Shown here: in pieces, positions 1-63,442 of the stretch
Numbering within the stretch: position 1 is the stretch's first letter
How the letters are laid out: each line of letters begins with the position of its first letter
From: Betaproteobacteria bacterium
Lineage (GTDB): Bacteria; Pseudomonadota; Gammaproteobacteria; Burkholderiales; Casimicrobiaceae
Direction: 5' to 3'
DNA length: 63,442 nucleotides
Assembly: GCA_029884335.1 (NCBI GenBank)
Contig: JAOUIA010000015.1
Span: 1-63,442 of the forward strand
Notes under the pieces: generated by a model
The model's input: only the letters and a program-made list of their open reading frames with translations
Told to the model about the DNA's origin: nothing
Database searches by the model: none
Program-made: the position numbers and the translations under genes

Positions 1-95
<95 letters not shown>

Positions 96-182
96 GTCCC
101 TGCCTTCCATGCCTTGTCCGCTCAAACGCAAGGATTCTAGCAAAGCCGCCCGGGTCGCTCCGTCGCCCGCCGACAGGCAGCG

Positions 183-1193
183 ATGAGCGGGGAGCGCATC
201 GTCCCGGCCACGCCCGCGGCGCTGCGCGCGGCGGCGCGCGCGTTGCTCGAGGGGCGGCTCGTCGCGTTCCCGACCGAGACGGTGTACGGGCTCGGCGCGA
301 ACGCGGACGACGCGGCCGCGGTCGCGCGCATCTTCGCAGCGAAGCGGCGCCCTGCCGATCACCCCGTCATCGTGCACCTCGCCGACGTCTCGCAACTCGC
401 TGCGTGGGCGCGCGAGGTGCCCGCCGGCGCGGCGGCGCTCGCCGACGCGTTCTGGCCGGGGCCGCTGACGCTGATCCTGCCGCGCGCTGCGCGCGTCACC
501 GACGCGATCACGGGCGGGCAGGACTCGGTCGGCCTGCGCGTGCCCTCGCACCCCGTCGCGCGTGCGCTGCTTCGCGAGTTCGCGGCACTCGGCGGCCGCG
601 GCGTCGCCGCGCCGTCGGCGAACCGCTTCGGCCACGTGTCCCCGACCTGCGCGCAGCACGTGGCCGACGACCTCGGAGCTGCCGTCGACACGATCCTCGA
701 CGGCGGCGAGTGCGCGGTCGGCATCGAGAGCACGATCGTCGCCTTCGTCGGCGCGACGCCGGTGCTGCTGCGCCCCGGCGGCGTGGCCATCGGCGACCTC
801 GCGCGCGTGCTCGGCGCGGAGCCGGCGCCCGCGCCGGCCGACGCGCCGCGCGCCTCCGGCACGCTCGCCTCGCACTACGCGCCGCGCACGCCAGCGCTGC
901 GCGTCGCCGCGACCGCGATGCGCAGCGAGGTCGAGCAGCTGGCCGCGCGCGACGAGCGCGTGGCCGTGCTCGCGCGCACGGTCGCGATGCCCGCGGGATT
1001 CGACGGCGCGTGGCACGCGGCGCCGCGCGACGCGCGCGGCTACGCGCAAGGGCTCTACGCCGCGCTGCGCGCGCTCGATGCCGCCAACGCGGACGTCATC
1101 GTGATCGAGGATGTGCCCGAGAGCCCAGAGTGGCTCGCCGTGCGCGATCGCCTCGCGCGCGCGACGCACGGCGTGGACGACGATCGCGACTGA
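183..1193 (+). CDS. L-threonylcarbamoyladenylate synthase, Sua5 type
   Basis: Makes threonylcarbamoyl-AMP from threonine, bicarbonate and ATP, the first step of the t6A37 modification of ANN-decoding tRNAs. Residues about 10-200 form the YrdC domain: [12 protein letters not shown] near the N-terminus, then [15 protein letters not shown] and [13 protein letters not shown], the K-R / S-x-N elements that hold ATP. At 336 residues it is the long Sua5 form, with a linker ([13 protein letters not shown]) and a C-terminal Sua5 domain, rather than the roughly 190-residue TsaC form. ATG start at 183. It stands alone between divergent metK and a convergent lipoprotein gene. Confidence 0.93.
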
Positions 1194-1208
1194 CGCAGTG
1201 CGCGCAGG

Positions 1209-2006
1209 TCACCCCGGCGGGCCCGTCGCGGCCGGGAGGGCCTGCGGAACGGCCCCCTCGGGCGACGACCCCGCAATGCGCGTCCGCGCGCGAAGGCTCT
1301 CCAGCAGCTCGAGATGACGCGCAAGCTCCCTGTCGTCGACCTCCTGAGCGTTCGTACAGCCGAACGGGCAGTTCGCTTCGCGCTCCTTCCTGCGCAACGC
1401 GTGCGCATCCCGCCTCGCCCGTTCGAGCGATTCGAAATAGGCGGCGCGCGAGACCTCGTCGGGGAATTCCGCGGGGGGCATCAGGATCCCGATCACCGAC
1501 GGATACACGTACGAAGCGCCGGATCCGTGATCGACCAGGGCCGACACCGGCAACGCGGCCAGGAACAGCACGCCGGCCGGCGTCAGGGTCGCGCCGAGCG
1601 TCGCTGCGAGCCCTACCGCAAGGGTCCCGACGGCACCCACGGTACCGACGGCGACCGCTTCGGCCACGACGACCGGCGTAATCGCGCTGCCGGCGACCTG
1701 CGCGCCATCGGCCGGCGGGCTGCCGTCGCGGCCGAACAGGCTCCACGACGACGCGAAGCGCTCGACCATGAGCAGGCGCTGCGGCATTTCGCAGCGCACC
1801 TCGAGATCCGCGTTGTCGCGCCGCACCTCCGCGATGGCCGGCGTCGGGTCGACGACAACGGGTGCCTCTGGGCGCGCGTTGCGAAGCTCGCAACGCGCTC
1901 CCGGAGGATCCGTCGCGATCGCGACGCGTTGCGTATTGCCGCGAATTGCCGTGGCGCAGCCGGACAGCGTCAGGACTGCGGCCAGCACAAGGAAGGACAA
2001 GCGCAT
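1209..2006 (-). CDS. Putative lipoprotein of unknown function
   Basis: 265 residues. The N-terminus MRLSFLVLAAVLTLSGCATA is a textbook lipoprotein signal with lipobox LSGC, so the mature protein should begin at Cys17 and be lipid-anchored. The region after it (RGNTQRVAIATDPPGARCEL) looks like the PEGA-type or YceK-type start of small outer-membrane lipoproteins. A glycine/alanine-rich hydrophobic stretch at about residues 105-160 could be one or two membrane hairpins. The C-terminal part is charged and contains CPFGCTN. I do not recognise the family. The same frame is open much further upstream, but the signal peptide fixes the start at 2006. Divergent from glycerate kinase. Confidence 0.75.
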   Translation of the reverse strand: MRLSFLVLAAVLTLSGCATAIRGNTQRVAIATDPPGARCELRNARPEAPVVVDPTPAIAEVRRDNADLEVRCEMPQRLLMVERFASSWSLFGRDGSPPADGAQVAGSAITPVVVAEAVAVGTVGAVGTLAVGLAATLGATLTPAGVLFLAALPVSALVDHGSGASYVYPSVIGILMPPAEFPDEVSRAAYFESLERARRDAHALRRKEREANCPFGCTNAQEVDDRELARHLELLESLRARTRIAGSSPEGAVPQALPAATGPPG

Positions 2007-2088
2007 GCTTCCTCCTTCGCGAATCGGCGCATCGTACCCCCGGCACCCCGCTGATACCATCCTTCTTGCACCGACGGCCTTCCCTCTG

Positions 2089-3267
2089 ATGTCCGCCCCC
2101 GCTCCCGTCGTCGTCGTCGCGCCCGACTCGTTCAAGGGCTCGCTCGACGCACCTGCCGTCTGCGCGGCCATCGCGGAGGGCCTGCGGCGCGTGTGGCCGG
2201 ACGCGGACATCGTGGCCATGCCGATCGCCGACGGCGGCGAAGGCACGCTCGACGCGTTGCTGACCGCCGTGGGCGACGGCGGGCGGAGGATGCGCGAGTG
2301 CGTCCACGGCGCGGCCGGCGACGCGAACGACGCGCCGTGGGGACTGCTCGAACGCGACGGGCAACCGACCGCGGTGATCGAGGTTGCGGCGATCGTCGGC
2401 ATCACCGATCCGGCGGGTATGGCCGTGAACGTGTCGCGGCGCTCGACGCGCGGTGTCGGCGAACTGATCGCGCGGCTGCTCGACCGGGGGCTGCGCCACT
2501 TCATGATCGGCCTCGGCGGCAGCAGCACGAACGACGGCGGCGCGGGCATGCTCGCAGCACTCGGGCTCGCGCTGCGCGACGCGCAAGGGCGCGCGATCGA
2601 CGCGACACCGGACGGGCTGGCGTTGCTCGCGAGCATCGACGCATCCGAGCTCGACGCGCGCCTGCACGACGCGACGATCACCATCATGTCGGACGTGAAC
2701 AACCCGCTATGCGGAAGGCTCGGCGCAACCGCGATCTTCGGTCCGCAGAAGGGCGTGGGCAAGGACGATGTCGCGCGCATCGACGCCGTGATAGCGCGCT
2801 TTGCCACGCTCGCACAGGCGGCCGTCGGGCGCGACGTCGCGGAGCGTTCAGGCGCCGGCGCCGCAGGCGGGCTCGGTTTCGCGTTGCAGCTGCTCGGCGG
2901 GCGCTTCGCTTCCGGTGCCGAAGTGATCGCCGATCTCGTCGACCTCGACACCGCGCTCGCGCGCGCCGACTGGGCGATCACCGGCGAGGGCCGCAGCGAC
3001 GCGCAGACGCTGCTCGGCAAGGCGCCGCTCGTCGTCGCGCGGCGCGCGGCGAAGGCTGGCGTCCCGGTCACGCTGATCTCGGGCGCGGTGGCCTCCGACG
3101 CGCTGCCCGCGCTGCGCGGCACGTTCGCCGGCGCGTTCTCCGTGGCGCCCGGTCCGGCCACGCTCGACGAGTGCGTGGCGAACGCGGCGGCGTGGCTGGC
3201 CGATCGCGCTGAGCAGGCCGCGCGGCTCGTCGACGCCGTCACGCGCGGCTTCAGCGACGCGCCGTAG
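2089..3267 (+). CDS. Glycerate kinase, type I (GlxK/GarK family)
   Basis: Phosphorylates glycerate with ATP, linking glyoxylate/tartronate-semialdehyde metabolism to glycolysis. Family hallmarks: VVVAPDSFKGSLDA at the N-terminus, PIADGGEGTLDALL, IGLGGSSTNDGGAGML (about residues 140-155) and ADWAITGEGRSDAQTLLGK near the C-terminus. 392 residues, normal for the family. The start chosen is ATG 2089, directly before SAPAPVVVVAPDSF; the frame is open upstream but that part has no family similarity. The malonyl-CoA synthetase follows after 20 bp, so co-transcription is likely. Whether the product is 2- or 3-phosphoglycerate cannot be told from sequence; type I enzymes usually give 2-phosphoglycerate. 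Confidence 0.92.
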   Translation: MSAPAPVVVVAPDSFKGSLDAPAVCAAIAEGLRRVWPDADIVAMPIADGGEGTLDALLTAVGDGGRRMRECVHGAAGDANDAPWGLLERDGQPTAVIEVAAIVGITDPAGMAVNVSRRSTRGVGELIARLLDRGLRHFMIGLGGSSTNDGGAGMLAALGLALRDAQGRAIDATPDGLALLASIDASELDARLHDATITIMSDVNNPLCGRLGATAIFGPQKGVGKDDVARIDAVIARFATLAQAAVGRDVAERSGAGAAGGLGFALQLLGGRFASGAEVIADLVDLDTALARADWAITGEGRSDAQTLLGKAPLVVARRAAKAGVPVTLISGAVASDALPALRGTFAGAFSVAPGPATLDECVANAAAWLADRAEQAARLVDAVTRGFSDAP

Positions 3268-3287
3268 AATACGAATCCGGATACGTC

Positions 3288-4796
3288 TTGGACGCCAATC
3301 TCTACTCGCTGTTCGCGACGCACGCCCCGGCCGACGGTTCGGCCGCGTGCCTCGTCGTTCCCGGCGGCACGTCGATCGACTACGGGACGCTGGACGCGTG
3401 GTCGGCGCGCATTGCGCACGCGCTCGTCGGCGCCGGCTGCAAGCCCGGCGACCGCGTGGCGGCGCAGGTCGACAAGCACTGGCAGGTGCTGCCGCTCTAT
3501 CTCGCGGCGCTGCGCGCCGGCCTGGTCTACCTGCCGCTCAACACCGGCTACCAGAGGGGCGAGCTCGAGTACTTCTTCGGCGATGCCGAGCCGCGCGTGG
3601 TGGTGTGCTCGCCCGAGCGCCTCGGCGTCGTGGCGACCCTTGCGCGCGGCTCCACGGTGCTGACACTCGACGCCAAGGGCGGCGAGCTGTTCGACCGCAC
3701 ACGCGAGCTGCCGGCGGACTTCGCCACGGTGCCGCGGGCGCCGGATGACCTCGCGTCGATCCTCTACACCTCGGGGACGACGGGCCGCTCGAAGGGTGCG
3801 ATGCTCACGCACCGCAACCTCGCGTCGAACGCGCTGGCGCTGGTCGAGGCGTGGCGCTTCACGCGCGGCGACGTGCTGCTGCACGCGCTGCCGATCTACC
3901 ACGTGCACGGGCTGTTCGTCGCCATCCACTGCGCGCTGCTCTCCGGCAGCCGCATGCTGTGGCTCGCGCGCTTCGATGCGAAGGAAGTGCTCGCGCACCT
4001 GCCGCACGCGACCGCGATGATGGGCGTGCCGACGTTCTACACGCGCCTGCTCGCCGAGCCGGGCCTCGACCGCGCCGCCTGCGCGAACGTGCGCCTCTTC
4101 GTCTCCGGCTCGGCTCCGCTGCTCCCGGAGACGTTCCGCTCGTTCGAGGAGCGCACCGGGCACCGGATCCTCGAGCGCTACGGGATGACCGAGACGGGCA
4201 TGAACGCGTCGAACCCGCTCGACGGCGAGCGCGTGCCGGGCACGGTCGGCCCGCCGTTGCCGGGCGTGCAGATTCGCGTCGTCGACGCTCGCGATGCGCC
4301 GCTCGCGCAGGGCACGATCGGCGAGATCCAGGTGCGCGGGCCGAACGTCTGCCGCGGCTACTGGCGCAAGGACGACAAGACCGCGGAATCGTTCACCGCC
4401 GACGGCTGGTTCCGCACCGGCGACCTGGGGTCGTTCGACGCGCGCGGCTACCTCGCCATCGTCGGCCGCGGGAAGGACATGATCATCAGCGGCGGCCTCA
4501 ACGTCTACCCGAAGGAGATCGAGGAGCGCATCGACGCGATGGCAGGCGTCGAGGAGTCCGCGGTCGTGGGCACGCCCGACGCCGACTTCGGTGAGGCCGT
4601 CGTCGCGTTCGTCGTGGCCCGGCCCGGGCACGCGCTCACCGAGCGCGGAGTCATCGCGGCGCTCAAGGCCGAGATCGCCGGTTTCAAGTGCCCCAGGCGC
4701 GTGCTGTTCGTGACCGAGCTGCCGCGCAACGCGATGGGCAAGGTGCAGAAGAACGTGCTGCGCGAGAAGCTAACCGCCACAACTCCCGGACCATGA
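3288..4796 (+). CDS. matB: Malonyl-CoA synthetase-like AMP-forming acyl-CoA ligase
   Basis: 502-residue ANL-superfamily ligase. Motifs in order: SILYTSGTTGRSKGAM (phosphate loop), ERYGMTETGMN, GWFRTGDLGSFDARGYL, GRGKDMIISGGLNVYPKEIE and the C-terminal lysine region PRNAMGKVQKNVL. The start MDANLYSLF and overall length match MatB proteins, which activate malonate to malonyl-CoA; dicarboxylate specificity is inferred from this resemblance and not proved. The start is a TTG at 3288; no ATG or GTG fits the conserved N-terminus, and the ribosome site is weak. The stop overlaps the next gene's ATG (ATGA), implying translational coupling with the quinone oxidoreductase. Confidence 0.85.
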   Translation: MDANLYSLFATHAPADGSAACLVVPGGTSIDYGTLDAWSARIAHALVGAGCKPGDRVAAQVDKHWQVLPLYLAALRAGLVYLPLNTGYQRGELEYFFGDAEPRVVVCSPERLGVVATLARGSTVLTLDAKGGELFDRTRELPADFATVPRAPDDLASILYTSGTTGRSKGAMLTHRNLASNALALVEAWRFTRGDVLLHALPIYHVHGLFVAIHCALLSGSRMLWLARFDAKEVLAHLPHATAMMGVPTFYTRLLAEPGLDRAACANVRLFVSGSAPLLPETFRSFEERTGHRILERYGMTETGMNASNPLDGERVPGTVGPPLPGVQIRVVDARDAPLAQGTIGEIQVRGPNVCRGYWRKDDKTAESFTADGWFRTGDLGSFDARGYLAIVGRGKDMIISGGLNVYPKEIEERIDAMAGVEESAVVGTPDADFGEAVVAFVVARPGHALTERGVIAALKAEIAGFKCPRRVLFVTELPRNAMGKVQKNVLREKLTATTPGP

Positions 4797-5800
4797 CCGC
4801 CATTCCCGCCACCATGCGCCACATCGCGGCGCGCGAGCCCGGCCCGCCGGACGTCCTGACACTGGTCGAAGGCGAAGTGCCGCGCCCGCAGGCCGGCGAA
4901 GTGCTGATCCGCGTCGCGTATGCGGGAGTGAACCGCCCCGACGTGCTGCAGCGCGCGGGCGGCTACCCGCCGCCGCCCGGCGCGTCGCCGATCATCGGGC
5001 TCGAGGTGGCCGGGACCGTGGCCGCCGTCGGCGAGGGCGTCACCGCGTGGCGCGAAGGCGACGGCGTGTGCGCGCTGACGCCCGGCGGCGGCTACGCGGA
5101 GTACTGCGTCGCGCCCGCGGGCCACTGCCTGCCGCTGCCACGCGGGCTAGGCATGCGGGAGGCCGCGGCGATTCCCGAGAACGCGTTCACGGTCTGGCAC
5201 AACGTGTTCGAGCGCGGCAAGCTCGTCGCCGGCGAGACGCTGCTGGTGCACGGCGGCTCGAGCGGCATCGGCTACACGACGATCCAGATGGCGAAGGCGT
5301 TCGGCGCGACGGTGATCAGCACCGCCGGCGGCTCCGACAAGGTGGCGTTCTGCAAGTCGATGGGCGCCGACCACGCGATCGACTACCGCGCCGCGGACTT
5401 CGTCGCCGAGGTCGCGGCGATCACCGGCAAGAAGGGCGTCGAGCTGGTGCTCGACATGGTCGGCGGCGACTACATCGCGCGCAACCTGCGCTGCCTCGCG
5501 CTCGAAGGCAGGCTCGTCATCATCGCGTTCCTGCACGGCAGCAAGGCCGAGGTCGACTGGATGCCAATCATGCTGAAGCGCCTGACGGTGACCGGCTCGA
5601 CGATGCGCGCGAGCCCCGCCGCGCGCAAGGCGGGCATCGCGTCGAGCCTGCGCGAGCGCGTGTGGCCGCTGTACGCCGACGGGCGCATGAAGGTCGTGAT
5701 CCACCGCGAGTTCGCGCTGGGTGAGGCCGCGCAGGCGCACGCGCTGATGGAGTCCTCGGCGCACGTCGGCAAGATCGTGCTGAAGGTCGCCGGCGGCTGA
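4793..5800 (+). CDS. Zinc-free quinone oxidoreductase (MDR family, NADPH-dependent)
   Basis: 335-residue medium-chain dehydrogenase/reductase. GroES-like N-terminal half with AGVNRPDVLQRAGGYPPPPG and GLEVAGTVAAVGEGV, then a Rossmann domain with VHGGSSGIGYTTIQMAKAFGATVI near residues 145-165. The cysteines and histidine that bind zinc in alcohol dehydrogenases are absent, so this is the QOR / PIG3 branch, which reduces quinones or enones with NADPH. ATG 4793 overlaps the stop of matB by four bases. The physiological substrate is unknown; the coupling to matB and glycerate kinase does not settle it. Confidence 0.88.
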   Translation: MTAIPATMRHIAAREPGPPDVLTLVEGEVPRPQAGEVLIRVAYAGVNRPDVLQRAGGYPPPPGASPIIGLEVAGTVAAVGEGVTAWREGDGVCALTPGGGYAEYCVAPAGHCLPLPRGLGMREAAAIPENAFTVWHNVFERGKLVAGETLLVHGGSSGIGYTTIQMAKAFGATVISTAGGSDKVAFCKSMGADHAIDYRAADFVAEVAAITGKKGVELVLDMVGGDYIARNLRCLALEGRLVIIAFLHGSKAEVDWMPIMLKRLTVTGSTMRASPAARKAGIASSLRERVWPLYADGRMKVVIHREFALGEAAQAHALMESSAHVGKIVLKVAGG

Positions 5801-6094
5801 CCGCCGGGCCGCGCCTAAGCAACCGTCACCGCCTTCGCGCGGCCACGACGCCATCGTCGCCCCGCACAGGCAGCCCCGAGCACATGTGCCGGGGGGCGGG
5901 GATCCCGGCTTGGACGTCTGCGGGCGGCCAGAACCGGACCTACGAGACCATTGCGTTACTTGCCCGAAAGCGGTCAAGATTGCGCGCCGAGCGGGCTTCC
6001 AACGTAGCGCGGGCACCAGACTCGGGACCCGGTGTTGGTGTCGACCGACCGGAGGCTCGCTACGTTTAAGCTGAGTTGAAAGGAGTGGATGGTG
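5801..6094 (+). other. Intergenic region without a gene
   Basis: About 290 bases between the quinone oxidoreductase and the exported protein. The short open frames in it lack ribosome sites and family resemblance. The only clear signal is the ribosome-binding site AAAGGAG at 6079-6085, which serves the next gene. A promoter for that gene must lie here, but I cannot point to convincing boxes. Confidence 0.5.
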
Positions 6095-6850
6095 ATGAGA
6101 GTACGCATCGGACAACTGGTGATGGTCGGTGTCTTGGCGGCCGCGAATTCCATGGCCCTTGCCGCGGCTGACATCGAAACCCGGCCGATCCACTTCGCCA
6201 AGGGAGCCTCTTCGGCCACGGTGAAGGGCACGATCAAGGGCGACCAGATCGTCGACTACACCGTCCGCGCACAGGCAGGGCAGACCATGAGCGTGAAGCT
6301 CGACACCCGCCACGGCGCCAACTACTTCAACGTGCTGCCTCCCGGCTCGAACGACGTCGGCATCTTCAACGGCGCCACGGACGGCAACAAGTGGTCCGGC
6401 GCGCTGCCGGCCGATGGCGAATACAAGCTGCGCGTGTACCTGATGCGCAGCGCGGCGCGGCGCAACGAGTCCGCTTCTTACACGCTCACCGTCGGGGTGA
6501 CCGGCAGCGCCGGCGCGGCGGCGCCGTCACCGCTGGGCCAGGCGCCGGCCAGCGACGCCAAGGACAAGCGCACGGGGTATCACGCCACCGGGTCGCTGCC
6601 GTGCGCGATGGGCAACGCGCCGATGGGATCCACGCAGTGCGAGTTCGGCGTCAAACGCGGCAAGCCGGGCGACGCCGACGTCTACATCAAGCCCGCAGGC
6701 GGGCTGGAGCGCGTGCTGAGCTTCAGGGGCAACACCGTGACCAGTGGCAAGGAGAAGGTCAAGGCGTCGAAGTCCGGCGACCTGTGGACGATCGAGGTCA
6801 ACGACTACGAGCACTACCAGATCTATGAGGCGGTGATCTCCGGCGGCTGA
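6095..6850 (+). CDS. Exported protein, possible g-type lysozyme inhibitor (PliG-like)
   Basis: 251 residues from the ATG at 6095, which sits nine bases after AGGAG; the ATG at 6089 is only three bases from it and less likely. A Sec signal peptide ends near ALAAA. Residues about 30-140 form a beta-rich domain with GDQIVDYTVRAQAGQTMSVK, NYFNVLPPGSND and an RVYLMRSAARRNE segment, which I associate with periplasmic proteins annotated as inhibitors of g-type lysozyme. The C-terminal half (PCAMGNAPMGSTQCEFGVKR) carries a cysteine pair and resembles a repeat often found in secreted proteobacterial proteins. Function is a family-level inference. Confidence 0.65.
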   Translation: MRVRIGQLVMVGVLAAANSMALAAADIETRPIHFAKGASSATVKGTIKGDQIVDYTVRAQAGQTMSVKLDTRHGANYFNVLPPGSNDVGIFNGATDGNKWSGALPADGEYKLRVYLMRSAARRNESASYTLTVGVTGSAGAAAPSPLGQAPASDAKDKRTGYHATGSLPCAMGNAPMGSTQCEFGVKRGKPGDADVYIKPAGGLERVLSFRGNTVTSGKEKVKASKSGDLWTIEVNDYEHYQIYEAVISGG

Positions 6851-6888
6851 TCGGCTCATCACCCGAAGCAACTGAAACCCTTGGGCCC

Positions 6889-7203
6889 ATGCTGGAAGTG
6901 CTGAGCCGGTGGCTGGTTCAGCAGCCGGCGCATATTCTCCTGATTGCCATGGTCATCCTGGCCTTGTGGGCCGCTGGCCGAGCAACCGTGCTGCGCACAG
7001 TCCCGAAGTCCAATGTGCTGTGGGTGCCGGCGGTGCTGTGGCTCGCGTACGCGGGCTGGGAGTGGCTGGTTCTGGCGAAAAGCCCCGAAGCCAACATTCG
7101 CGTCGACCTGTTGCTTATCTGGCCGGTCATCGCGCTGGCCACGCTCTGGGCCTTCGTACGTGCTGCCCGAGGCTGGTGGTCAGTCGGTGGACACCGCCGG
7201 TAG
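6889..7203 (+). CDS. Small membrane protein of unknown function
   Basis: 104 residues with three hydrophobic segments: about 14-30 (HILLIAMVILALWAAG), 41-57 (NVLWVPAVLWLAYAGWE) and 73-92 (LLLIWPVIALATLWAFV). It begins 38 bp after the exported protein and may share its transcript. No family recognised. Membrane topology and codon use in keeping with the neighbours support a real gene. Confidence 0.6.
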   Translation: MLEVLSRWLVQQPAHILLIAMVILALWAAGRATVLRTVPKSNVLWVPAVLWLAYAGWEWLVLAKSPEANIRVDLLLIWPVIALATLWAFVRAARGWWSVGGHRR

Positions 7204-7517
7204 CGAGCGAGACTGGCGCGCGTGGCGCCGCAGCCGGTTGCGCAGCCGGCCTGCGACATGATGGAACGACCGACGCGCGGGTTTCGCCCGCGCGTGTCCG
7301 CTCACAGTTACGTCCGCGAGACTCGTGCAACCCCTACGGCGCCCCGCAAAGTGTGGGACAGCGGGAGTGTCGGCTTTCGGCGAGAAGTCGGCGGCCGCTC
7401 TTGGGAACTCGAGACGGCAGCTTTGGGTCGGAAGCGGTCCTGACCGTGCCCGACCCTTGACGGAGCCCCCGGCAGTCCGCCACGGCCGGCGATGCCGCCC
7501 CTTGCCGCAGCGGTGCG
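7204..7517 (+). other. Intergenic region between convergent genes
   Basis: About 310 bases between a rightward membrane-protein gene and the leftward GntR gene. It holds one GC hairpin near 7272-7296 (CGCGCGGG TTT CGCCCGCGCG type) without a T-run, which could act as a terminator. Open frames here, for example 7222-7443, have no ribosome site and no recognisable protein. Nothing else seen. Confidence 0.45.
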
Positions 7518-8228
7518 CTACTGCAGGAAGTCGCAGAACTTCTCGACGTGCCGCGCGAGGTCGAGCGAGTGCTGCCGCACCAGCCGCTCGGCGAGCTCGG
7601 TGTCGCGCTTCTCCAGCGCCTCGATGATGCGCATGTGGTCGACGATCGAGCGCGCCGCGCGGTCCGACTGCGAGATCGTCATGCGCCGGATCGCGCGCAT
7701 GTGCACGATGAGGTTCTCGATCGTCTCGCCCATCAGGTGCGAGCCGGAAAGGCGGATGATCGCCTGGTGGAATGCGATGTTCGCGTCCGAGTACTCGTCG
7801 ATGTGGTCGGCCGGCGCCGAGGTGCGGAAGCCGTCGAACAGCCGGCGCAGCCCCGCGATGTCCTCGTCGGACGCGTGCAGCGTGGCGAGCCGCGCCGCCA
7901 TGCTCTCCAGCGCCGCCCACATCTCGATCATCTCGACGATCTGCCGCTTCGTCTTGCGCACGACGAAGATGCCGCGCCGCGGGACCGTGCGCAGCAGGCC
8001 CTCCTGCTCGAGCAGCGTCATCGCCTCGCGGATCGGCGTGCGGCTGACGCCGAGCTGCTCGGAGAGCTTGCGCTCGTCGAGCCGCACCTCGCGGGTGTGC
8101 GCGTAGATGTCGGCCTCGACGATCGCCTGCTTCAGCGCCGCGTAGGCACGGTCGCGCAGGCTGGCGTTCGCGCTGATCGGCTGCAGGTCCAGCGGCAGCG
8201 TGGGGGCGCCGTCCGGGTCGGGGGTCAT
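7518..8228 (-). CDS. GntR-family transcriptional regulator, FadR/FCD subfamily
   Basis: 236 residues from the ATG at 8228. The N-terminal winged helix-turn-helix (about 20-90) contains LDERKLSEQLGVSRTPIREAMTLLEQEGLL and RRGIFVV, typical of GntR. The C-terminal FCD ligand domain follows with helical segments including DANIAFHQAIIRLSGSHLM and HMRIIEAL, holding the Asp and His residues that usually bind a metal and a carboxylate ligand. The open frame extends to 8354, but the added part is low-complexity and not conserved. Target unknown; FCD regulators often sense organic acids, and the oxalate island lies close by but under its own LysR gene. Confidence 0.88.
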   Translation of the reverse strand: MTPDPDGAPTLPLDLQPISANASLRDRAYAALKQAIVEADIYAHTREVRLDERKLSEQLGVSRTPIREAMTLLEQEGLLRTVPRRGIFVVRKTKRQIVEMIEMWAALESMAARLATLHASDEDIAGLRRLFDGFRTSAPADHIDEYSDANIAFHQAIIRLSGSHLMGETIENLIVHMRAIRRMTISQSDRAARSIVDHMRIIEALEKRDTELAERLVRQHSLDLARHVEKFCDFLQ

Positions 8229-8372
8229 TGCGGAGGTGGGCGGGAAAGTGCTCGCGCGCCGTCGCCGGGGGACCGGCGTCGCCCGGGGGATGGTATCCAA
8301 TATGCCAAGCGGGCGCGAGCCAAACCCGGCCCGCGCGGGGTCTCGCGCCCCCAAAGCCTGGAAAGCCGGCGC

Positions 8373-8654
8373 TTACTGCTGCTGAATGCCCCAGCGGGCC
8401 TTGGTCGCCACGATCAGGTCGACGATGAACCCGGCGTCGTAGACCTTGAGCAGATGGGCGCCCCGCTCCCGCAAGTAGGCGCTGACTTTCGCCCGGTCGT
8501 CGCCCTGGCCGAAATCCGCGAGGACGTCCCGATCCCACCGCCAGGCGATGTCGAGTTCCTCGAAGGCGGCGTTGAACGCGTCGACCTCGGCATCAACGGC
8601 GTCGCGCTGCCGGCGGGGCCGTTGGGAGGGGATCGTGTCGATGAGCAGTTGCAT
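8373..8654 (-). CDS. Small hypothetical protein
   Basis: 93 residues, basic N-terminus then an acidic helical segment (DAEVDAFNAAFEELDIAWRWD) and a C-terminal part ending in IVDLIVATKARWGIQQQ. I do not recognise a family. Its upstream region is shared with the divergent lysR gene (111 bp), and the GntR gene follows 144 bp downstream. Likely a real gene given its composition and position, but function unknown. Confidence 0.6.
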   Translation of the reverse strand: MQLLIDTIPSQRPRRQRDAVDAEVDAFNAAFEELDIAWRWDRDVLADFGQGDDRAKVSAYLRERGAHLLKVYDAGFIVDLIVATKARWGIQQQ

Positions 8655-8729
8655 GGCCTGTTCCGGGGTCGAGGTTGCGATCGGAGGCCAGCATACGAAG
8701 CGCCATCCATAACGTCCAATTTGTATTTG

Positions 8730-8758
8730 TTGTCATTCACATAGGCTATTCATTATGA
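8730..8758 (+). promoter_or_regulatory. Candidate sigma-70 promoter of lysR
   Basis: An AT-rich patch in a GC-rich region reads TTGTCA at 8730-8735, 17 bases, then TTATGA at 8753-8758. The predicted start point lies at about 8765, directly before the lysR ATG at 8766, so the mRNA could be leaderless. The same patch must also serve the divergent gene at 8654. Boxes are read by eye, not tested. Confidence 0.5.
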
Positions 8759-8765
8759 TTCGGCC

Positions 8766-9722
8766 ATGCGAGGGGCCACAATCCGCCAGCTCAAGGTTTT
8801 CGAGACGGTCGCCCGGCTGAGCTCGTTCTCGCGCGCCGCCGAGGCCCTGCACCTCACCCAGCCCGCGGTGTCAGCGCAGATACGCGAGCTCGAGGGCCAC
8901 GCCGGCCTGCCGCTCTTCGACCGCCTCGGCAAGCGCATCCACCTGACCCAGGCGGGGACGACGCTGCTCGCGCACGGCCGCGCGATCCTCGAGTCGCTGC
9001 GAGAAGCCGAGGAGGCGTTGGCGCAACTGAAGGGACTCGCCGCGGGCACGCTCGAAGTCGGCGTGATCAGCGCCGGCGACTACTTCTTCCCGCGCCTGCT
9101 CGCCGAGTTCGCGCGCCGCCACCCCGGCATCAGGCTCGACCTGCGCGTGCACAACCGCGAGGGGCTGCTGCGCGAGCTGGCCGACAACCTCACCGACCTC
9201 GCGATCATGGTGCGCCCGCCCGACAGCGACGACGCCGCCCGCGAGGCATTCGCGCCGCACGCCTACGTGATCGTGGCGCCACCGTCGCACGCGCTCGCAT
9301 CCGAGCGGCGCATCCCGCTCGAGCGCGTGCTGCGCGAGGCTTTCGTCACCCGCGAACAGGGCTCCGACACGTGGATCGCGATGCGCGAGGCGTTCGGCGC
9401 GCGCTTCGCGGACGTCGACGCGGCGATGGAGATCGGCAGCAACGAGACGATCAAGCAGGCGGTGATGGCCGGCCTGGGGCTCTCGTTCCTCTCGGCCCAC
9501 GCGATCGCGCTCGAGGTCGCCGCGGGCCGGCTCGCGATCCTCGACGTCGAGGGCTTTCCTGCGATGCGCCACTGGTACGTCGTCCACCGGCGCGACAAGC
9601 GGCTGCCGCCGGTGGCCGAGGCGTTCAAGGCATTCCTGCTCGCCGGGGGCGCCGGATTGGTGGGCGACCCGCTCGCAGAGTCGCGTGGACGCTTTGTGCA
9701 GGGCAGCGTTGACGCTGCCTGA
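8766..9722 (+). CDS. LysR-family transcriptional regulator of the oxalate island
   Basis: 318 residues. N-terminal helix-turn-helix with RQLKVFETVARLSSFSRAAE and LHLTQPAVSAQIRELE, then a linker helix and a periplasmic-binding-like effector domain (GTLEVGVISAGDYFFPRLLAEF). It resembles CbbR-type regulators, which respond to metabolic intermediates. It is the first gene before oxc and is read in the same direction with 116 bp between, so it is the natural candidate to control oxc-frc and the genes beyond. The effector is unknown; oxalate or oxalyl-CoA is a guess. ATG 8766 has no Shine-Dalgarno sequence (see promoter). Confidence 0.9.
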   Translation: MRGATIRQLKVFETVARLSSFSRAAEALHLTQPAVSAQIRELEGHAGLPLFDRLGKRIHLTQAGTTLLAHGRAILESLREAEEALAQLKGLAAGTLEVGVISAGDYFFPRLLAEFARRHPGIRLDLRVHNREGLLRELADNLTDLAIMVRPPDSDDAAREAFAPHAYVIVAPPSHALASERRIPLERVLREAFVTREQGSDTWIAMREAFGARFADVDAAMEIGSNETIKQAVMAGLGLSFLSAHAIALEVAAGRLAILDVEGFPAMRHWYVVHRRDKRLPPVAEAFKAFLLAGGAGLVGDPLAESRGRFVQGSVDAA

Positions 9723-9737
9723 TATATCACATACCTT
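9705..9737 (+). promoter_or_regulatory. Candidate promoter and operator ahead of oxc
   Basis: Around the lysR stop codon, CAGCG TTGA CGCTG (9705-9718) and TGATATATCA (9720-9729) are two adjacent dyads, the second unusually AT-rich. A possible promoter is TTGACG at 9709-9714, a 17-base gap, and TACCTT at 9732-9737. This fits a LysR-controlled promoter for oxc, with about 100 bases of leader. Assignment is by eye. Confidence 0.4.
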
Positions 9738-9838
9738 AGCCCGCCCACGCCTTCGGTTCTGCCGGCGACCCTCGGGCGGCGACGCGCCGCGCAGGGCGTC
9801 GGCCACGCCCGCGCGAGACCATCGCTCCCGGAGTCCCC

Positions 9839-11596
9839 ATGCCAGACGAAGCGCCGAAGAACGCCCCGCAGTCAGCAGCGGACGCCGCGATCGTGGAGAC
9901 CGACGGCTTCCAGCTCGTCATCGACGCGCTGAAGCTCAACGGCATCGACACGATCTTCGGCCTGCCCGGCATCCCGATCACCGACCTCATGCGCCGCCTG
10001 CAGGCCGCGGGCATGCGGGTCGTCTCGTTCCGCCACGAGCAGAACGCCGGCTACGCGGCGTCGATCGCCGGCTACCTCACGCGCAAGCCGGGCATCTGCC
10101 TCACGGTGTCCGCGCCGGGCTTCCTCAACGGATTGGCCTCACTCGCGCACGCGACGACCAACTGCTTCCCGATGATCCTGATCAGCGGCTCGTCGGAGCG
10201 CGAGATCGTCGACCTGCAGCAGGGCGACTACGAGGAGATGGACCAGCTCGCGATCGCGAAGCCGGTCGCGAAGGCCGCGTTCCGCGTGCTGCACGCCGAG
10301 GACATCGGCGTGGGCGTGGCGCGCGCGATCCGCGCAGCACTCTCGGGGCGCCCGGGCGGCGTGTACCTCGACCTGCCGGCGAAGCTCTTTCCGCAGACGA
10401 TGGAGGCCGCCGCCGGCAAGGCCTCGCTGATCGAGGTCGTCGACCCCGCGCCGCGGCAGATCCCGGCGCCCGAGGCGGTGAAGCGCGCGCTCGACCTCAT
10501 GAGGTCCGCGAAGAAGCCCCTGATCATCCTCGGCAAGGGGGCCGCGTACGCGCAGGCCGACGCCGACGTCCGCGCGCTCGTCGAGAGAACGGGCATCCCG
10601 TACCTGCCGATGTCGATGGCGAAGGGCCTGCTGCCCGACACCCACGCGCAGTGCGCCTCGGCGGCGCGCTCGTTCGTGCTGCCGGAGGCCGACGTCGTGA
10701 TGCTCGTCGGCGCGCGCCTCAACTGGCTGCTCTCGCACGGCAAGGGCAAGACCTGGGGCGGCAAGGGCGCGAAGGCGTGGGGCGGCCAGAAATTCGTGCA
10801 GGTCGACATCTCGCCGCAGGAAGCCGACAGCAACGTGCGCATCGACGCGCCGGTCGTCGGGGACATCGGCTCGTGCGCCAGGGCGCTGCTCGCCGGCATC
10901 GACGCGTCGTGGCCGCAGCCGCCCGCCGAGTGGCTGGGCGCCATCGCCGAGCGCAAGGACAAGAACGTCGCGAAGATGGCCGAGACGCTGGCGAAGAACC
11001 CCTCGCCGATGAGCTTCCACAGCGCGCTCAACGTGGTGCGCGACGTCGTGAAGGCGAATCCCGACGCGATCCTCGTCAACGAGGGCGCCAACGCGCTCGA
11101 CTTCACGCGCTCGATCGTCGACATGTACAAGCCGCGCAAGCGCATCGACGTCGGCACGTGGGGGATCATGGGCATCGGCATGGGCTACTGCGTGGCCGCG
11201 GCGGTCGTGACCGGCCAGCAGGTGATCGCCGTCGAGGGCGACAGCGCGTTCGGCTTCTCCGGCATGGAGACCGAGACGATCTGCCGCTACGACCTCCCCG
11301 TGTGCGTCGTCATCATGAACAACAACGGCGTCTACCGCGGCGACGAGAAGAACCCGACCGGCGGGAAGGATCCCTCGCCGCTGGTGTTCGTCAAGGACGC
11401 GCGCTACGAGAAGCTGATGGAGGCCTTCGGCGGCGTGGGCGTGCACGCGAAGACGCCGGACGAGCTGCGCCGCGCGATGGAGGAGGCGGTCCGCACGCGC
11501 CGCCCGACGCTGATCAACGCGGTGATCGACGAGGCCGGCGGCACCGAGAGCGGGCGCATCACCAGCCTCAACCCGGCCGCGAAGAAGAAATCTTGA
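9839..11596 (+). CDS. oxc: Oxalyl-CoA decarboxylase
   Basis: 585 residues, slightly longer than the roughly 570-residue enzymes of Oxalobacter. Thiamine-diphosphate enzyme that turns oxalyl-CoA into formyl-CoA and CO2. The TPP-binding glutamate is in [12 protein letters not shown]; the Mg/TPP motif begins [15 protein letters not shown] and ends at [13 protein letters not shown]. Runs such as [15 protein letters not shown] and [19 protein letters not shown] match Oxc rather than acetolactate synthase or other family members. The first 25 residues form a low-complexity extension. A REP-like hairpin separates it from frc, which is part of the same set. Confidence 0.95.
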
Positions 11597-11603
11597 AAAT
11601 CTT

Positions 11604-11678
11604 GTCGTTCCCGCGAAGGCGGGAACCCAGCGTCGTCTCTCGAACGTCACTGGGTCCCCGCTTTCGCGGGGACGACGA
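11604..11678. repeat. REP-like palindrome, copy 1
   Basis: Between oxc and frc: GTCGTTCCCGCGAAGGCGGG at the left and a degenerate mirror (GGGTCCCCGCTTTCGCGGGG, then ACGACGA) at the right, forming two hairpins. A second copy with the same build lies at 16856-16932 between tctB and tctA. Short repeats of this kind are scattered widely in betaproteobacterial genomes. Confidence 0.75.
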
Positions 11679-11712
11679 CTGAGCAATCCGAGAGAAAGGC
11701 CGAAGAGGGAAC

Positions 11713-12960
11713 ATGGGCAAGGCATTGGACGGCGTCAGGATTCTCGACTTCACGCACGTGCAGTCGGGGCCGACGTGCACGCAGCTGCTCGCCTGGTTCG
11801 GCGCCGACGTGATCAAGGTCGAGCGCGCCGGCGAGGGCGACATCACGCGCGGCCAGCTGCGCGACATCCCCGACGTGGACAGCCTCTACTTCACGATGCT
11901 GAACCACAACAAGCGCTCGATCACCGTCGACGCGAAGCACCCGAAGGGCAAGGCGATCCTCGAGTCGCTGGTGCGCCACTGCGACGTGCTGGTCGAGAAC
12001 TTCGCGCCCGGCGCGCTCGACCGCATGGGGCTCACCTGGGAGCACATCCAGAAGCTCAACCCGCGCATGATCGTCGCCTCGGTCAAGGGGTTCGGACCCG
12101 GACCGTACGAGGACTGCAAGGTCTACGAGAACGTCGCGCAGTGCGCCGGCGGCGCGGCGTCGACGACCGGCTTCGACGACGGCCCGCCGCTGGTCACCGG
12201 CGCGCAGATCGGCGACTCGGGCACCGGTCTGCATCTCGCCCTCGGCATCGTCTGCGCGCTCTACCAGCGCAACACGACCGGCCGCGGCCAGCGCGTGCTG
12301 GCCGCGATGCAGGACGGCGTGCTGAATCTCTGCCGCGTCAAGCTGCGCGACCAGCAGCGCCTCGACCGCACCGGCGTCATGCACGAGTACCCGCAGTACC
12401 CGAACGGCAAGTTCGGCGAGGCCGTGCCGCGCTCGGGCAACGCCTCGGGCGGCGGGCAGCCGGGCTGGATCCTGAAGTGCAAGGGCTGGGAGACCGACCC
12501 CAACGCCTACATCTACTTCATCACGCAGGCGCCCGTGTGGAAGGACATCTGCGAGGTGATCGGACGGCCGGAGTGGCTGACCGACGAGCGCTACGCCACG
12601 CCGAAGGCGCGCCTGCCGCACCTGATGGAGATCTTCGGCGAGATCGAGAAGTGGACGATGACCAAGACCAAGTTCGAGGCCATGGACATCCTCAACAAGC
12701 ACGACATCCCGTGCGGGCCGATCCTGTCGATGAAGGAGATCGCCGAGGAGCCGAGCCTGCGCAGGACGGGGACCGTCGTCGAGGTCGACCACCCGAAGCG
12801 CGGCAAGTACCTGACGGTCGGCAACCCGATCAAGATGTCCGACAGCGTCACCGAGGTGAAGCGCTCCCCGCTGCTCGGCGAGCACACCGACGAGGTGCTC
12901 GCGGAGCTGGGCTACAAGAACGACGAGATCGCGGCGCTGCGCGCCGAGAAGATCATCTGA
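11713..12960 (+). CDS. frc: Formyl-CoA:oxalate CoA-transferase
   Basis: 415 residues, class III CoA-transferase. Moves CoA from formyl-CoA to oxalate, regenerating oxalyl-CoA for Oxc and releasing formate. The nucleophilic aspartate is in [14 protein letters not shown] (Asp168, equivalent to Asp169 of the Oxalobacter enzyme), and the glycine-rich active-site loop is [10 protein letters not shown]. The segment [17 protein letters not shown] also matches Frc. ATG 11713 after GAGGGAAC. Its pairing with oxc, and the formate dehydrogenase downstream, make the oxalate assignment much stronger than for a generic CaiB/BaiF protein. Confidence 0.95.
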
Positions 12961-12980
12961 CCTGACGGGGGAGCGGCGGC

Positions 12981-15116
12981 ATGGCCACGAAGAAGAGCGA
13001 AGTCAAGAAGATCCTGGCCGCGGCGAAGGCCGCGGGGCGCACGTCGCTGACCGCGCCCGAGGGCAAGGCGGTGTGCGACGCCTACGGCATCCCGGTGCCG
13101 CAGGAAGGCGTGGCCGCGACCCCCGCCGCGGCGGCGAAGCTCGCCTCGAAGATCGGCTACCCGGTCGTGCTGAAGATCGTCTCGCCGCAGATCCTGCACA
13201 AGACCGAGGCCGGCGGCGTGCTGGTCGGCGTGCGGACCGCCGCGGAGGCGAAGGCCGGCTTCGCGAAGATCGTCGCGAACGCGCGCAAGTACGACCGCAA
13301 GGCCGAGATCCTCGGCGTGCAGGTGCAGCAGATGGTCGGCGGCGGGCAGGAAGTGATCATCGGCGCGGTCACCGACCCGTCGTTCGGCAAGCTGGTCGCC
13401 TTCGGCCTGGGCGGCGTGCTGGTCGAGGTGCTGAAGGACGTGACGTTCCGCCTCGCCCCGGCGACGAAGGAAGACGCGCTGTCGATGCTCGACGGCATCG
13501 CCGCGGCCGAGATGCTGAAGGGCGTGCGCGGCTCCGAGCCGGTCAACCGCGCCGCGCTGGCCACGATGATCCGCAACGTCTCGCAGCTCGTGGCCGACTT
13601 CCCCGAGATCGCCGAGATGGACCTGAACCCGGTGTTCGCGTCGAAGAAGGGCGCGATCGCCGCCGACGTGCGCATCGTCGTCGACTTCGCGCCGCGCGAG
13701 CAGCGCTTCCGGCCGAAGCACGAGGACATCGTGCGCGACATGAACCGGATCATGAAGCCGGACGCCGTCGCGGTGATCGGCGCCTCCGACGAGACCGGCA
13801 AGATCGGCAACTCGGTGATGAAGAACCTGATCAACGGCGGCTACAAGGGCGCGATCTACCCGATCAACCCCTCGGCCGACACGATCATGGGGCTCAAGGC
13901 GTACCGCAGCGTCAAGGACGTGCCGGGCCCGATCGACGTCGCCGTGTTCGCGATCCCCGCGAAGTTCGTCGCCGCCGCGCTCGCCGAGGTCGGCGAGAAG
14001 AAGATCGCCGGCGCGGTGCTGATCCCCTCCGGGTTCGCCGAGACCGGCAACGTCGAGGGGCAGAAGGAGATCCAGGCGGTCGGGCGCAAGTACGGCGTGC
14101 GCCTGATGGGTCCGAACATCTACGGCTTCTACTACACGTGGAAGAACCTCTGCGCCACGTTCTGCACCGCCTATGACGTCAAGGGCCACGCGGCGCTGTC
14201 GTCGCAGTCGGGCGGCATCGGCATGGCGATCATCGGCTTCTCGCGCTCAGCGAAGATGGGCGTCTCGGCGATCGTCGGCCTGGGCAACAAGTCCGATATC
14301 GACGAGGACGATCTCCTCACGTTCTTCGAGCAGGACGACAACACGCACATCATCGCGCAGCACTGCGAGGACCTGAAGGACGGCCGCGCGTTCGCCGAGG
14401 TGGCGAAGCGCGTGTCGAAGAAGAAGCCGGTCGTCGTGCTCAAGGCGGGACGCACCAGCCTCGGCGCGCGCGCGGCGAGCTCGCACACGGGAGCGCTGGC
14501 CGGCAACGACAAGATCTACGACGACGTGCTGCGGCAGTCGGGCGTGATCCGCGCCAAGGCGCTGCGCGAGCTGCTCGAGTACGCGCGCGCCATTCCCGTG
14601 CTGCCCACGCCGAAGGGCGAGAACGTGATCATCATCACGGGCGCGGGCGGCTCGGGCGTGCTGCTGTCCGACGCCTGCGTCGACAACGGCCTCTCGCTGA
14701 TGAAGATGCCGCCCGACCTCGACGCCGCCTTCCGCAAGTTCATCCCGCCGTTCGGGGCGGCCGGCAACCCGGTCGACATCACCGGCGGCGAGCCGCCGAA
14801 GACCTACCAGAACACGATCCGCCTCGGCCTCGAGGACGAGCGCATCCACTCGCTGATCCTCGGCTACTGGCACACGATCATCACGCCGCCGATGGTGTTC
14901 GCGAAGCTCGTCGCCGAGGTCGTCGAGGAGTTCCGCGCGAGGGGCATCCACAAGCCGGTCGTGGTTTCGCTGGCGGGCGATGTGCAGGTCGAAGAGGCGG
15001 CCGAGTACCTGTTCGACCACGGCATCCCGGCCTACCCGTACTCGACGGAGATGCCGGTGCAGGTGCTGGGCGCCAAGTACAGGTGGGCGCGCGGCGCGGG
15101 GTTGCTGAAGAAGTGA
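12981..15116 (+). CDS. NDP-forming acyl-CoA synthetase, candidate oxalate-CoA ligase
   Basis: 711 residues. Domain order: ATP-grasp at the N-terminus (about 10-235; GYPVVLKIVSPQILHKTEAGGV, then MDLNPVF), then a CoA-binding Rossmann domain (about 255-385; DAVAVIGASDETGKIGNSV) and two succinyl-CoA-ligase flavodoxin-like domains. His502 in ASSHTGALAG corresponds to the phosphohistidine of this superfamily. Such enzymes make an acyl-CoA from acid, CoA and ATP with ADP and phosphate as products. It starts 20 bp after frc and precedes the transporter genes. From context, oxalate activation to prime the oxc-frc cycle is likely; formate or acetate are alternatives that sequence cannot exclude. Confidence 0.85.
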   Translation: MATKKSEVKKILAAAKAAGRTSLTAPEGKAVCDAYGIPVPQEGVAATPAAAAKLASKIGYPVVLKIVSPQILHKTEAGGVLVGVRTAAEAKAGFAKIVANARKYDRKAEILGVQVQQMVGGGQEVIIGAVTDPSFGKLVAFGLGGVLVEVLKDVTFRLAPATKEDALSMLDGIAAAEMLKGVRGSEPVNRAALATMIRNVSQLVADFPEIAEMDLNPVFASKKGAIAADVRIVVDFAPREQRFRPKHEDIVRDMNRIMKPDAVAVIGASDETGKIGNSVMKNLINGGYKGAIYPINPSADTIMGLKAYRSVKDVPGPIDVAVFAIPAKFVAAALAEVGEKKIAGAVLIPSGFAETGNVEGQKEIQAVGRKYGVRLMGPNIYGFYYTWKNLCATFCTAYDVKGHAALSSQSGGIGMAIIGFSRSAKMGVSAIVGLGNKSDIDEDDLLTFFEQDDNTHIIAQHCEDLKDGRAFAEVAKRVSKKKPVVVLKAGRTSLGARAASSHTGALAGNDKIYDDVLRQSGVIRAKALRELLEYARAIPVLPTPKGENVIIITGAGGSGVLLSDACVDNGLSLMKMPPDLDAAFRKFIPPFGAAGNPVDITGGEPPKTYQNTIRLGLEDERIHSLILGYWHTIITPPMVFAKLVAEVVEEFRARGIHKPVVVSLAGDVQVEEAAEYLFDHGIPAYPYSTEMPVQVLGAKYRWARGAGLLKK

Positions 15117-15241
15117 GCGAAATGCTCGCGCAGGAAGCGCACAGGGAGCCTCCGATGCGCTAGTCTCTTGCCACGCGGCCGGACCCGGACGCCCAAGAAC
15201 ACGCGGCCGGCCGCAGGCGTCGTCAAACTCCAGGAGGAGCC

Positions 15242-16246
15242 ATGATCCGCAGCATCGCCCGTCGCACCCTCGCGCTGGCCGTCGCGGCCGCCGCAACCGC
15301 CTACCTGCCCGCGGCCGGCGCCGCCTGGGAGCCCACGAAGCCCGTCGAGTTCATCGTCCCCGCCGGCACGGGCGGCGGCGCCGACCAGATGGCGCGCTTC
15401 ATCCAGGGCATGGTCGCCAAGCACAACCTGATGAAGCAGCCGATGGTCGTCGTCAACAAGTCCGGAGGCGCGGGCGCGGAGGGCTTCCTCGAGGTCAAGG
15501 GCACCAAGGACCCACACAAGATCATCATCACCCTGTCCAACCTGTTCACCACGCCGCTCGCCACGGGCGTGCCGTTCAACTGGAAGGACCTGACGCCGGT
15601 CGCGATGCTCGCACTCGACGAGTTCGTGCTGTGGGTCAACTCGGAGTCGCCGTACAAGACCACGCAGGACTACGTCGCCGCGCTCAAGGCGGGCGAGAGC
15701 GGCAAGTTCAAGATGGCCGGCACCGGGTCCAAGCAGGAGGACCAGATCATCACGGTGGCGCTCGAGAAGGCGGTCGGCAAGAAGCTCACCTACGTCCCGT
15801 TCAAGGGCGGCGGGGACGTCGCGGTACAGCTCGTCGGCAAGCACGTCGACTCGACGGTCAACAACCCGATCGAGGCGATCGCGCACTGGCGCTCGGGCGC
15901 GCTGCGGCCGCTGTGCGTGTTCGACGCGAAGCCCATGCCGTACCCCGCCAAGGTCACCGCCGACAAGTCGTGGCAGGACGTCCCCACCTGCCGCTCGCAG
16001 GGGCTCGACGTCGAGTACCTGATGCTGCGTGGCATCTTCATGCCGGCGGGCGCCACGCCCGACCAGGTCGCTTTCTACGTCGACCTGATGAACAAGGTCC
16101 GTGCGCTTCCCGAGTGGAAGAAGTACACCGAGGACGCCGCGTTCAACACCACGTTCATGACCGGCAAGGAGTACGCCGACTGGGTGGGCAAGGCCGAGAC
16201 GCGGCACCGCGAGCTGATGCAGGAAGCCGGCTTCCTCGCGAAGTAG
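15242..16246 (+). CDS. Tripartite tricarboxylate transporter substrate-binding protein (TctC/Bug)
   Basis: 334 residues. Sec signal peptide (about 1-27, ending AAGA before AWEPTKP). The mature protein has the Bug-family pattern KPVEFIVPAGTGGGADQMARF near the N-terminus, then VVVNKSGGAGAEGFLEVKG, and KMAGTGSKQEDQIITVAL in the middle. It is periplasmic and captures a carboxylate for the TctBA membrane part. A strong ribosome site AGGAGG precedes ATG 15242. Position inside the oxalate island suggests oxalate or a related dicarboxylate as ligand; the fold does not reveal this. Confidence 0.9.
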   Translation: MIRSIARRTLALAVAAAATAYLPAAGAAWEPTKPVEFIVPAGTGGGADQMARFIQGMVAKHNLMKQPMVVVNKSGGAGAEGFLEVKGTKDPHKIIITLSNLFTTPLATGVPFNWKDLTPVAMLALDEFVLWVNSESPYKTTQDYVAALKAGESGKFKMAGTGSKQEDQIITVALEKAVGKKLTYVPFKGGGDVAVQLVGKHVDSTVNNPIEAIAHWRSGALRPLCVFDAKPMPYPAKVTADKSWQDVPTCRSQGLDVEYLMLRGIFMPAGATPDQVAFYVDLMNKVRALPEWKKYTEDAAFNTTFMTGKEYADWVGKAETRHRELMQEAGFLAK

Positions 16247-16249
16247 GCG

Positions 16250-16765
16250 ATGGAGAGCCAAGCCGAAGGCCGGGCCGCCGCGGGCGGCCTCGCCACCCGC
16301 TGGGTCGAGCTCGTCGTCGCCCTCGTCATCGTGGGCGGCGGCGCGCTCGTCATCAAGGACAGCATGCGCATCGGCACCGACTGGGGTCCCGACGGGCCGG
16401 AAGGCGGCTACTTTCCCTTTCTCACCGGGTGGTCGCTCGCCCTCTCCGGCCTGTGGCTCACCGGCCACACGTTGTGGAACTGGAGGCGGATGGCCGGGCA
16501 GGTGTTCGCGAGCTGGTCCGCGCTCAGGCCCGTCCTCGCGATGCTGCTGCCGACGATCGCGTTCGTCGTGCTGATCAAGCTGATCGGGATCTACGTCGCA
16601 TCGGCGATCTTCATCGGCGCGTTCATGATGTGGCAGGGCAAGTACAAGCTGCTGCCCGCGCTCGCGGTGGCGATCGCCATCCCCGCCGCCGTGTTCCTGC
16701 TGTTCGAGCTGTGGTTCCTGGTCCCGCTGCCCAAGGGGCCGGTCGAGAGGCTGTTCGGGTACTAG
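16250..16765 (+). CDS. Tripartite tricarboxylate transporter small membrane subunit (TctB)
   Basis: 171 residues with about four membrane segments: 19-36 (VELVVALVIVGGGALVIK), 55-75, 95-130 (LAMLLPTIAFVVLIKLIGIY) and 135-160. The spacing GTDWGPDGPEGGYFPF after the first segment is typical of TctB. It begins three bases after the tctC stop. Partner of the large subunit downstream, from which it is separated by a 210-bp gap containing a REP-like palindrome. Confidence 0.88.
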   Translation: MESQAEGRAAAGGLATRWVELVVALVIVGGGALVIKDSMRIGTDWGPDGPEGGYFPFLTGWSLALSGLWLTGHTLWNWRRMAGQVFASWSALRPVLAMLLPTIAFVVLIKLIGIYVASAIFIGAFMMWQGKYKLLPALAVAIAIPAAVFLLFELWFLVPLPKGPVERLFGY

Positions 16766-16855
16766 TGGACTGTAACGGCCAAATCGATAGTGCCTGGCGG
16801 GCGCTTCGCGCCGATCGCCTTGCGTGACGTGAGCCGCGCATCCGAAAAGCTCCGG

Positions 16856-16932
16856 CGTCGTTCCCGCGAAGGCGGGAACCCAGTGTCTTCCGCCCGAACG
16901 ACACCGGGCCCCCGCATGCGCGGGGGCGACGA
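16856..16932. repeat. REP-like palindrome, copy 2
   Basis: Same build as the repeat at 11604-11678: GTCGTTCCCGCGAAGGCGGG, a short spacer, then GGGCCCCCGCATGCGCGGGG and GCGACGA. It sits between tctB and tctA, splitting what is normally a tight operon. It could attenuate transcription or protect mRNA ends. Confidence 0.75.
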
Positions 16933-16975
16933 ACATCGGCGGGCGCCGCGCTGAACTCGCGAGAGGAACACCCGC

Positions 16976-18520
16976 GTGGAAGACGTCGCCAACCTGATGC
17001 AGGGTTTCGCCGTCGCGCTGACCTGGCAGAACCTCCTGTTCATGCTGGTCGGCATCCTGCTCGGGGTGCTGATCGGCGTCCTGCCCGGGCTCGGCGGCGC
17101 CAACGGCGTGGCCATCCTGTTGCCGCTCACGTTCACGATGTCGCCGACCTCGGCGATCATCATGCTGTCGTGCATCTACTGGGGCGCGCTGTTCGGCGGG
17201 GCGATCACCTCGATCCTGTTCAACATCCCCGGAGAGCCGTGGTCGGTCGCGACCACCTTCGACGGCTACCCGATGGCGCAGCAGGGCCGCGCCGGCGAGG
17301 CCATGACCGCGGCGTTCACGTCGTCGTTCATCGGCGCATTCTTCGCCGTCGTCGTGATCACGTTTCTCGCCCCCCTGGTGGCCAGGTTCGCGCTGAAGTT
17401 CGGCCCGCCCGAGTATTTCGCCGTGCAGTTCCTGACGTTCTGCAGCTTCATCGGCATGAGCCGCGAGCCGCCGGTGAAGACGATCGCGGCGATGATGATC
17501 GGCTTCGCACTGGCCGCGGTGGGCCTGGACACCGTCACCGGCCAGCTGCGCATGACGTTCGGCCACACCGAGCTGCTGCAGGGCTTCGACTTCCTCATCG
17601 CGGTGATCGGGCTGTTCGGCATCGGCGAGATCCTGCTCACGATGGAGGAGGGCCTCGCGTTCAAGGGCGTGAAGGGCAAGATCGACCCGCGCATCGTGCT
17701 GCAGACCTGGGCGAAGCTGCCGAAGTACTGGCTGACGTCGCTGCGCGGCTGCCTGATCGGCTGCTGGATGGGCATCACGCCGGGCGGCGCGACGCCGGCC
17801 TCGTTCATGAGCTACGGCATGGCGCGCCGTTTCAGCAAGGAGAAGGAGAAGTTCGGCTCCGGGCACGTCGAGGGCGTGGTCGCGCCGGAGACGGCGGCGC
17901 ACGCGGCCGGCACCAGCGCGCTGCTGCCGATGCTGACGCTCGGCATCCCCGGCTCGCCGACCGCCGCGGTCCTGCTCGGCGGCCTGCTGATCTGGGGCCT
18001 GCAGCCGGGGCCGCTGCTGTTCGTCGAGAAGAAGGAATTCGTCTGGGGGCTGATCGCCAGCATGTACCTCGGCAACATCGTCGGCCTGATCATCGTGCTG
18101 ACGACGGTGCCCTGGTGGGCGGCGATCCTGCGCATCCCGTTCTCGATCATCGCGCCGGTCATCGTCGTCATCTGCGCGATCGGCGCCTACACCGTGCACA
18201 ACAGCTTCTTCGACGTGGCGATGATGCTGGTGTTCGGCGTCGTCGGCTACGTCTTCAAGAAGCTCAAGTACCCGCTCGCGCCGCTGGTGCTGGCGCTGGT
18301 GCTGGGCGACATGGCCGAGACGGCGTTCCGCCAGTCGATGCTGCTGTCCAAGGGCAGCATCGAGATCTTCTGGTCGAACGGCCTGGTCGGCACGATCATG
18401 ACGCTCGCCGTCGTGCTCCTCTACTGGCCGCTGATGTCGAAGGTCGTCGAGGGCTGGCGCGGCGGCATGCAGCCGTTCCGCCGCAACAAGGGAGCCGGCG
18501 CGCCGCCGCCGGCCCAGTGA
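16976..18520 (+). CDS. Tripartite tricarboxylate transporter large membrane subunit (TctA)
   Basis: 514 residues, about twelve hydrophobic segments. Family motifs: LIGVLPGLGGANGVAILLPL and GALFGGAITSILFNIPGEP in the first third, and the repeated half GTSALLPMLTLGIPGSPTAA near residues 310-335. GTG start at 16976 behind GAGAGGA. Ion-coupled permease of the TTT family that receives substrate from TctC. It directly precedes the formate dehydrogenase genes (10 bp), so transport and formate oxidation are probably co-transcribed. Confidence 0.92.
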   Translation: MEDVANLMQGFAVALTWQNLLFMLVGILLGVLIGVLPGLGGANGVAILLPLTFTMSPTSAIIMLSCIYWGALFGGAITSILFNIPGEPWSVATTFDGYPMAQQGRAGEAMTAAFTSSFIGAFFAVVVITFLAPLVARFALKFGPPEYFAVQFLTFCSFIGMSREPPVKTIAAMMIGFALAAVGLDTVTGQLRMTFGHTELLQGFDFLIAVIGLFGIGEILLTMEEGLAFKGVKGKIDPRIVLQTWAKLPKYWLTSLRGCLIGCWMGITPGGATPASFMSYGMARRFSKEKEKFGSGHVEGVVAPETAAHAAGTSALLPMLTLGIPGSPTAAVLLGGLLIWGLQPGPLLFVEKKEFVWGLIASMYLGNIVGLIIVLTTVPWWAAILRIPFSIIAPVIVVICAIGAYTVHNSFFDVAMMLVFGVVGYVFKKLKYPLAPLVLALVLGDMAETAFRQSMLLSKGSIEIFWSNGLVGTIMTLAVVLLYWPLMSKVVEGWRGGMQPFRRNKGAGAPPPAQ

Positions 18521-18530
18521 CGTCGCGCCC

Positions 18531-20213
18531 GTGACCACGCGCGCCGTCGACGCCTCGCGCCTGCGCAGGCCGCGCCCGACGCTCAAGGGGCGCGGCGTCG
18601 ACCCGGCGGCGCTCGCGGAGGTGCGCGCGCTGCTGGGCGACGCGCCGCGGCGGCGCGACCTCCTGATCGAGCACCTGCACCGCGTGCAGGACGCGCACGG
18701 TTGCCTGTCCGCCGCGCACCTGGCCGCGCTGGCGCAGGAGATGCGCCTCGCGCAGGCCGAGGTGTACGAAGTCGCGTCGTTCTACCACCACTTCGACGTC
18801 GTCAAGGAGGGCGTGGCGGCGCCGCCGCGCGTCACCGTGCGCGTGTGCGAGACGCTGTCCTGCGCGATGGCGGGCGCGGAAGCGCTGCGCCGCGAAGTCG
18901 AGCGGCTCGCGGGCGCGGGCGTGCGCGTCGTGCGCGCGCCTTGCCTGGGGCGCTGCGACAGCGCGCCCGCAGCCGTGGTCGGCAAGCGCCCGATCGAACG
19001 CGCGACCGCGCAGATGATCGCGGCGGCGCTGCGGGATGGCGCCACCGGGCCGGAACCGCTGTCGGCGACCGACTACGCGAGCTACCGCGCGCAGGGCGGC
19101 TACCGCACGCTCGTCGAGTGCGCAAGCGGCAAGCGCAGCGTCGAGTCGGTTATCGCCGAGCTGGAGAACTCGTCGCTGCGCGGGCTAGGCGGCGCGGGCT
19201 TCCCCGCCGGGCGCAAGTGGCGCATCGTCCGCGCCGAACCGGCGCCGCGCCTGCTCGCCGTGAACGTCGACGAAGGCGAGCCGGGCACGTTCAAGGACCG
19301 CCACTACCTCGAGCGCGACCCGCACCGCTTCCTCGAAGGCGCGCTGATCGCCGCGTGGGCGGTCGGCATCGACGCGATCTACGTCTACCTGCGCGACGAA
19401 TACGCCGCGTGCCGGGGCCTGCTCGAGCGCGAGATCGCCGCGCTGCAGCGCGACCCGCCGTGCCCGCTGCCGGAGATCCACCTGCGGCGCGGCGCGGGCG
19501 CGTACATCTGCGGCGAAGAGTCGGCGATGATCGAGTCGATCGAGGGCAAGCGCGGCATGCCGCGGCTGCGCCCGCCGTACGTCGCGCAGGTCGGCCTGTT
19601 CGGTCGCCCCACGCTCGAGCACAACATGGAGACGCTCCACTGGGTGCGCGACATCCTCGAGAAGGGTGCCGCGTGGTTCGCCGGCCACGGCCGGCGCGGC
19701 CGCAAGGGGCTGCGCTCGTTCTCCGTGTCGGGGCGCGTGAACAGGCCCGGCGTGCACCTCGCCCCCGCCGGCATCAGCGTGCGCGAGCTGATCGACGAGT
19801 TCTGCGGCGGCATGCCCGACGGCCACGAGCTGTACGCGTACCTGCCCGGCGGGGCCTCGGGCGGCATCCTGCCGGCGTCGCTCGCCGACCTGCCGCTCGA
19901 CTTCGACACGCTGCAGCCGCACGGCTGCTTCATCGGCTCGGCCGCGGTGATCGTGCTGTCGCAGCACGACAGCGCGCGCGAGGCGGCCGTCAACCTGATG
20001 CGCTTCTTCGCCGACGAGTCCTGCGGCCAGTGCACGCCCTGCCGCGTGGGCACGGCGAAGGCGGCTGTGCTGATGGCTCGCCCTCAGTGGGACACTGCGC
20101 TGCTCGCCGAGCTGTCGCAGGCGATGGCGGACGCGTCGATCTGCGGGCTCGGCCAGGCCGCGCCGAACCCGATCGCTTGCGTGACGAAGTACTTCCCGCA
20201 GGAGCTCGAATGA
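18531..20213 (+). CDS. NAD-dependent formate dehydrogenase, NuoE-NuoF fused beta subunit
   Basis: 560 residues. Residues about 30-170 are NuoE-like, with a thioredoxin-fold [2Fe-2S] site (CETLSC, then CLGRC). Residues about 190-560 are NuoF-like: LRGLGGAGFPAGRKW (NADH), NVDEGEPGTFKDRHYLERDP (FMN) and SCGQCTPCRVG plus a later cysteine in ICGLG for the [4Fe-4S] cluster. The fusion resembles the tungsten/molybdenum FDH1 beta subunit of methylotrophs, whereas FdsG and FdsB are separate in other bacteria. It passes electrons from the alpha subunit to NAD. GTG start at 18531, ten bases after tctA. Confidence 0.9.
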   Translation: MTTRAVDASRLRRPRPTLKGRGVDPAALAEVRALLGDAPRRRDLLIEHLHRVQDAHGCLSAAHLAALAQEMRLAQAEVYEVASFYHHFDVVKEGVAAPPRVTVRVCETLSCAMAGAEALRREVERLAGAGVRVVRAPCLGRCDSAPAAVVGKRPIERATAQMIAAALRDGATGPEPLSATDYASYRAQGGYRTLVECASGKRSVESVIAELENSSLRGLGGAGFPAGRKWRIVRAEPAPRLLAVNVDEGEPGTFKDRHYLERDPHRFLEGALIAAWAVGIDAIYVYLRDEYAACRGLLEREIAALQRDPPCPLPEIHLRRGAGAYICGEESAMIESIEGKRGMPRLRPPYVAQVGLFGRPTLEHNMETLHWVRDILEKGAAWFAGHGRRGRKGLRSFSVSGRVNRPGVHLAPAGISVRELIDEFCGGMPDGHELYAYLPGGASGGILPASLADLPLDFDTLQPHGCFIGSAAVIVLSQHDSAREAAVNLMRFFADESCGQCTPCRVGTAKAAVLMARPQWDTALLAELSQAMADASICGLGQAAPNPIACVTKYFPQELE

Positions 20214-20216
20214 AAC

Positions 20217-20280
20217 GGCCCCCACGCTCACTGCGTTCGCTGCCCCCCAAGGGGGCGGGTCAGTGGCTTGGGACGGCCCG
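20217..20280 (-). repeat. GC-rich intergenic repeat GGGCCGTCCC...GTGGGGG, copy 1
   Basis: On the minus strand it reads GGGCCGTCCCAAGCCACTGA, then CCGCCCCCTTGGGGGGCAG, then GTGAGCGTGGGGGCCG. The central CCCCCTTGGGGG is a perfect dyad. The same family recurs at 52364-52541 (two tandem units) and 60284-60347. It fills most of the space between the beta and alpha FDH genes. Confidence 0.8.
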
Positions 20281-20291
20281 GCGCCACTGAC

Positions 20292-23078
20292 ATGAATGCT
20301 CCCGCCGAAGGCATCGCGTTCCGGCTGAACGGCGCCGACGTCGTCGCCGCGCCCGGCGAGACGATCCTCGAGGCCGCCGACCGGCTGGGTGTGGCGATCC
20401 CGCGCCTGTGCCACACGCCCGGCCTGCGGCCCGACGGCAACTGCCGCGCCTGCGTGGTCGAGATCAAGGGCGAGCGCGTGCTCGCGCCCTCCTGCTGTCG
20501 CCAGCCCGCGGCGGGCATGGACGTGCAAAGCGACAGCCCGCGCGCGCGGCACTCGCAGAAGCTGGTCGTCGAGCTGCTCGCCTCGGACGTGGCGGCGAAG
20601 ACCTACAAGCCCGACTCCGAGCTCGATCGCTGGAAGCGCGAACTGGGCATCGGCAAGCCGCGGTTCCCCTCGCGCGAGCAGCCCTCCGGCGATCTCTCGC
20701 ACCCGGCGATGGCGGTCAATCTCGACGCCTGCATCCAGTGCACGCGTTGCGTGCGCGCCTGCCGCGAAGCGCAGGTCAACGACGTCATCGGCTACGCGCA
20801 CCGCGGCGCGCATTCCGCGATCGTGTTCGACATGGACGACCCGATGGGCGCGTCCACCTGCGTGGCCTGCGGCGAGTGCGTCCAGGCCTGCCCCACCGGC
20901 GCCCTCGCGCCGGCGCGCGAGGCCTACCTCGCGGCGACGGAGCGCCGCGTCGACTCGGTGTGCCCGTACTGCGGCGTCGGCTGCCAGCTCACCTACCACG
21001 TGCAAGGCAACGCGATCCGGCGCGTCGAAGGCCGCGACGGCCCGGCGAACCGCTCCCGCCTGTGCGTGAAGGGCCGCTTCGGCTTCGACTACGTCACGCA
21101 CCCGCACCGGCTGACGAAGCCGCTGATCCGCCGCGACGGCGTGCCGAAGTCCGCCGACTTCGTCGTCGACCCCGCGAATCCCCTCGCGGCGTTCCGCGAG
21201 GCGACGTGGGAGGAGGCGATGGCGCGCGCCGCGGGCGGCCTGCGCGCGATCCGCGATGCGCACGGCCCGCACGCGCTCGCCGGCTTCGGCTCGGCGAAGG
21301 GCAGCAACGAGGAGGCGTACCTGTTCCAGAAGCTCGTGCGCACGGGCTTCGGGTCGAACAACGTCGACCACTGCACGCGACTGTGCCACGCCTCGAGCGT
21401 CGCGGCGCTGCTCGAGGGCATCGGCTCGGCGGCGGTGTCCAATCCGGTGATGGACGTGCTGCAGGCCGACGTCGTGCTGCTGATCGGCGCCAACCCGACG
21501 GTCAACCACCCGGTCGCGGCGACGTGGATCAAGAACGCGGTGAAGGGCGGCACGCGGCTGATCCTCGCCGACCCGCGCCGCTCCGACCTTGCCCGCCACG
21601 CGACGTGGTACCTGCAGTTCAAGGCCGACACCGACGTCGCGCTGCTCAACGCGATGATGCACGTGATCGTCGCCGAGGGACTCGCCGACGCGAAGTTCGT
21701 CGCCGACCGCACCAGCGGCTACGACGAGCTGGCGCGCAACGTCGCGGCGTTCGGCCCGGAGGCGATGGAGGGCGTGTGCGGCATCCCCGCCGCGACGATC
21801 CGCGAGGTCGCGCGGGCGTTCGCGACCTCGCGCGGCTCGATGATCCTCTGGGGCATGGGCATCTCGCAGCACGTGCACGGCACCGACAACGCGCGCTGCC
21901 TGATCGCGCTGTCGATGCTCACCGGCCAGATCGGCCGCCCCGGCACCGGACTGCACCCGCTGCGCGGACAGAACAACGTGCAGGGCGCCTCCGACGCGGG
22001 GCTCATCCCGATGGTGTTCCCCGACTACCAGCGCGTCGACAACGGCGAGGCGCGCGCGAAGTTCGAGGCGCTGTGGGGGACGGCGCTCGACCCGAAGCCC
22101 GGGCTCACCGTCGTGGAGATCGTCAACGCCGCCTACGATCGCCGCATCCGCGGCATGTACGTGATGGGCGAGAACCCGGCGATGTCGGACCCGGACGCCG
22201 GCCACGCCCGCGAGGCGCTGGCGAAGCTCGACGTGCTCGTCGTGCAGGACATCTTCCTCACCGAGACCGCGTGCCTCGCCGACGTGATCCTGCCCGCCTC
22301 CGCGTTCCCCGAGAAGACCGGCACGTTCACCAACACGGACCGCACCGTGCAGCTCGGCCGGCAGGCGCTCGAGCCGCCGGGGGAGGCGCGCCAGGACCTC
22401 GCGATCATCGTCGACCTGGCGCGGCGCATGGGGCTCGACTGGACGTACGCGCAGCCGCGCGAGGTGTTCGACGAAATGCGCCGCGCGATGCCCTCGATCG
22501 CCGGCATCACCTGGGAGCGGCTCGAGCGCGAGAGTGCCGTGACCTACCCCTGCGAGAACGAAGGCGACCCCGGGCAGCGCGTCGTGTTCACCGAGCGCTT
22601 CCCGACGCCGACGGGGGTGGCGAAGCTGGTGCCCGCCGGCCTCATCCGCGCGGCCGAGCAGCCCGACGCCGAGTACCCGTTCGTGCTCATCACCGGCCGC
22701 CAGCTCGAGCACTGGCACACCGGCAGCATGACGCGGCGCACGGCCGTGCTCGACGCGCTCGAGCCGGGGCCCGTCGTGTCGATGCACCCCGACGACGTCG
22801 CGCAACTCGGCGTCGCGCCGGACGGCATGGTCAGCGTCGCCTCGCGCCGCGGGGAGGTCGCGTTGTACGCGCGCGCGGACGCCGGGACGCCGCGCGGCAC
22901 CGTGTTCCTGCCGTTCTGCTTCCACGAGGCGGCAGCGAACCTCCTCACCAACCCGGTCCTAGATCCGTTCGGCAAGATCCCGGAGTTCAAGTTCTGCGCC
23001 GTGCGCGTGACCGCCGGCGGCGCGGCGCCGGAGCGCATGGGCTACGACGGCCCGAGGTCCGCGCAGCCCGCCGATTGA
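20292..23078 (+). CDS. NAD-dependent formate dehydrogenase, molybdenum/tungsten alpha subunit
   Basis: 928 residues. N-terminal plant-type [2Fe-2S] domain (CHTPG, GNCRAC), two ferredoxin [4Fe-4S] motifs (CIQCTRCVRAC and CVACGECVQAC), then the catalytic domain with its own cluster CPYCGVGC. The active-site cysteine is Cys365 in DHCTRLCHASSVAAL, where E. coli FdhF has selenocysteine. The C-terminal molybdopterin-dinucleotide domain includes ITGRQLEHWHTG. Unlike NuoG there is no His-Cys cluster motif between the first and second domains. Oxidises the formate released by Frc. ATG 20292 is preferred to the in-frame TTG at 20268, which lies in the repeat. Confidence 0.92.
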   Translation: MNAPAEGIAFRLNGADVVAAPGETILEAADRLGVAIPRLCHTPGLRPDGNCRACVVEIKGERVLAPSCCRQPAAGMDVQSDSPRARHSQKLVVELLASDVAAKTYKPDSELDRWKRELGIGKPRFPSREQPSGDLSHPAMAVNLDACIQCTRCVRACREAQVNDVIGYAHRGAHSAIVFDMDDPMGASTCVACGECVQACPTGALAPAREAYLAATERRVDSVCPYCGVGCQLTYHVQGNAIRRVEGRDGPANRSRLCVKGRFGFDYVTHPHRLTKPLIRRDGVPKSADFVVDPANPLAAFREATWEEAMARAAGGLRAIRDAHGPHALAGFGSAKGSNEEAYLFQKLVRTGFGSNNVDHCTRLCHASSVAALLEGIGSAAVSNPVMDVLQADVVLLIGANPTVNHPVAATWIKNAVKGGTRLILADPRRSDLARHATWYLQFKADTDVALLNAMMHVIVAEGLADAKFVADRTSGYDELARNVAAFGPEAMEGVCGIPAATIREVARAFATSRGSMILWGMGISQHVHGTDNARCLIALSMLTGQIGRPGTGLHPLRGQNNVQGASDAGLIPMVFPDYQRVDNGEARAKFEALWGTALDPKPGLTVVEIVNAAYDRRIRGMYVMGENPAMSDPDAGHAREALAKLDVLVVQDIFLTETACLADVILPASAFPEKTGTFTNTDRTVQLGRQALEPPGEARQDLAIIVDLARRMGLDWTYAQPREVFDEMRRAMPSIAGITWERLERESAVTYPCENEGDPGQRVVFTERFPTPTGVAKLVPAGLIRAAEQPDAEYPFVLITGRQLEHWHTGSMTRRTAVLDALEPGPVVSMHPDDVAQLGVAPDGMVSVASRRGEVALYARADAGTPRGTVFLPFCFHEAAANLLTNPVLDPFGKIPEFKFCAVRVTAGGAAPERMGYDGPRSAQPAD

Positions 23079-23115
23079 CGTTTCGACGCGGCCCGCGCGC
23101 CGCCCGGAGCCAACC

Positions 23116-24018
23116 ATGACCTCGCGCCGCCTGCGTCACCTCTTCGCCTGCGTGCTCGCGTTCGCCGGCGCCGCCGCCGCGCAGACGCAGGACTTCTCGC
23201 GCGTCGAGATCAAGGCCGAGCAGCTCTCGCCGACGACGTGGATGCTGACCGGCTCCGGCGGCAACCTCGCGCTGTCGGCCGGCGAGGACGCCGCGTTCCT
23301 CGTCGACGACCAGTTCGCGCCGCTCACCACGCGGATCGAAGCGGCGGTGGCGAAGGTCACCGGCAAGCCGATCCGCTTCGTCGTCAACACGCACTGGCAC
23401 TTCGACCACACCGGCGGCAACGAGAACCTTGGCAAGGCCGGCGCCCTGATTGTTGCCCACGAGAACGTGCGCAAGCGCATGTCGACCGAGCAGTTCATCG
23501 AGTTCCTGAACATGAAGGTCAAGACCGAGCCGCGCACCGCGCTGCCGGTCGTCACGTTCACGCGCGACGTCACGTTCCACCTGAACGGCGACGAGATCGA
23601 GATCTTCCACGTGCCCAACGCGCACACCGACGGCGACTCGATCGTGCACTTCCGCAAGTCCGACGTCGTGCACATGGGCGACGTCGTCTTCAACGGGATG
23701 TACCCGTTCATCGACGCCTCGAGCGGCGGCAGCGTCGAGGGCGTCATCGCCGCCGTCGACCGCGTGCTCGCGGTGGCGACCGCGCGCACGAAGATCATCC
23801 CGGGCCACGGCCCGCTCGCCTCGCGCGCGGATCTCCTCGCGCTGCGCGAGATGCTCGCGACGGTCTACCCGCGCATCCGCGACGCCGCGCGCGCGGGGAA
23901 GGGTCTGGAGGACGTGCAGGCGCTCAAGCCCACCGCGGAGTTCGACGCCGCGTGGGGCAAGGGCTTCATCAGCGGCCCGCGCTTCGTCGAGATGATCTAC
24001 AAGAGCCTGGCGAAGTAG
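23116..24018 (+). CDS. Exported metallo-beta-lactamase-fold hydrolase
   Basis: 300 residues. A signal peptide ends near AGAAAAQ. The metal site is NTHWHFDHTGGN (HxHxDH, about residues 93-98), followed by a histidine in PNAHTDGDSIV, the aspartate in VHMGDVVFNG, and PGHG. This pattern is of the general MBL-fold group, close to secreted enzymes often labelled cyclase-like or subclass B3-like; antibiotic hydrolysis is not implied. It lies 38 bp after the FDH alpha gene and could be on the same transcript, but no obvious role in oxalate use follows. Confidence 0.85.
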   Translation: MTSRRLRHLFACVLAFAGAAAAQTQDFSRVEIKAEQLSPTTWMLTGSGGNLALSAGEDAAFLVDDQFAPLTTRIEAAVAKVTGKPIRFVVNTHWHFDHTGGNENLGKAGALIVAHENVRKRMSTEQFIEFLNMKVKTEPRTALPVVTFTRDVTFHLNGDEIEIFHVPNAHTDGDSIVHFRKSDVVHMGDVVFNGMYPFIDASSGGSVEGVIAAVDRVLAVATARTKIIPGHGPLASRADLLALREMLATVYPRIRDAARAGKGLEDVQALKPTAEFDAAWGKGFISGPRFVEMIYKSLAK

Positions 24019-24020
24019 CG

Positions 24021-24830
24021 TCAGCGCACCAGCGACCACCACGCCATGTAGGCGCCCAGCGCGGCCATGAGGACCGCGAAGGCGCGCCTCAGCTTCGCCA
24101 CCGGCCAGCGGTGCGCGGTGCGCGCGCCGTAGGGGGCGGCGAGCATGCTCGCGCCGACGATCGCCGCGAGCGCGGGCAGGTGGACGTAGCCGACCGACCA
24201 GGCCGGCAGCCCCTCCTGCGCGAGGCCCGCCACGACGAAGCCGATCGTGGCCGCGAGCGCGATCGGGATGCCGAGCGCGGCGGCCGTGGCGACCGCGCCG
24301 TGGATCGGCACGTTGCAGCGCGTCATGAACGGGACGGTGAGGAACGCCCCGCCCGCGCCCAGCATGCCCGAGATCGCGCCGATGCCCGTCCCGACGCCGA
24401 ACATCGCCGCGCTGCCCGGGAGCGTCCGCGCCGCCTTCGCCGCGGCCGGCGCCCGCACCATGCGGGCTGCCGTGAACCACGTGAACAGCGCGAAGATCGC
24501 GCCCATCAGGCGCGCGGGAATCGCCGCGGCGAACTGGGGGCCGAGCAGCGAGCCGAGGACGAGCCCCGGGGCCATCGCGCGCACGATGCGCCAGCCGACC
24601 GCGCCGTGCGCGTGGTGCGCGCGCGTCGACGCCAGCGACGTGAACACGATCGTCGCCATCGCTGTGCCGATGGCCATCGGCAGGATGTGCTGCAACGGGA
24701 ACCCCACGTGCGTGAACGCGGCGACCAGCACCGGCACGATCGTCATCCCGCCGCCGATGCCGAGCAGGCCCGCGAGGAAGCCGACCGCCGCCCCCAGCGC
24801 GACGAAGATCGCGACCAGCCCGACGTCCAT
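24021..24830 (-). CDS. TauE/SafE family membrane exporter
   Basis: 269 residues, about eight membrane segments, in two related halves: GFLAGLLGIGGGMTIVPVLV near residue 15-35 and GAISGMLGAGGAFLTVPFM near 155-172, the paired glycine motifs of the family. These proteins move sulfite, sulfoacetate or related anions; the substrate here is unknown. The ATG at 24830 overlaps the stop codon of the EVE gene upstream (TGATG), so the two are translationally coupled. Convergent with the metallo-hydrolase, with two bases between them. Confidence 0.9.
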   Translation of the reverse strand: MDVGLVAIFVALGAAVGFLAGLLGIGGGMTIVPVLVAAFTHVGFPLQHILPMAIGTAMATIVFTSLASTRAHHAHGAVGWRIVRAMAPGLVLGSLLGPQFAAAIPARLMGAIFALFTWFTAARMVRAPAAAKAARTLPGSAAMFGVGTGIGAISGMLGAGGAFLTVPFMTRCNVPIHGAVATAAALGIPIALAATIGFVVAGLAQEGLPAWSVGYVHLPALAAIVGASMLAAPYGARTAHRWPVAKLRRAFAVLMAALGAYMAWWSLVR

Positions 24831-25300
24831 CAGGGCTTCTTCGCCCGGGCGAGCGCGACGACCGCCTTCCACTCCGAGGGCGTCACCGGCGTGATCGACA
24901 GCCGGTTGCCGCGGCGCAGGATCACCATGTCCGCAAGCGCGGGTTGCGCGCGCAGCTCGGCGAGCGCGACCAGGCGCGTCTTCTCGACCAGCTTCACGTC
25001 GACGTTGAGCCAGCGGGGGCTCGCGCGCGTGGACTTCGCGTCGTAGTAGGGGCTCTCGGGATCGAACTGCGTGGCGTCCGGATGCGCGGACGCGACGACC
25101 TCGACGATGCCGGCGATCCCCGGATCGGGACAACTCGAGTGGTAGAAGAACGCGCGGTCGCCTATGCGCATGCCGTCGCGCATGTAGTTGCGCGCCTGGT
25201 AGTTGCGCACGCCGAACCACGGCGTCGTCTGCCCGCGTGCGCGGGCGAGGTCGTCGATCGAGAACTCGTCCGGCTCGGACTTCATCAGCCAGTGGCGCAC
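24830..25300 (-). CDS. EVE-domain protein
   Basis: 156 residues, a single EVE (PUA-like) domain: HWLMKSEPDEFSIDDL at the start, WFGVRNYQARNYMRDGM, then DRAFFYHSSCPDPGIAGIVE and RWLNVDVK. EVE domains bind modified bases in DNA or RNA; the bacterial stand-alone form is common and its ligand uncertain. GTG start at 25300. It is followed by the TauE gene and preceded by the 6S RNA gene, an order seen in other betaproteobacteria. Confidence 0.92.
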   Translation of the reverse strand: MRHWLMKSEPDEFSIDDLARARGQTTPWFGVRNYQARNYMRDGMRIGDRAFFYHSSCPDPGIAGIVEVVASAHPDATQFDPESPYYDAKSTRASPRWLNVDVKLVEKTRLVALAELRAQPALADMVILRRGNRLSITPVTPSEWKAVVALARAKKP

Positions 25301-25451
25301 GGTCGTCCCCGTTGCCTCAAGTGCATCGCGCGCAAGTATGACAGTCGCGCCGCCGGCGCAGGCACGCGCCGCTGAAACGAAAGACGCGGCACCGATTGCT
25401 CGTGCGCCGCGCCGTCCGGCCCGCCCGGAAGCTTCGTCCCGGGCGCCGCTT

Positions 25452-25645
25452 CAAGGGTCCCCGCCTGTGCCGTGCTGCCCCGACCCTGAACCGAGGTTCA
25501 AGGTGGTCGCCGAGCCCGGGCCGTCAGGCGCTTCCGCATGGGAACGCACACGGGCCCGAATGGACGTCAAAGCGACCTTGCCCAAAGGCATTGGTTCAAG
25601 GAGTGCATGGGCAGCGCTCGAACACCGCAGGGGATTGATCGAAAG
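25452..25645 (-). ncRNA. ssrS: 6S RNA
   Basis: On the minus strand, starting 23 bases after zapA. The 5' part has ATCCCCTGCGGTGTTCG and CCATGCACTCCTTGAACC, the 3' part has CACCTTGAACCTCGGTTCA and a closing GGCGGGGA that pairs with TCCCC at the 5' side. These are the conserved blocks of betaproteobacterial 6S RNA, a long hairpin that mimics an open promoter and sequesters sigma-70 RNA polymerase. Location after zapA is the family's usual one. Ends are estimated within about 10 bases. The folate gene that often follows (fau) is not here. Confidence 0.82.
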
Positions 25646-25667
25646 TCGTCGTGCTTTGCGTGGCCTC

Positions 25668-25997
25668 TCAGAAGAGCCGCTCCTGCGCGGCGGTGAGCGT
25701 GGCGTCGATCGCCGCGCTCATGCGACGGATTCTACCCGCGTCTTCCGCGTCGTCAACGACGACTCCGGCAATCGCAGCGGGTTTCTTGCGTTCGCGCAAC
25801 AGTTCGTGCGCAATGTTGAGCGCGGCCATCACCGCGATGCGCTCGACGCCGCCACTCTTGCCGCCGTCCCGGATCTCGCGCATCCGCGAGTCGAGGAACG
25901 CGACGGCCTCGAGCAGCGCCGCTTTCTCGTCCTCGCCGCAGGCCACGCGGTACTCGCGGCCGAGGATCATCACGTCCAGCTGCGTTGCGGGCTTCAC
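25668..25997 (-). CDS. zapA: Cell division protein ZapA
   Basis: 109 residues. Starts KPATQLDVMILGREYRVAC, with the beta-hairpin of ZapA, then a helix (EKAALLEAVAFLDSRMREI) and the coiled region ERIAVMAALNIAHELL. It binds FtsZ filaments and stabilises the Z ring. GTG start at 25997 overlaps the stop of the upstream coiled-coil gene (GTGA). The 6S RNA follows it. Confidence 0.9.
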   Translation of the reverse strand: MKPATQLDVMILGREYRVACGEDEKAALLEAVAFLDSRMREIRDGGKSGGVERIAVMAALNIAHELLRERKKPAAIAGVVVDDAEDAGRIRRMSAAIDATLTAAQERLF

Positions 25998-26200
25998 GGC
26001 TGCACCAGGTCGGAGGGTAGCCGCGCGATGAGCGCGTCGAGCCGCGCCGAAGCCGCCTGCATGCGCTGCGCCAGCGCGCGATTCTGCTCGCGCGCCGCGG
26101 CGACGTCGCGAACGAGGTCCGCGTTCGCCTCGCGCAGCTCCTCGACGAGCGCGACCAGCGCGTACACCTTCTGCTCGAGCCGGGCGAGGTCGTCGGTCAT
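25994..26200 (-). CDS. Small coiled-coil protein, ZapB-like (TIGR02449 type)
   Basis: 68 residues, nearly all coiled coil: LARLEQKVYALVALVEELRE, then NADLVRDVAAAREQNRALAQ. Proteins of this size and pattern directly precede zapA in many beta- and gammaproteobacteria and are thought to act in cell division. ATG 26200; the stop overlaps the zapA GTG by four bases, consistent with a joint role. Confidence 0.85.
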   Translation of the reverse strand: MTDDLARLEQKVYALVALVEELREANADLVRDVAAAREQNRALAQRMQAASARLDALIARLPSDLVQP

Positions 26201-26232
26201 GCGGCCACTATAGAAGGCAGCGCGAGGCAGCG

Positions 26233-26832
26233 TCAACCGGCGCCGCCGGCCGCGGGCCCGCCGGTCGCGAGCGGCCGATAGGCGATCTCGACGACCTCCA
26301 GCTCCTCCGCGCCGGCCGGCGTGCGGAGCGTGACGACGTCGCCCTCCCGCGCTCGCATGAGCGCCCGCGCGATCGGCGAGATCCAGCTCACGTAGCCGCG
26401 CGCGGTGTCGGTCTCGTCGACGCCCACGATGGCGAGCGTGCGCTCGTCGCCGCGCTCGACGCCGCGCACCCTGACGGTCGCGCCGAAGAACACGCGTTCG
26501 GCCGCGTCGCCGTCGCGCGGCCCGGCCGGGTCCACGATCTCGGCCTTGTCGAGCCGGCGGACCAGGAAGCGGATGCGCCGGTCGATCTCGCGCAGCCGCT
26601 TCTTGCCGTAGATGTAGTCGCCGTTCTCGGAGCGGTCGCCGTTGCCGGCCGCCCACGCAATCGTCGCCACGACCTCGGGCCGCTCGCCGCCCACGAGCGC
26701 GTCGAGCTCGGCCTTGAGCCGCGCGTGCCCCCCCGGCGTCATGTAGTTGCGCGTGCCCGCCGGCAGCGGCGAGACGTCGTCGTCCTCGTCGTCGTCCTCG
26801 CGGTCGGTCTCGCGCGTGAAGGCCTTGTTCAT
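26233..26832 (-). CDS. greB: Transcription elongation factor GreB
   Basis: 199 residues from ATG 26832 (MNKAFTRETD). Rescues backtracked RNA polymerase by stimulating transcript cleavage. The N-terminal coiled-coil carries NYMTPGGHARLKAELDALV and AGNGDRSENGDYIYGKKRLREIDRRI, with the acidic tip residues D and E of GDRSENGDY. The C-terminal domain has VFFGATVRVRG and YVSWISPIARALMRAREGD. The stretch DDEDDD before the GreB core and the alanine/glycine-rich tail make it longer than the E. coli protein. An upstream in-frame start at 26865 adds nothing conserved. Confidence 0.92.
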   Translation of the reverse strand: MNKAFTRETDREDDDEDDDVSPLPAGTRNYMTPGGHARLKAELDALVGGERPEVVATIAWAAGNGDRSENGDYIYGKKRLREIDRRIRFLVRRLDKAEIVDPAGPRDGDAAERVFFGATVRVRGVERGDERTLAIVGVDETDTARGYVSWISPIARALMRAREGDVVTLRTPAGAEELEVVEIAYRPLATGGPAAGGAG

Positions 26833-26912
26833 CGGGATGCGTGCGGTGAGGCGCAGGCAAGGCATTATAGGCGCGCGCCCCTCCGGCGCCCGACCGCTTC
26901 GCTTCGCGCACC

Positions 26913-27902
26913 ATGCGCGCCCCGCTCACCGCCGCCCGCACGCTCGGCGTCCTCGCCGCGCTCCTCCTCGTCGCCGCCGTCGCGCTGGCGTTCGCGCTGG
27001 CCACTGGGACCGTCGCAGTCGCGCCCGCCGACGTCGCGGCGGCGCTGCTCGGCGAGCGTCGCGACGAAGCGGCGCGCATCGTCCGCGAACTGCGGCTGCC
27101 GCGCGCGCTCGCCGCCTTCGCGGTCGGGGCGCTGCTCTCGCTCGCCGGCGCGCTGATGCAGGTCCTGCTGCGCAACCCGCTCGCCGATCCTTACGTGCTC
27201 GGCCTGTCGGGCGGCGCGGCCGTGGGCGCGCTGGCCGCGCTGCTGCTCGGTGCGAGCGCGCTGGTCGGCCCGTTCGCATTCGCCGGCGCGCTCGCCTCCA
27301 CGCTCGCCGTGTTCGCGCTCGCGCGCGGCGGCACGCAGGGGGCGTGGGCGCCGACGCGCCTGCTGCTCACCGGCGTGGTCGTCGCCGCCGGCTGGGGTGC
27401 GTTGATCGCCCTGATGCTCGCGCTTGCGCCTGCCGCGCAGGTGAAGGGCATGGTGCACTGGCTGCTCGGCGACCTCGCCGGAGCGCCCGACGCGACCGCA
27501 CCGCTCGTCGTGCTCGCGCTCGTGCTCGTCGCTGCCATGGCGCTCGCGCGCGACCTCAATGCGATGGCGGGAACGGGTCCCGCGGCGGCGACGCTCGGTG
27601 TGGACGTCGCACGCGTGTCGCTCGTGCTCTACGTCATCGCGTCGCTCGCCACGGCAGCCGCGGTGACGACGGCGGGCGCGGTCGGCTTCGTCGGGCTCGT
27701 CGTTCCGCACGCGCTGCGGCTGGCACTCGGCAACGACCAGCGGCTCCTGCTGCCGGCCGCGGCGATCGCCGGCGGCGCACTGCTCGTCGTTGCCGACACG
27801 CTCGCGCGCACGGTGGCGGCGCCGCTGGAGTTGCCGGTCGGCGTGCTGACCGCGCTCATCGGCGTGCCGATGTTCCTGTGGCTGCTGAGGCGAGAGGGAT
27901 GA
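26913..27902 (+). CDS. btuC: Vitamin B12 ABC transporter permease (FecCD/BtuC family)
   Basis: 329 residues, about nine to ten membrane segments. Family motifs: RLPRALAAFAVGALLSLAGALMQ, LRNPLADPYVLGLSGGAAVGA and, near the C-terminus, AVGFVGLVVPHALRLALG. Together with the overlapping ATPase and the btuF/btuB genes on the other strand it forms a B12 uptake set; FecCD permeases also serve siderophores, so the B12 call depends on that context and the riboswitch. No riboswitch is seen in the 80 bases before it. Confidence 0.85.
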   Translation: MRAPLTAARTLGVLAALLLVAAVALAFALATGTVAVAPADVAAALLGERRDEAARIVRELRLPRALAAFAVGALLSLAGALMQVLLRNPLADPYVLGLSGGAAVGALAALLLGASALVGPFAFAGALASTLAVFALARGGTQGAWAPTRLLLTGVVVAAGWGALIALMLALAPAAQVKGMVHWLLGDLAGAPDATAPLVVLALVLVAAMALARDLNAMAGTGPAAATLGVDVARVSLVLYVIASLATAAAVTTAGAVGFVGLVVPHALRLALGNDQRLLLPAAAIAGGALLVVADTLARTVAAPLELPVGVLTALIGVPMFLWLLRREG

Positions 27903-28672
27903 GCGGCGCGCCGCTGCTCGAAGCACGCGCGCTGGCGATCGCCGTCGGCGGGCGCGTGCTCGCGCGCGACCTCGCCTTCGCCGTCGCGCCGGGCCAGTGC
28001 TGGGCGATCGTCGGCCCGAACGGCGCCGGCAAGACGACGCTGCTGCGCACGCTCGCCGGGCTGCTGCCCTGCGCCGGCGGCGAGGTGCGCTATGGAGGCG
28101 ACGACGCGAGCGGGCTGCCGGCGCGCGAGCAGGCGAGGCGGCGCGCGTACCTCCCGCAGGACTCGCACGACGCGTTCCCGGCGACCGTCCTCGCCACGGT
28201 GCTCGCCGGGCGCCATCCGCACCTCGCGCGCTTCGCGTGGGAAGGCGAGCGCGACCTCGCCCTGGCGCGGGAAGCGCTGGAGCGCTTCGGCATCGCCTCG
28301 CTCGCCGGGCGCGACGTGCGCGAGCTGTCGGGCGGCGAGCGGCGCCGCGTGGCGCTCGCCGCGTTGCTCGCGCAGGACGCGCCGCTTGCGCTGCTCGACG
28401 AGCCGTCGTCGCACCTCGACGTCGCGCAGCAGGCGCTCGCGATCGAGGTGCTGGTGAGGCTCGCGCGCGAGTCCGGCCGCGGACTGGTGATGGTGCTGCA
28501 CGACCTGCACCTTGCGCAGCGCTTCTGCGACCACGCGATCGCCATCGGCGGCGGCAACGCACGCGCCGACCGCGCCGGCGCGCTGCTCAATGCCGCGTCG
28601 CTCTCCGCGCTGTTCGGCCGCGAGCTGGTCGAGGTCGGCCACGGCGGACTGCGCACCTGGCTCCCCCGCTGA
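27899..28672 (+). CDS. btuD: Vitamin B12 ABC transporter ATP-binding protein
   Basis: 257 residues from ATG 27899, overlapping the permease stop (ATGA). Walker A GPNGAGKTT (about residues 39-47), Q-loop YLPQD, signature LSGGERRRVALA, Walker B PLALLDEPSSHLD and the switch histidine in MVLHDLHLA. Powers import through the BtuC homologue. The stop codon TGA at 28670-28672 shares its last A with the AAGTAGGG palindrome. Confidence 0.88.
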   Translation: MSGAPLLEARALAIAVGGRVLARDLAFAVAPGQCWAIVGPNGAGKTTLLRTLAGLLPCAGGEVRYGGDDASGLPAREQARRRAYLPQDSHDAFPATVLATVLAGRHPHLARFAWEGERDLALAREALERFGIASLAGRDVRELSGGERRRVALAALLAQDAPLALLDEPSSHLDVAQQALAIEVLVRLARESGRGLVMVLHDLHLAQRFCDHAIAIGGGNARADRAGALLNAASLSALFGRELVEVGHGGLRTWLPR

Positions 28673-28752
28673 AGTAGGGTCAGACTCGATTCTCCGCGTG
28701 CCCGAGTGCCGGATCTCAAGGACGCCCTGGAGAATCGAGTCTGACCCTACTT
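28672..28752. repeat. AAGTAGGGTCAGACTCG palindrome between btuD and btuF
   Basis: 81 bases: AAGTAGGGTCAGACTCGATT plus CTCC at the left, a perfect mirror at the right, with 33 bases between. Both arms touch the convergent stop codons: the outer A on each side is the last A of the TGA of btuD and of btuF. It can form a 24-bp hairpin on either strand and so may act as a bidirectional terminator. The same arm sequence recurs four times at 46433-46576. Such repeats resemble those mobilised by REP-associated transposases; none is encoded here. Confidence 0.85.
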
Positions 28753-29606
28753 CAGCGCTGCTTGAGGGCAGCGCAGAGCTGCGCGACGCCGTCGGCGAAG
28801 CGCGGGCCGGGGCGGTGCAGCAGGTTCGCGTCGACGACGCGCAGTCGCCCGTCGCGCACCGCGGGGATCCCGGGCCAGCGCCGCCACTCGTCGAGCCACC
28901 CGGGACGCTTCGCGTCGTCGGTGCCGGCGACGATCACCTGCGGGCGCGCGGCGATCACCGCCTCCACGCTGACCTGCGGCGCCGGCAGGGCGAGCGCGGC
29001 AAACACGTTCTCGCCGCCGCACGTCGCGATCGCCTGGCTGACCAGGTGCCTTCCCCCGACCGTGTAGAGCGGCTCGTGCCAGATCGCATAGAACACGCGC
29101 ACGCCGCTCGCAGGCACGCCGGCGACGGCGGCGGCGAGCCTGTCGCGAAATGCGCGCGCGGCAACGTCAGCCATTTCGGGTGTGCCCGCGAGCGCACCGA
29201 GCCGCTCGATGCTCGCCGCGATGCCGTCGATCGTCTGCGGATCGCTGGTGTAGATCGCCACGCCGCGCGCGCGCAGCTTCTCCACCTGGGCCGGCGCCGT
29301 CCACGGCCACGCCACGACGAGGTCGGGCCGCGCGAGCAGGATGCGTTCGACGTCGAGCGCGTGCGCATCGCCGACCACCGGCAGGGCGCGCGCCGCCTGC
29401 GGGTGGTCGGAGCCGCGCACGACGGCGACCACGCGCTTGCCCGCGCCCGCCGCGTACAGCAACTCGGTGGCGTGCGGCGCGAGGCTGACGATGCGTCGCG
29501 CAGGCGCCGCGAGCACGACCTCCGCGCCGGCGTCGTCGCGCACGCGGACCTCGGCGCCCGCCGCGCCGCAGGCGACGAACAGCAACAGGGCGACGAGCCG
29601 CGTCAC
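28752..29606 (-). CDS. btuF: Vitamin B12 substrate-binding protein
   Basis: 284 residues. Signal peptide (TRLVALLLFVACGAAGA), then the class III binding-protein pattern: RRIVSLAPHATELLYAAGAG, VVAVVRGSDHPQAAR, LDVERILLARPDLVVAW. The tryptophan and glutamate in IWHEPLYTVGG are in the B12-contact region of BtuF. GTG start at 29606 overlaps the stop of btuB (GTGA), so it belongs to the riboswitch-controlled operon. The stop TGA touches the palindrome shared with btuD. Confidence 0.88.
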   Translation of the reverse strand: MTRLVALLLFVACGAAGAEVRVRDDAGAEVVLAAPARRIVSLAPHATELLYAAGAGKRVVAVVRGSDHPQAARALPVVGDAHALDVERILLARPDLVVAWPWTAPAQVEKLRARGVAIYTSDPQTIDGIAASIERLGALAGTPEMADVAARAFRDRLAAAVAGVPASGVRVFYAIWHEPLYTVGGRHLVSQAIATCGGENVFAALALPAPQVSVEAVIAARPQVIVAGTDDAKRPGWLDEWRRWPGIPAVRDGRLRVVDANLLHRPGPRFADGVAQLCAALKQR

Positions 29607-31441
29607 GGCTGCCAGCGCACGCCGATGAACGCGCGGGCTCCGCCGGTCGCGTAGCCGGCAGCGAGCTCGTAGTCGCGATCGCCGACGTTGTCCGCGCGCG
29701 CGAGCACGGTCACGCCGCCGCCCGCGGCCCACTCGGCGGTCAGGTTCACGATCGCGTAGCCGGCAAGTCGCCGCCGGTTCTCCGCGTCGTCGTAGCGATG
29801 CGAGGACGCCACGACTTCCGCGCCGAGGCGCACCGGACCGATCGCTTGCGCGTACGCGAACGCGCCGTGCCGCCGCGCGCGGCGCGGCAGCAGGTTGCCG
29901 GTCGCGTCGTCGGTCGGATCCTGCAGGTCCAGCGAGAGCCGCAGCGACGCGGCCCGCCAGGCCGCGTCGACGACGATCGTCGCGCCAGCGAGCGTCGCGT
30001 CGGCGACGTTGCGCGGCGCGCAGTCGAACGCCGCGTCGCACTGGAACACGATGAGGTCGCTGACGGCGTTGTGCCAGCCGGTGACCCCGGCCGCGATCCG
30101 CCACTCGCCCTGCGCGCGCGACCAGCGCACTCCCGCTTCCGCGTTGCGCGCGCGCTCGGGACGCAGGTCCGGGTTGGAGAAGCCGGGGTAGTAGAGATCG
30201 TTGAACGACGGCGCCTTGAACGCGGTGGCGTAGCCGGCGGTCACGCGCCACTCGGGCGCGAAGCGCCAGCCCCACGCGATCGCGCCGGTCGTCTGCCCGC
30301 CGTACTGGCTCGAGTCGTCGCGACGCAGGTTCGCCTGCAGCGTGTGCGCGTCGCGGTTGAACTGCCACACGCCCACGATCGCGTTCGTCGCACGCTTCGT
30401 GACGGCGAATCCCGCGTCCTCTCCGATCGACTCCTCGCGCCGCTCATAGGCCGCGGACAGCACGCCATGCGGCACGGCGACGTCGTGCTGCCACTTGAGC
30501 TGGCGCTGCCGGGTGCGGAACGGGAAGTCGCCGTACGCCGTGCGCGACACCGAGTCGTCGCGCGTTTCGCCGAGCTGGAGGTGCGACGACCAGCCGTCGG
30601 CGAGACGGTTGCGGCTCGCGACCTGCCAGATCGCGAGCGTCGTCAACGTGCGGTCGTCGAAGTCCGGCCCGCCGTCGAACTGCGCGTCCAGGCGGTTGCG
30701 CATCACGCCGGCGGAGAGCTCGTGGCCCGGCGCAATCGCGAACGTCGCGCGCGCGGAGTAGTCCTCGCTGCGATACCCGTCGCGATCGGGGTTGCGCGCG
30801 AACGGCGACGCGCCGTCGTTCGTGGCGTCGAATCCCTCGCTGCGGCGGCCGCCGGCGCTCACCGCAAGCCGCGCCGCGCCGAGCGCCAGCGTCGCGCCCG
30901 CCGATGCGGTGCGCGTGTCGTAGGTGCCGTAGCCGGCGCTCGCGTCGAGCGACGCGCCCGACGCAGGCTGCTTCGTGAAGATCTGGATCACGCCGCCGAT
31001 CGCGTCGGCGCCGTACAGCGACGACGCCGGCCCGCGCAGGATCTCGATGCGCTCGACGCGGTCGAGCGGCACGGCCTCGAACGACGGCGCGCCCACGCTC
31101 GCCGACGCCACGCGCATGCCGTCGACCAGCAGCAGCGTCTGGCCGCGGTTGGCGCCGCGCAGGAACACGCCCGACGTGGCGCCGGGGCCGCCGTTCTGCG
31201 TGACCTCCACGCCCGGCTGGCGCTGCAGCAGCTCGACCACGCCCTGTGCGCCGCTGCGCGCGATCTCGTCGGCGTCGATCACCGTCACGTCGGCGACGAG
31301 CCGGTCGAGCGACTGCGGGCTGCGCGCCGCCGTCACGACGACCGGTGGCAGCGTCGCGGGCGGCGCGTCCTGCGCGTGCGCAGCGCACGCGATCGCCGCA
31401 ACGAGCCATCGCGCGCTCGAGGACGGGGAGAGGCGGGACAT
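29603..31441 (-). CDS. btuB: TonB-dependent outer-membrane vitamin B12 receptor
   Basis: 612 residues. Signal peptide, then a TonB box-like ATLPPVVVTAARSPQSL, plug domain with GVVELLQRQPGVEVTQNGG, GVFLRGANRGQTLLLVDGMR and DRVERIEILRGPASSLYGADAIGGVI, and a 22-strand barrel ending in the aromatic-rich AFIGVRWQP. The size matches BtuB (about 600) rather than the larger siderophore receptors. The cobalamin riboswitch directly upstream makes B12 the substrate with high confidence. ATG 31441. Confidence 0.93.
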   Translation of the reverse strand: MSRLSPSSSARWLVAAIACAAHAQDAPPATLPPVVVTAARSPQSLDRLVADVTVIDADEIARSGAQGVVELLQRQPGVEVTQNGGPGATSGVFLRGANRGQTLLLVDGMRVASASVGAPSFEAVPLDRVERIEILRGPASSLYGADAIGGVIQIFTKQPASGASLDASAGYGTYDTRTASAGATLALGAARLAVSAGGRRSEGFDATNDGASPFARNPDRDGYRSEDYSARATFAIAPGHELSAGVMRNRLDAQFDGGPDFDDRTLTTLAIWQVASRNRLADGWSSHLQLGETRDDSVSRTAYGDFPFRTRQRQLKWQHDVAVPHGVLSAAYERREESIGEDAGFAVTKRATNAIVGVWQFNRDAHTLQANLRRDDSSQYGGQTTGAIAWGWRFAPEWRVTAGYATAFKAPSFNDLYYPGFSNPDLRPERARNAEAGVRWSRAQGEWRIAAGVTGWHNAVSDLIVFQCDAAFDCAPRNVADATLAGATIVVDAAWRAASLRLSLDLQDPTDDATGNLLPRRARRHGAFAYAQAIGPVRLGAEVVASSHRYDDAENRRRLAGYAIVNLTAEWAAGGGVTVLARADNVGDRDYELAAGYATGGARAFIGVRWQP

Positions 31442-31526
31442 GGTGCGGATCCTCATCCGGCCGTGCGACCCCGCACGGCAATTGGCGAAGGACGGCGCGA
31501 GCGCGTGCAGCGTCGCGCCTCCGGGA

Positions 31527-31714
31527 TGCAGGCCGGTCTCCGGGCTCGCCATGCGGGACGCCCGCCTTCCCGCCGCGCAGGCGCGGCAGTGGCGTGGGTG
31601 GGCGCCCCTGTTGAGGGCTTACCGTTGCGGGGGCAGCTGCGGGATCCGCGCGTCGCGCGTCACCGCATTCCCGTTTCACCCGCCGCGGCGACAACCGCGG
31701 CGGACACCTGCAAG
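31527..31714 (-). promoter_or_regulatory. Cobalamin riboswitch ahead of btuB
   Basis: On the minus strand the conserved blocks occur in order: GGTGAAACGGGAATGCGGTG, CCGCAGCTGCCCCCGCAACG with GTAAG (the B12 box), CCACTGC, GGGAAGG and AGCCCGGAGACCGGCCTGC. The closing helix pairs GCAGG at the 5' side with CCTGC at the 3' side. Binding of adenosylcobalamin is known to reduce expression of the downstream gene in this class. About 85 bases separate it from the btuB ATG, room for a ribosome-site hairpin. Confidence 0.97.
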
Positions 31715-31920
31715 GATCGATGGTACTCCTCGCCGCCCGTCACTACCGGCTCCGCTTCCCGCCGGCGCGGGGCGAGGGCCGCCGGGCCGCGGGGCGATGG
31801 GTGCCGCGGTCCAGCCGTGCAGGCACGGACGTGGCGCAACGCTGCAGCAACTCCGGCAGGCGGCGGGCCGGTATACTGCGCCCCCTCCCCCCGGACACAC
31901 CACCGGCCCCGGAGAGCACG

Positions 31921-33270
31921 ATGGCGAAGAAGCTCTACATCCGCACGTTCGGATGCCAGATGAACGAGTACGACTCGGACAAGATGGCCGACGTGCTCGA
32001 CGCGGCCGGAGGCGCGACGCTGGTCGACGCGCCCGAGGAGGCCGACATCATCCTGTTCAACACCTGCTCGGTGCGCGAGAAGGCGCAGGAGCGCGTGTTC
32101 CACGACCTGGGCCGGGTGCGCGAGCTCAAGGCCGCACGGCCGGACCTGATCGTCGGCGTGGGCGGCTGCGTGGCGAGCCAGGAGGGCGCGGGCATCGTGC
32201 GCCGCGCGCCGTACGTCGACGTGGTGTTCGGCCCGCAGACGCTGCACCGGCTGCCCGCGCTGATCGAGCGCCGCCGCGCCTCGGGGCAGGCGCAGGTCGA
32301 CGTGTCGTTCCCCGCGATCGAGAAGTTCGACCACCTGCCGCCGCCGCGCGTCGAGGGCGCCGCCGCGTTCGTGTCCGTCATGGAGGGCTGCAGCAAGTAC
32401 TGCACGTTCTGCGTGGTCCCGTACACGCGCGGCGAGGAAGTCTCGCGCCCGCTCGACGACGTGCTCGTCGAGATCGCCGACCTGGCGCAGCAGGGCGTGA
32501 TGGAGGTGACGCTGCTCGGGCAGAACGTCAACGCCTACCGCGGCGGCACCGGCGACGGCGTCGCGGACTTCGCCTCCCTCATCGAGCACGTCGCCGAGAT
32601 CCCCGGCATCGAGCGCATCCGCTACACCACCTCGCACCCGCGCGAGATGACGCAGCGGCTGATCGACCTGCACGGGGCCTGCGCCGCGCTCGCGCCGCAG
32701 CTGCACCTGCCCGTGCAGTCGGGCTCCGACCGCGTCCTCGCGGCGATGAAGCGCGGCTACACCGCGCTCGAGTACAAGTCGATCGTGCGGCGGCTGCGCG
32801 CCGCGCGTCCCGACCTGGCGCTCACGTCGGACTTCATCGTCGGCTTCCCCGGCGAGACCGACCGCGACTTCGAGGCGACGATGCGGCTGGTCGACGAGGT
32901 CGGCTTCGACGGCAGCTTCAGCTTCCTCTACAGCGCGCGGCCCGGCACGCCGGCCGCCGAGCTGCCAGGCGCGGTGCCGCGCGAAGTCGCGCAGGCGCGC
33001 CTCGAGCGCCTGCAGGCCGCGCTCGAGGCGACGTACCGCGCGAACAGCGAGGCACAGGTCGGCAGGCACCTGCGCGTGCTGGTCACCGGCGCGGCGGCGA
33101 AGAACGACGCCGAGCTCGCCGGCCGCGCACCCGACAACCGCGTGGTGAACTTCGCCGGCGCGCCCGAGCTGGTCGGGACCTACGCCGATGTCGCCGTGAC
33201 CCGCGCCTACCCCCACTCGCTGCGCGGCGAACTCCGCCGCGCGAACGGAAGCGCTGACGATGCCCGATAG
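31921..33270 (+). CDS. miaB: tRNA-2-methylthio-N6-dimethylallyladenosine synthase MiaB
   Basis: 449 residues from ATG 31921. Methylthiotransferase domain with [26 protein letters not shown] and GGCVASQEG (three cysteines for the auxiliary cluster); radical-SAM core with [19 protein letters not shown] (CxxxCxxC); C-terminal TRAM domain. Adds the methylthio group to A37 of tRNAs reading U-starting codons. The open frame extends to 31720, but only the chosen ATG gives the conserved start [14 protein letters not shown]. Its leader is shared with the divergent btuB riboswitch region. Confidence 0.95.
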
Positions 33271-36082
33271 CGCGAGAATCACGCAAAGAGCCGCCCCCAT
33301 GGAAACGTTCCCCGCCCTCCCGCGCTGCGCGGCCCTCGCACTCGCTGCCGCCCTCGCCGGTTGCGCAAGCGCGCTCGCGACGAACCCGAGCGCCGCGCCC
33401 GCCGCGGTCGAGTCACTCGCGGCGAACGTGGCGCCCGCGCCTTCGCAGACCGGGGCGCCCACGCGCCCTCCGGCGACTGCTACCGCGACGACGCCCCCCG
33501 CCGCGACGCCTGCGGCCACGCCGTCCGGGGCCTCGGCTTCCGCGGCCGGCCCGCGCCCGTTCGCCGAAGTGATCAAGGACGCGAAGTCCTCGGACGGGCT
33601 GTTCCGCGTCTGGACGAAGGACGAGCGCACCTGGATCGAGATCCAGCCCGAGCAGTTCGGCAAGCTCTACTTCCTCAAGTCGAACCTGAACCAGGGCATC
33701 GGCGAGGCGCGCCTGTTCGGCGGGATGATGGACTACCCGGCCGGGCTGGCGCAGCCGGTCGAGCTGCGCCGCAGCGGCACCCTCGTGCAGCTCGTCGCGC
33801 GCAACCTCCGGTACTTCGCGAAGCCCGGCACGCCGGAGGCGCGCGCGGTGGCCGCCGGCTTCTCCGACAGCCTGCTCGCCTCGGCCGCCGTGGTCTCGCA
33901 GCCGCACCCGGAGCGCAAGTCGGTGCTGATCGACGCGGGCACCGTGTTCCTCGCCGACCTGCCGGGCGCCGCGCTGGTGCTCGAGCGCGTGTACCGCCAG
34001 GCGTACGCGTTCGACGCACGCAATTCGACGCTTGCGCGCGCGACCGCGGCGCCGGACATGGTCACCTTCGAAGTCAGCGCGCACTACGGACTCGCGCGCC
34101 CGGCCCGGCCGCAGCCGGGCAGCCCGCCGGGCCCGGGGACGCCGACGCTGCCCTCGACGCTGCCCGACGTGCGCAGCCTGTTCCTCGGCTTCCACTACAC
34201 GCTGGCGAAGCTGCCCGACGAGCCGATGCGCCCGCGCATCGCCGACGAGCGCATCGGCTACTTCACCACCGAGCTGCTCGACTTCACCACCGACGTGCCG
34301 CGCGTGCCGGTGACGCGCTACGTGAACCGCTGGCGGCTGGAGAAGCTCGACCCCGCGGCCGAGCTCTCCGAGCCGGTGCGGCCCATCGTGTTCTGGCTCG
34401 ACCGCAACATCCCCGAGAAGTACCGCGCGCCGGTGCGCGCCGGCATCCTCGAGTGGAACAAGGCGTTCGAGCGCATCGGCTTCAAGGACGCGATCCGCGT
34501 GCTGCAGCAGCCCGACGACGCGAACTTCGACACCAGCGACCTCGGCCGCGCGTCGGTGCGCTGGATCACCGCCGCGCGCACGTCGTTCGGCGCCATCGGC
34601 CCGACCGTCGTCGACCCGCGCACCGGCGAGATCCTCGACGCCGACATCGGCATCGACGCGACCAACGTGCGCGTCGTGCGCAACCTGCGCTCCGAGTTCG
34701 TGCCGCGCGCCCCCGCGCCGCCCACGGCCGGCGCACCGGCGTCGCGTGCGCTCGCCTGCGAGTACGACGAGAAGGCCACCGGCGAGGCCGTGTTCGGCCT
34801 CGCGCTGCTGGAAGCGCGCGGCGACCTCGACCCGGAGGGCCCGGACGTCGAGCGCTTCGTCGCCGCATTCCTCAAGGACACGACGATGCACGAGGTCGGG
34901 CACACGCTCGGCCTGCGCCACAACTTCCGCGCGTCGACCGTGTACGGCGAAGAGCAGCTCGCCGACCCGGCGTTCACCCGCGCGAACGGCATCGCCGGCT
35001 CGGTGATGGAGTACAACCCTTGGAACATCGCGCTGCGCGGCGCCGCGCAGGGCGACTACCAGATGAGCACGCTCGGCCCCTACGACTACTGGGCGATCGA
35101 GTACGCCTATCGGCCGCTCGCGCCCGCGGACGAGGCGGCGGGGCTCGCGGCGATCGCCGCGCGCTCGAGCGAGCCGCTGCTGGCCTTCGCCACCGACGAG
35201 GACGCAGGCGCCTCCTCGCTCGACCCGCAGAACAACCAGCTCGACCTCGGCCGCGACCCGCTTGCGTTCGCGCATAAGCGCTTCGCGCTGGTGCGCGAGC
35301 TGCTGCGCAGCACCGAGGCGCGCGAGATGAAGGCCGGCGAGGGCTACGCGGTGCTGCGGCGCAACTTCGCGCGCGCGCTCGGCGAGGCCTCGCAGGCGGC
35401 GCTGTACGCGGCCAAGTACATCGGCGGCCTGACCACGCTGCGCGACCGCGCGGGCACGGGGCGCGACCCGCTGACGCCGGTGCCGGCCGAGAAGCAGCGC
35501 GCGGCGCTCCAGCTCATCGCGAGCCAGGTGTTCTCGGCCGACAGCTTCCGCTTCTCGCCGGCGTTCCTGCGCCGCATGGCGGTGTCGTCCTTCGACATCG
35601 ACGACGCCATCGAGCTCGGCCGCAGCGTGCCGTCCGTCGACTTGTCGATCGACCAGCAGGTGCTGGCGATGCAACGGCAGGTGCTCGGCACGCTGATGGG
35701 CGAGAGCGTGGCGCAGCGCCTGGTCAACAACGAGGCCAAGGTCGACGATCCCGCGCGCGCGCTGCGCCTGCCGGAGCTGTACGCGACGCTGCACGCCGCG
35801 GTGTGGAGCGAGCTTCCCGCCGGCCGCGACATCCCGCTCGCGCGCCGCAACCTCCAGCGCGACTACGCGCTGCGGCTGGCCGGCGCGCTGACGCGGCCGG
35901 CGGCGTCGATGCCCGCCGACGCGCGCTCGCTGCTGCGCGCGGACGCGGTGCGCCTGCGCGGCGAGCTCGCGAGGGCGAAGGACCGCACCGGGCTGTCCGA
36001 GGAGGCGAGAGCGCACCTGGCCGAGTCGCTGGCCGTGGTCGACGAGGCCCTGAAGGCGCCGCTGGTGCGGCAGGCGGTATGA
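33260..36082 (+). CDS. Exported zinc-dependent metalloprotease (DUF5117/DUF5118 type)
   Basis: 940 residues. The start overlaps miaB by 11 bases; an ATG at 33299 giving 927 residues is equally possible. A lipoprotein signal ([14 protein letters not shown]) is followed by a Pro/Thr/Ala-rich linker. The catalytic motif [12 protein letters not shown] begins at residue 544 (H544, E545, H548, H554), the extended zincin type, and a met-turn-like SVMEYNPWN follows. N-terminal blocks such as [18 protein letters not shown] match the DUF5117/5118 family. Presumably periplasmic or outer-membrane; substrate unknown. Confidence 0.85.
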
Positions 36083-36128
36083 TCCTCCCGGGGTCCGCGC
36101 CGGCGCGCGGCCCCGCGCTCCCGCATCG

Positions 36129-37118
36129 ATGACGCCACGCCGCGCCCAGACGCAGATCTCGCTCGCGCCGCTCGACAACCGCGCGCTCGCCAACCTCTGC
36201 GGGCCGCTCGACGCGAACCTGCGCCAGATCGAGGCCGCATTCGACGTCGCCATCAGCCACCGCGGCGGCGAGTTCACCATTGCCGGCGCGGCGCCCCGCG
36301 CCGAGCGCGCCGCGCAGGCGCTGCGGCGCTTCTACGACGCCGCGCAGAAGCCGCTGTCGGTCGACGACATCCAGCTGGGCTTGGTCGAGATCACCTCGCA
36401 CCACGGCGCGATCGAGCCCGCGGTGGCCGAGGACGAGGGCCCGCACCTGCGCACGCGGCGCGTCGACCTGCACGGGCGCACGCCGAACCAGGCCGCATAC
36501 CTCAAGGACATCCAGGCCCACGACATCACGTTCGGCATCGGCCCTGCGGGCACCGGCAAGACCTACCTCGCGGTCGCCTGCGCGGTCGACGCGCTCGAGC
36601 GCGACGCGGTCAAGCGCATCGTGCTGGTGCGCCCCGCGGTCGAGGCCGGCGAGCGGCTCGGCTTCCTGCCCGGCGACTTCGCGCAGAAGGTCGACCCGTA
36701 CCTGCGCCCGCTCTACGACGCCCTCTACGACCTGATGGGCTTCGACAAGGTGAGCCGGATGTTCGAGCGCCAGGCGATCGAGATCGCGCCGCTCGCCTAC
36801 ATGCGCGGGCGCACGCTCAACCACGGCTTCATCATCCTCGACGAGGCGCAGAACACCACGCCCGAGCAGATGAAGATGTTCCTCACCCGCATCGGCTTCG
36901 GCACCAAGGCCGTGATCACCGGCGACGTGACGCAGATCGACCTCGGCCGCGGCCAGAAGTCGGGGCTGATCGAGGCGCAGCGCGTGCTCTCCGGCGTGCG
37001 CGGCATCGCGTTCACGCGCTTCACCAGCGCGGACGTCGTGCGCCATCCGCTGGTGCAGAAGATCATCGACGCCTACGAGCGCGACGACCATGCCCGCGGC
37101 GCGGACGGCCGTTCGTAG
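36129..37118 (+). CDS. ybeZ: PhoH-like ATPase YbeZ
   Basis: 329 residues. N-terminal KH-like part, then the ATPase: GPAGTGKTYLAVACAVDAL (Walker A, about residues 138-156), VLVRPAVEAGERLGFLPGD, ILDEAQNTTPEQMKMFLTRI (Walker B) and VITGDVTQIDL. It works with YbeY in 16S rRNA maturation and ribosome quality control; the two genes overlap by 29 bases here. ATG 36129. Confidence 0.93.
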   Translation: MTPRRAQTQISLAPLDNRALANLCGPLDANLRQIEAAFDVAISHRGGEFTIAGAAPRAERAAQALRRFYDAAQKPLSVDDIQLGLVEITSHHGAIEPAVAEDEGPHLRTRRVDLHGRTPNQAAYLKDIQAHDITFGIGPAGTGKTYLAVACAVDALERDAVKRIVLVRPAVEAGERLGFLPGDFAQKVDPYLRPLYDALYDLMGFDKVSRMFERQAIEIAPLAYMRGRTLNHGFIILDEAQNTTPEQMKMFLTRIGFGTKAVITGDVTQIDLGRGQKSGLIEAQRVLSGVRGIAFTRFTSADVVRHPLVQKIIDAYERDDHARGADGRS

Positions 37119-37566
37119 GCGCGGGAAGCCGCCGGCGCTGGGCCTGTGCGTGCAGTACGCGCACGCCGCCGCGGGGCTGCCGGTGCGCTCCACGCTGCGC
37201 CGGTGGACGGGCGCCGCGCTGGAGCGCGACGCCGCGGTGACGCTGCGCTTCGTCGGCGCGCGCGAGGGGCGCATGCTCAACGCCCGCTGGCGCGGGCAGG
37301 ACCACGCGACGAACGTGCTGACGTTCGTGTACGATGACGCCGTGCCGCTCGCCGGCGACATCGTGCTGTGCGTCCCAGTCCTCCGCCGCGAGGCGAGCGC
37401 CCGCGGCAAGCCGGCCCGGGCGCACTGTGCGCACCTCGTCGTCCACGGCATGCTGCACCTGCAGGGCTACGAACACGACACCGACGCCGGCGCCGCCGCG
37501 ATGGAGGCGCGGGAAGCCGCGATCCTGCGCGGCCTCGGCTATCCGGACCCGTACGCACGCGCCTGA
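37090..37566 (+). CDS. ybeY: Endoribonuclease YbeY
   Basis: 158 residues. The zinc site HLVVHGMLHLQGYEHDTD (HxxxHxxxxxH) lies near residues 116-133, with WRGQDHATNVLTFVYDD before it. Single-strand endonuclease for 16S rRNA 3'-end maturation. The start ATG 37090 lies within ybeZ; later starts would remove the first beta strand. Located between ybeZ and corC, the classic order. Confidence 0.92.
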   Translation: MPAARTAVRRRGKPPALGLCVQYAHAAAGLPVRSTLRRWTGAALERDAAVTLRFVGAREGRMLNARWRGQDHATNVLTFVYDDAVPLAGDIVLCVPVLRREASARGKPARAHCAHLVVHGMLHLQGYEHDTDAGAAAMEAREAAILRGLGYPDPYARA

Positions 37567-37569
37567 TCC

Positions 37570-38424
37570 ATGGAACCCGCCGACGCGAGGCCCGCGAAGC
37601 CGACGCTGCTCGAGCGCCTCACCGCGCTGCTGACGCGCGAGCCCGAGGACCGCGAGGAGCTGATGGCGCTGCTGCGCGGCGCCTTCGAGCGCCGCCTGCT
37701 CGACGCCGACGCGCTGTCGATGATCGAGGGCGTGCTGTCGGTCTCCGAGATGACGGTGCGCGACATCATGATTCCGCGCCCCCAGATGGACTGCGTGTCG
37801 ATCGACGACACGCCGGAGGCGTTCATCCCGCTCGTCGTCGAGACCAAGCACTCGCGGTTCCCGGTGGTCGGCGAGAGCAAGGACGACGTCGTCGGCATCC
37901 TGCTCGCGAAGGAGCTGCTCAACTACTACGCGAACCCGGAGGGCTTCGTGCTGCGCGACACGCTGCGGCCGGCCGTGTTCGTGCCGGAGTCGAAGCGCCT
38001 CAACGTGCTGCTGCGCGAGTTCCGCGCCAACCGCAACCACATCGCGATCGTCGTCGACGAGTACGGAGGCGTGTCGGGGCTGGTGACCATCGAGGACGTG
38101 CTCGAGCAGATCGTCGGCGACATCGAGGACGAGTACGACTTCGACGAGAGCGAGGACAACGTCATCGCCGAGGGCAACGGCCGCTGGCGGGTCAAGGCGC
38201 AGACCGAGATCGAGGACTTCAACGCCCGCTTCGGCACGGCTTTCGCCGACGACGAGTTCGACACCGTCGGCGGCCTGGTGGTGAGCGCATTCGGCCGCCT
38301 GCCCAAGCGCGGCGAGTCGACGACGATCGGCGGCATCGCGTTCCGCGTGGTGCGCGCCGACAGCCGCCGCGTGCACACGCTGCAGGTCGAGCGCGTCGAG
38401 GGCGGCGAGGCGGCGGGGTCGTGA
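37570..38424 (+). CDS. corC: CBS-domain transporter-associated protein CorC (YbeX)
   Basis: 284 residues. Two CBS domains (about 65-190; VRDIMIPRPQMDCVSIDD and FRANRNHIAIVVDEYGGVSG) and a C-terminal CorC/HlyC domain (RWRVKAQTEIEDFNARF, DTVGGLVVSAFGRLPKRGE). No DUF21 membrane domain, so it is the soluble short form linked to magnesium/cobalt efflux and to ribosome maturation in the ybeZYX operon. Starts three bases after ybeY. Confidence 0.93.
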   Translation: MEPADARPAKPTLLERLTALLTREPEDREELMALLRGAFERRLLDADALSMIEGVLSVSEMTVRDIMIPRPQMDCVSIDDTPEAFIPLVVETKHSRFPVVGESKDDVVGILLAKELLNYYANPEGFVLRDTLRPAVFVPESKRLNVLLREFRANRNHIAIVVDEYGGVSGLVTIEDVLEQIVGDIEDEYDFDESEDNVIAEGNGRWRVKAQTEIEDFNARFGTAFADDEFDTVGGLVVSAFGRLPKRGESTTIGGIAFRVVRADSRRVHTLQVERVEGGEAAGS

Positions 38425-38458
38425 TCGCCCGCGTCCGGCTCGCGTCCCTGCGCGGCCG

Positions 38459-38649
38459 AGTGTCCCGTACCGGAAGTTCCTTGCACAAGGACGAGCGAGA
38501 AATGACGCGCTGCATTGTTGCCGGTCTTGCGGGTATTCACGATACCCGCTGCGACCGGCGTCGCGCAGCGCGCCATTTTCGTCGTCCTTGCGCGAGCGCA
38601 GGTGGTTGCTGCGCCGCGATAGGGCAAGGAACTTCCGGTACGGGACACT
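38459..38649. mobile_element. MITE-like element A, copy 1 (191 bp)
   Basis: Perfect 25-bp terminal inverted repeats: left AGTGTCCCGTACCGGAAGTT (plus CCTTG), right its mirror ending GGGACACT. Inside is a second palindrome, CCGGTC...GCGGGTAT TCACG ATACCCGC...GACCGG. Copy 2 at 60357-60547 has the same length with about ten substitutions and no gaps, so the unit is defined. It has no plausible gene and is too small for a transposase. It lies 34 bp after corC and ends 9 bp before the lnt start, so it must be transcribed with, or interrupt, that operon. Confidence 0.85.
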
Positions 38650-38658
38650 AGCGTCAGC

Positions 38659-40194
38659 GTGACCCGCGGCGCCCGAGGCGCATCGGCGGCGGCGCTCGCC
38701 GCCCTCGCCGGCGCGCTGACGGTCTTCGCGTTCGCGCCGTTCGGCTTTGCCGCCCTCGCACCGGCTGCGTTCGCGCTGCTCGCCTGGCTGTGGCAGCGCG
38801 CGGCGTCCGCGCGCGAAGGCGCGTGGCTCGGCTTCGCGTACGGCGCCGGGCTGTTCGGTGCCGGCGTGTCGTGGCTGACGATCGCGCTGGAAACCTTCGG
38901 CGGCATGCCCGCAGCGCTCGCCTTGGTGGCGGTGGGCGCGCTGTGCGCGTTCCTCGCGCTCTACCCCGCGCTCGCCGGCTGGGTCGCGGTGCGCTTCACG
39001 CCCCCCGGCTCGTGGCAGCGCGCGCTGGCCGCGGCCGGCGCATTCGTCATCGCCGAGTGGCTGCGCGGCTGGGTGTTCACCGGCTTCCCCTGGCTGACGC
39101 TGGGCTACTCGCAGCTGCCCGGCACCCCGCTCGCCTGGTTCGCGCCGGTGGGCGGCGTGTGGCTCGTCTCGCTCGCCGTCGCGCTCGCCGGGGCGCTGGG
39201 CGCGCTTTCGATCGACGCGCTCGAGGCGCGGCGGCTGCGCGTCGCCGCCGGTTGCGTCGCGGGGATCGCCACGCTCGCGCTCGCCGGCACGGCGCTCTCC
39301 CGCGTGGAGTGGTCGGCGCCCTCGGGGCCGCCGCTCCCGGTGTCGCTGGTGCAAGGCAATGTCGCGCAGGACCTCAAGTTCGACTTCGCGTACCGCGAGA
39401 AGACCTTCGACCTCTACCTCGCACTTGCGCGCGAAAGCCGCGGCCGGCTCATCGTGCTGCCCGAGAGCGCCTTCCCGATGGCGCACGACGAAGTCCCCGC
39501 CGACGTCACCGCCACGCTGGCGCGGATCGCTCGCGAGCGCGGCGGCGACGTGCTGCTCGGGCTGTTCCTGTTCGAGCCGCCGCTGCCGGGCGAGCGCTGG
39601 CCGCAGGTCTACAACAGCGTGGTGACGCTCGGCACCGCGCCGCCGCAGGCGTATCGCAAGCGCCACCTCGTGCCCTTCGGCGAGACGATCCCGCTGCAGC
39701 CGGTGGTCGGCTGGCTGATGGAGAAGGTGCTCGCGATTCCCGTCGGCGACCAGGCGCGCGGCGCGCCCGACCAGCCGCCGCTCGCGGTTGCCGGCGCGCG
39801 CGTGGCGGCGAACATCTGCTACGAGGACGCGTTCGGCGACGAGCTGCGCGCCGGAGCCGCGGCGGCCGGCCTGCTGGTGAACGTCACCAACGACGCGTGG
39901 TACGGCCGCTCCATCGCCGCGCGCCAGCACAACCAGATCGCCGCCATGCGCGCGCTCGAGCTCGGCCGGCCGATGCTGCGCGCGACGAACACCGGCATCA
40001 CGTCCGCCATCGACCACCGCGGCAACGTCTTCGCCGAACTGCCGTGGTTCACGCGCGGCATCCTCGAGGTCGCGGTGGCTCCGCGCGGCGGCGAGACGCC
40101 CTATCTGCGCCTGGGCGACGCGGTCGCGCTCGCCGCGGCGGGGATGGCGCTCGCGCTGGGGGTGGCAAGCGGGCGCGGCGGCCGGAGCCGGTAG
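38659..40194 (+). CDS. lnt: Apolipoprotein N-acyltransferase
   Basis: 511 residues. About seven to eight membrane segments around a periplasmic nitrilase domain. The catalytic triad is visible: Glu in LPESAFPM (about 270), Lys in [12 protein letters not shown] (about 335) and Cys in [12 protein letters not shown] (about 390). N-acylates the terminal cysteine of lipoproteins. GTG start at 38659 with a poor ribosome site; the upstream 200 bases are the repeat element, so an older start or ribosome site may have been replaced. Ends two bases before a possible glyQ start. Confidence 0.93.
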
Positions 40195-40228
40195 AATGGC
40201 CGGCTCTTCGCCGCCACCGCACGGACCG

Positions 40229-41146
40229 ATGCCCACCTTCCAGCAAGTCATCCTGAGCCTGCAGGCCTACTGGGACAGGCAGGGCTGCGCGCTGCTGCAG
40301 CCCTACGACATGGAGGTGGGCGCGGGCACGTCGCACACGGCGACGTTCCTGCGCGCGCTCGGCCCCGAGCCGTGGCGGGCAGCCTACGTGCAGCCGTCGC
40401 GGCGCCCGAAGGACGGCCGCTACGGCGAGAACCCCAACCGCATGCAGCACTACTACCAGTACCAGGTGGTGCTGAAGCCCTCGCCCGCGGACATCCTCGA
40501 CCTCTACCTGGGCTCGCTCGAGGCGCTGGGCTTCGACCTTGAGTCCAACGACGTGCGCTTCGTCGAGGACGACTGGGAGAACCCCACGCTCGGCGCGTGG
40601 GGCCTGGGCTGGGAGGTGTGGCTGAACGGCATGGAGGTGACGCAGTTCACCTACTTCCAGCAGGTCGGCGGCATCGACTGCAACCCGCTCACCGGCGAGA
40701 TCACCTACGGCCTCGAGCGGCTGGCGATGTACCTGCAGGGCGTCGAGAACGTCTTCGACCTCGTGTGGACGACGTGGAAGGACGCCGACGGCCGCGAGCG
40801 CAGGCTCCACTACCGCGACGTGTTCCACCAGAACGAGGTCGAGCAGTCGGCCTACAACTTCGAGCACAGCAACGCGCCGAAGCTCTTCGAGCTGTTCGCG
40901 TTCTACGAGTCCGAGGCGAAGCGGCTGCTCGAGGCGAAGCTGCCGCTGCCGGGCTACGAGATGATCCTCAAGGCCGCGCACACGTTCAACCTGCTGGACG
41001 CGCGCGGCGCGATCTCGGTGACCGAGCGCGCCGGCTACATCGGGCGCATCCGCGCGCTCTCGCGGCTGGTCGCGCAGGCGTACGTCGACTCGCGCGAGGC
41101 GCTCGGCTTTCCCATGCTCCCGGCGCACCTCGCGAGGGCGGCGTGA
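40229..41146 (+). CDS. glyQ: Glycyl-tRNA synthetase alpha subunit
   Basis: 305 residues from ATG 40229, behind ACGGA; the conserved start is [18 protein letters not shown]. An in-frame ATG at 40196 adds eleven unconserved residues. The family signature continues with [37 protein letters not shown] and [10 protein letters not shown]. Class II catalytic subunit of the alpha2-beta2 enzyme. The stop overlaps the glyS GTG (GTGA). Confidence 0.96.
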
Positions 41147-43251
41147 CGGCCGCCGCAACGCTCGCGGTCGAGCTCGCGACCGAGGAGCTGCCGCCGAAGG
41201 CGCTGCGGCGCCTCGGCGAGGCGTTCGCCGCCACGCTCGCCGACGGCTTGCGGGCGCGCGGCTTCCTCGGCGACGCGTCCGCGGCGACGCCTTACGCCAC
41301 GCCGCGGCGGCTCGCGGTGACGATCTCGCAGGTGCGCGGCCGCTCGCCCGACCAGCCCTACAAGCAGAAAGTGCTGCCGGTGTCGGTGGCCTTCGGGGCC
41401 GACGGCAAGCCGACGCCGGCGCTCGCCAAGAAGCTCGCGGCGATGGGCCTCGCGGAGAGCGACCTCGCACGCATGATGCGCGAGCCGGACGGCAAGGCCG
41501 AAGCGCTGTTTTACGCGGGCGTGAAGCCGGGGCGCGCGCTCGCGGAGGGCCTGCAGGAGGCGCTCGACGAGGCGATCGCGAAGCTGCCGATCCCCAAGGT
41601 GATGCGCTACGCCGCCGCGGGCTCGTACTACAACGACATCGCGTTCGTGCGGCCGGCGCACCGCCTGCTCGCGCTGCACGGCGCCGGCGTGGTGCCGGTG
41701 ACCGCGCTGGGGCTTGCCGCCGGCCGCATGACCGACGGCCACCGCTTCCTCTCGCGCAAGGGCATCGAGGTCGCCACCGCCGACGCGTACGCCGAGACGC
41801 TGCGCGCCGAGGGCAAGGTGATCGCGTCGTTCGACGAGCGCCGCGCGACGATCGCAGCACAACTCGACAAGGCGGCGCAGGGCGACCGCGTAGTCGCGCC
41901 CGACGCGCTGCTCGACGAGGTGACGGCGCTCGTCGAGTGGCCCGTGGCGTGCGCGGGCACGTTCGACCCGGCGTTCCTCGCCGTGCCGCAGGAGTGCCTG
42001 ATCCTCACGATGCAGCAGAACCAGAAGTACTTCGCGCTCACCGACGCCGCCGGGAAGATGCGCGCCCGCTTCCTCCTCGTGTCCAACCTCGCCGCGCAGG
42101 ACACCTCGGCCATCGTCGGCGGCAACGAGCGCGTGCTGCGCGCGCGGCTCGCCGACGCCCGGTTCTTCTTCGAGCAGGACCGCAAGGCGCGGCTCGAGTC
42201 GCGGCTGCCGAAGCTCGACGCCGTCGTCTACCTCGCGAAGCTCGGCGCGGAAGGCTCGCAGGGAAAGCGCGTGGCGCGGCTGGCGGCGCTCGCGCGAGCG
42301 ATCGCGCCGGCCACCGGCGCCGCCCCCGAGGTCGCCGAGCGCGCCGCGCGGCTCGCCAAGGCGGATCTCGTGACGGACATGGTCGGCGAGTTCCCCGAGC
42401 TGCAGGGCACGATGGGCCGCTACTACGCGCAGCACGACGGCGAACCGGCGGAGGTCGCCGACGCGATCGCGCAGCACTACTGGCCGCGCTTCGCCGGCGA
42501 CGCGCTGCCGGAAGGGCCGGTCGCGCAGGCGGTCGCGCTCGCCGACAAGATGGAGTCGATGGCGGGCCTGTTCGGCGTGGGGCAGGTGCCGAGCGGCGAC
42601 AAGGACCCGTTCGGGTTGCGCCGCGCGGCGATCGGCGTGGTGCGCATCCTCGCCGAGAAGGGCGTCGCGCTGGACCTCGGTCGTCTCATTGCGCTTGCGT
42701 TCGCGGCCTTCGAAGGCGTGCCGGGATTCAAGCCGGCGGCCGCCGACCTCGCCGGCTTCATCGAGGATCGCCTGCGCGGCTGGCTGCGCGAGCAGGGCGC
42801 CAGCGCGCACCAGGTCGAAGCGCTGCTCTCAGTTCCGGGCGTCCCGCTGCCGTCGCTGCCGGCGCGGCTCGCGGCCGTGCAGGCGTTCGAGTCGCTGCCG
42901 GAGGCCGCCGCGCTCGCCGCCGCGAACAAGCGCATCGTCAACATCCTGCGCAAGTCGGGCGGCGAGGCCGCCGCCGCGATCGACAGGGCGCTCCTCGGCG
43001 AAGGCGCCGAGCGCGACCTGTGGCTCGCGTTCGGCCGCCTGGGACCGCAGGTGGACGCCGACATGACCCGCGGCGACTACGCCGCGGCGCTGCGCGCGCT
43101 CGCCACCGCGAAGCCCGCTGTCGACCGTTTCTTCGACGACGTCATGGTCATGGCCGAGGACCCGGCAGTGCGTGCCAACCGCCTCGCCCTGCTGCGCAGC
43201 GTGGCCGCGACGATGAACGCCGTCGCCGACATCTCCAGGCTCGCGGCCTAG
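41143..43251 (+). CDS. glyS: Glycyl-tRNA synthetase beta subunit
   Basis: 702 residues. Starts [20 protein letters not shown], with [19 protein letters not shown] and the HD-like region [25 protein letters not shown]; the C-terminal anticodon-binding part holds [12 protein letters not shown] and [11 protein letters not shown]. tRNA-binding partner of GlyQ. GTG start at 41143, coupled to the glyQ stop. Confidence 0.96.
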
Positions 43252-43316
43252 GCCATCCTTCGCTACACTGCGCCCACTGCGCGCCGGCGCGCGCGCCACT
43301 CGCGGGAGAAGCGGCG

Positions 43317-44339
43317 ATGACTCGATGGCCGATGGTCGTGCTGGCGCTGGCGCTTGCCGGCGCAGCGGGCGCACAGAACGTGAAGATCACCCCGCTCGGC
43401 ACGCACGCGGGCGAGCTGTGCGACCGCGACCGCGCGACCCTCTTCGAGGACCCGACCGGCGTGCGCATCCTGTACGACGCCGGCGCCTCGGTCACCGGCA
43501 GCGACGACCCGCGGCTCGGCGCGGTCCACGTCGTGCTGCTCTCGCACGCGCACGGCGACCACATGGGCGATCAGCGGCTCAAGGGACAGGGCGCCGGCAC
43601 CTGCGCGCGCCCCGAGCTCGTCTCCGCCGCGCCGCACTCGACCACCGCCGAGATCGCGGCGGCGAAGAACTCGGCGCTGCTCATGATGATCCCGATGGCG
43701 AGCTTCCTCGGGCGCAAGGTGGAGAACATCCGCGGCAAGCCCGCGCCGGCGTGCCCGCAGACGGGCGGCGCGCTGGTGGCGCCGCTGGCCGAGCCCTGCC
43801 TCGCCGGCGTGCACATCGGCGGCGCGCAGCGCGTGCGCACCGCGGACGCCGGGAGCGCTGTCGAGATCACGGCGGTGACCGCCGCCCACGAGAGCACGGT
43901 GTCGCGCAGCCTGCTCTCCGACCCCGAGCGCAAGAGCCTCGAGCCCGACAACGTGAGCCTCACGCTCGGCCCGTCGGGAGGCTACGTGATCAGGTTCACG
44001 AACGGCCTCGTCGTGTACCTCTCCGGCGACACCGGGCTGCACGCCGAGATGAAGTCGATCGTCGCCGACTACCACAAGGCGAACCTGATGATGCTGAACC
44101 TCGGCCCGAACGCCGTCACGATGCACTCCGCCGCCTACGCGGTGAACGAATTCGTGCGTCCCGCCGCGGTGATCGCCTCGCACCCCAACGAGGCCGCCAC
44201 CGCGGGCGGCAAGGTGCGCGAGGGCTCGCGCATGGCCGCGTTCGTCGCCGGCGTGACCGGCCGCCCCGTGCACATGGCGCTCTCCGGGCGGACGATGGAG
44301 TTCGACGGCGGCGCGAAGTGCGTCGCCGGCTGCCAGTAG
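43317..44339 (+). CDS. Exported MBL-fold metal-dependent hydrolase
   Basis: 340 residues. Signal peptide ending AGAAGAQ. Metal site SHAHGDHMGD (HxHxDH, about residues 80-85), later LSGDTGLHAEMK and IASHPNEAATAG. Two or more cysteine pairs suit an oxidising periplasm. Close to the UlaG/YcbJ-like MBL group by look; substrate unknown. It begins 65 bp after glyS and is followed eight bases later by gmhB. Confidence 0.82.
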   Translation: MTRWPMVVLALALAGAAGAQNVKITPLGTHAGELCDRDRATLFEDPTGVRILYDAGASVTGSDDPRLGAVHVVLLSHAHGDHMGDQRLKGQGAGTCARPELVSAAPHSTTAEIAAAKNSALLMMIPMASFLGRKVENIRGKPAPACPQTGGALVAPLAEPCLAGVHIGGAQRVRTADAGSAVEITAVTAAHESTVSRSLLSDPERKSLEPDNVSLTLGPSGGYVIRFTNGLVVYLSGDTGLHAEMKSIVADYHKANLMMLNLGPNAVTMHSAAYAVNEFVRPAAVIASHPNEAATAGGKVREGSRMAAFVAGVTGRPVHMALSGRTMEFDGGAKCVAGCQ

Positions 44340-44346
44340 CGCCGTC

Positions 44347-44928
44347 GTGGTCCAGCTCGCCTCCGAAGCCGTCGAGAAGACCCGCGCGGTCAAGCTGATC
44401 GTGCTCGACCGCGACGGCGTCATCAACCACGACAGCGACCAGTACATCAAGTCGCCCGACGAGTGGCGGCCGATTCCCGGCAGCCTCGAGGCGATCGCGC
44501 GCCTCAACCACGCCGGCTACCGCGTCGTCGTGGCGACGAACCAGTCGGGCGTGGGGCGCGGGCTGTTCGACATGGGCACGCTCAACGCGATCCACGAGAG
44601 GATGCACCGCTCGCTCGCGCAGGTCGGCGGGCGCATCGACGCCGTGTTCTTCTGCCCGCACACGGCGGACTCCGCCTGCGGCTGCCGCAAGCCGAGTCCC
44701 GGCCTGCTGCGCGAGGCGGGGCTGCGCTTCAACGCCGACCTCGAGGGCGTGCCGGTCGTCGGCGACGGCCTGCGCGACCTCAAGGCCGCCGAGAGCGTGG
44801 GCGCGCGTCCCGTGCTGGTGCTCACCGGCAAGGGCGAGCGCACGCTGCGCGAGGGCGCGCTGCCGGCGAACACCGCGATCTATCCCGACCTCGCGTTCGC
44901 GGTGTCGGCGTTGCTCGCCGACGGGTAG
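44347..44928 (+). CDS. gmhB: D-glycero-beta-D-manno-heptose-1,7-bisphosphate 7-phosphatase
   Basis: 193 residues, HAD superfamily. Motif I LDRDGVINHDSDQYI (nucleophile Asp in DRDG), NQSGVGRGLFD, zinc-binding CPHTADSACGCRKPSPG (C-x-H-x7-C-x-C) and VVGDGLRDLKAAESVG. Removes the 7-phosphate in ADP-heptose synthesis for lipopolysaccharide core. GTG start at 44347. Runs into plsC with three bases between. Confidence 0.93.
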   Translation: MVQLASEAVEKTRAVKLIVLDRDGVINHDSDQYIKSPDEWRPIPGSLEAIARLNHAGYRVVVATNQSGVGRGLFDMGTLNAIHERMHRSLAQVGGRIDAVFFCPHTADSACGCRKPSPGLLREAGLRFNADLEGVPVVGDGLRDLKAAESVGARPVLVLTGKGERTLREGALPANTAIYPDLAFAVSALLADG

Positions 44929-44931
44929 CCC

Positions 44932-45699
44932 ATGGCCGCGGACGTCGCCTCGGTGCTGCGCTCGCTTGCGTTCACGCTGTTCCAGCTCGTCGTCACGCCG
45001 CTGTACGCGATCGCGGTGGTCGGCTCGTTCTGGCTGCCCCCGGCGCAGCGCTTCGCGCTGTGCGCCAACTGGTGCCGCACGGTCCTGTGGGGCGCGCGCG
45101 CGATCTGCGGCATCCGCCACGAGGTGACGGGGCTGGAGAACCTCCCCGCGACGCCGCACGTCGTGCTGTCGAAGCACAGCTCGACGTGGGAGACGCTGTT
45201 CCTGACCCAGCTCGGCAAGCCGATGGCCTACGTCGCCAAGAAGGAGCTGCTGGCGATCCCGTTCTTCGGCTGGGCGTTCCGCTTCGCCTCGCCGATCACC
45301 ATCGACCGCAAGGCGGGGCGCGACGCGATGGCGCAGATCGTCGAGCAGGGCCGCGAGCGCTTCGCGGACGGTTTCTGGATCGTGATCTACCCGGAAGGGA
45401 CGCGCATCCCCGCCGGGCAGCGCGCGAAGTACAAGACCGGCGGCACGCGGCTCGCGGTGGCGCTGGGCACGCCGGTCATACCGGTCGCCCACAACGCGGG
45501 CTGGCTGTGGCCCAAGGGCGTGCTCGGCAAGCAACCGGGGACGGTGACGCTGTCCATCGGCGCGCCCATTCCCGCGGCCGGCCGCGCCCCTGTCGAACTC
45601 ATGCAGGAGGTCGAGAACTGGATCGAGGGCGAGGTCGAGCGCCTGGGCAATCCGCTGCGCAGGCGCGGCCCGGATGCGCGCGCGGAGGCGGCCGCGTGA
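44932..45699 (+). CDS. plsC: 1-acyl-sn-glycerol-3-phosphate acyltransferase (PlsC family)
   Basis: 255 residues. N-terminal hydrophobic segment, then the acyltransferase motifs: KHSSTWETLFL (the usual NHxxxxD box in its HxxxxE variant), FASPITIDRK, IYPEGTRIPAGQ and VIPVAHNAG. Adds the second acyl chain to make phosphatidic acid at the inner membrane. ATG 44932. Translationally close to gmhB, an order common in this group. Confidence 0.92.
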   Translation: MAADVASVLRSLAFTLFQLVVTPLYAIAVVGSFWLPPAQRFALCANWCRTVLWGARAICGIRHEVTGLENLPATPHVVLSKHSSTWETLFLTQLGKPMAYVAKKELLAIPFFGWAFRFASPITIDRKAGRDAMAQIVEQGRERFADGFWIVIYPEGTRIPAGQRAKYKTGGTRLAVALGTPVIPVAHNAGWLWPKGVLGKQPGTVTLSIGAPIPAAGRAPVELMQEVENWIEGEVERLGNPLRRRGPDARAEAAA

Positions 45700-45731
45700 A
45701 GGGGCGCCTGGGCAGCGGCGAATCGGGAACG

Positions 45732-46433
45732 ATGCGTCGCATCGCGCTCTCGGGCCACGTCGTCGACTACCGGCTGGTGCGCACGCGCCGGCGCACGATC
45801 GGCATCGAGATCGACCTCGACGGCCTCACGGTGCGCTCCCCGCGCTGGGTGACGATCGCCGAGATCGAGGGCGCCCTGCGCGAGCGCGACCGCTGGGTCG
45901 TGCGCACGCTGGAGGCGTGGCGCGGACGCCGGCGCGACCTGTTGCCGCGCGAGTGGAGGACCGGCGCGCCGATCCACTACCAGGGCCGCGAGCTCGCGCT
46001 GGCCGTGTTCCCGTCGCGCCGGCCGCTGATCCGCGTCGACCTGTTCGACCTCGCGGTGCTGCACCCCGACGCGCCGGACGAGACCCACGTGGCCGCCGCG
46101 GTCTCGCACTGGCTGCGCGAGGAGGCGCTGCGGCTCTGCGTGCCGAGCGCGGTGTCGTTCGCCTGCGCGCTCGGCCTGCCGCCCCCGCCCGTGCGGCTGT
46201 CGACGGCGCGTACCGAGTGGGGCAGCTGCAACCACCGCGGCGAGATCCGCCTGCACTGGCGGCTGGCCCAGCTGCCTCCCGACCTCGCCAGCTACGTCGT
46301 CGCGCACGAGGTCGCGCACCTGGTCGAGCTCAATCACTCGCCGCGCTTCTGGGCGGTCGTCGAGCGGCTGCTGCCCGGCCACGCGGCGCAGCGCCGCGCG
46401 CTCGACGACTGGACGGCTCTGTTGGCCGCCTGA
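45732..46433 (+). CDS. YgjP-like metal-dependent hydrolase (M48/DUF45 family)
   Basis: 233 residues from ATG 45732; a GTG at 45696 that overlaps the plsC stop would give 245. Catalytic motif VVAHEVAHLVELNHSPRFW (HExxH plus a downstream His), preceded by TEWGSCNHRGEIRLHWRL, the hallmark of this family. Function is not settled: a protease fold, with nucleotide pyrophosphatase activity reported for E. coli YgjP. The stop TGA at 46431-46433 shares its last A with the AAGTAGGG palindrome. Confidence 0.88.
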   Translation: MRRIALSGHVVDYRLVRTRRRTIGIEIDLDGLTVRSPRWVTIAEIEGALRERDRWVVRTLEAWRGRRRDLLPREWRTGAPIHYQGRELALAVFPSRRPLIRVDLFDLAVLHPDAPDETHVAAAVSHWLREEALRLCVPSAVSFACALGLPPPPVRLSTARTEWGSCNHRGEIRLHWRLAQLPPDLASYVVAHEVAHLVELNHSPRFWAVVERLLPGHAAQRRALDDWTALLAA

Positions 46434-46576
46434 AGTAGGGTCAGACTCGATTCCCCGCGCAAGTAGGGTCAGACTCGATTCCCGCGGCTTGACGCAGGGC
46501 AACACGCCCCCCTGCGCGGGAAATCGAGTCTGACCCTACTTGCGCACTGCGCGGGAAATCGAGTCTGACCCTACTT
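46433..46576. repeat. Double nested AAGTAGGGTCAGACTCG palindrome
   Basis: Two direct copies of AAGTAGGGTCAGACTCGATT on the left face two inverted copies on the right, with CCCCGCGC / GCGCGGG extensions: four arms in 144 bases. The outer ends coincide with the stop codons of the convergent flanking genes, the TGA of the M48 gene and the TAA of cyaY. It folds into one long or two stacked hairpins and may work as a terminator in both directions. Same family as 28672-28752. Confidence 0.88.
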
Positions 46577-46916
46577 ACGAGCGCAGGAGCGGAACGGCGA
46601 TCGCCAGCCCCGACTGCTCGCGCACGAGCCGTGCGATCTCGGCGCCGAGCTCGGCGCCGCTGCGCGTGTCGCGCCACGCGCCGTCCTGCGGGCGGAAGTG
46701 GAAGCCGCCGCTGCGCGCAGCCACCCAGATCTCGCGGTTGGGGACGTGGCGGTTGACGATCATTTTGCTGCCGTCCTCCCACTCCGCCTCGAGGATGCCG
46801 TCGTTGAGGCTCCAGTCGGCGTCGACGTCGCTCGCGGCGAGCGCCGCGTCGATGGCTTCGGCGATCCTCTGGAGCGCCGCGTCGGCGAGCGCGATGAACT
46901 GCGAATCGGTGGTCAT
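46575..46916 (-). CDS. cyaY: Frataxin-like iron donor protein CyaY
   Basis: 113 residues from ATG 46916. Acidic helix at the N-terminus (ALQRIAEAIDAAL, then ASDVDADWSLNDGIL), then the beta sheet: EAEWEDGSKMIVNRHVPNRE, IWVAARSGGFHFRP, WRDTRSGAEL. Regulates iron delivery to the Fe-S assembly scaffold. Divergent from lptM with 34 bases between. The stop TAA overlaps the palindrome (its AA is the AA of AAGTAGGG). Confidence 0.93.
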   Translation of the reverse strand: MTTDSQFIALADAALQRIAEAIDAALAASDVDADWSLNDGILEAEWEDGSKMIVNRHVPNREIWVAARSGGFHFRPQDGAWRDTRSGAELGAEIARLVREQSGLAIAVPLLRS

Positions 46917-46950
46917 GAAGGCGCCGGAACGCGTGATAGCATCGTCGTCG

Positions 46951-47127
46951 ATGTTACGACATCCCCGCCGCGCCGCACGCGTCGCCCTGCTTGCCACGCT
47001 CGCGCTGGCCATCGCCGGCTGCGGCATCAAGGGTCCGCTCGTGGCGCCGCCGAAGCCCGAGACCGCCGCGCCCGCGGACGGCGCTGCGACCGGCGAGCGC
47101 GCCAGGCGGCCCGACCCCAAGCTGTGA
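46951..47127 (+). CDS. lptM: LPS translocon maturation lipoprotein LptM (YifL)
   Basis: 58 residues. Signal ending ALAIAGCGIKGPLVAPPK: lipobox AGC followed by the family's GxKGPL motif. Small lipoprotein that helps oxidative maturation of LptD. Placed between cyaY and lysA, its usual position. ATG 46951; lysA starts 25 bp downstream. Confidence 0.9.
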   Translation: MLRHPRRAARVALLATLALAIAGCGIKGPLVAPPKPETAAPADGAATGERARRPDPKL

Positions 47128-47152
47128 CGGCGGCCGCCGCGCATCCGCCCCG

Positions 47153-48397
47153 ATGAGCGGGTTCCATTACGCCGAAGGCGAGCTCTGCGCCGAGGGCGTG
47201 CCGCTGTCGCGCGTCGCCCGCGAGTTCGGCACCCCCGCCTACGTGTACTCGCGCGCCGCGATCGAGGCGAACTTCCGCGCCTTCGACGCGGCGCTGGCGC
47301 CGCTGCCGCGCCTCGTCTGCTACGCGATGAAGGCCAACCCGAACCTGGCCGTGCTGAGCGTGCTGGCGCGACTCGGGTGCGGCTTCGACATCGTCTCCGG
47401 CGGCGAGCTCGCGCGCGTGCTGGCCGCGGGCGGCGACCCGGGGAAGGTGGTGTTCTCCGGCGTCGGCAAGAGGGCGGACGAGATGGCCGCGGCGCTGCGG
47501 GCGGGCATCCGCTGCTTCAACGTCGAGAGCGAGCCCGAGCTCGATCGCCTTGCGGCCGTCGCCGCCGCCGCCGGCGCGCGCGCGCCCGTGAGCTTCCGCG
47601 TCAACCCGGACGTCGACCCGCGGACGCACCCCTACATCTCGACGGGGCTCAAGGAGAACAAGTTCGGCGTCGACTTCGCCGCGGCACCGGCGCTCTACCG
47701 GCGAGCGGCGTCGCTGCCGTCGATCCGCGTGGTCGGCATCGACATGCACATCGGCTCGCAGATCACCGAGCTCGCGCCCTACCGCGAGGCGCTGGTCAAG
47801 CTGCTCGCGCTGGTCGACGCGCTCGCCGCGGACGGCATCCGGCTCGAGCACGTCGACGTCGGCGGGGGGCTGGGAATCCGCTACCGCGACGAGTCGCCGG
47901 TGCCGCTGCCGGCCTACGCGGCGATGCTCCGCGAGCTCGCGCGCGACCGGCCGCAGACGCTGGTGTTCGAGCCGGGCCGCCGGCTCGTGGGCGACGCAGG
48001 CGTGCTGCTCGCGCGCGTCGAGTACCTGAAGCGGGGCGAGGGGCGCAACTTCGCGATCGTCGACGCGGCGATGAACGACCTGCTGCGCCCGGCGCTCTAC
48101 GACGCGTGGCACCCGGTCGACGCCGTTCGTCCCCGCGAATCGCCCGTCGATACCTGGCAGATCGTCGGCCCGGTCTGCGAGAGCGCCGACTTCCTCGCGC
48201 GCGACCGCGACCTCGCGCTCGCCCCCGGCGACCTCCTCGCGATCGGCGCCGCCGGCGCCTACGCGATGGCGATGAGCTCGAACTACAACGCGCGCCCGCG
48301 CGCCTGCGAGGTGCTCGTCGACGGCGAGCGGGCGCATCTCGTCAGGCGCCGCGAGCGCGTCGAAGACCTCTTCGCCGGCGAATCGATCGCGCCCTGA
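47153..48397 (+). CDS. lysA: Diaminopimelate decarboxylase
   Basis: 414 residues. PLP enzyme, last step of lysine synthesis. The PLP lysine is in CYAMKANPNLAVL (about residue 60), with GFDIVSGGELARVLAAG, SFRVNPDVDPRTHPYISTGL, GSQITELAPYREA, DVGGGLGIRY, EPGRRLVGDAG and CESADFLARDR (active-site Cys). C-terminal beta domain present. ATG 47153. A weak hairpin CCGCCCAACGGGGCGG follows about 30 bases after the stop. Confidence 0.95.
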   Translation: MSGFHYAEGELCAEGVPLSRVAREFGTPAYVYSRAAIEANFRAFDAALAPLPRLVCYAMKANPNLAVLSVLARLGCGFDIVSGGELARVLAAGGDPGKVVFSGVGKRADEMAAALRAGIRCFNVESEPELDRLAAVAAAAGARAPVSFRVNPDVDPRTHPYISTGLKENKFGVDFAAAPALYRRAASLPSIRVVGIDMHIGSQITELAPYREALVKLLALVDALAADGIRLEHVDVGGGLGIRYRDESPVPLPAYAAMLRELARDRPQTLVFEPGRRLVGDAGVLLARVEYLKRGEGRNFAIVDAAMNDLLRPALYDAWHPVDAVRPRESPVDTWQIVGPVCESADFLARDRDLALAPGDLLAIGAAGAYAMAMSSNYNARPRACEVLVDGERAHLVRRRERVEDLFAGESIAP

Positions 48398-48486
48398 TGG
48401 GCCGCAGCGCTCGCCGACGCCGCCCAACGGGGCGGTGCATATTCGCAACACTTCGCGCGCGCCCTCATACCAAACCCTGCGGAATC

Positions 48487-48514
48487 TTGCAAATCGTTGA
48501 AAGTTGTCTAGAAT
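48487..48514 (+). promoter_or_regulatory. Sigma-70 promoter of the H1-like gene
   Basis: TTGCAA at 48487-48492, a 16-base gap, then TAGAAT at 48509-48514. This predicts a leader of about 118 bases to the ATG at 48639. The 240-base gap after lysA is otherwise without a gene. The boxes fit the consensus well and the gene is expected to be strongly expressed. Confidence 0.6.
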
Positions 48515-48638
48515 GCAGGCAGCAGGTTGGAGTGGGTTTGTCAAGAGCTTCGCGCAACGTCGACGACCCCGCAGCAGCCTGCGTTGCAGCCGAAGCAACA
48601 TAACAGTTACATCGAAACTCAGACAGGAGAAACCCGAG

Positions 48639-49013
48639 ATGATGGCTGACATGATGTCGATGATGGCGCCTGCCGCCGCGCCGGCCGCCCCGAAGAAGAA
48701 GGCGACGAAACGCAAGGCCGCCAAGAAGGCCGTGAAGAAGGCGGTCAAGAAGGCGACGAAGCGCAAGGCCGCCAAGAAGGCCGTGAAGAAGGCGAAGAAG
48801 GCCGTCAAGAAGGCCGCCAAGAAGGCGAAGAAGGCCGTCAAGAAGGCCACGAAGAAGAAGGCCACGAAGCGCAAGGTCGCCAAGAAGGCGAAGAAGGCCG
48901 TCAAGAAGGCCACCAAGCGCAAGGCCACCAAGAAGAAGGCCGCCAAGAAGGCGACCAAGCGCAAGGCCACCAAGCGCAAGGCCACCAAGCGCGCCAAGAA
49001 GGCGAAGAAGTAA
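48639..49013 (+). CDS. Lysine/alanine-rich histone H1-like DNA-binding protein
   Basis: 124 residues; after a methionine-rich start (MMADMMSMM) and an Ala/Pro hinge, the rest is made of KKA, KKAVKKA, KKATKRKA units, similar to the C-terminal tail of histone H1 and to AlgP/BpH1 proteins of proteobacteria. It should coat DNA electrostatically. A good ribosome site AGGAG (48624-48628) precedes the ATG. A strong terminator follows. Repeat number in such genes varies between strains. The coding strand is purine-rich, unlike its neighbours. Confidence 0.9.
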   Translation: MMADMMSMMAPAAAPAAPKKKATKRKAAKKAVKKAVKKATKRKAAKKAVKKAKKAVKKAAKKAKKAVKKATKKKATKRKVAKKAKKAVKKATKRKATKKKAAKKATKRKATKRKATKRAKKAKK

Positions 49014-49055
49014 CAGTTCGCCTTTCTCGCGCCGTCGCAGTCGTGTGACGGCCTG

Positions 49056-49088
49056 AAAACGGGCGACGCTCGCAGCGTCGCCCGTTTT
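49056..49088 (+). terminator. Intrinsic terminator after the H1-like gene
   Basis: AAAACGGGCGACGCT, loop CGC, then AGCGTCGCCCGTTTT: a perfect 15-bp stem with four T at its end, 43 bases after the stop. The A-run on the other side makes it usable from the opposite strand for mltD as well. Confidence 0.88.
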
Positions 49089-49132
49089 GCATTGCGGCCC
49101 CCCCGCGCGGGGGGCGCTTCCTCCGGCCCTCG

Positions 49133-50689
49133 TCAGCGCCGTGCGGCGGCCCGCGGGCGCTTCGCCGGAGGCGCCTTCGCCGCGGGCTTGACCGACCGGG
49201 CCCCTCCGGTGGCAACCGCCGCGCGCGAGCGGCCGCGCGCCGTCGACTTGCGCACCACGTCGCTGGTGACGCGGACCTGCTGGCCGGCCTTCACCGCCGA
49301 CTGCGTCATCCCGTTCCAGTTGCGCAGATCCTCCACGGTCACGCCGTAGCGTGCGGCGATCGAGGTCAGCGTCTCGCCCCGACGCACGGTGTGGAAGAAC
49401 GTCCGCCCCTGCGGGACGACGGTGAACACGGCCCGCTGCAGCGACGCGTCGGCGGCGTCGGCGCGGCCTCGCTCCGCAGGCACGAGCAGCACGTGGCCGC
49501 CATGCAGCCGCGCCCGCGAGCCCAGCCCGTTGACCGCGCGCAGCGTCTCGACGGACATGGCGAAGCGTGCGGCGACCTGCTGCAACGTCTCGTTCGGCCT
49601 CATCCGGTAGGCCTGCCAGGACACCAGCGGCTGGTCGTGCAGGTCCAGCTTGGCGGCGAACAGCTCGGCCTTGTCGATCGGCAGGAGGATGGTGAACTCG
49701 TCGGCGCCCGCCATCACCGGCCGGTTGTGCTGCGGGTTGAGCGCGAGGAACTCGTCCTCCGGCAGCTCGGCGAGCTCGGCCGCGCGCTTCACGTCCATCT
49801 TCCTGCCCACCTTCACCACGGTGAAGTAGGGCGCGTCGGGCATGTCGGCCAGCGCGAGGCCGTACTTCTCGGGGTCGCGCACGATGTTCTTGAGCGCCTG
49901 CAGCTTCGGCAGGTAGTTGCGCGTCTCGTCGGGCATCGCGAGCGCCTCGTAGGTCCCGGGCAGCCCCTTGGCGCGGTTGCGCTGCAGCGCGCGCCCGACG
50001 TTGCCCTCGCCCCAGTTGTACGCCGCGAGGGCCAGCTGCCAGTCGCCGAAGTCGCCGAACAGCTTCTGCAGGTAGTCGAGCGCGCGGTCGGTCGCGGCGA
50101 TGACGTCGCGGCGCGAGTCGACCCAGAAGGTCTGGTCGAGGCCGTACTGGCGGCCGGTCGACGGGATGAACTGCCAGATGCCCGCCGCGCGGGCGGACGA
50201 GATCGCGCGCGGGTTGAACGCGCTCTCGACCATCGGCAGCAGCGCGATCTCCAGCGGCATGCTGCGCTGGTCGACCTCGCTGACGATGTGATAGAGGTAG
50301 CGCCGGCTGCGGTCGACCATGCGCGCGACGTAGTCCGGCCGCTCGGCGTAGTACCGCTCCCACTTCTCCACCAGCGGTCCCTCGATGTCGGGCACCGCGT
50401 AACCCTTGACGACGCGGTCCCACAGGTCCTCGGCGGGCTCGGGCAGCGGCTCGAGTTCGGCGGCGACGTCGGCACGAAACGGCAGCGCGATCACCTTCGG
50501 CATCGGCTCCGCGACGATCCGAGGCGCCGCCGGCTTCAGCCCCTGGAGTTCCGGCTGCGGCTCGACGGCCGCCGCCGAGGCGGATGCCGGCGAGAGCGGC
50601 GCAGTTGCGGGCGACGGGTCGGTCGGCGCCGTGGCGCAACCGGCGAGCGCTACGGCGACGAAGAGGGCGAGGAGCGGCGCGTTTCGCAA
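49133..50689 (-). CDS. mltD: Membrane-bound lytic murein transglycosylase D
   Basis: 518 residues. Lipoprotein signal LLALFVAVALAGCATA. Goose-lysozyme-like SLT domain: LEIALLPMVESAFNPRAISS (catalytic Glu in VES), ARAAGIWQFIPSTGRQYGL, LALAAYNWGEGNVGRAL. Two LysM peptidoglycan-binding repeats follow, RMRPNETLQQVAARFAMSVE and TVRRGETLTSIAARYGVTVE, then an unusual Arg/Ala/Lys-rich tail. It cleaves peptidoglycan to anhydromuropeptides. The start is a TTG at 50689, which alone gives the signal peptide. Confidence 0.93.
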   Translation of the reverse strand: MRNAPLLALFVAVALAGCATAPTDPSPATAPLSPASASAAAVEPQPELQGLKPAAPRIVAEPMPKVIALPFRADVAAELEPLPEPAEDLWDRVVKGYAVPDIEGPLVEKWERYYAERPDYVARMVDRSRRYLYHIVSEVDQRSMPLEIALLPMVESAFNPRAISSARAAGIWQFIPSTGRQYGLDQTFWVDSRRDVIAATDRALDYLQKLFGDFGDWQLALAAYNWGEGNVGRALQRNRAKGLPGTYEALAMPDETRNYLPKLQALKNIVRDPEKYGLALADMPDAPYFTVVKVGRKMDVKRAAELAELPEDEFLALNPQHNRPVMAGADEFTILLPIDKAELFAAKLDLHDQPLVSWQAYRMRPNETLQQVAARFAMSVETLRAVNGLGSRARLHGGHVLLVPAERGRADAADASLQRAVFTVVPQGRTFFHTVRRGETLTSIAARYGVTVEDLRNWNGMTQSAVKAGQQVRVTSDVVRKSTARGRSRAAVATGGARSVKPAAKAPPAKRPRAAARR

Positions 50690-50797
50690 TTCGGTGGCAG
50701 CCGCGGCGGGCGGGAGGGGGCGGCGCGCGGTCGGCCGATGGTAGGCGGACGATGCCGGACCGTCAACCGCCGATCTCCGGGCATGGCCTGGCTCCGC

Positions 50798-51577
50798 CTA
50801 CGCGAACACGTCCTTCCAGCGCCGCACTGCGGCGAACACGTCGACCTCGCTTGCGAGCTCGCGGCCTTCGTGCTCCTGCGCGGCAGCCCGTACCTCCGGC
50901 ACCGCCGCGCGCAGGAAAGGGTTCGTCGCGCGCTCGTCCCCGATCGTCGACGGCACCGTCGGCTCCCCTCGCTTGCGCCTGGCGAGATCGCGCGCCGCGC
51001 GCGCAGCGAGCGCCGCGTTGCCGGGCTCGACCTCCTGCGCGAACTGCAGGTTGGCGAGCGTGTACTCGTGCGCGCAATAGACCGCGGTCTCGGCGGGCAG
51101 CGCGGCGAGCCGCGCGAGCGAGGCGTGCATCTGCGCGGGCGTGCCCTCGAAGAGCCGCCCGCAGCCGCCCGCGAACAGCGTGTCGCCGCAGAACGCCACG
51201 CGCTCGCCGCCCACCTCGCCCGCGTAGGCAATGTGGCCCAGCGTGTGGCCGGGAACGTGGATGACGGCAAGGTGCGCGTCCAGTTCGGCCAGCTCGACCG
51301 TGTCGCCGTCGTCGAGCGCGCGCGTGCGGGCCGGAATCGTCTCGAAGGCGGGTCCCAGCACCGGCGCGCCGGAGCGCTGCGCGAGCGCCGCCACGCCGCC
51401 GACGTGATCGGCGTGGTGGTGCGTCACCAGGATCGCCGCGAGGTCGAGCCGCTCGGCGGCGAGGTAGGCGAGCACCGGCGCGGCGTCGCCGGGGTCGACG
51501 ACCGCCGCCCGGCGGTCGTCGCGCAGCACCCAGATGTAGTTGTCCCTGAATGCGGGGACCGCGATAATCGCCGGCAT
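50798..51577 (-). CDS. gloB: Hydroxyacylglutathione hydrolase (glyoxalase II)
   Basis: 259 residues. Starts AIIAVPAFRDNYIWVLRDD; metal site THHHADHVGGVAAL (about 51-63), then HVPGHTLGHIAY and CGDTLFAGGCGRLFEG, and the C-terminal substrate-binding YCAHEYTLANLQFA. Hydrolyses lactoylglutathione to lactate and glutathione. Its ATG (51575-51577) overlaps the ATG of the divergent methyltransferase within a CATG, so there is no space for two separate leaders. Confidence 0.94.
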   Translation of the reverse strand: MPAIIAVPAFRDNYIWVLRDDRRAAVVDPGDAAPVLAYLAAERLDLAAILVTHHHADHVGGVAALAQRSGAPVLGPAFETIPARTRALDDGDTVELAELDAHLAVIHVPGHTLGHIAYAGEVGGERVAFCGDTLFAGGCGRLFEGTPAQMHASLARLAALPAETAVYCAHEYTLANLQFAQEVEPGNAALAARAARDLARRKRGEPTVPSTIGDERATNPFLRAAVPEVRAAAQEHEGRELASEVDVFAAVRRWKDVFA

Positions 51578-52340
51578 GGACGCATCTTCGCGAGCGCCGG
51601 AGGGGCTGTCAACGACGCTCGCCGACTGGTTCGCGACGCCGCTCGGCCGCTACGTGCTGGCGCGGGAGCAGGCCTACTTCGACGGCGCGGTCGCCGACAT
51701 CTTCGGCTACTACGCTCTGCAGGTCGGCCTGCCCGAGGCGCGCTTCCTCGGCGCAAGCCGCATCCCCTCGCGCTGGTGCGTCGACTACGACCCGCCGGCC
51801 GACGTCGTCGCCGACCCGCACTGGCTGCCGTTCCCCGACAACGCCGTCGACCTGATCGTGCTGCCGCACGCGCTCGAGTTCACCGACGACCCGCACCAGA
51901 TGCTGCGCGAGGCCTACCGCGTGGCGCGGCCCGGGGGCCAGGTCGTCATCGCCGGGTTCAACCCGTTCTCGCTGTTCGGCGCCAAGCGCTACTTCGGCCG
52001 CGAGCAGTCGCCGCCGTGGAACGGCAACTTCATCGCGCTCTACCGCGTCAAGGACTGGCTGACGCTGCTCGGCTTCGACGTCGTCGGCGGGCGCCTCGAC
52101 TGCTACGTGCCGCCGTTCGCCCGCGAGCGCTGGATCGAGCGCAGCGGGTTCTTCGAGAAGGCCGGCGACCGCTGGTGGCCGATCGGCGGCGGCGTGTACT
52201 TCCTGCGCGCGACCAAGCACGTCCACGGCATGAGCATCATCACGCCGGCCTGGCAGCGGCGCGAGCGGCGGCGCGCGTTCGTGCCGGCGGCGCGCGCCCG
52301 CGAGACGCTCACCGCCGTCAACGAGCGGCGGCGCGCTTGA
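51576..52340 (+). CDS. Class I SAM-dependent methyltransferase
   Basis: 254 residues. N-terminal [21 protein letters not shown]; a reduced Rossmann core with [40 protein letters not shown] and [21 protein letters not shown], the C-terminal motif of methyltransf_11 proteins. The glycine-rich SAM loop (ExGxGxG) is degenerate. Regularly located between gloB and rnhA in this group; substrate unknown. The ATG at 51576 overlaps the gloB start, so its true start could lie within gloB. Confidence 0.8.
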
Positions 52341-52363
52341 GCGGCGGTGGATCGAAGCGCACC

Positions 52364-52541
52364 GTGAGTGCCGCGGGGCCGTCCCAAGGCGCTCACTCCG
52401 CCCCCCCTGGGGGCAGCGACGCGGCGTCAGCCGCCAGCGTGGGGGTCGTCACGTGAGCGCCGCAGGGCCGTCCCGAGGCGCTCACTCCGCCCCCCCTGGG
52501 GGCAGCGACGCGGCGTCAGCCGCTAGCGTGGGGGTCGTTAT
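52364..52541 (+). repeat. Tandem pair of the GGGCCGTCCC...GTGGGGGTCG repeat
   Basis: Two 89-base units (52364-52452 and 52453-52541) with about six differences. Each begins GTGAGNGCCGC and ends GCGTGGGGGTCGT. The centre CCCCCCCTGGGGG is a dyad. Related single copies occur at 20217-20280 and 60284-60347. The second unit runs into the RNase HI reading frame and supplies its possible start codons. Confidence 0.88.
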
Positions 52542-52965
52542 CTACACCGACGGCTCGTGCAAGGGCAATCCCGGCCCCGGCGGCTGGGGCGCGCTGCTGG
52601 TGGCCGGAGGGCGCGAGCGCGAGATGCACGGCGGCGAGGCGGCGACCACCAACAACCGCATGGAGCTGACCGCGGTGATCCGCGCGCTCGAGACGCTGAA
52701 GCGGCCCTGCGAGGTCGACCTCTACACCGACTCGCAGTACGTCAAGAACGGCATCCAGTCGTGGATCAACGCCTGGAAGCGCAACGGCTGGAAGACCGCC
52801 GATCGCAAGCCGGTGAAGAACGCGGAGCTGTGGCGCGAGCTCGACGAGCTGGCCGCGCGCCACGTCGTGCGCTGGCACTGGGTGCGCGGACACTCGGGGC
52901 ACGACGGCAACGAGCGCGCCGACGAGCTGGCGAACCGCGGCGTCGCCGAGGTGGCCGGTCGCTGA
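52528..52965 (+). CDS. rnhA: Ribonuclease HI
   Basis: 145 residues from GTG 52528, normal for RNase HI. Catalytic carboxylates: Asp in [19 protein letters not shown], Glu in [10 protein letters not shown], Asp in [14 protein letters not shown] and Asp in [14 protein letters not shown], plus [10 protein letters not shown]. Degrades RNA in RNA-DNA hybrids. An alternative GTG at 52453 gives a 170-residue form whose first 25 residues ([19 protein letters not shown]...) are simply a translation of the second repeat unit. Either way the start codon comes from the repeat. Confidence 0.93.
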
Positions 52966-53000
52966 CCGCGCCCGGCACGACGGCTGGAAGAACGGCCCGG

Positions 53001-54701
53001 ATGCCGTCGACGCGCACCGCACCGCTCGCGCTCGCCGACGTCCGCGCGCTGCGCGAGGCGGCGCAGCGCTTCGGGCCGGCCGCCCGTGCCACGAAGACGT
53101 CGCTCCTCGCCGCGCTGCGCAGGCGCGGGCTCGCCCGCCCGCGCGTGCTCGCGGAGTACCACGACGCGCTGCTGTTTCTCGCCGCGTACGCCGATGACGA
53201 GGCAGTGGCGGCGCTCGCGGACGCGGAGCTCGCGCGCGTCGCGCGTTGCGCGCGCAAGCTCGCGGCGGCGGGCGCTGCCACGCCGGGAAGCTCGGGGATG
53301 GCGTGGTGCTCTATCTCCGCGGCGCTGAGCTACGACATCGCCCGCTGGCTCGACGCGCGCTTTCCCGGCCGCGTCGAGCTCACCTCCTTCGGGGATGGCG
53401 GCGCGCAGCTCGCCGACGTGCTGGCGCTCGCGCTGCCGGCGATGGAGGCCGACTCGCTCGCGCTCGGCGACGAGCCGATCGCGCTGCTCGATCGCCTCAA
53501 GGGCCGCGCGGGGACGCGGCTGCGTTTCCTCCTCGCCCACCTCGCGCGCATGCGCGTGCCGGCGGCCGTCCGCGGCCACCTCTACGAGTCGCTGACGCCG
53601 TTCGTGACGATCGAACCGCGCGACACCCCCGCGTCGCGCACGTTCCTGCGCGGCCTGCCCGCGCCGGTCCACCGGCAGGACGCCCCGCTCGTCCGGTCTC
53701 TCGCCGATCCGCGCGCCGTCATCGAGCGCCCGCCGCCCGCACCGCGATCGCTGTCGGCCGGCGAGCGCGCAGCGCTCGTCGACACGGCGCGCGCGACGCT
53801 GGCGATGCTCGCGCGCGAGACCGACCCGCTGACCTGGCCCGCCGTGGACGCGGTGTCGCTGCACGAGCTGGAAGGCGGCTGGTCGGTCGCGCTGTACCCG
53901 ATGGACCCGGAACGGCGCTTCGCGCTCGACAGCCACACCGGCTACCTGCTGTTCCGCAACCGCGTCCCCGTCGCCTACGGCGGCAGCTGGCCGTTCCTCG
54001 GCGTGTGCCGCACCGGCATCAACGTGTTCCCGGCCTTCCGCGGCGGCGAGTCCGCGCTCGCCTTCGCGCAGGTGCTGCGCGTCTACCGCGCGTGGTACGG
54101 CTGCGCGCGCTTCGTCGTCGAGCCCTATCAATTCGGCGCCGGGAACGCCGAGGGGTTGCGCTCGGGCGCGTTCTGGTTCTACTGGCGCCTGGGCTTCCGG
54201 CCGGTGGAGGCACGCCTGCGCCGGCTCGCAACACGCGAGTTCGCGCGCCTGCAGCGCGAGCGCGGGGCGCGCTCGCCGCTGCCGCTGATGCGCGAGCTGA
54301 CCGGCGCCGACCTGGCGCTCGACCTCGCGCCGCTGCCCGCCGAGCAGCGCATCGAGGCCGGCAGCCTCGCCTTCGCCGTGTCCGCCTGGATCGCGCGCGC
54401 GCACGGCGGCGACCGCGAGGCGGCGCAACGCGATGCGCTGGAGCGCGTGCGCGCCGCGCTCGACGTGCGCGACGATGCGCAATGGCCGGACGGCGAGCGC
54501 GCGGCGTTTCGCTCGCTCGCGCTCCTCGTCGGACTCGTCGACGACCTGGCGCAGTGGAGCGCGTCCGAGAAGTCCGCCTGCGTGGCGCTGATGCGAGCCA
54601 AGGGCGCCGCGGACGACCGGCCCTACTTCCTCGGCCTCGCCGCGCACCCGCGGCTGCCCTCCTCGCTCGCGCGCATCGTTCGTGGCCACGCGCGCCCCTG
54701 A
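53001..54701 (+). CDS. Uncharacterised 566-residue protein with a GNAT-like segment
   Basis: I do not recognise a named family. The N-terminal 300 residues are mostly helical and Arg/Ala/Leu-rich. The middle (about 300-400) reads LLFRNRVPVAYGGSWPFLGV, GINVFPAFRGGESALAFAQV, EPYQFGAGNAEGLRSGAFWF and YWRLGFRP: a strand, turn and FY-x-LGF ending that resemble the acetyl-CoA fold of GNAT acyltransferases. The C-terminal 150 residues are again helical. ATG 53001, 35 bp after rnhA, so probably co-transcribed. Acyl transfer is an inference from pattern only. Confidence 0.7.
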   Translation: MPSTRTAPLALADVRALREAAQRFGPAARATKTSLLAALRRRGLARPRVLAEYHDALLFLAAYADDEAVAALADAELARVARCARKLAAAGAATPGSSGMAWCSISAALSYDIARWLDARFPGRVELTSFGDGGAQLADVLALALPAMEADSLALGDEPIALLDRLKGRAGTRLRFLLAHLARMRVPAAVRGHLYESLTPFVTIEPRDTPASRTFLRGLPAPVHRQDAPLVRSLADPRAVIERPPPAPRSLSAGERAALVDTARATLAMLARETDPLTWPAVDAVSLHELEGGWSVALYPMDPERRFALDSHTGYLLFRNRVPVAYGGSWPFLGVCRTGINVFPAFRGGESALAFAQVLRVYRAWYGCARFVVEPYQFGAGNAEGLRSGAFWFYWRLGFRPVEARLRRLATREFARLQRERGARSPLPLMRELTGADLALDLAPLPAEQRIEAGSLAFAVSAWIARAHGGDREAAQRDALERVRAALDVRDDAQWPDGERAAFRSLALLVGLVDDLAQWSASEKSACVALMRAKGAADDRPYFLGLAAHPRLPSSLARIVRGHARP

Positions 54702-54786
54702 GACGGCCGCCGCTGCCGCGCATTGCGCGGGCCTGCGCGCGCCACTATAGTCGTCCACCCGCCGCGCGAGCCCCGAGAGACCCGTC

Positions 54787-56643
54787 GTGCCCGCTCACGT
54801 ACGTCGCCTCGCCGCGATCGTCCTCGCCGACGTGGCGGAGTTCTCGCGCCTCATGGGCGAGGACGAGGAGGGCACGCTGGACGCGCTGAAGGACGTGCGC
54901 GAACGGGCGGTCGATCCGGCGGTCGCCAGGCACGGCGGTCGACTCGTGAAGACGATGGGCGACGGCTTCCTGCTCGAGTTCGCCAGCGCGCTTGCCGCGG
55001 TGCGCTGCGCGATCGACGTGCGCAACGCCACGGCGCCCGGCGAAGCTCCGTCGGGTGCGCCGGCACTGCGCTTCCGCATCGGCGTCAACCTGGGCGACGT
55101 CGTCGTCGACGGCGACGACATCCTCGGCGACGGCGTCAACGTGGCGGCACGCCTGCAGGCGCTCGCGGAGCCGGGGACGATCTGCGTGAGCAAGGCCGTG
55201 CGCGACGCCGTGCGCGGCAAGCTCGACGTCGATCTCGAGCCGCTGGGCCCGCAGCGCGTCAAGAACATCGCCGAACCCGTCGAGGTCTATCGAATCGGCA
55301 CGCGCACTTCCGCCCCCGGCCGGCCGGGAACGACGTCGCGCACGCGATCGCGCACGCTTCGCCGCATCGCGCCGGTCGCAGGTCTCGCCGCGCTGATGGC
55401 GGTCGGATTCGCGGGATGGCTCGCCTTCCAGCGCCTTGGGCCCTCGACGCCTTCGCCGGCTCCGCCGCTGAGCGTGGCGATCGAGCCCTTCGCCCACGAC
55501 GGGAGCCCCGCGGGACAGCGATGGGCCGGCGCTCTGGGACGGCACTACGCCACCGGCCTGTCCGGCGAGATGTTCGTCGTCGTACCGATGCCGGCAATCG
55601 GAACCGGCGACGCGGCCGCGCGCGCGGCGCAAGCCGGGAAGACGCGCTACCGCGTCGAAGGGGAAGCGAGGCCGGCGAACGGTCGGGTGAGCGTGAGCGC
55701 CCGCGTGGTCGACGTGGCGACGGGGAGCCAGGTCGTAGCGACGCAGGACACGCTCGACACCGCGACAGTCGAAGGCCCCATGTCCCCGGCGCTCGCTCGG
55801 ATCATCCGCAAGGCGCGCAGCGCGATCGTCCTCGCGGACAGGCAGCGCGCGCTGCGGCAACCCGAGAGCGCGCTGACCGCCAGCGAGTGGGTGCTGCTCG
55901 CGGAAGATGCCGTCGACAAGGACCACTCGCTCGCGGGAATCCGCGCCGCCAGGCGCTTCGCCGACCGGGCGACCGAGCTCGACCCCAACCTGGCGGCGGC
56001 CTGGAAGATCAAGGCGCGCCTGGTGAACATCGAGGGCGACGTCGACCCGGACCAGGACCGCGACCGGATCGGCCGCGAGCAGGACGCGTTTTCCAATCGC
56101 GCCATCACTCTCGACCCCGCCGATCCGCTCGCCTGGGAGATTCGGATGAACGCGCTCGTCTATCTCTCGCGCTGGGACGGTGCTCTGGAAGCGGCCGCGC
56201 GCGTGGTTCGCCTCGAGCCGCACCTGCCTTCGAGCCGGCTCAACGAGGCGTGGACCCGCGGCCTGATGGGCCGGCCGCAGGAGGCGCTGGCCATCGTCGA
56301 CGAGGTCGTGCGCGCCGATCCCGAGGCCGCGCCCGGAACGGCGCGCGTGGCTTGCGAGGCGCACGTCCTCGCCGGCCAGGCCCCCCTGGCCGTCGCGGCG
56401 TGCGAGAAGTCGAACCTGTTCGCCGGCGACTGGATCAGCAAGGTCTACCTGCTCGCCGCGTACGCGAACAACGGCGAGTCCGCCAAGGCCGCGGCGCTGA
56501 AGGCGGAGGTGCTGCGCGACGTGCCCAGCTACTCGATCGCGCAGCTGCGCGCGAAGCGCTACTCGGACCACCCCGACTACCTGGCGCTCGCCGAGAAGAA
56601 CTGGTACTCGGGCCTGCGCCGCGCCGGCATTCCCGAGCGCTAG
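54787..56643 (+). CDS. Class III adenylate/guanylate cyclase with membrane helix and TPR region
   Basis: 618 residues, GTG start at 54787. Cyclase domain (about 5-175): AAIVLADVAEFSRLMGEDE and VKTMGDGFLLEFASA supply the two metal aspartates; RIGVNLGDVVVDGDDILGDGVNVAARL carries the transition-state residues. A membrane helix at about 193-214 (IAPVAGLAALMAVGFAGWLA) leads to a periplasmic part with a TolB-like N-terminal segment and TPR-like helices (AADPL..., RAITLDPADPLAWEIRMNAL). Typical of the cyclase-TPR proteins abundant in soil proteobacteria. Nucleotide specificity and signal unknown. Confidence 0.86.
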   Translation: MPAHVRRLAAIVLADVAEFSRLMGEDEEGTLDALKDVRERAVDPAVARHGGRLVKTMGDGFLLEFASALAAVRCAIDVRNATAPGEAPSGAPALRFRIGVNLGDVVVDGDDILGDGVNVAARLQALAEPGTICVSKAVRDAVRGKLDVDLEPLGPQRVKNIAEPVEVYRIGTRTSAPGRPGTTSRTRSRTLRRIAPVAGLAALMAVGFAGWLAFQRLGPSTPSPAPPLSVAIEPFAHDGSPAGQRWAGALGRHYATGLSGEMFVVVPMPAIGTGDAAARAAQAGKTRYRVEGEARPANGRVSVSARVVDVATGSQVVATQDTLDTATVEGPMSPALARIIRKARSAIVLADRQRALRQPESALTASEWVLLAEDAVDKDHSLAGIRAARRFADRATELDPNLAAAWKIKARLVNIEGDVDPDQDRDRIGREQDAFSNRAITLDPADPLAWEIRMNALVYLSRWDGALEAAARVVRLEPHLPSSRLNEAWTRGLMGRPQEALAIVDEVVRADPEAAPGTARVACEAHVLAGQAPLAVAACEKSNLFAGDWISKVYLLAAYANNGESAKAAALKAEVLRDVPSYSIAQLRAKRYSDHPDYLALAEKNWYSGLRRAGIPER

Positions 56644-56692
56644 GCGATCGACGCAAACGGCGTTCGGGAGCGCGGCGGATGCCGCGACGCCG

Positions 56693-57292
56693 TCACTGGC
56701 GGATGAACTCGCCGCTCTCGCAGTCGACCCGGCGCAGCGGGTAGATGATCTGCCGCGCCTCGCCCTTGAGCTTGCCCTCGACGTGCACGTAAAGCCAGCC
56801 CTCGCTCGCACGGCGGTACACGATGCGCTGCGGGAAGTCGTGCGCGGGGTTGGCGAACGTGTAGACCGCGTCGGGGCCGTCCATCTCGCGCCCGGCGAAG
56901 CGGAACGACGCCTCCCTCTGCCCGGAAGGCACGGCGACGTAGTGCACGCCGTCGGCGCGCGGCTCGAGGCGGATGTACTCGTAGTCCTGCGTGCGCCCGC
57001 CCGCGACGTTGTGCCCGGTGCCGAGCATGAGATTGCCGCGCAGCGGCATCCAGTGCTCGCGGAACTCGCGCTGGTTGACCGTGCCGCGCCAGCAGCCGGC
57101 GAGCCACGCGAAGTCGGCGAGCGGGCCTTCGGGCGCGGGCGCCGCGGCCGGCGCGGGCGCTGCGGCGGGCGGGGGCACTGCGGCGGGCGCGGCCGGGTCG
57201 GGTGCGGCGGGCGGCGGCGTCTGCGCGAAGGCGGCGCCGGCGGCGAGGAGGAGTGCGGCGGCGTGTCGGGACACGGCGGAACGTTTCGTCAT
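56693..57292 (-). CDS. Exported DUF6265-type protein
   Basis: 199 residues. Signal peptide ending AAGAAFAQ, a Pro/Ala-rich linker (about 24-55), then a lipocalin-like beta domain: FAWLAGCWRGTVNQREFREHW, GNLMLGTGHNVAGG, YVAVPSGQREASF and FANPAHDFPQRIVYR. The WLAGxW and PxHDFPQRIxY patterns are those of the DUF6265 family, function unknown. ATG 57292 overlaps the stop of the DUF6352 gene (ATGA), so the two are a transcription unit. Confidence 0.82.
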   Translation of the reverse strand: MTKRSAVSRHAAALLLAAGAAFAQTPPPAAPDPAAPAAVPPPAAAPAPAAAPAPEGPLADFAWLAGCWRGTVNQREFREHWMPLRGNLMLGTGHNVAGGRTQDYEYIRLEPRADGVHYVAVPSGQREASFRFAGREMDGPDAVYTFANPAHDFPQRIVYRRASEGWLYVHVEGKLKGEARQIIYPLRRVDCESGEFIRQ

Positions 57293-58305
57293 TGCGTCCG
57301 GGCGAGTGGCAGGTTGAGGAGCAGGTTCTGCGGCTTGAGCTTCAGGCGCGAGCGCTCGTCGAGCGCCATCGCGAGGTAGACCGGCGCGCCCGCGACGGCG
57401 GGCCGCACGACGTTGCGGTCGGCGAACTCGAGGCGGAACAGCGACAGCAGGCGCTCCATCCTCGCGTCGTCGACCTCGACGCGATTGTAGAGGTCGTTGA
57501 GGATGCCGCTCGCCTGGGCGTCGAGGCCGACGTGCCAGAGCCAGCGGTCGTCGTCGATGCGCCGCTCGGGCCGGATCGCGACCGCCACGCCCAGGAAGTG
57601 CGCGATCCACTTCTCCAGCACGCGGCAGAGCGCGTCGAGCGGCGGCTGGCCGCGGTTCAGCGCCACCGAGAAGTCGTGGCGCTCGTCGCGCTCCCAGTAC
57701 GTCGCGGCGTTCTCCGGTGCGAGCACGTCGAGGTCGATCGAGCGCGTGGGGACGGCCTGCCGCTTCAGCAGCTCGCCGAGGCTGCCGAAGCCGCCGGTGG
57801 TCGCATGCAGCTCGACCACCTCGTCGTCGGCCGCCATGACGCTGCCGTTGTCGAGCACGGCGACCTTCTGCGGCCGGTACAGCATCTCCGCCATGCGCGC
57901 CTCGAGCGGGTCGCAATGCTCGCCGAGGACGTGGCGCAGCAGCACCTGGGTGAGCTGGTGGACGAACATCGGCGGCACGTCGACGCCGTCGCCGCGGAAC
58001 AGCGCGACGTAGGCCGCCTCGAGCGAGGGCGCCGCGAGCAGCCGCTCGCGAAAGCGCAGCCAGATGCGGTAGTTGTCGCGCGCGTCGGCGTCGGCCAGCG
58101 CGTCGAGCTCCCGCCCGCCGACCTCGCGGCGCGGCAGCTTCATCAGCGCGTCGTGCAGCGCGAGCTCGGCAGCGCAGGACTCCGGCACCGGGGCGAGCTC
58201 CGGACGCGCGAGGTAGGTGCGCAGGAACGCGTCGGTGACGGTGAGCCGGCCGTCGCCGCCGACGGCGAGGAGGCGATAGCCGCAGGAGGGCCAGAAGTCG
58301 GGCAT
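57289..58305 (-). CDS. DUF6352-type protein of unknown function
   Basis: 338 residues beginning MPDFWPSCGYRLLAVGGDGR, an almost invariant start in this betaproteobacterial family. No signal peptide. The body includes GELLKRQAVPTRSIDLDVL and WHVGLDAQASGILNDLYN. No enzyme motifs seen. It is followed by the exported DUF6265 protein with a four-base overlap. The upstream gap holds a CCCTCTCCCC-type repeat. Confidence 0.82.
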   Translation of the reverse strand: MPDFWPSCGYRLLAVGGDGRLTVTDAFLRTYLARPELAPVPESCAAELALHDALMKLPRREVGGRELDALADADARDNYRIWLRFRERLLAAPSLEAAYVALFRGDGVDVPPMFVHQLTQVLLRHVLGEHCDPLEARMAEMLYRPQKVAVLDNGSVMAADDEVVELHATTGGFGSLGELLKRQAVPTRSIDLDVLAPENAATYWERDERHDFSVALNRGQPPLDALCRVLEKWIAHFLGVAVAIRPERRIDDDRWLWHVGLDAQASGILNDLYNRVEVDDARMERLLSLFRLEFADRNVVRPAVAGAPVYLAMALDERSRLKLKPQNLLLNLPLARTQ

Positions 58306-58315
58306 GGGGTCGGAT

Positions 58316-58470
58316 TATCCCCTCACCCGCAACCCCTCACCCCCGGCCCCTCTCCCCACTGTCGTGGGGCGAGGGGAGAACTGCACCCGTCGTAGGGCGA
58401 GGGGAGAGCTGCTCTCACCTCTCCCCGCCGTCAGGTGGGAGAGGGTCCGGGGCGAGGGCCGGCGGTGAGG
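58316..58470. repeat. CCCTCTCCCC/GGGGAGAGGG-type palindromic repeat
   Basis: Between the two minus-strand genes: CCCCTCACCC, then CCCCTCTCCCCACTGTCGTG, GGGGCGAGGGGAG, a second such unit and GTGGGAGAGGGTCCGGGGCGAGGG. It is a partly duplicated member of the common proteobacterial repeat that forms CCCTCTCCCC...GGGGAGAGGG hairpins. It leaves almost no room for a conventional promoter of the DUF6352 gene except within the repeat. Confidence 0.75.
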
Positions 58471-58488
58471 AGCGCGGGCCGAAGCCGC

Positions 58489-59052
58489 CTACAGGCCGAG
58501 CAACGCCTTGCGCAACCCGTCCTGCGCGGGCTTCGCGCCGATCCAGATGCGGGTCAGCGCGTGGTTGAACGCGTCGCCCGCGATGGCCCCCTTCGGCTCG
58601 CCGTTGTGCGCGATGCGCGTCGCGCCGCCGTGGAAGTCGAGCATGACGACGTCACCCGGCTTCGCCTGCCCGATGCTGCGCACGATCACGGCCAGCTGGT
58701 CGGCCTGCGGCTTCATCGAGGCGAACTCCTCCGCCGAGGCGTTGTCCCTGAGCCCGGCGACGAGGAGGTCGGCGAGATCGCCGCCGGAGTAGCCGCGCAG
58801 GAGGTCGAGCCGGATGCGCCGCGGCCCCTTCGACACGACCGCCGGGTAGCTGCGGGCCTTCGCCGGCAGGTAGAGGCTGGCGACGTAGTCCTTGAACAGC
58901 AGCATCCGCGTGCGCACGCCCGCGCCGTTCAGCACCAGCGCCTGCCCGCCCACGCTCGCGCCGTCGTCGAGCCTGACCCCGCCGACTTCGGCTGCCTGCA
59001 CGGCGCCGGCGAGGCAGGCGACGACAGCCGCGGCACCGATCGCTCGCCTCAC
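58489..59052 (-). CDS. Exported chalcone isomerase-like protein
   Basis: 187 residues. Signal peptide ending AGAVQAA, then VGGVRLDDGASVGGQALVLN, GAGVRTRMLLFKDYVASLYL and GDVVMLDFHGGATRIAHNGE: the CHI-like fold of bacterial chalcone_3 proteins, which are periplasmic and probably not flavonoid enzymes. Fatty-acid binding has been shown for plant relatives, which would suit the beta-oxidation genes next to it, but this is speculation. GTG start at 59052. Confidence 0.85.
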   Translation of the reverse strand: MRRAIGAAAVVACLAGAVQAAEVGGVRLDDGASVGGQALVLNGAGVRTRMLLFKDYVASLYLPAKARSYPAVVSKGPRRIRLDLLRGYSGGDLADLLVAGLRDNASAEEFASMKPQADQLAVIVRSIGQAKPGDVVMLDFHGGATRIAHNGEPKGAIAGDAFNHALTRIWIGAKPAQDGLRKALLGL

Positions 59053-59074
59053 GCTGCCCCCTGGCGAATGCCGG

Positions 59075-60271
59075 CTACACGGCCTCGAACACGCCGGCCG
59101 CGCCCATGCCCGTGCCGACGCACATGGTGATCATGCCGTACTTGCCGCCGCGCCGGTGCAGGCCGTGCACCAGCGTCGCGGTGCGGATCGCGCCCGTGGC
59201 GCCCAGAGGGTGGCCGAGCGCGATCGCGCCGCCGAGCGGATTGACCTTCGCCGGATCGAGGCCGAGCTCGCGGATCACCGCGAGGCTCTGCGCGGCGAAC
59301 GCCTCGTTGAGCTCGATCCACGCGAGGTCGTCCTGCTTCACGCCGGTGCTCCTGAGCACCTTCGGGATCGCGGCGATCGGGCCGACGCCCATGATCTCCG
59401 GGGCGACGCCCGCCACCGCAAAGCCTGCGAAGCGCGCCAGCGGCGTGAGCCCGTAGGCCTTGAGCGCGCGGTCCGAGACGAGCATCACGGCCCCGGCGCC
59501 GTCGGACGTCTGCGAGCTGTTGCCCGCCGTCACCGAGCCCTTCGCCGCGAACACGGGCCGCAGCTTCGCGAGACCCTCGAGCGTGGTGTCGGCGCGCGGG
59601 CCCTCGTCGCGGTCGACGCGCTTCTTCCTCTCCGCGACCTTGCCCGTCGCGAGGTCCGGCACGTGCTCGACCACGTCGAACGGCGACGTCTCGGCGGCGA
59701 ACTCGCCGCCTTCCTGCGCGGCGAGCGCGCGGCGGTGCGACTCGGCGGCGAACGCGTCCTGGTCCTCGCGCGACACCTTCCACTGCAGCGCGACGCGCTC
59801 GGCGGTCAGCCCCATGCCGTAGGCGATGCCGAGGTTCTCGTCGCGCGCGAACACCTCGGCGTTCATCGCGAGCCGGCCGAGCATCGGGATCATGCTCATG
59901 CTCTCGGTGCCCGCCGCGAGCATCACGTCGGCCTCGCCGGTGCGGATGCGGTCGGCGGCGATCGACACCGCGTTGAGTCCCGACGAGCAGAAGCGGTTGA
60001 TCGTCATGCCGGCGGTGCCCACCGGCAGCCCGGCGAGCAGCACGCCGATGCGCGCCACGTTCATGCCCTGCTCGTACTCGGGCATCGCGCAGCCGACGAT
60101 CGCGTCCTCGATCGCCTCCTTCGGCACCGACGGCACGGCGGCGGTCACGCGCCGCAGCACGTGCGCGAGCATCGAGTCCGGCCTGACGGTGCGCAGCGCG
60201 CCGCGCGGCGCCTTGCCGACCGGTGTGCGGGTCGCCGCGACGATCCACGCGTCCTGGAGTTGTCTCGTCAT
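59075..60271 (-). CDS. fadA: Acetyl-CoA C-acyltransferase (FadA-type thiolase)
   Basis: 398 residues. Catalytic residues of thiolases: Cys in NRFCSSGLNAVSIAADRI (about 89), His in GGAIALGHPLGATGA and Cys in MCVGTGMGAAGVF near the C-terminus. Also TPVGKAPRGALRTVRPD, typical of long-chain FadA. Last step of beta-oxidation. ATG 60271 gives the family start TRQLQDAWIVAATRTP; longer in-frame starts fall in the repeat. The FadB gene lies upstream on the same strand, with two repeats in the 274-bp gap. Confidence 0.93.
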   Translation of the reverse strand: MTRQLQDAWIVAATRTPVGKAPRGALRTVRPDSMLAHVLRRVTAAVPSVPKEAIEDAIVGCAMPEYEQGMNVARIGVLLAGLPVGTAGMTINRFCSSGLNAVSIAADRIRTGEADVMLAAGTESMSMIPMLGRLAMNAEVFARDENLGIAYGMGLTAERVALQWKVSREDQDAFAAESHRRALAAQEGGEFAAETSPFDVVEHVPDLATGKVAERKKRVDRDEGPRADTTLEGLAKLRPVFAAKGSVTAGNSSQTSDGAGAVMLVSDRALKAYGLTPLARFAGFAVAGVAPEIMGVGPIAAIPKVLRSTGVKQDDLAWIELNEAFAAQSLAVIRELGLDPAKVNPLGGAIALGHPLGATGAIRTATLVHGLHRRGGKYGMITMCVGTGMGAAGVFEAV

Positions 60272-60283
60272 GTCAGTCCCGAT

Positions 60284-60347
60284 GGGCCGTCCCGAGGGAC
60301 TGACCCGCCCCCTCGGGGGGCAGTGAACGAAGTGAACGTGGGGGTCG
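60284..60347 (+). repeat. GGGCCGTCCC...GTGGGGGTCG repeat, copy 4
   Basis: Reads GGGCCGTCCCGAGGGACTGA, CCGCCCCCTCGGGGGGCAG, then GTGAACGTGGGGGTCG. It lies just upstream of the fadA start (minus strand), in opposite orientation to that gene. The centre CCCCCTCGGGGG is a dyad. Nine bases after it, element A copy 2 begins. Confidence 0.8.
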
Positions 60348-60356
60348 CGCCATCTT

Positions 60357-60547
60357 GTTGTCCCGTACCGGAAGTTCCTTGCACAAGGACGAGCGAGCAA
60401 TGACGCGCTGCATTGCTGCCGGTCTTGCGGGCATTCACGATACCCGCTGCGACCGGCGTCGCGCAGCGCGCCACTTTCGTCGCCCTTGCGCGAGCGGAGG
60501 TGGTTGCTGCGCTGCGACAGGGCAAGGAACTTCGGGTACGGGACACT
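60357..60547. mobile_element. MITE-like element A, copy 2 (191 bp)
   Basis: Same length as copy 1 (38459-38649), about 95 percent identical by eye, with 23-bp inverted ends; the outermost two bases of the left end have changed (GT for AG). The right end GGGACACT abuts the fadB stop: the TAG on the minus strand is T plus the element's terminal AG (complement 60546-60548). Located between fadB and fadA, which should be co-transcribed, so the hairpin lies in their mRNA unless it stops it. Confidence 0.85.
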
Positions 60548-62951
60548 AGTTCCTCAGCGGCTTGCCGGTGGCCAGCGTGTGCGCTATGCGCGCCTGGGTC
60601 TTCTCGTTGCGCAGCAGCTGCATGAACTCGGCGCGCTCGACGTCGAGCAGCCAGCGCTCGTCGACGAGGCTGCCGGCGTCGACGTCGCCGCCGCACATCA
60701 CGCGGGCGATCGCCAGCCCGATCTCGCAGTCGTAGGCGCTGACGAAGCCGCCGTCGCGCATGTTGACCAGCAGCATCTGCAGCGTGGCGATGCCGGTGCG
60801 CCCGGCGACCGCGATGTCTCGCGCCGGCAGCGGCGGCCGATAGCCGGCCTCGGCCATCGCGCGCGCCTGCGCCTTCGCGACGTGCAGCACCTCGTGCGTG
60901 TTCGGGACGACCACGTCGCAGGGCCTGAGGTAGCCCAGCGCCTTCGCCTCCGGCGCGCTCTTCGAGACGGCGGCCGTGGCGACCTGCTGGAAGTAGGCTC
61001 GCAGCACCGGCAGCATGTCGATCTGGCTGCCGGCGGCGCCCCGCCGGCTCTCGAGGTGAGCGCGCAGCGCCAGTTCCTTGCACCCCGCTCCGCCCGGCAG
61101 CAGGCCCACGCCCGCCTCGACCAGCCCGATGTACGACTCCATCGCCGCGACCGTGCGGTCGGCGTGCAGCACGAACTCGCACGAGCCGCCGAGCGCCATG
61201 CCGCGCACCGCCGCCACCGTCGGCACGAGGCACGAGCGCAGCCTCATCGAAGTGTCCTGGAACTTCTTCACCACGGCCTCGATGCCCGCCCACTGCTTCG
61301 CGGCCGCGGCCGGCGCGATCCCCGAGAGGTCCGCGCCGAGCGAGAACGGCTCCGCCGGCTGCCAGATCACCAGGCCGGCGAACGACCGCTCAGCCTCGTC
61401 GCAGGCGCGCTGCAGGCCGTCGAGCACCTCTTCGCTGACCGTGTGCTTCTTCGTCTTGAACGACACGATGGCGACGTCGTCGCCCAGGTGCCACATGCGC
61501 AACGCGTCGTTCTCGAACACCGTCGTGCCCGCGTCCGGGCGCTCGGTCAGCACCGGGTCGGGGCGCAGCTGCCGCTCGTAGACCGGCAGCGTCGAGCGGC
61601 CGCGGAATGCGTCCGGCGCCGGCGCGTAGGAGCCCTTCGGCGTGTGCACGCCGCCCGCCGATCGCACGCGCTCGCCGCCCACCCACTCGGGCAGCGGCAC
61701 GCCGGCGAGCGCCTTGCCTGCGGCGATGTCCTCGGCGATCCAGCCCGCGACCTCGTTCCATCCTGCCGCCTGCCACGTCTCGAACGGCCCCTGCTGCCAG
61801 CCGAAGCCCCAGCGGATCGCGAGGTCGACGTCGCGCGCGTTGTCGGCGATCGACGCCAGGTGGAACGCCGCGTAGTGGAACACGTCGCGGAAGATCGACC
61901 ACAGGAACTGCGCCTGCGGGTGCGGACTCGCGCGGAGCTTCGCGAGCTTCGGCCCGATCGCGCGCTCCTTGAGGATCTCGGCCAACTCCGGCGCGACCTC
62001 GCCGGTCGACGGCCGGTACGCGCCCGCCGCCGGATCGAGCACCTCGATCGCGCGGCCCTGCCGGCGATAGAACCCCGCCCCCGCCTTCTGGCCCAGCGCG
62101 CCCTTCGACACCAGCGCGGCGACCACCTTCGGCACCGCGAAGCGCGCGTGCCACGGGTCGCCGGGCAGCGTGTCGCGCATCGTGCCGATCACGTGCGCCA
62201 TCGTGTCGAGGCCGACGATGTCCGCGGTGCGGAACGAGGCGCTCTTCGGCCGGCCGATCGCCGGGCCGGTCAGCGCGTCGACCACCTCGTAGGGCAGGCC
62301 GAGCCGCTCGGTGTGCAGCATCGTCGCGACGATGGAGAACACGCCGACGCGGTTGGCGATGAAGTTCGGCGTGTCCTTCGCGCGGATCACGCCCTTGCCG
62401 AGCGCGGTGGCGAGGAACGCCTCGAGCCCGTCGAGCAGCGCCGGCTCGCTCTGCGGGCCGGCGACGATCTCGACCAGGTGCATGTAGCGCGGCGGGTTGA
62501 AGAAGTGCACGCCGCAGAACCGCGGGCGCAGCGCCGCGGGCACCGCCTCGGAGAGCGACGCGATCGACAGGCCCGAGGTGTTCGTGGCGAGAATCGCGTG
62601 CGGCGCGAGGTGCGGCGCGACCTTCGCGTAGAGGTCGCGCTTCCAGTCGAGCCGCTCGGAGATCGCCTCGATCACGAGGTCGCAATCGGCCAGCTTCGCG
62701 AGGCCGCTCGCGTAGTTGGCGACCTCGACGTGCGCGGCGAGGTCCTTCGACGCGAACGGCGCGGGCTCGAGCTTCGCGAGTCCCGCGAGCGCCTTGCGCA
62801 CGATGCCGTCGGGGTCGCCTTCCTTCGCGGGCAGGTCGAAGAGCACGACCGGGACGCCGCAGTTGACGAGGTGCGCGGCGATCTGCGCGCCCATCACGCC
62901 GGCGCCCAGCACGGCCGCCTTGCGGATGATCGGGGGACTCACACTGGACAT
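60546..62951 (-). CDS. 3-hydroxyacyl-CoA dehydrogenase / enoyl-CoA hydratase (FadB/FadN type)
   Basis: 801 residues. Unlike E. coli FadB the dehydrogenase comes first: IRKAAVLGAGVMGAQIAAHL (NAD site, about 9-28), AISERLDWKRDLYAKV, GVHFFNPPRYMHLVEIV and the C-terminal helical domain KDTPNFIANRVGVF. The hydratase part follows from about residue 500: FSLGADL and RGMALGGSCEFVLHAD, with GLVEAGVGLLPGGAGCKELA. This order is that of FadN-type proteins. Oxidises medium/long-chain acyl-CoAs together with the thiolase. ATG 62951. The stop TAG is completed by the repeat element. Confidence 0.92.
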   Translation of the reverse strand: MSSVSPPIIRKAAVLGAGVMGAQIAAHLVNCGVPVVLFDLPAKEGDPDGIVRKALAGLAKLEPAPFASKDLAAHVEVANYASGLAKLADCDLVIEAISERLDWKRDLYAKVAPHLAPHAILATNTSGLSIASLSEAVPAALRPRFCGVHFFNPPRYMHLVEIVAGPQSEPALLDGLEAFLATALGKGVIRAKDTPNFIANRVGVFSIVATMLHTERLGLPYEVVDALTGPAIGRPKSASFRTADIVGLDTMAHVIGTMRDTLPGDPWHARFAVPKVVAALVSKGALGQKAGAGFYRRQGRAIEVLDPAAGAYRPSTGEVAPELAEILKERAIGPKLAKLRASPHPQAQFLWSIFRDVFHYAAFHLASIADNARDVDLAIRWGFGWQQGPFETWQAAGWNEVAGWIAEDIAAGKALAGVPLPEWVGGERVRSAGGVHTPKGSYAPAPDAFRGRSTLPVYERQLRPDPVLTERPDAGTTVFENDALRMWHLGDDVAIVSFKTKKHTVSEEVLDGLQRACDEAERSFAGLVIWQPAEPFSLGADLSGIAPAAAAKQWAGIEAVVKKFQDTSMRLRSCLVPTVAAVRGMALGGSCEFVLHADRTVAAMESYIGLVEAGVGLLPGGAGCKELALRAHLESRRGAAGSQIDMLPVLRAYFQQVATAAVSKSAPEAKALGYLRPCDVVVPNTHEVLHVAKAQARAMAEAGYRPPLPARDIAVAGRTGIATLQMLLVNMRDGGFVSAYDCEIGLAIARVMCGGDVDAGSLVDERWLLDVERAEFMQLLRNEKTQARIAHTLATGKPLRN

Positions 62952-63059
62952 GGCTGCCACCGGGATGCCCGCGCGGGAACGTCGGCGAGCGACGCTCCCC
63001 ATTCTACGGGCCGCGATTTGGTGTTTTGCTCTAGAACAGCCGGCGCCGGGCGCGGCGCC

Positions 63060-63244
63060 AGTGCAGTGAGTCGGTAGTTCGTTGACGAACTTCCGCCGGG
63101 TCGAAGCGCCCCGCACAATCCGGCCGCGCTCGCTTCCAGCCGCGGCGCCCCTGCGCGGCGAGGTTGGGCACCTGCCGCGCAGGGGCAACAATGGCTGGGA
63201 GCGAACTGGCCGGATTGTTCAACGAACTACCGACTCACTGCACT
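63060..63244. mobile_element. MITE-like element B (185 bp)
   Basis: Perfect 26-bp terminal inverted repeats: AGTGCAGTGAGTCGGTAGTT (plus CGTTGA) at the left and its mirror at the right. Inside are two more nested arms, CAATCCGGCC / GGCCGGATTG and CCCCTGCGCGG / CCGCGCAGGGG, so almost the whole element folds on itself. Termini AGTG...CACT are shared with element A although the sequences differ. It fills most of the gap between the thioesterase stop and the fadB start. No gene inside. Confidence 0.82.
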
Positions 63245-63442
63245 AGGCTGCGGCGTCCGGCAGCGCGCGCGGCCGGCGGTCCTCGCCGACGGCCACGTAG
63301 GTCAGCGTCGCCTCGGTGACCTTGACGTTGACTTCCTCGCGCGGGTTGCGCGTCGCGTAGACCTCGACGTTGACGGTGATCGACGTGCGCCCGGTCCTCA
63401 CGATGTCCGCGTAGATCGACACGACGTCGCCGACCAGCACCG
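63243..63442 (-). CDS. Acyl-CoA thioesterase (YciA-type hotdog), C-terminal part
   Basis: The last 66 residues of a gene that enters from the right edge; the frame is open to the window end. It contains VLVGDVVSIYADIVRTGRTS, then ITVNVEVYAT and VKVTEATLTYVAV, the conserved second half of YciA/BACH hotdog thioesterases. Probably acts on acyl-CoAs, in keeping with the fadAB genes it precedes. The stop TAG (63243-63245) shares its AG with the end of element B. The true start is outside the window. Confidence 0.88.
   Translation of the reverse strand, partial: VLVGDVVSIYADIVRTGRTSITVNVEVYATRNPREEVNVKVTEATLTYVAVGEDRRPRALPDAAA

Follow-up and report, generated by a model that had tools for sequence, protein, structure and literature searches.

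Why should so many stop codons meet a palindromic repeat with no base between them? In the window (the whole 63,442-nt stretch of DNA analysed), six gene 3' ends do so, and a first-pass annotation had offered three meanings for the arrangement: insertion targeted to stop codons or terminators, selection for elements that supply a stop plus terminator, or truncation of the genes by the insertion. All six junctions, with the last A or AG of the stop at the edge of repeats from three families, are as it described them at the sequence level. A single cause for the six was nevertheless rejected: families C and D are unlike family A in their ends, length and CTAG context, and the junctions are two different things.

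Two kinds of junction in the window

The four junctions at btuD, btuF, cyaY and a gene labelled "M48" in the first pass, corrected here to a YgjP-like metallopeptidase (PF01863), belong to family A (Table 1). Their distances d, counted as bases from the end of the stop to the first A of AAGTAGGG, are -1 for btuD, -1 for btuF, -1 for the YgjP-like gene and -2 for cyaY, which shares two bases (AA) with its repeat and not one A. The "shared A" follows from the repeat beginning with A's, into which TGA or TAA runs. The family A pair fills the entire btuD-btuF space and folds as a single hairpin (-59.4 and -61.8 kcal/mol, z -10.2 and -11.3). The four-copy cluster, at -108.5 and -115 kcal/mol (z about -15), likewise takes up all the space that separates cyaY from the YgjP-like gene. 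The six junctions are a selection, as further repeats in the window, a family C copy and those of family B, touch no stop.

Table 1. Positions of repeats and adjoining stop codons in the window
Feature	Positions	Strand	Remarks
Family A REPIN-like inverted pair	28672..28752		copies 28672-28691 (+) and 28733-28752 (-)
btuD stop TGA	28670..28672	+	its A is the first A of the family A repeat
btuF stop TGA	28752..28754	-	its A is the first A of the family A repeat
Family C MITE, second in window	38461..38647		36 nt from stop at 38424; touches no stop
Family A cluster, four copies	46433..46576		46433+, 46461+, 46541-, 46576-
YgjP-like metallopeptidase stop TGA	46431..46433	+	adjoins family A cluster
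cyaY stop TAA	46575..46577	-	both A's common to stop and family A repeat
Family B repeats	52363-52538		22 nt past stop at 52340
Family B repeat	60265-60340		overlies gene start at 60271; related to 52363-52538 repeats
Family C MITE, 187 bp	60359..60545		24-nt terminal inverted repeats TGTCCCGTACCGGAAGTTCCTTGC
fadB stop TAG	60546..60548	-	directly before family C MITE end (AAC TAG|TGTCCC)
Family D MITE, 181 bp	63062..63242		terminal inverted repeats TGCAGTGAGTCGGTAGTTCGTTGA
Thioesterase stop TAG	63243..63245	-	directly before family D MITE end

Families C and D are MITE-like, with 24-nt terminal inverted repeats and a length that varies little and leaves no room for a gene: mostly 187 bp in family C (14 of 19 elements) and 181 bp in family D (four of five). 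CTAG stands at one or both ends in 20 of the 24 complete elements, and 13 of the 24 have a TAG stop at one end but not at the other. In the DNA examined, which was chosen around repeats, CTAG occurs 87 times outside element edges (24 in genes, 34 between genes, 29 at stops); it rarely occurs within genes, it frequently belongs to a stop, and TAG stops preceded by C make up a large share of the available sites. If insertions within genes are lost, about 46% (29/63) of the remaining sites are at stops, and 13/24 is close to this, so that a CTAG target alone suffices. The contact of these two families with stops, which the first pass had thought beyond chance, is about what such a target predicts, and ordinary CTAG preference is enough for the fadB and thioesterase junctions. 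IS630 prefers CTAG; a DDE_3 search of the genome gave no match for a partner transposase. MITEPsy1 is described as using CTAG or YTAA for its insertion, and families C and D seem to behave likewise; it has other terminal repeats and a length of 100 nt, and the passages on it describe no link to stop codons (PMC3189936).

The family B repeats at 52363-52538 are two tandem 87-nt GC-rich units ahead of a gene at 52528, and family B is absent from both corresponding junctions of G015, a genome of the same genus. The window also holds a 125-codon ORF (48639-49013), lysine- and alanine-rich with AAKKA-type repeats, whose composition is, by eye, histone H1-like.

Distances between stops and family A repeats

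Family A is a 20-nt repeat, AAGTAGGGTCAGACTCGA[C/T]T, found mainly in inverted pairs and bigger clusters. At up to three mismatches the genome holds 149 copies (75 forward, 74 reverse), against none for a reversed control pattern, and 128 of them were taken into the analysis with their flanks. Both orientations are present in 45 of the 50 clusters; 22 clusters are simple pairs, 19 of which are 70-88 bp long. The family thus has the REPIN trait of a short repeat, mostly in inverted pairs at fixed spacing, as well as the REPIN/RAYT trait of a tyrosine transposase gene of the IS200 type with copies of the repeat on either side: a single Y1_Tnp (RAYT-like) gene was found in the genome, C101:4321-5010(-), and it lies between family A copies. 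Its 229-aa product is the genome's single PF01797 match and scores 63.7 bits with the NCBIfam model REP_Tyr_transpos, below the cut-off of 80. Among the best 80 of 374 transposase-related loci, 70 carry GGGTCAGA within 3 kb, with 184 matches, where about 14 would be expected and a control motif gave 7; TAG precedes the motif in 27 of the 184, spread over 11 loci, and sister repeats carry CGAG, ATGG or others at the GTAG position. We infer from these sequences that family A was probably mobilised and spread by a RAYT/TIRYT-type, IS200-like transposase.

Genes were called with a home-made codon-usage model trained on the genome's own DNA, not taken from an annotation. The distance counts cover clusters with an exact core, those without one being lone copies only in this genome and five relatives; clusters within a called gene (two here, two in the relatives, three in G015) gave no distance. 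In the 50 clusters of this genome, 53 of 68 inward-facing stops lie at d -6 to +8 but only 5 of 26 gene starts (p 4.5e-7). The five relatives (G021, G007, G014, G047 and G035; all but a few of the matches listed) give 46/65 stops against 6/45 starts (p 1.8e-9), with a search pattern containing GTAG that favours TAG-bearing copies. Random placement in repeat-free gaps, drawn 2000 times without regard to gap length, reached at most 45/68, and averaged 21 for convergent and 31 for co-directional gaps.

The genome-wide comparison that the first pass had proposed therefore places the flushness of family A beyond chance. Its zero spacing stands for this family as a whole, but the sharing of a last A or AG covers a minority, since d -3 to +2 accounts for 22/68; stops directly before the repeat (d -3 to +8) make up 34/68 gene ends, and btuD, btuF, the YgjP-like gene and cyaY belong to this group. 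Half of the clusters (25/50) sit between convergent genes, where the free space has a median of 0.5 nt in repeat-bearing gaps (n = 24) and 111 nt in repeat-free ones (n = 22; p 2e-4). Gradual loss of the spacer with age was also tried and rejected: exact outermost copies (37/47 at d -6 to +8) and diverged ones (16/21) are equally flush, so slow spacer loss is not favoured. As a separate observation, two family A clusters, at G000 C68:3305-3385 and 4886-4965 (L083), lie within one called ORF (2905-6519).

The repeat's TAG, protein ends and a sister repeat without TAG

The largest single class is d = -6, in which the TAG of AAGTAG is the entire stop: 18/68 gene ends in this genome (about 26%) and 19/65 in the relatives, shares at d = -6 being biased in opposite directions by the GTAG pattern (relatives) and by the choice of AACGAG copies (G015, below). 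Family A thereby has the trait of GTAG-REPs, whose TAG serves flanking ORFs as a stop. Frame matters here, as 37 of the 41 ORFs that run into the repeat, in this genome and the relatives together, end at its first TAG, where one third would be expected (p 5e-14). The other four end at the next copy's TAG and at a TAG between copies (one each, this genome) or further inside the repeat (two, relatives). At C112:3141 the repeat's TAG is the stop of both convergent genes, whose G015 counterparts have stops 16 bp apart.

Two variants were noted in passing. A 21-nt near-perfect palindrome, AAGTAGGGTCCGACCCTACTT, at G000 C89:15690-15710 (L089), resembles a fused or shortened pair and supplies the TAG stop to both convergent genes, and at G000 C106:72711 (L096) the variant edge AATGAGGG provides the stop TGA instead of TAG.

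C-termini were compared with those of relatives, using homologs with at least 45% identity whose alignment reaches to within 25 residues of the end. In 16 of 18 relatives YgjP stops at the identical residue (TGA in 13), and in six of seven the BtuD end differs by at most one, so that the native stop has been kept here with the repeat directly behind it. By this comparison the stops at d -3 to +8 of YgjP, BtuD and the left gene at C23 are native. The suggestion that insertion shortened the proteins thus fails for YgjP and BtuD and, as a general origin of the junctions, was rejected; it may hold, by a few residues, for BtuF, which falls short of the protein in 22 of 23 relatives. A further candidate for possible truncation is the gene whose end lies at C112:14334, with six residues fewer than in G015. 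Among the other window genes, the cyaY product has the same length in G015, fadB has AAC TGA there at the codon of our AAC TAG, and the thioesterase is three residues longer there.

At d = -6, the C112:1353-3146 protein (gamma-glutamyltransferase-like by eye) and that of the C23:3177 gene are equal in length in G015, and a SEC-C-type protein (label by eye) is one residue longer there. Alignment to solved homologs extends to residue 230/231 in TrmB, 392/393 in acetate kinase, 311/315 in GshB and 223/228 in RNase PH. In the cases compared, the repeat's TAG is used at, or a few codons from, the native protein end. Three convergent junctions are repeat-free in G015, and the spacers it has there (16, 57 and 30 bp) have no counterpart in our genome; G015 is not the ancestor of the latter, and its spacers are an indirect guide to the ancestral state. 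At C6:27684 the repeat is at the same place in G021, where its TAG was lost by a small deletion and the protein (L226) reads into the repeat. That orthologous repeat without TAG occupies L226 1499-1583, and the protein, labelled enolase-superfamily-like by eye, exceeds ours by 14 residues.

G015 carries a sister repeat, with 153 matches, whose edge is AACGAG, CGAG standing in place of GTAG; its transposase is 61% identical to ours, and the repeat core is the same. In regions drawn from the best 100 of these matches, all exact AACGAG copies, 17/59 inward-facing stops lie at d -6 to +8, compared with 53/68 in our genome (p 4e-8), this comparison, like the others, resting on one genome per species. 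Stops are still nearer than starts in G015 (17/59 vs 2/24, p 0.049). At d of at least -3, the median is 4 nt in our genome and 18 nt in G015 (p 4e-5), a difference in nearness that the supply of a TAG alone leaves unexplained. A genome-wide exact search of G015 for TAGGGTCAGACTC, whose reversed control had no match in that genome, found seven places, and in all seven of these copies the TAG before GGTCAGACTC is the stop codon of a called gene (edges AACTAG in four; AATTAG, AAGTAG and AAATAG in one each), a count that is genome-wide and free of region-choice bias.

The contrast with G015 and its seven TAG copies argue for selection on the repeat's TAG and not for insertion targeted to stops. 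Both stop recognition and a simple loss of spacers would be expected to operate in either genome.

Explanations, known systems and meaning

On this basis we consider it probable, and would defend with reasonable though not full confidence, that transposase-spread repeats have come to lie at gene 3' ends and that selection, not stop recognition, is the most likely cause. Among the three meanings proposed in the first pass, selection for repeats that supply a stop fits best. Repeats would reach gene ends, where they are least harmful. With the edge of our lineage, AAG-TAG-GG, an ORF entering in one frame would stop there; were the native stop removed, whether at insertion or by a deletion afterwards, the repeat's TAG could take over if the frame fits. 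For a repeat without TAG this takeover would be closed unless the copy acquired one by mutation, which seems to have happened in seven G015 copies. Selection would then act on which insertions, and which later small deletions, survive. The scheme covers d = -6 well and the flushness of kept stops only in part.

It is rather unlikely that the repeats are instead putative bidirectional terminators or mRNA 3' ends, which would make the old terminator and spacer dispensable, so that their loss leaves zero spacing. The hairpins are very stable on both strands, a simple scan at the two family A junctions of the window found no classical terminator, and the 57-, 30- and 16-bp spacers of G015 are gone here; but the G015 repeats are likewise inverted pairs and show no zero spacing, and flushness is the same in exact and diverged copies.

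We regard as improbable an insertion aimed at, or just after, stop codons, with GTAG, for example, as a guide to the cleavage site and the spacing set at insertion. IS200/IS605 transposases are described as picking sites via short guide sequences, and in one REP system GTAG takes part in the choice of cleavage site (PMC8266576); exact and diverged copies are equally flush, and G015 differs in both edge and distance distribution, as such a mechanism would allow. However, the frame fit in 37/41 ORFs is invisible to targeting at the DNA level, the flanks outside the repeat show no motif by eye, the two stops joined at C112:3141 are apart in G015, and G015 is far less flush despite its related transposase and common core. 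This first-pass reading is accordingly disfavoured.

Plain avoidance of coding DNA, by which insertions anywhere survive only in gaps and short gene-end gaps look flush, accords with the many clusters between convergent genes and, with a CTAG target, is sufficient for families C and D, but for family A it is contradicted by the random placement, by the smaller space left in repeat-bearing convergent gaps and by gene starts that are not flush, and is very improbable.

The first pass knew of no named system with this property, but there is one: according to Di Nocera et al. (2013), ORFs beside GTAG-REPs frequently take their TAG stop from the end of the repeat (PMC3733652). GTAG-REPs that supply TAG stops have been on record since 2013, and family A is a variant. 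There GTAG is described as an unpaired tag at one hairpin end, whereas in family A it straddles stem and loop of GGAAAGTAGGGTCAGACTCGACTTTCC, GT being part of the GGAAAGT/ACTTTCC stem and AG lying on the inner edge of that stem. The TIRYT-associated TIR repeats of the same paper are, like family A, presented as flanking a transposase gene, dispersed elsewhere and often dimeric, and its boxed GGGGWSAS motif fits GGGGTCAG in the transposase-related loci; family A was matched to none of the numbered TIRYT families set out there. REPINs, as described by Bertels and Rainey (2011), likewise combine a RAYT-like gene with inverted doublets whose spacing is fixed (PMC3116915), and the word "stop" is absent from the main text. 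In E. coli, REP hairpins are described no more than 15 nt from a stop codon, and effects on translation have been reported; they lie past the stop, and the passages on them describe no REP that provides the stop itself (PMC12306157). Searches of the open PMC literature gave no related report for the core GGGTCAGACTC (the matches were unrelated by title) and no match for phrases on providing a stop codon. As far as these searches show, the counts, the frame bias, the protein ends set against repeat-free relatives and the two-genome contrast are new.

A one-sentence remark in the REP literature thereby becomes a measurable effect with a natural control: one genus, the same repeat core and related transposases, with an edge that does or does not contain a stop codon. 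Tentatively, and with more doubt than conviction, one may go further: our lineage may have gained the TAG at the edge and with it a portable gene ending (stop plus hairpin), in which case TAG or CGAG would decide whether the repeat replaces stop and spacer, and CGAG would change to TAG, through several edge variants, only where a gene needs a stop. The contrast between the two genomes offers a route to separating insertion preference from selection. Family A also offers a concrete example of DNA, probably mobile, that has assumed the final codon of numerous unrelated genes, and housekeeping genes, namely those for TrmB, RNase PH, acetate kinase and glutathione synthetase, are among those that the repeat ends.
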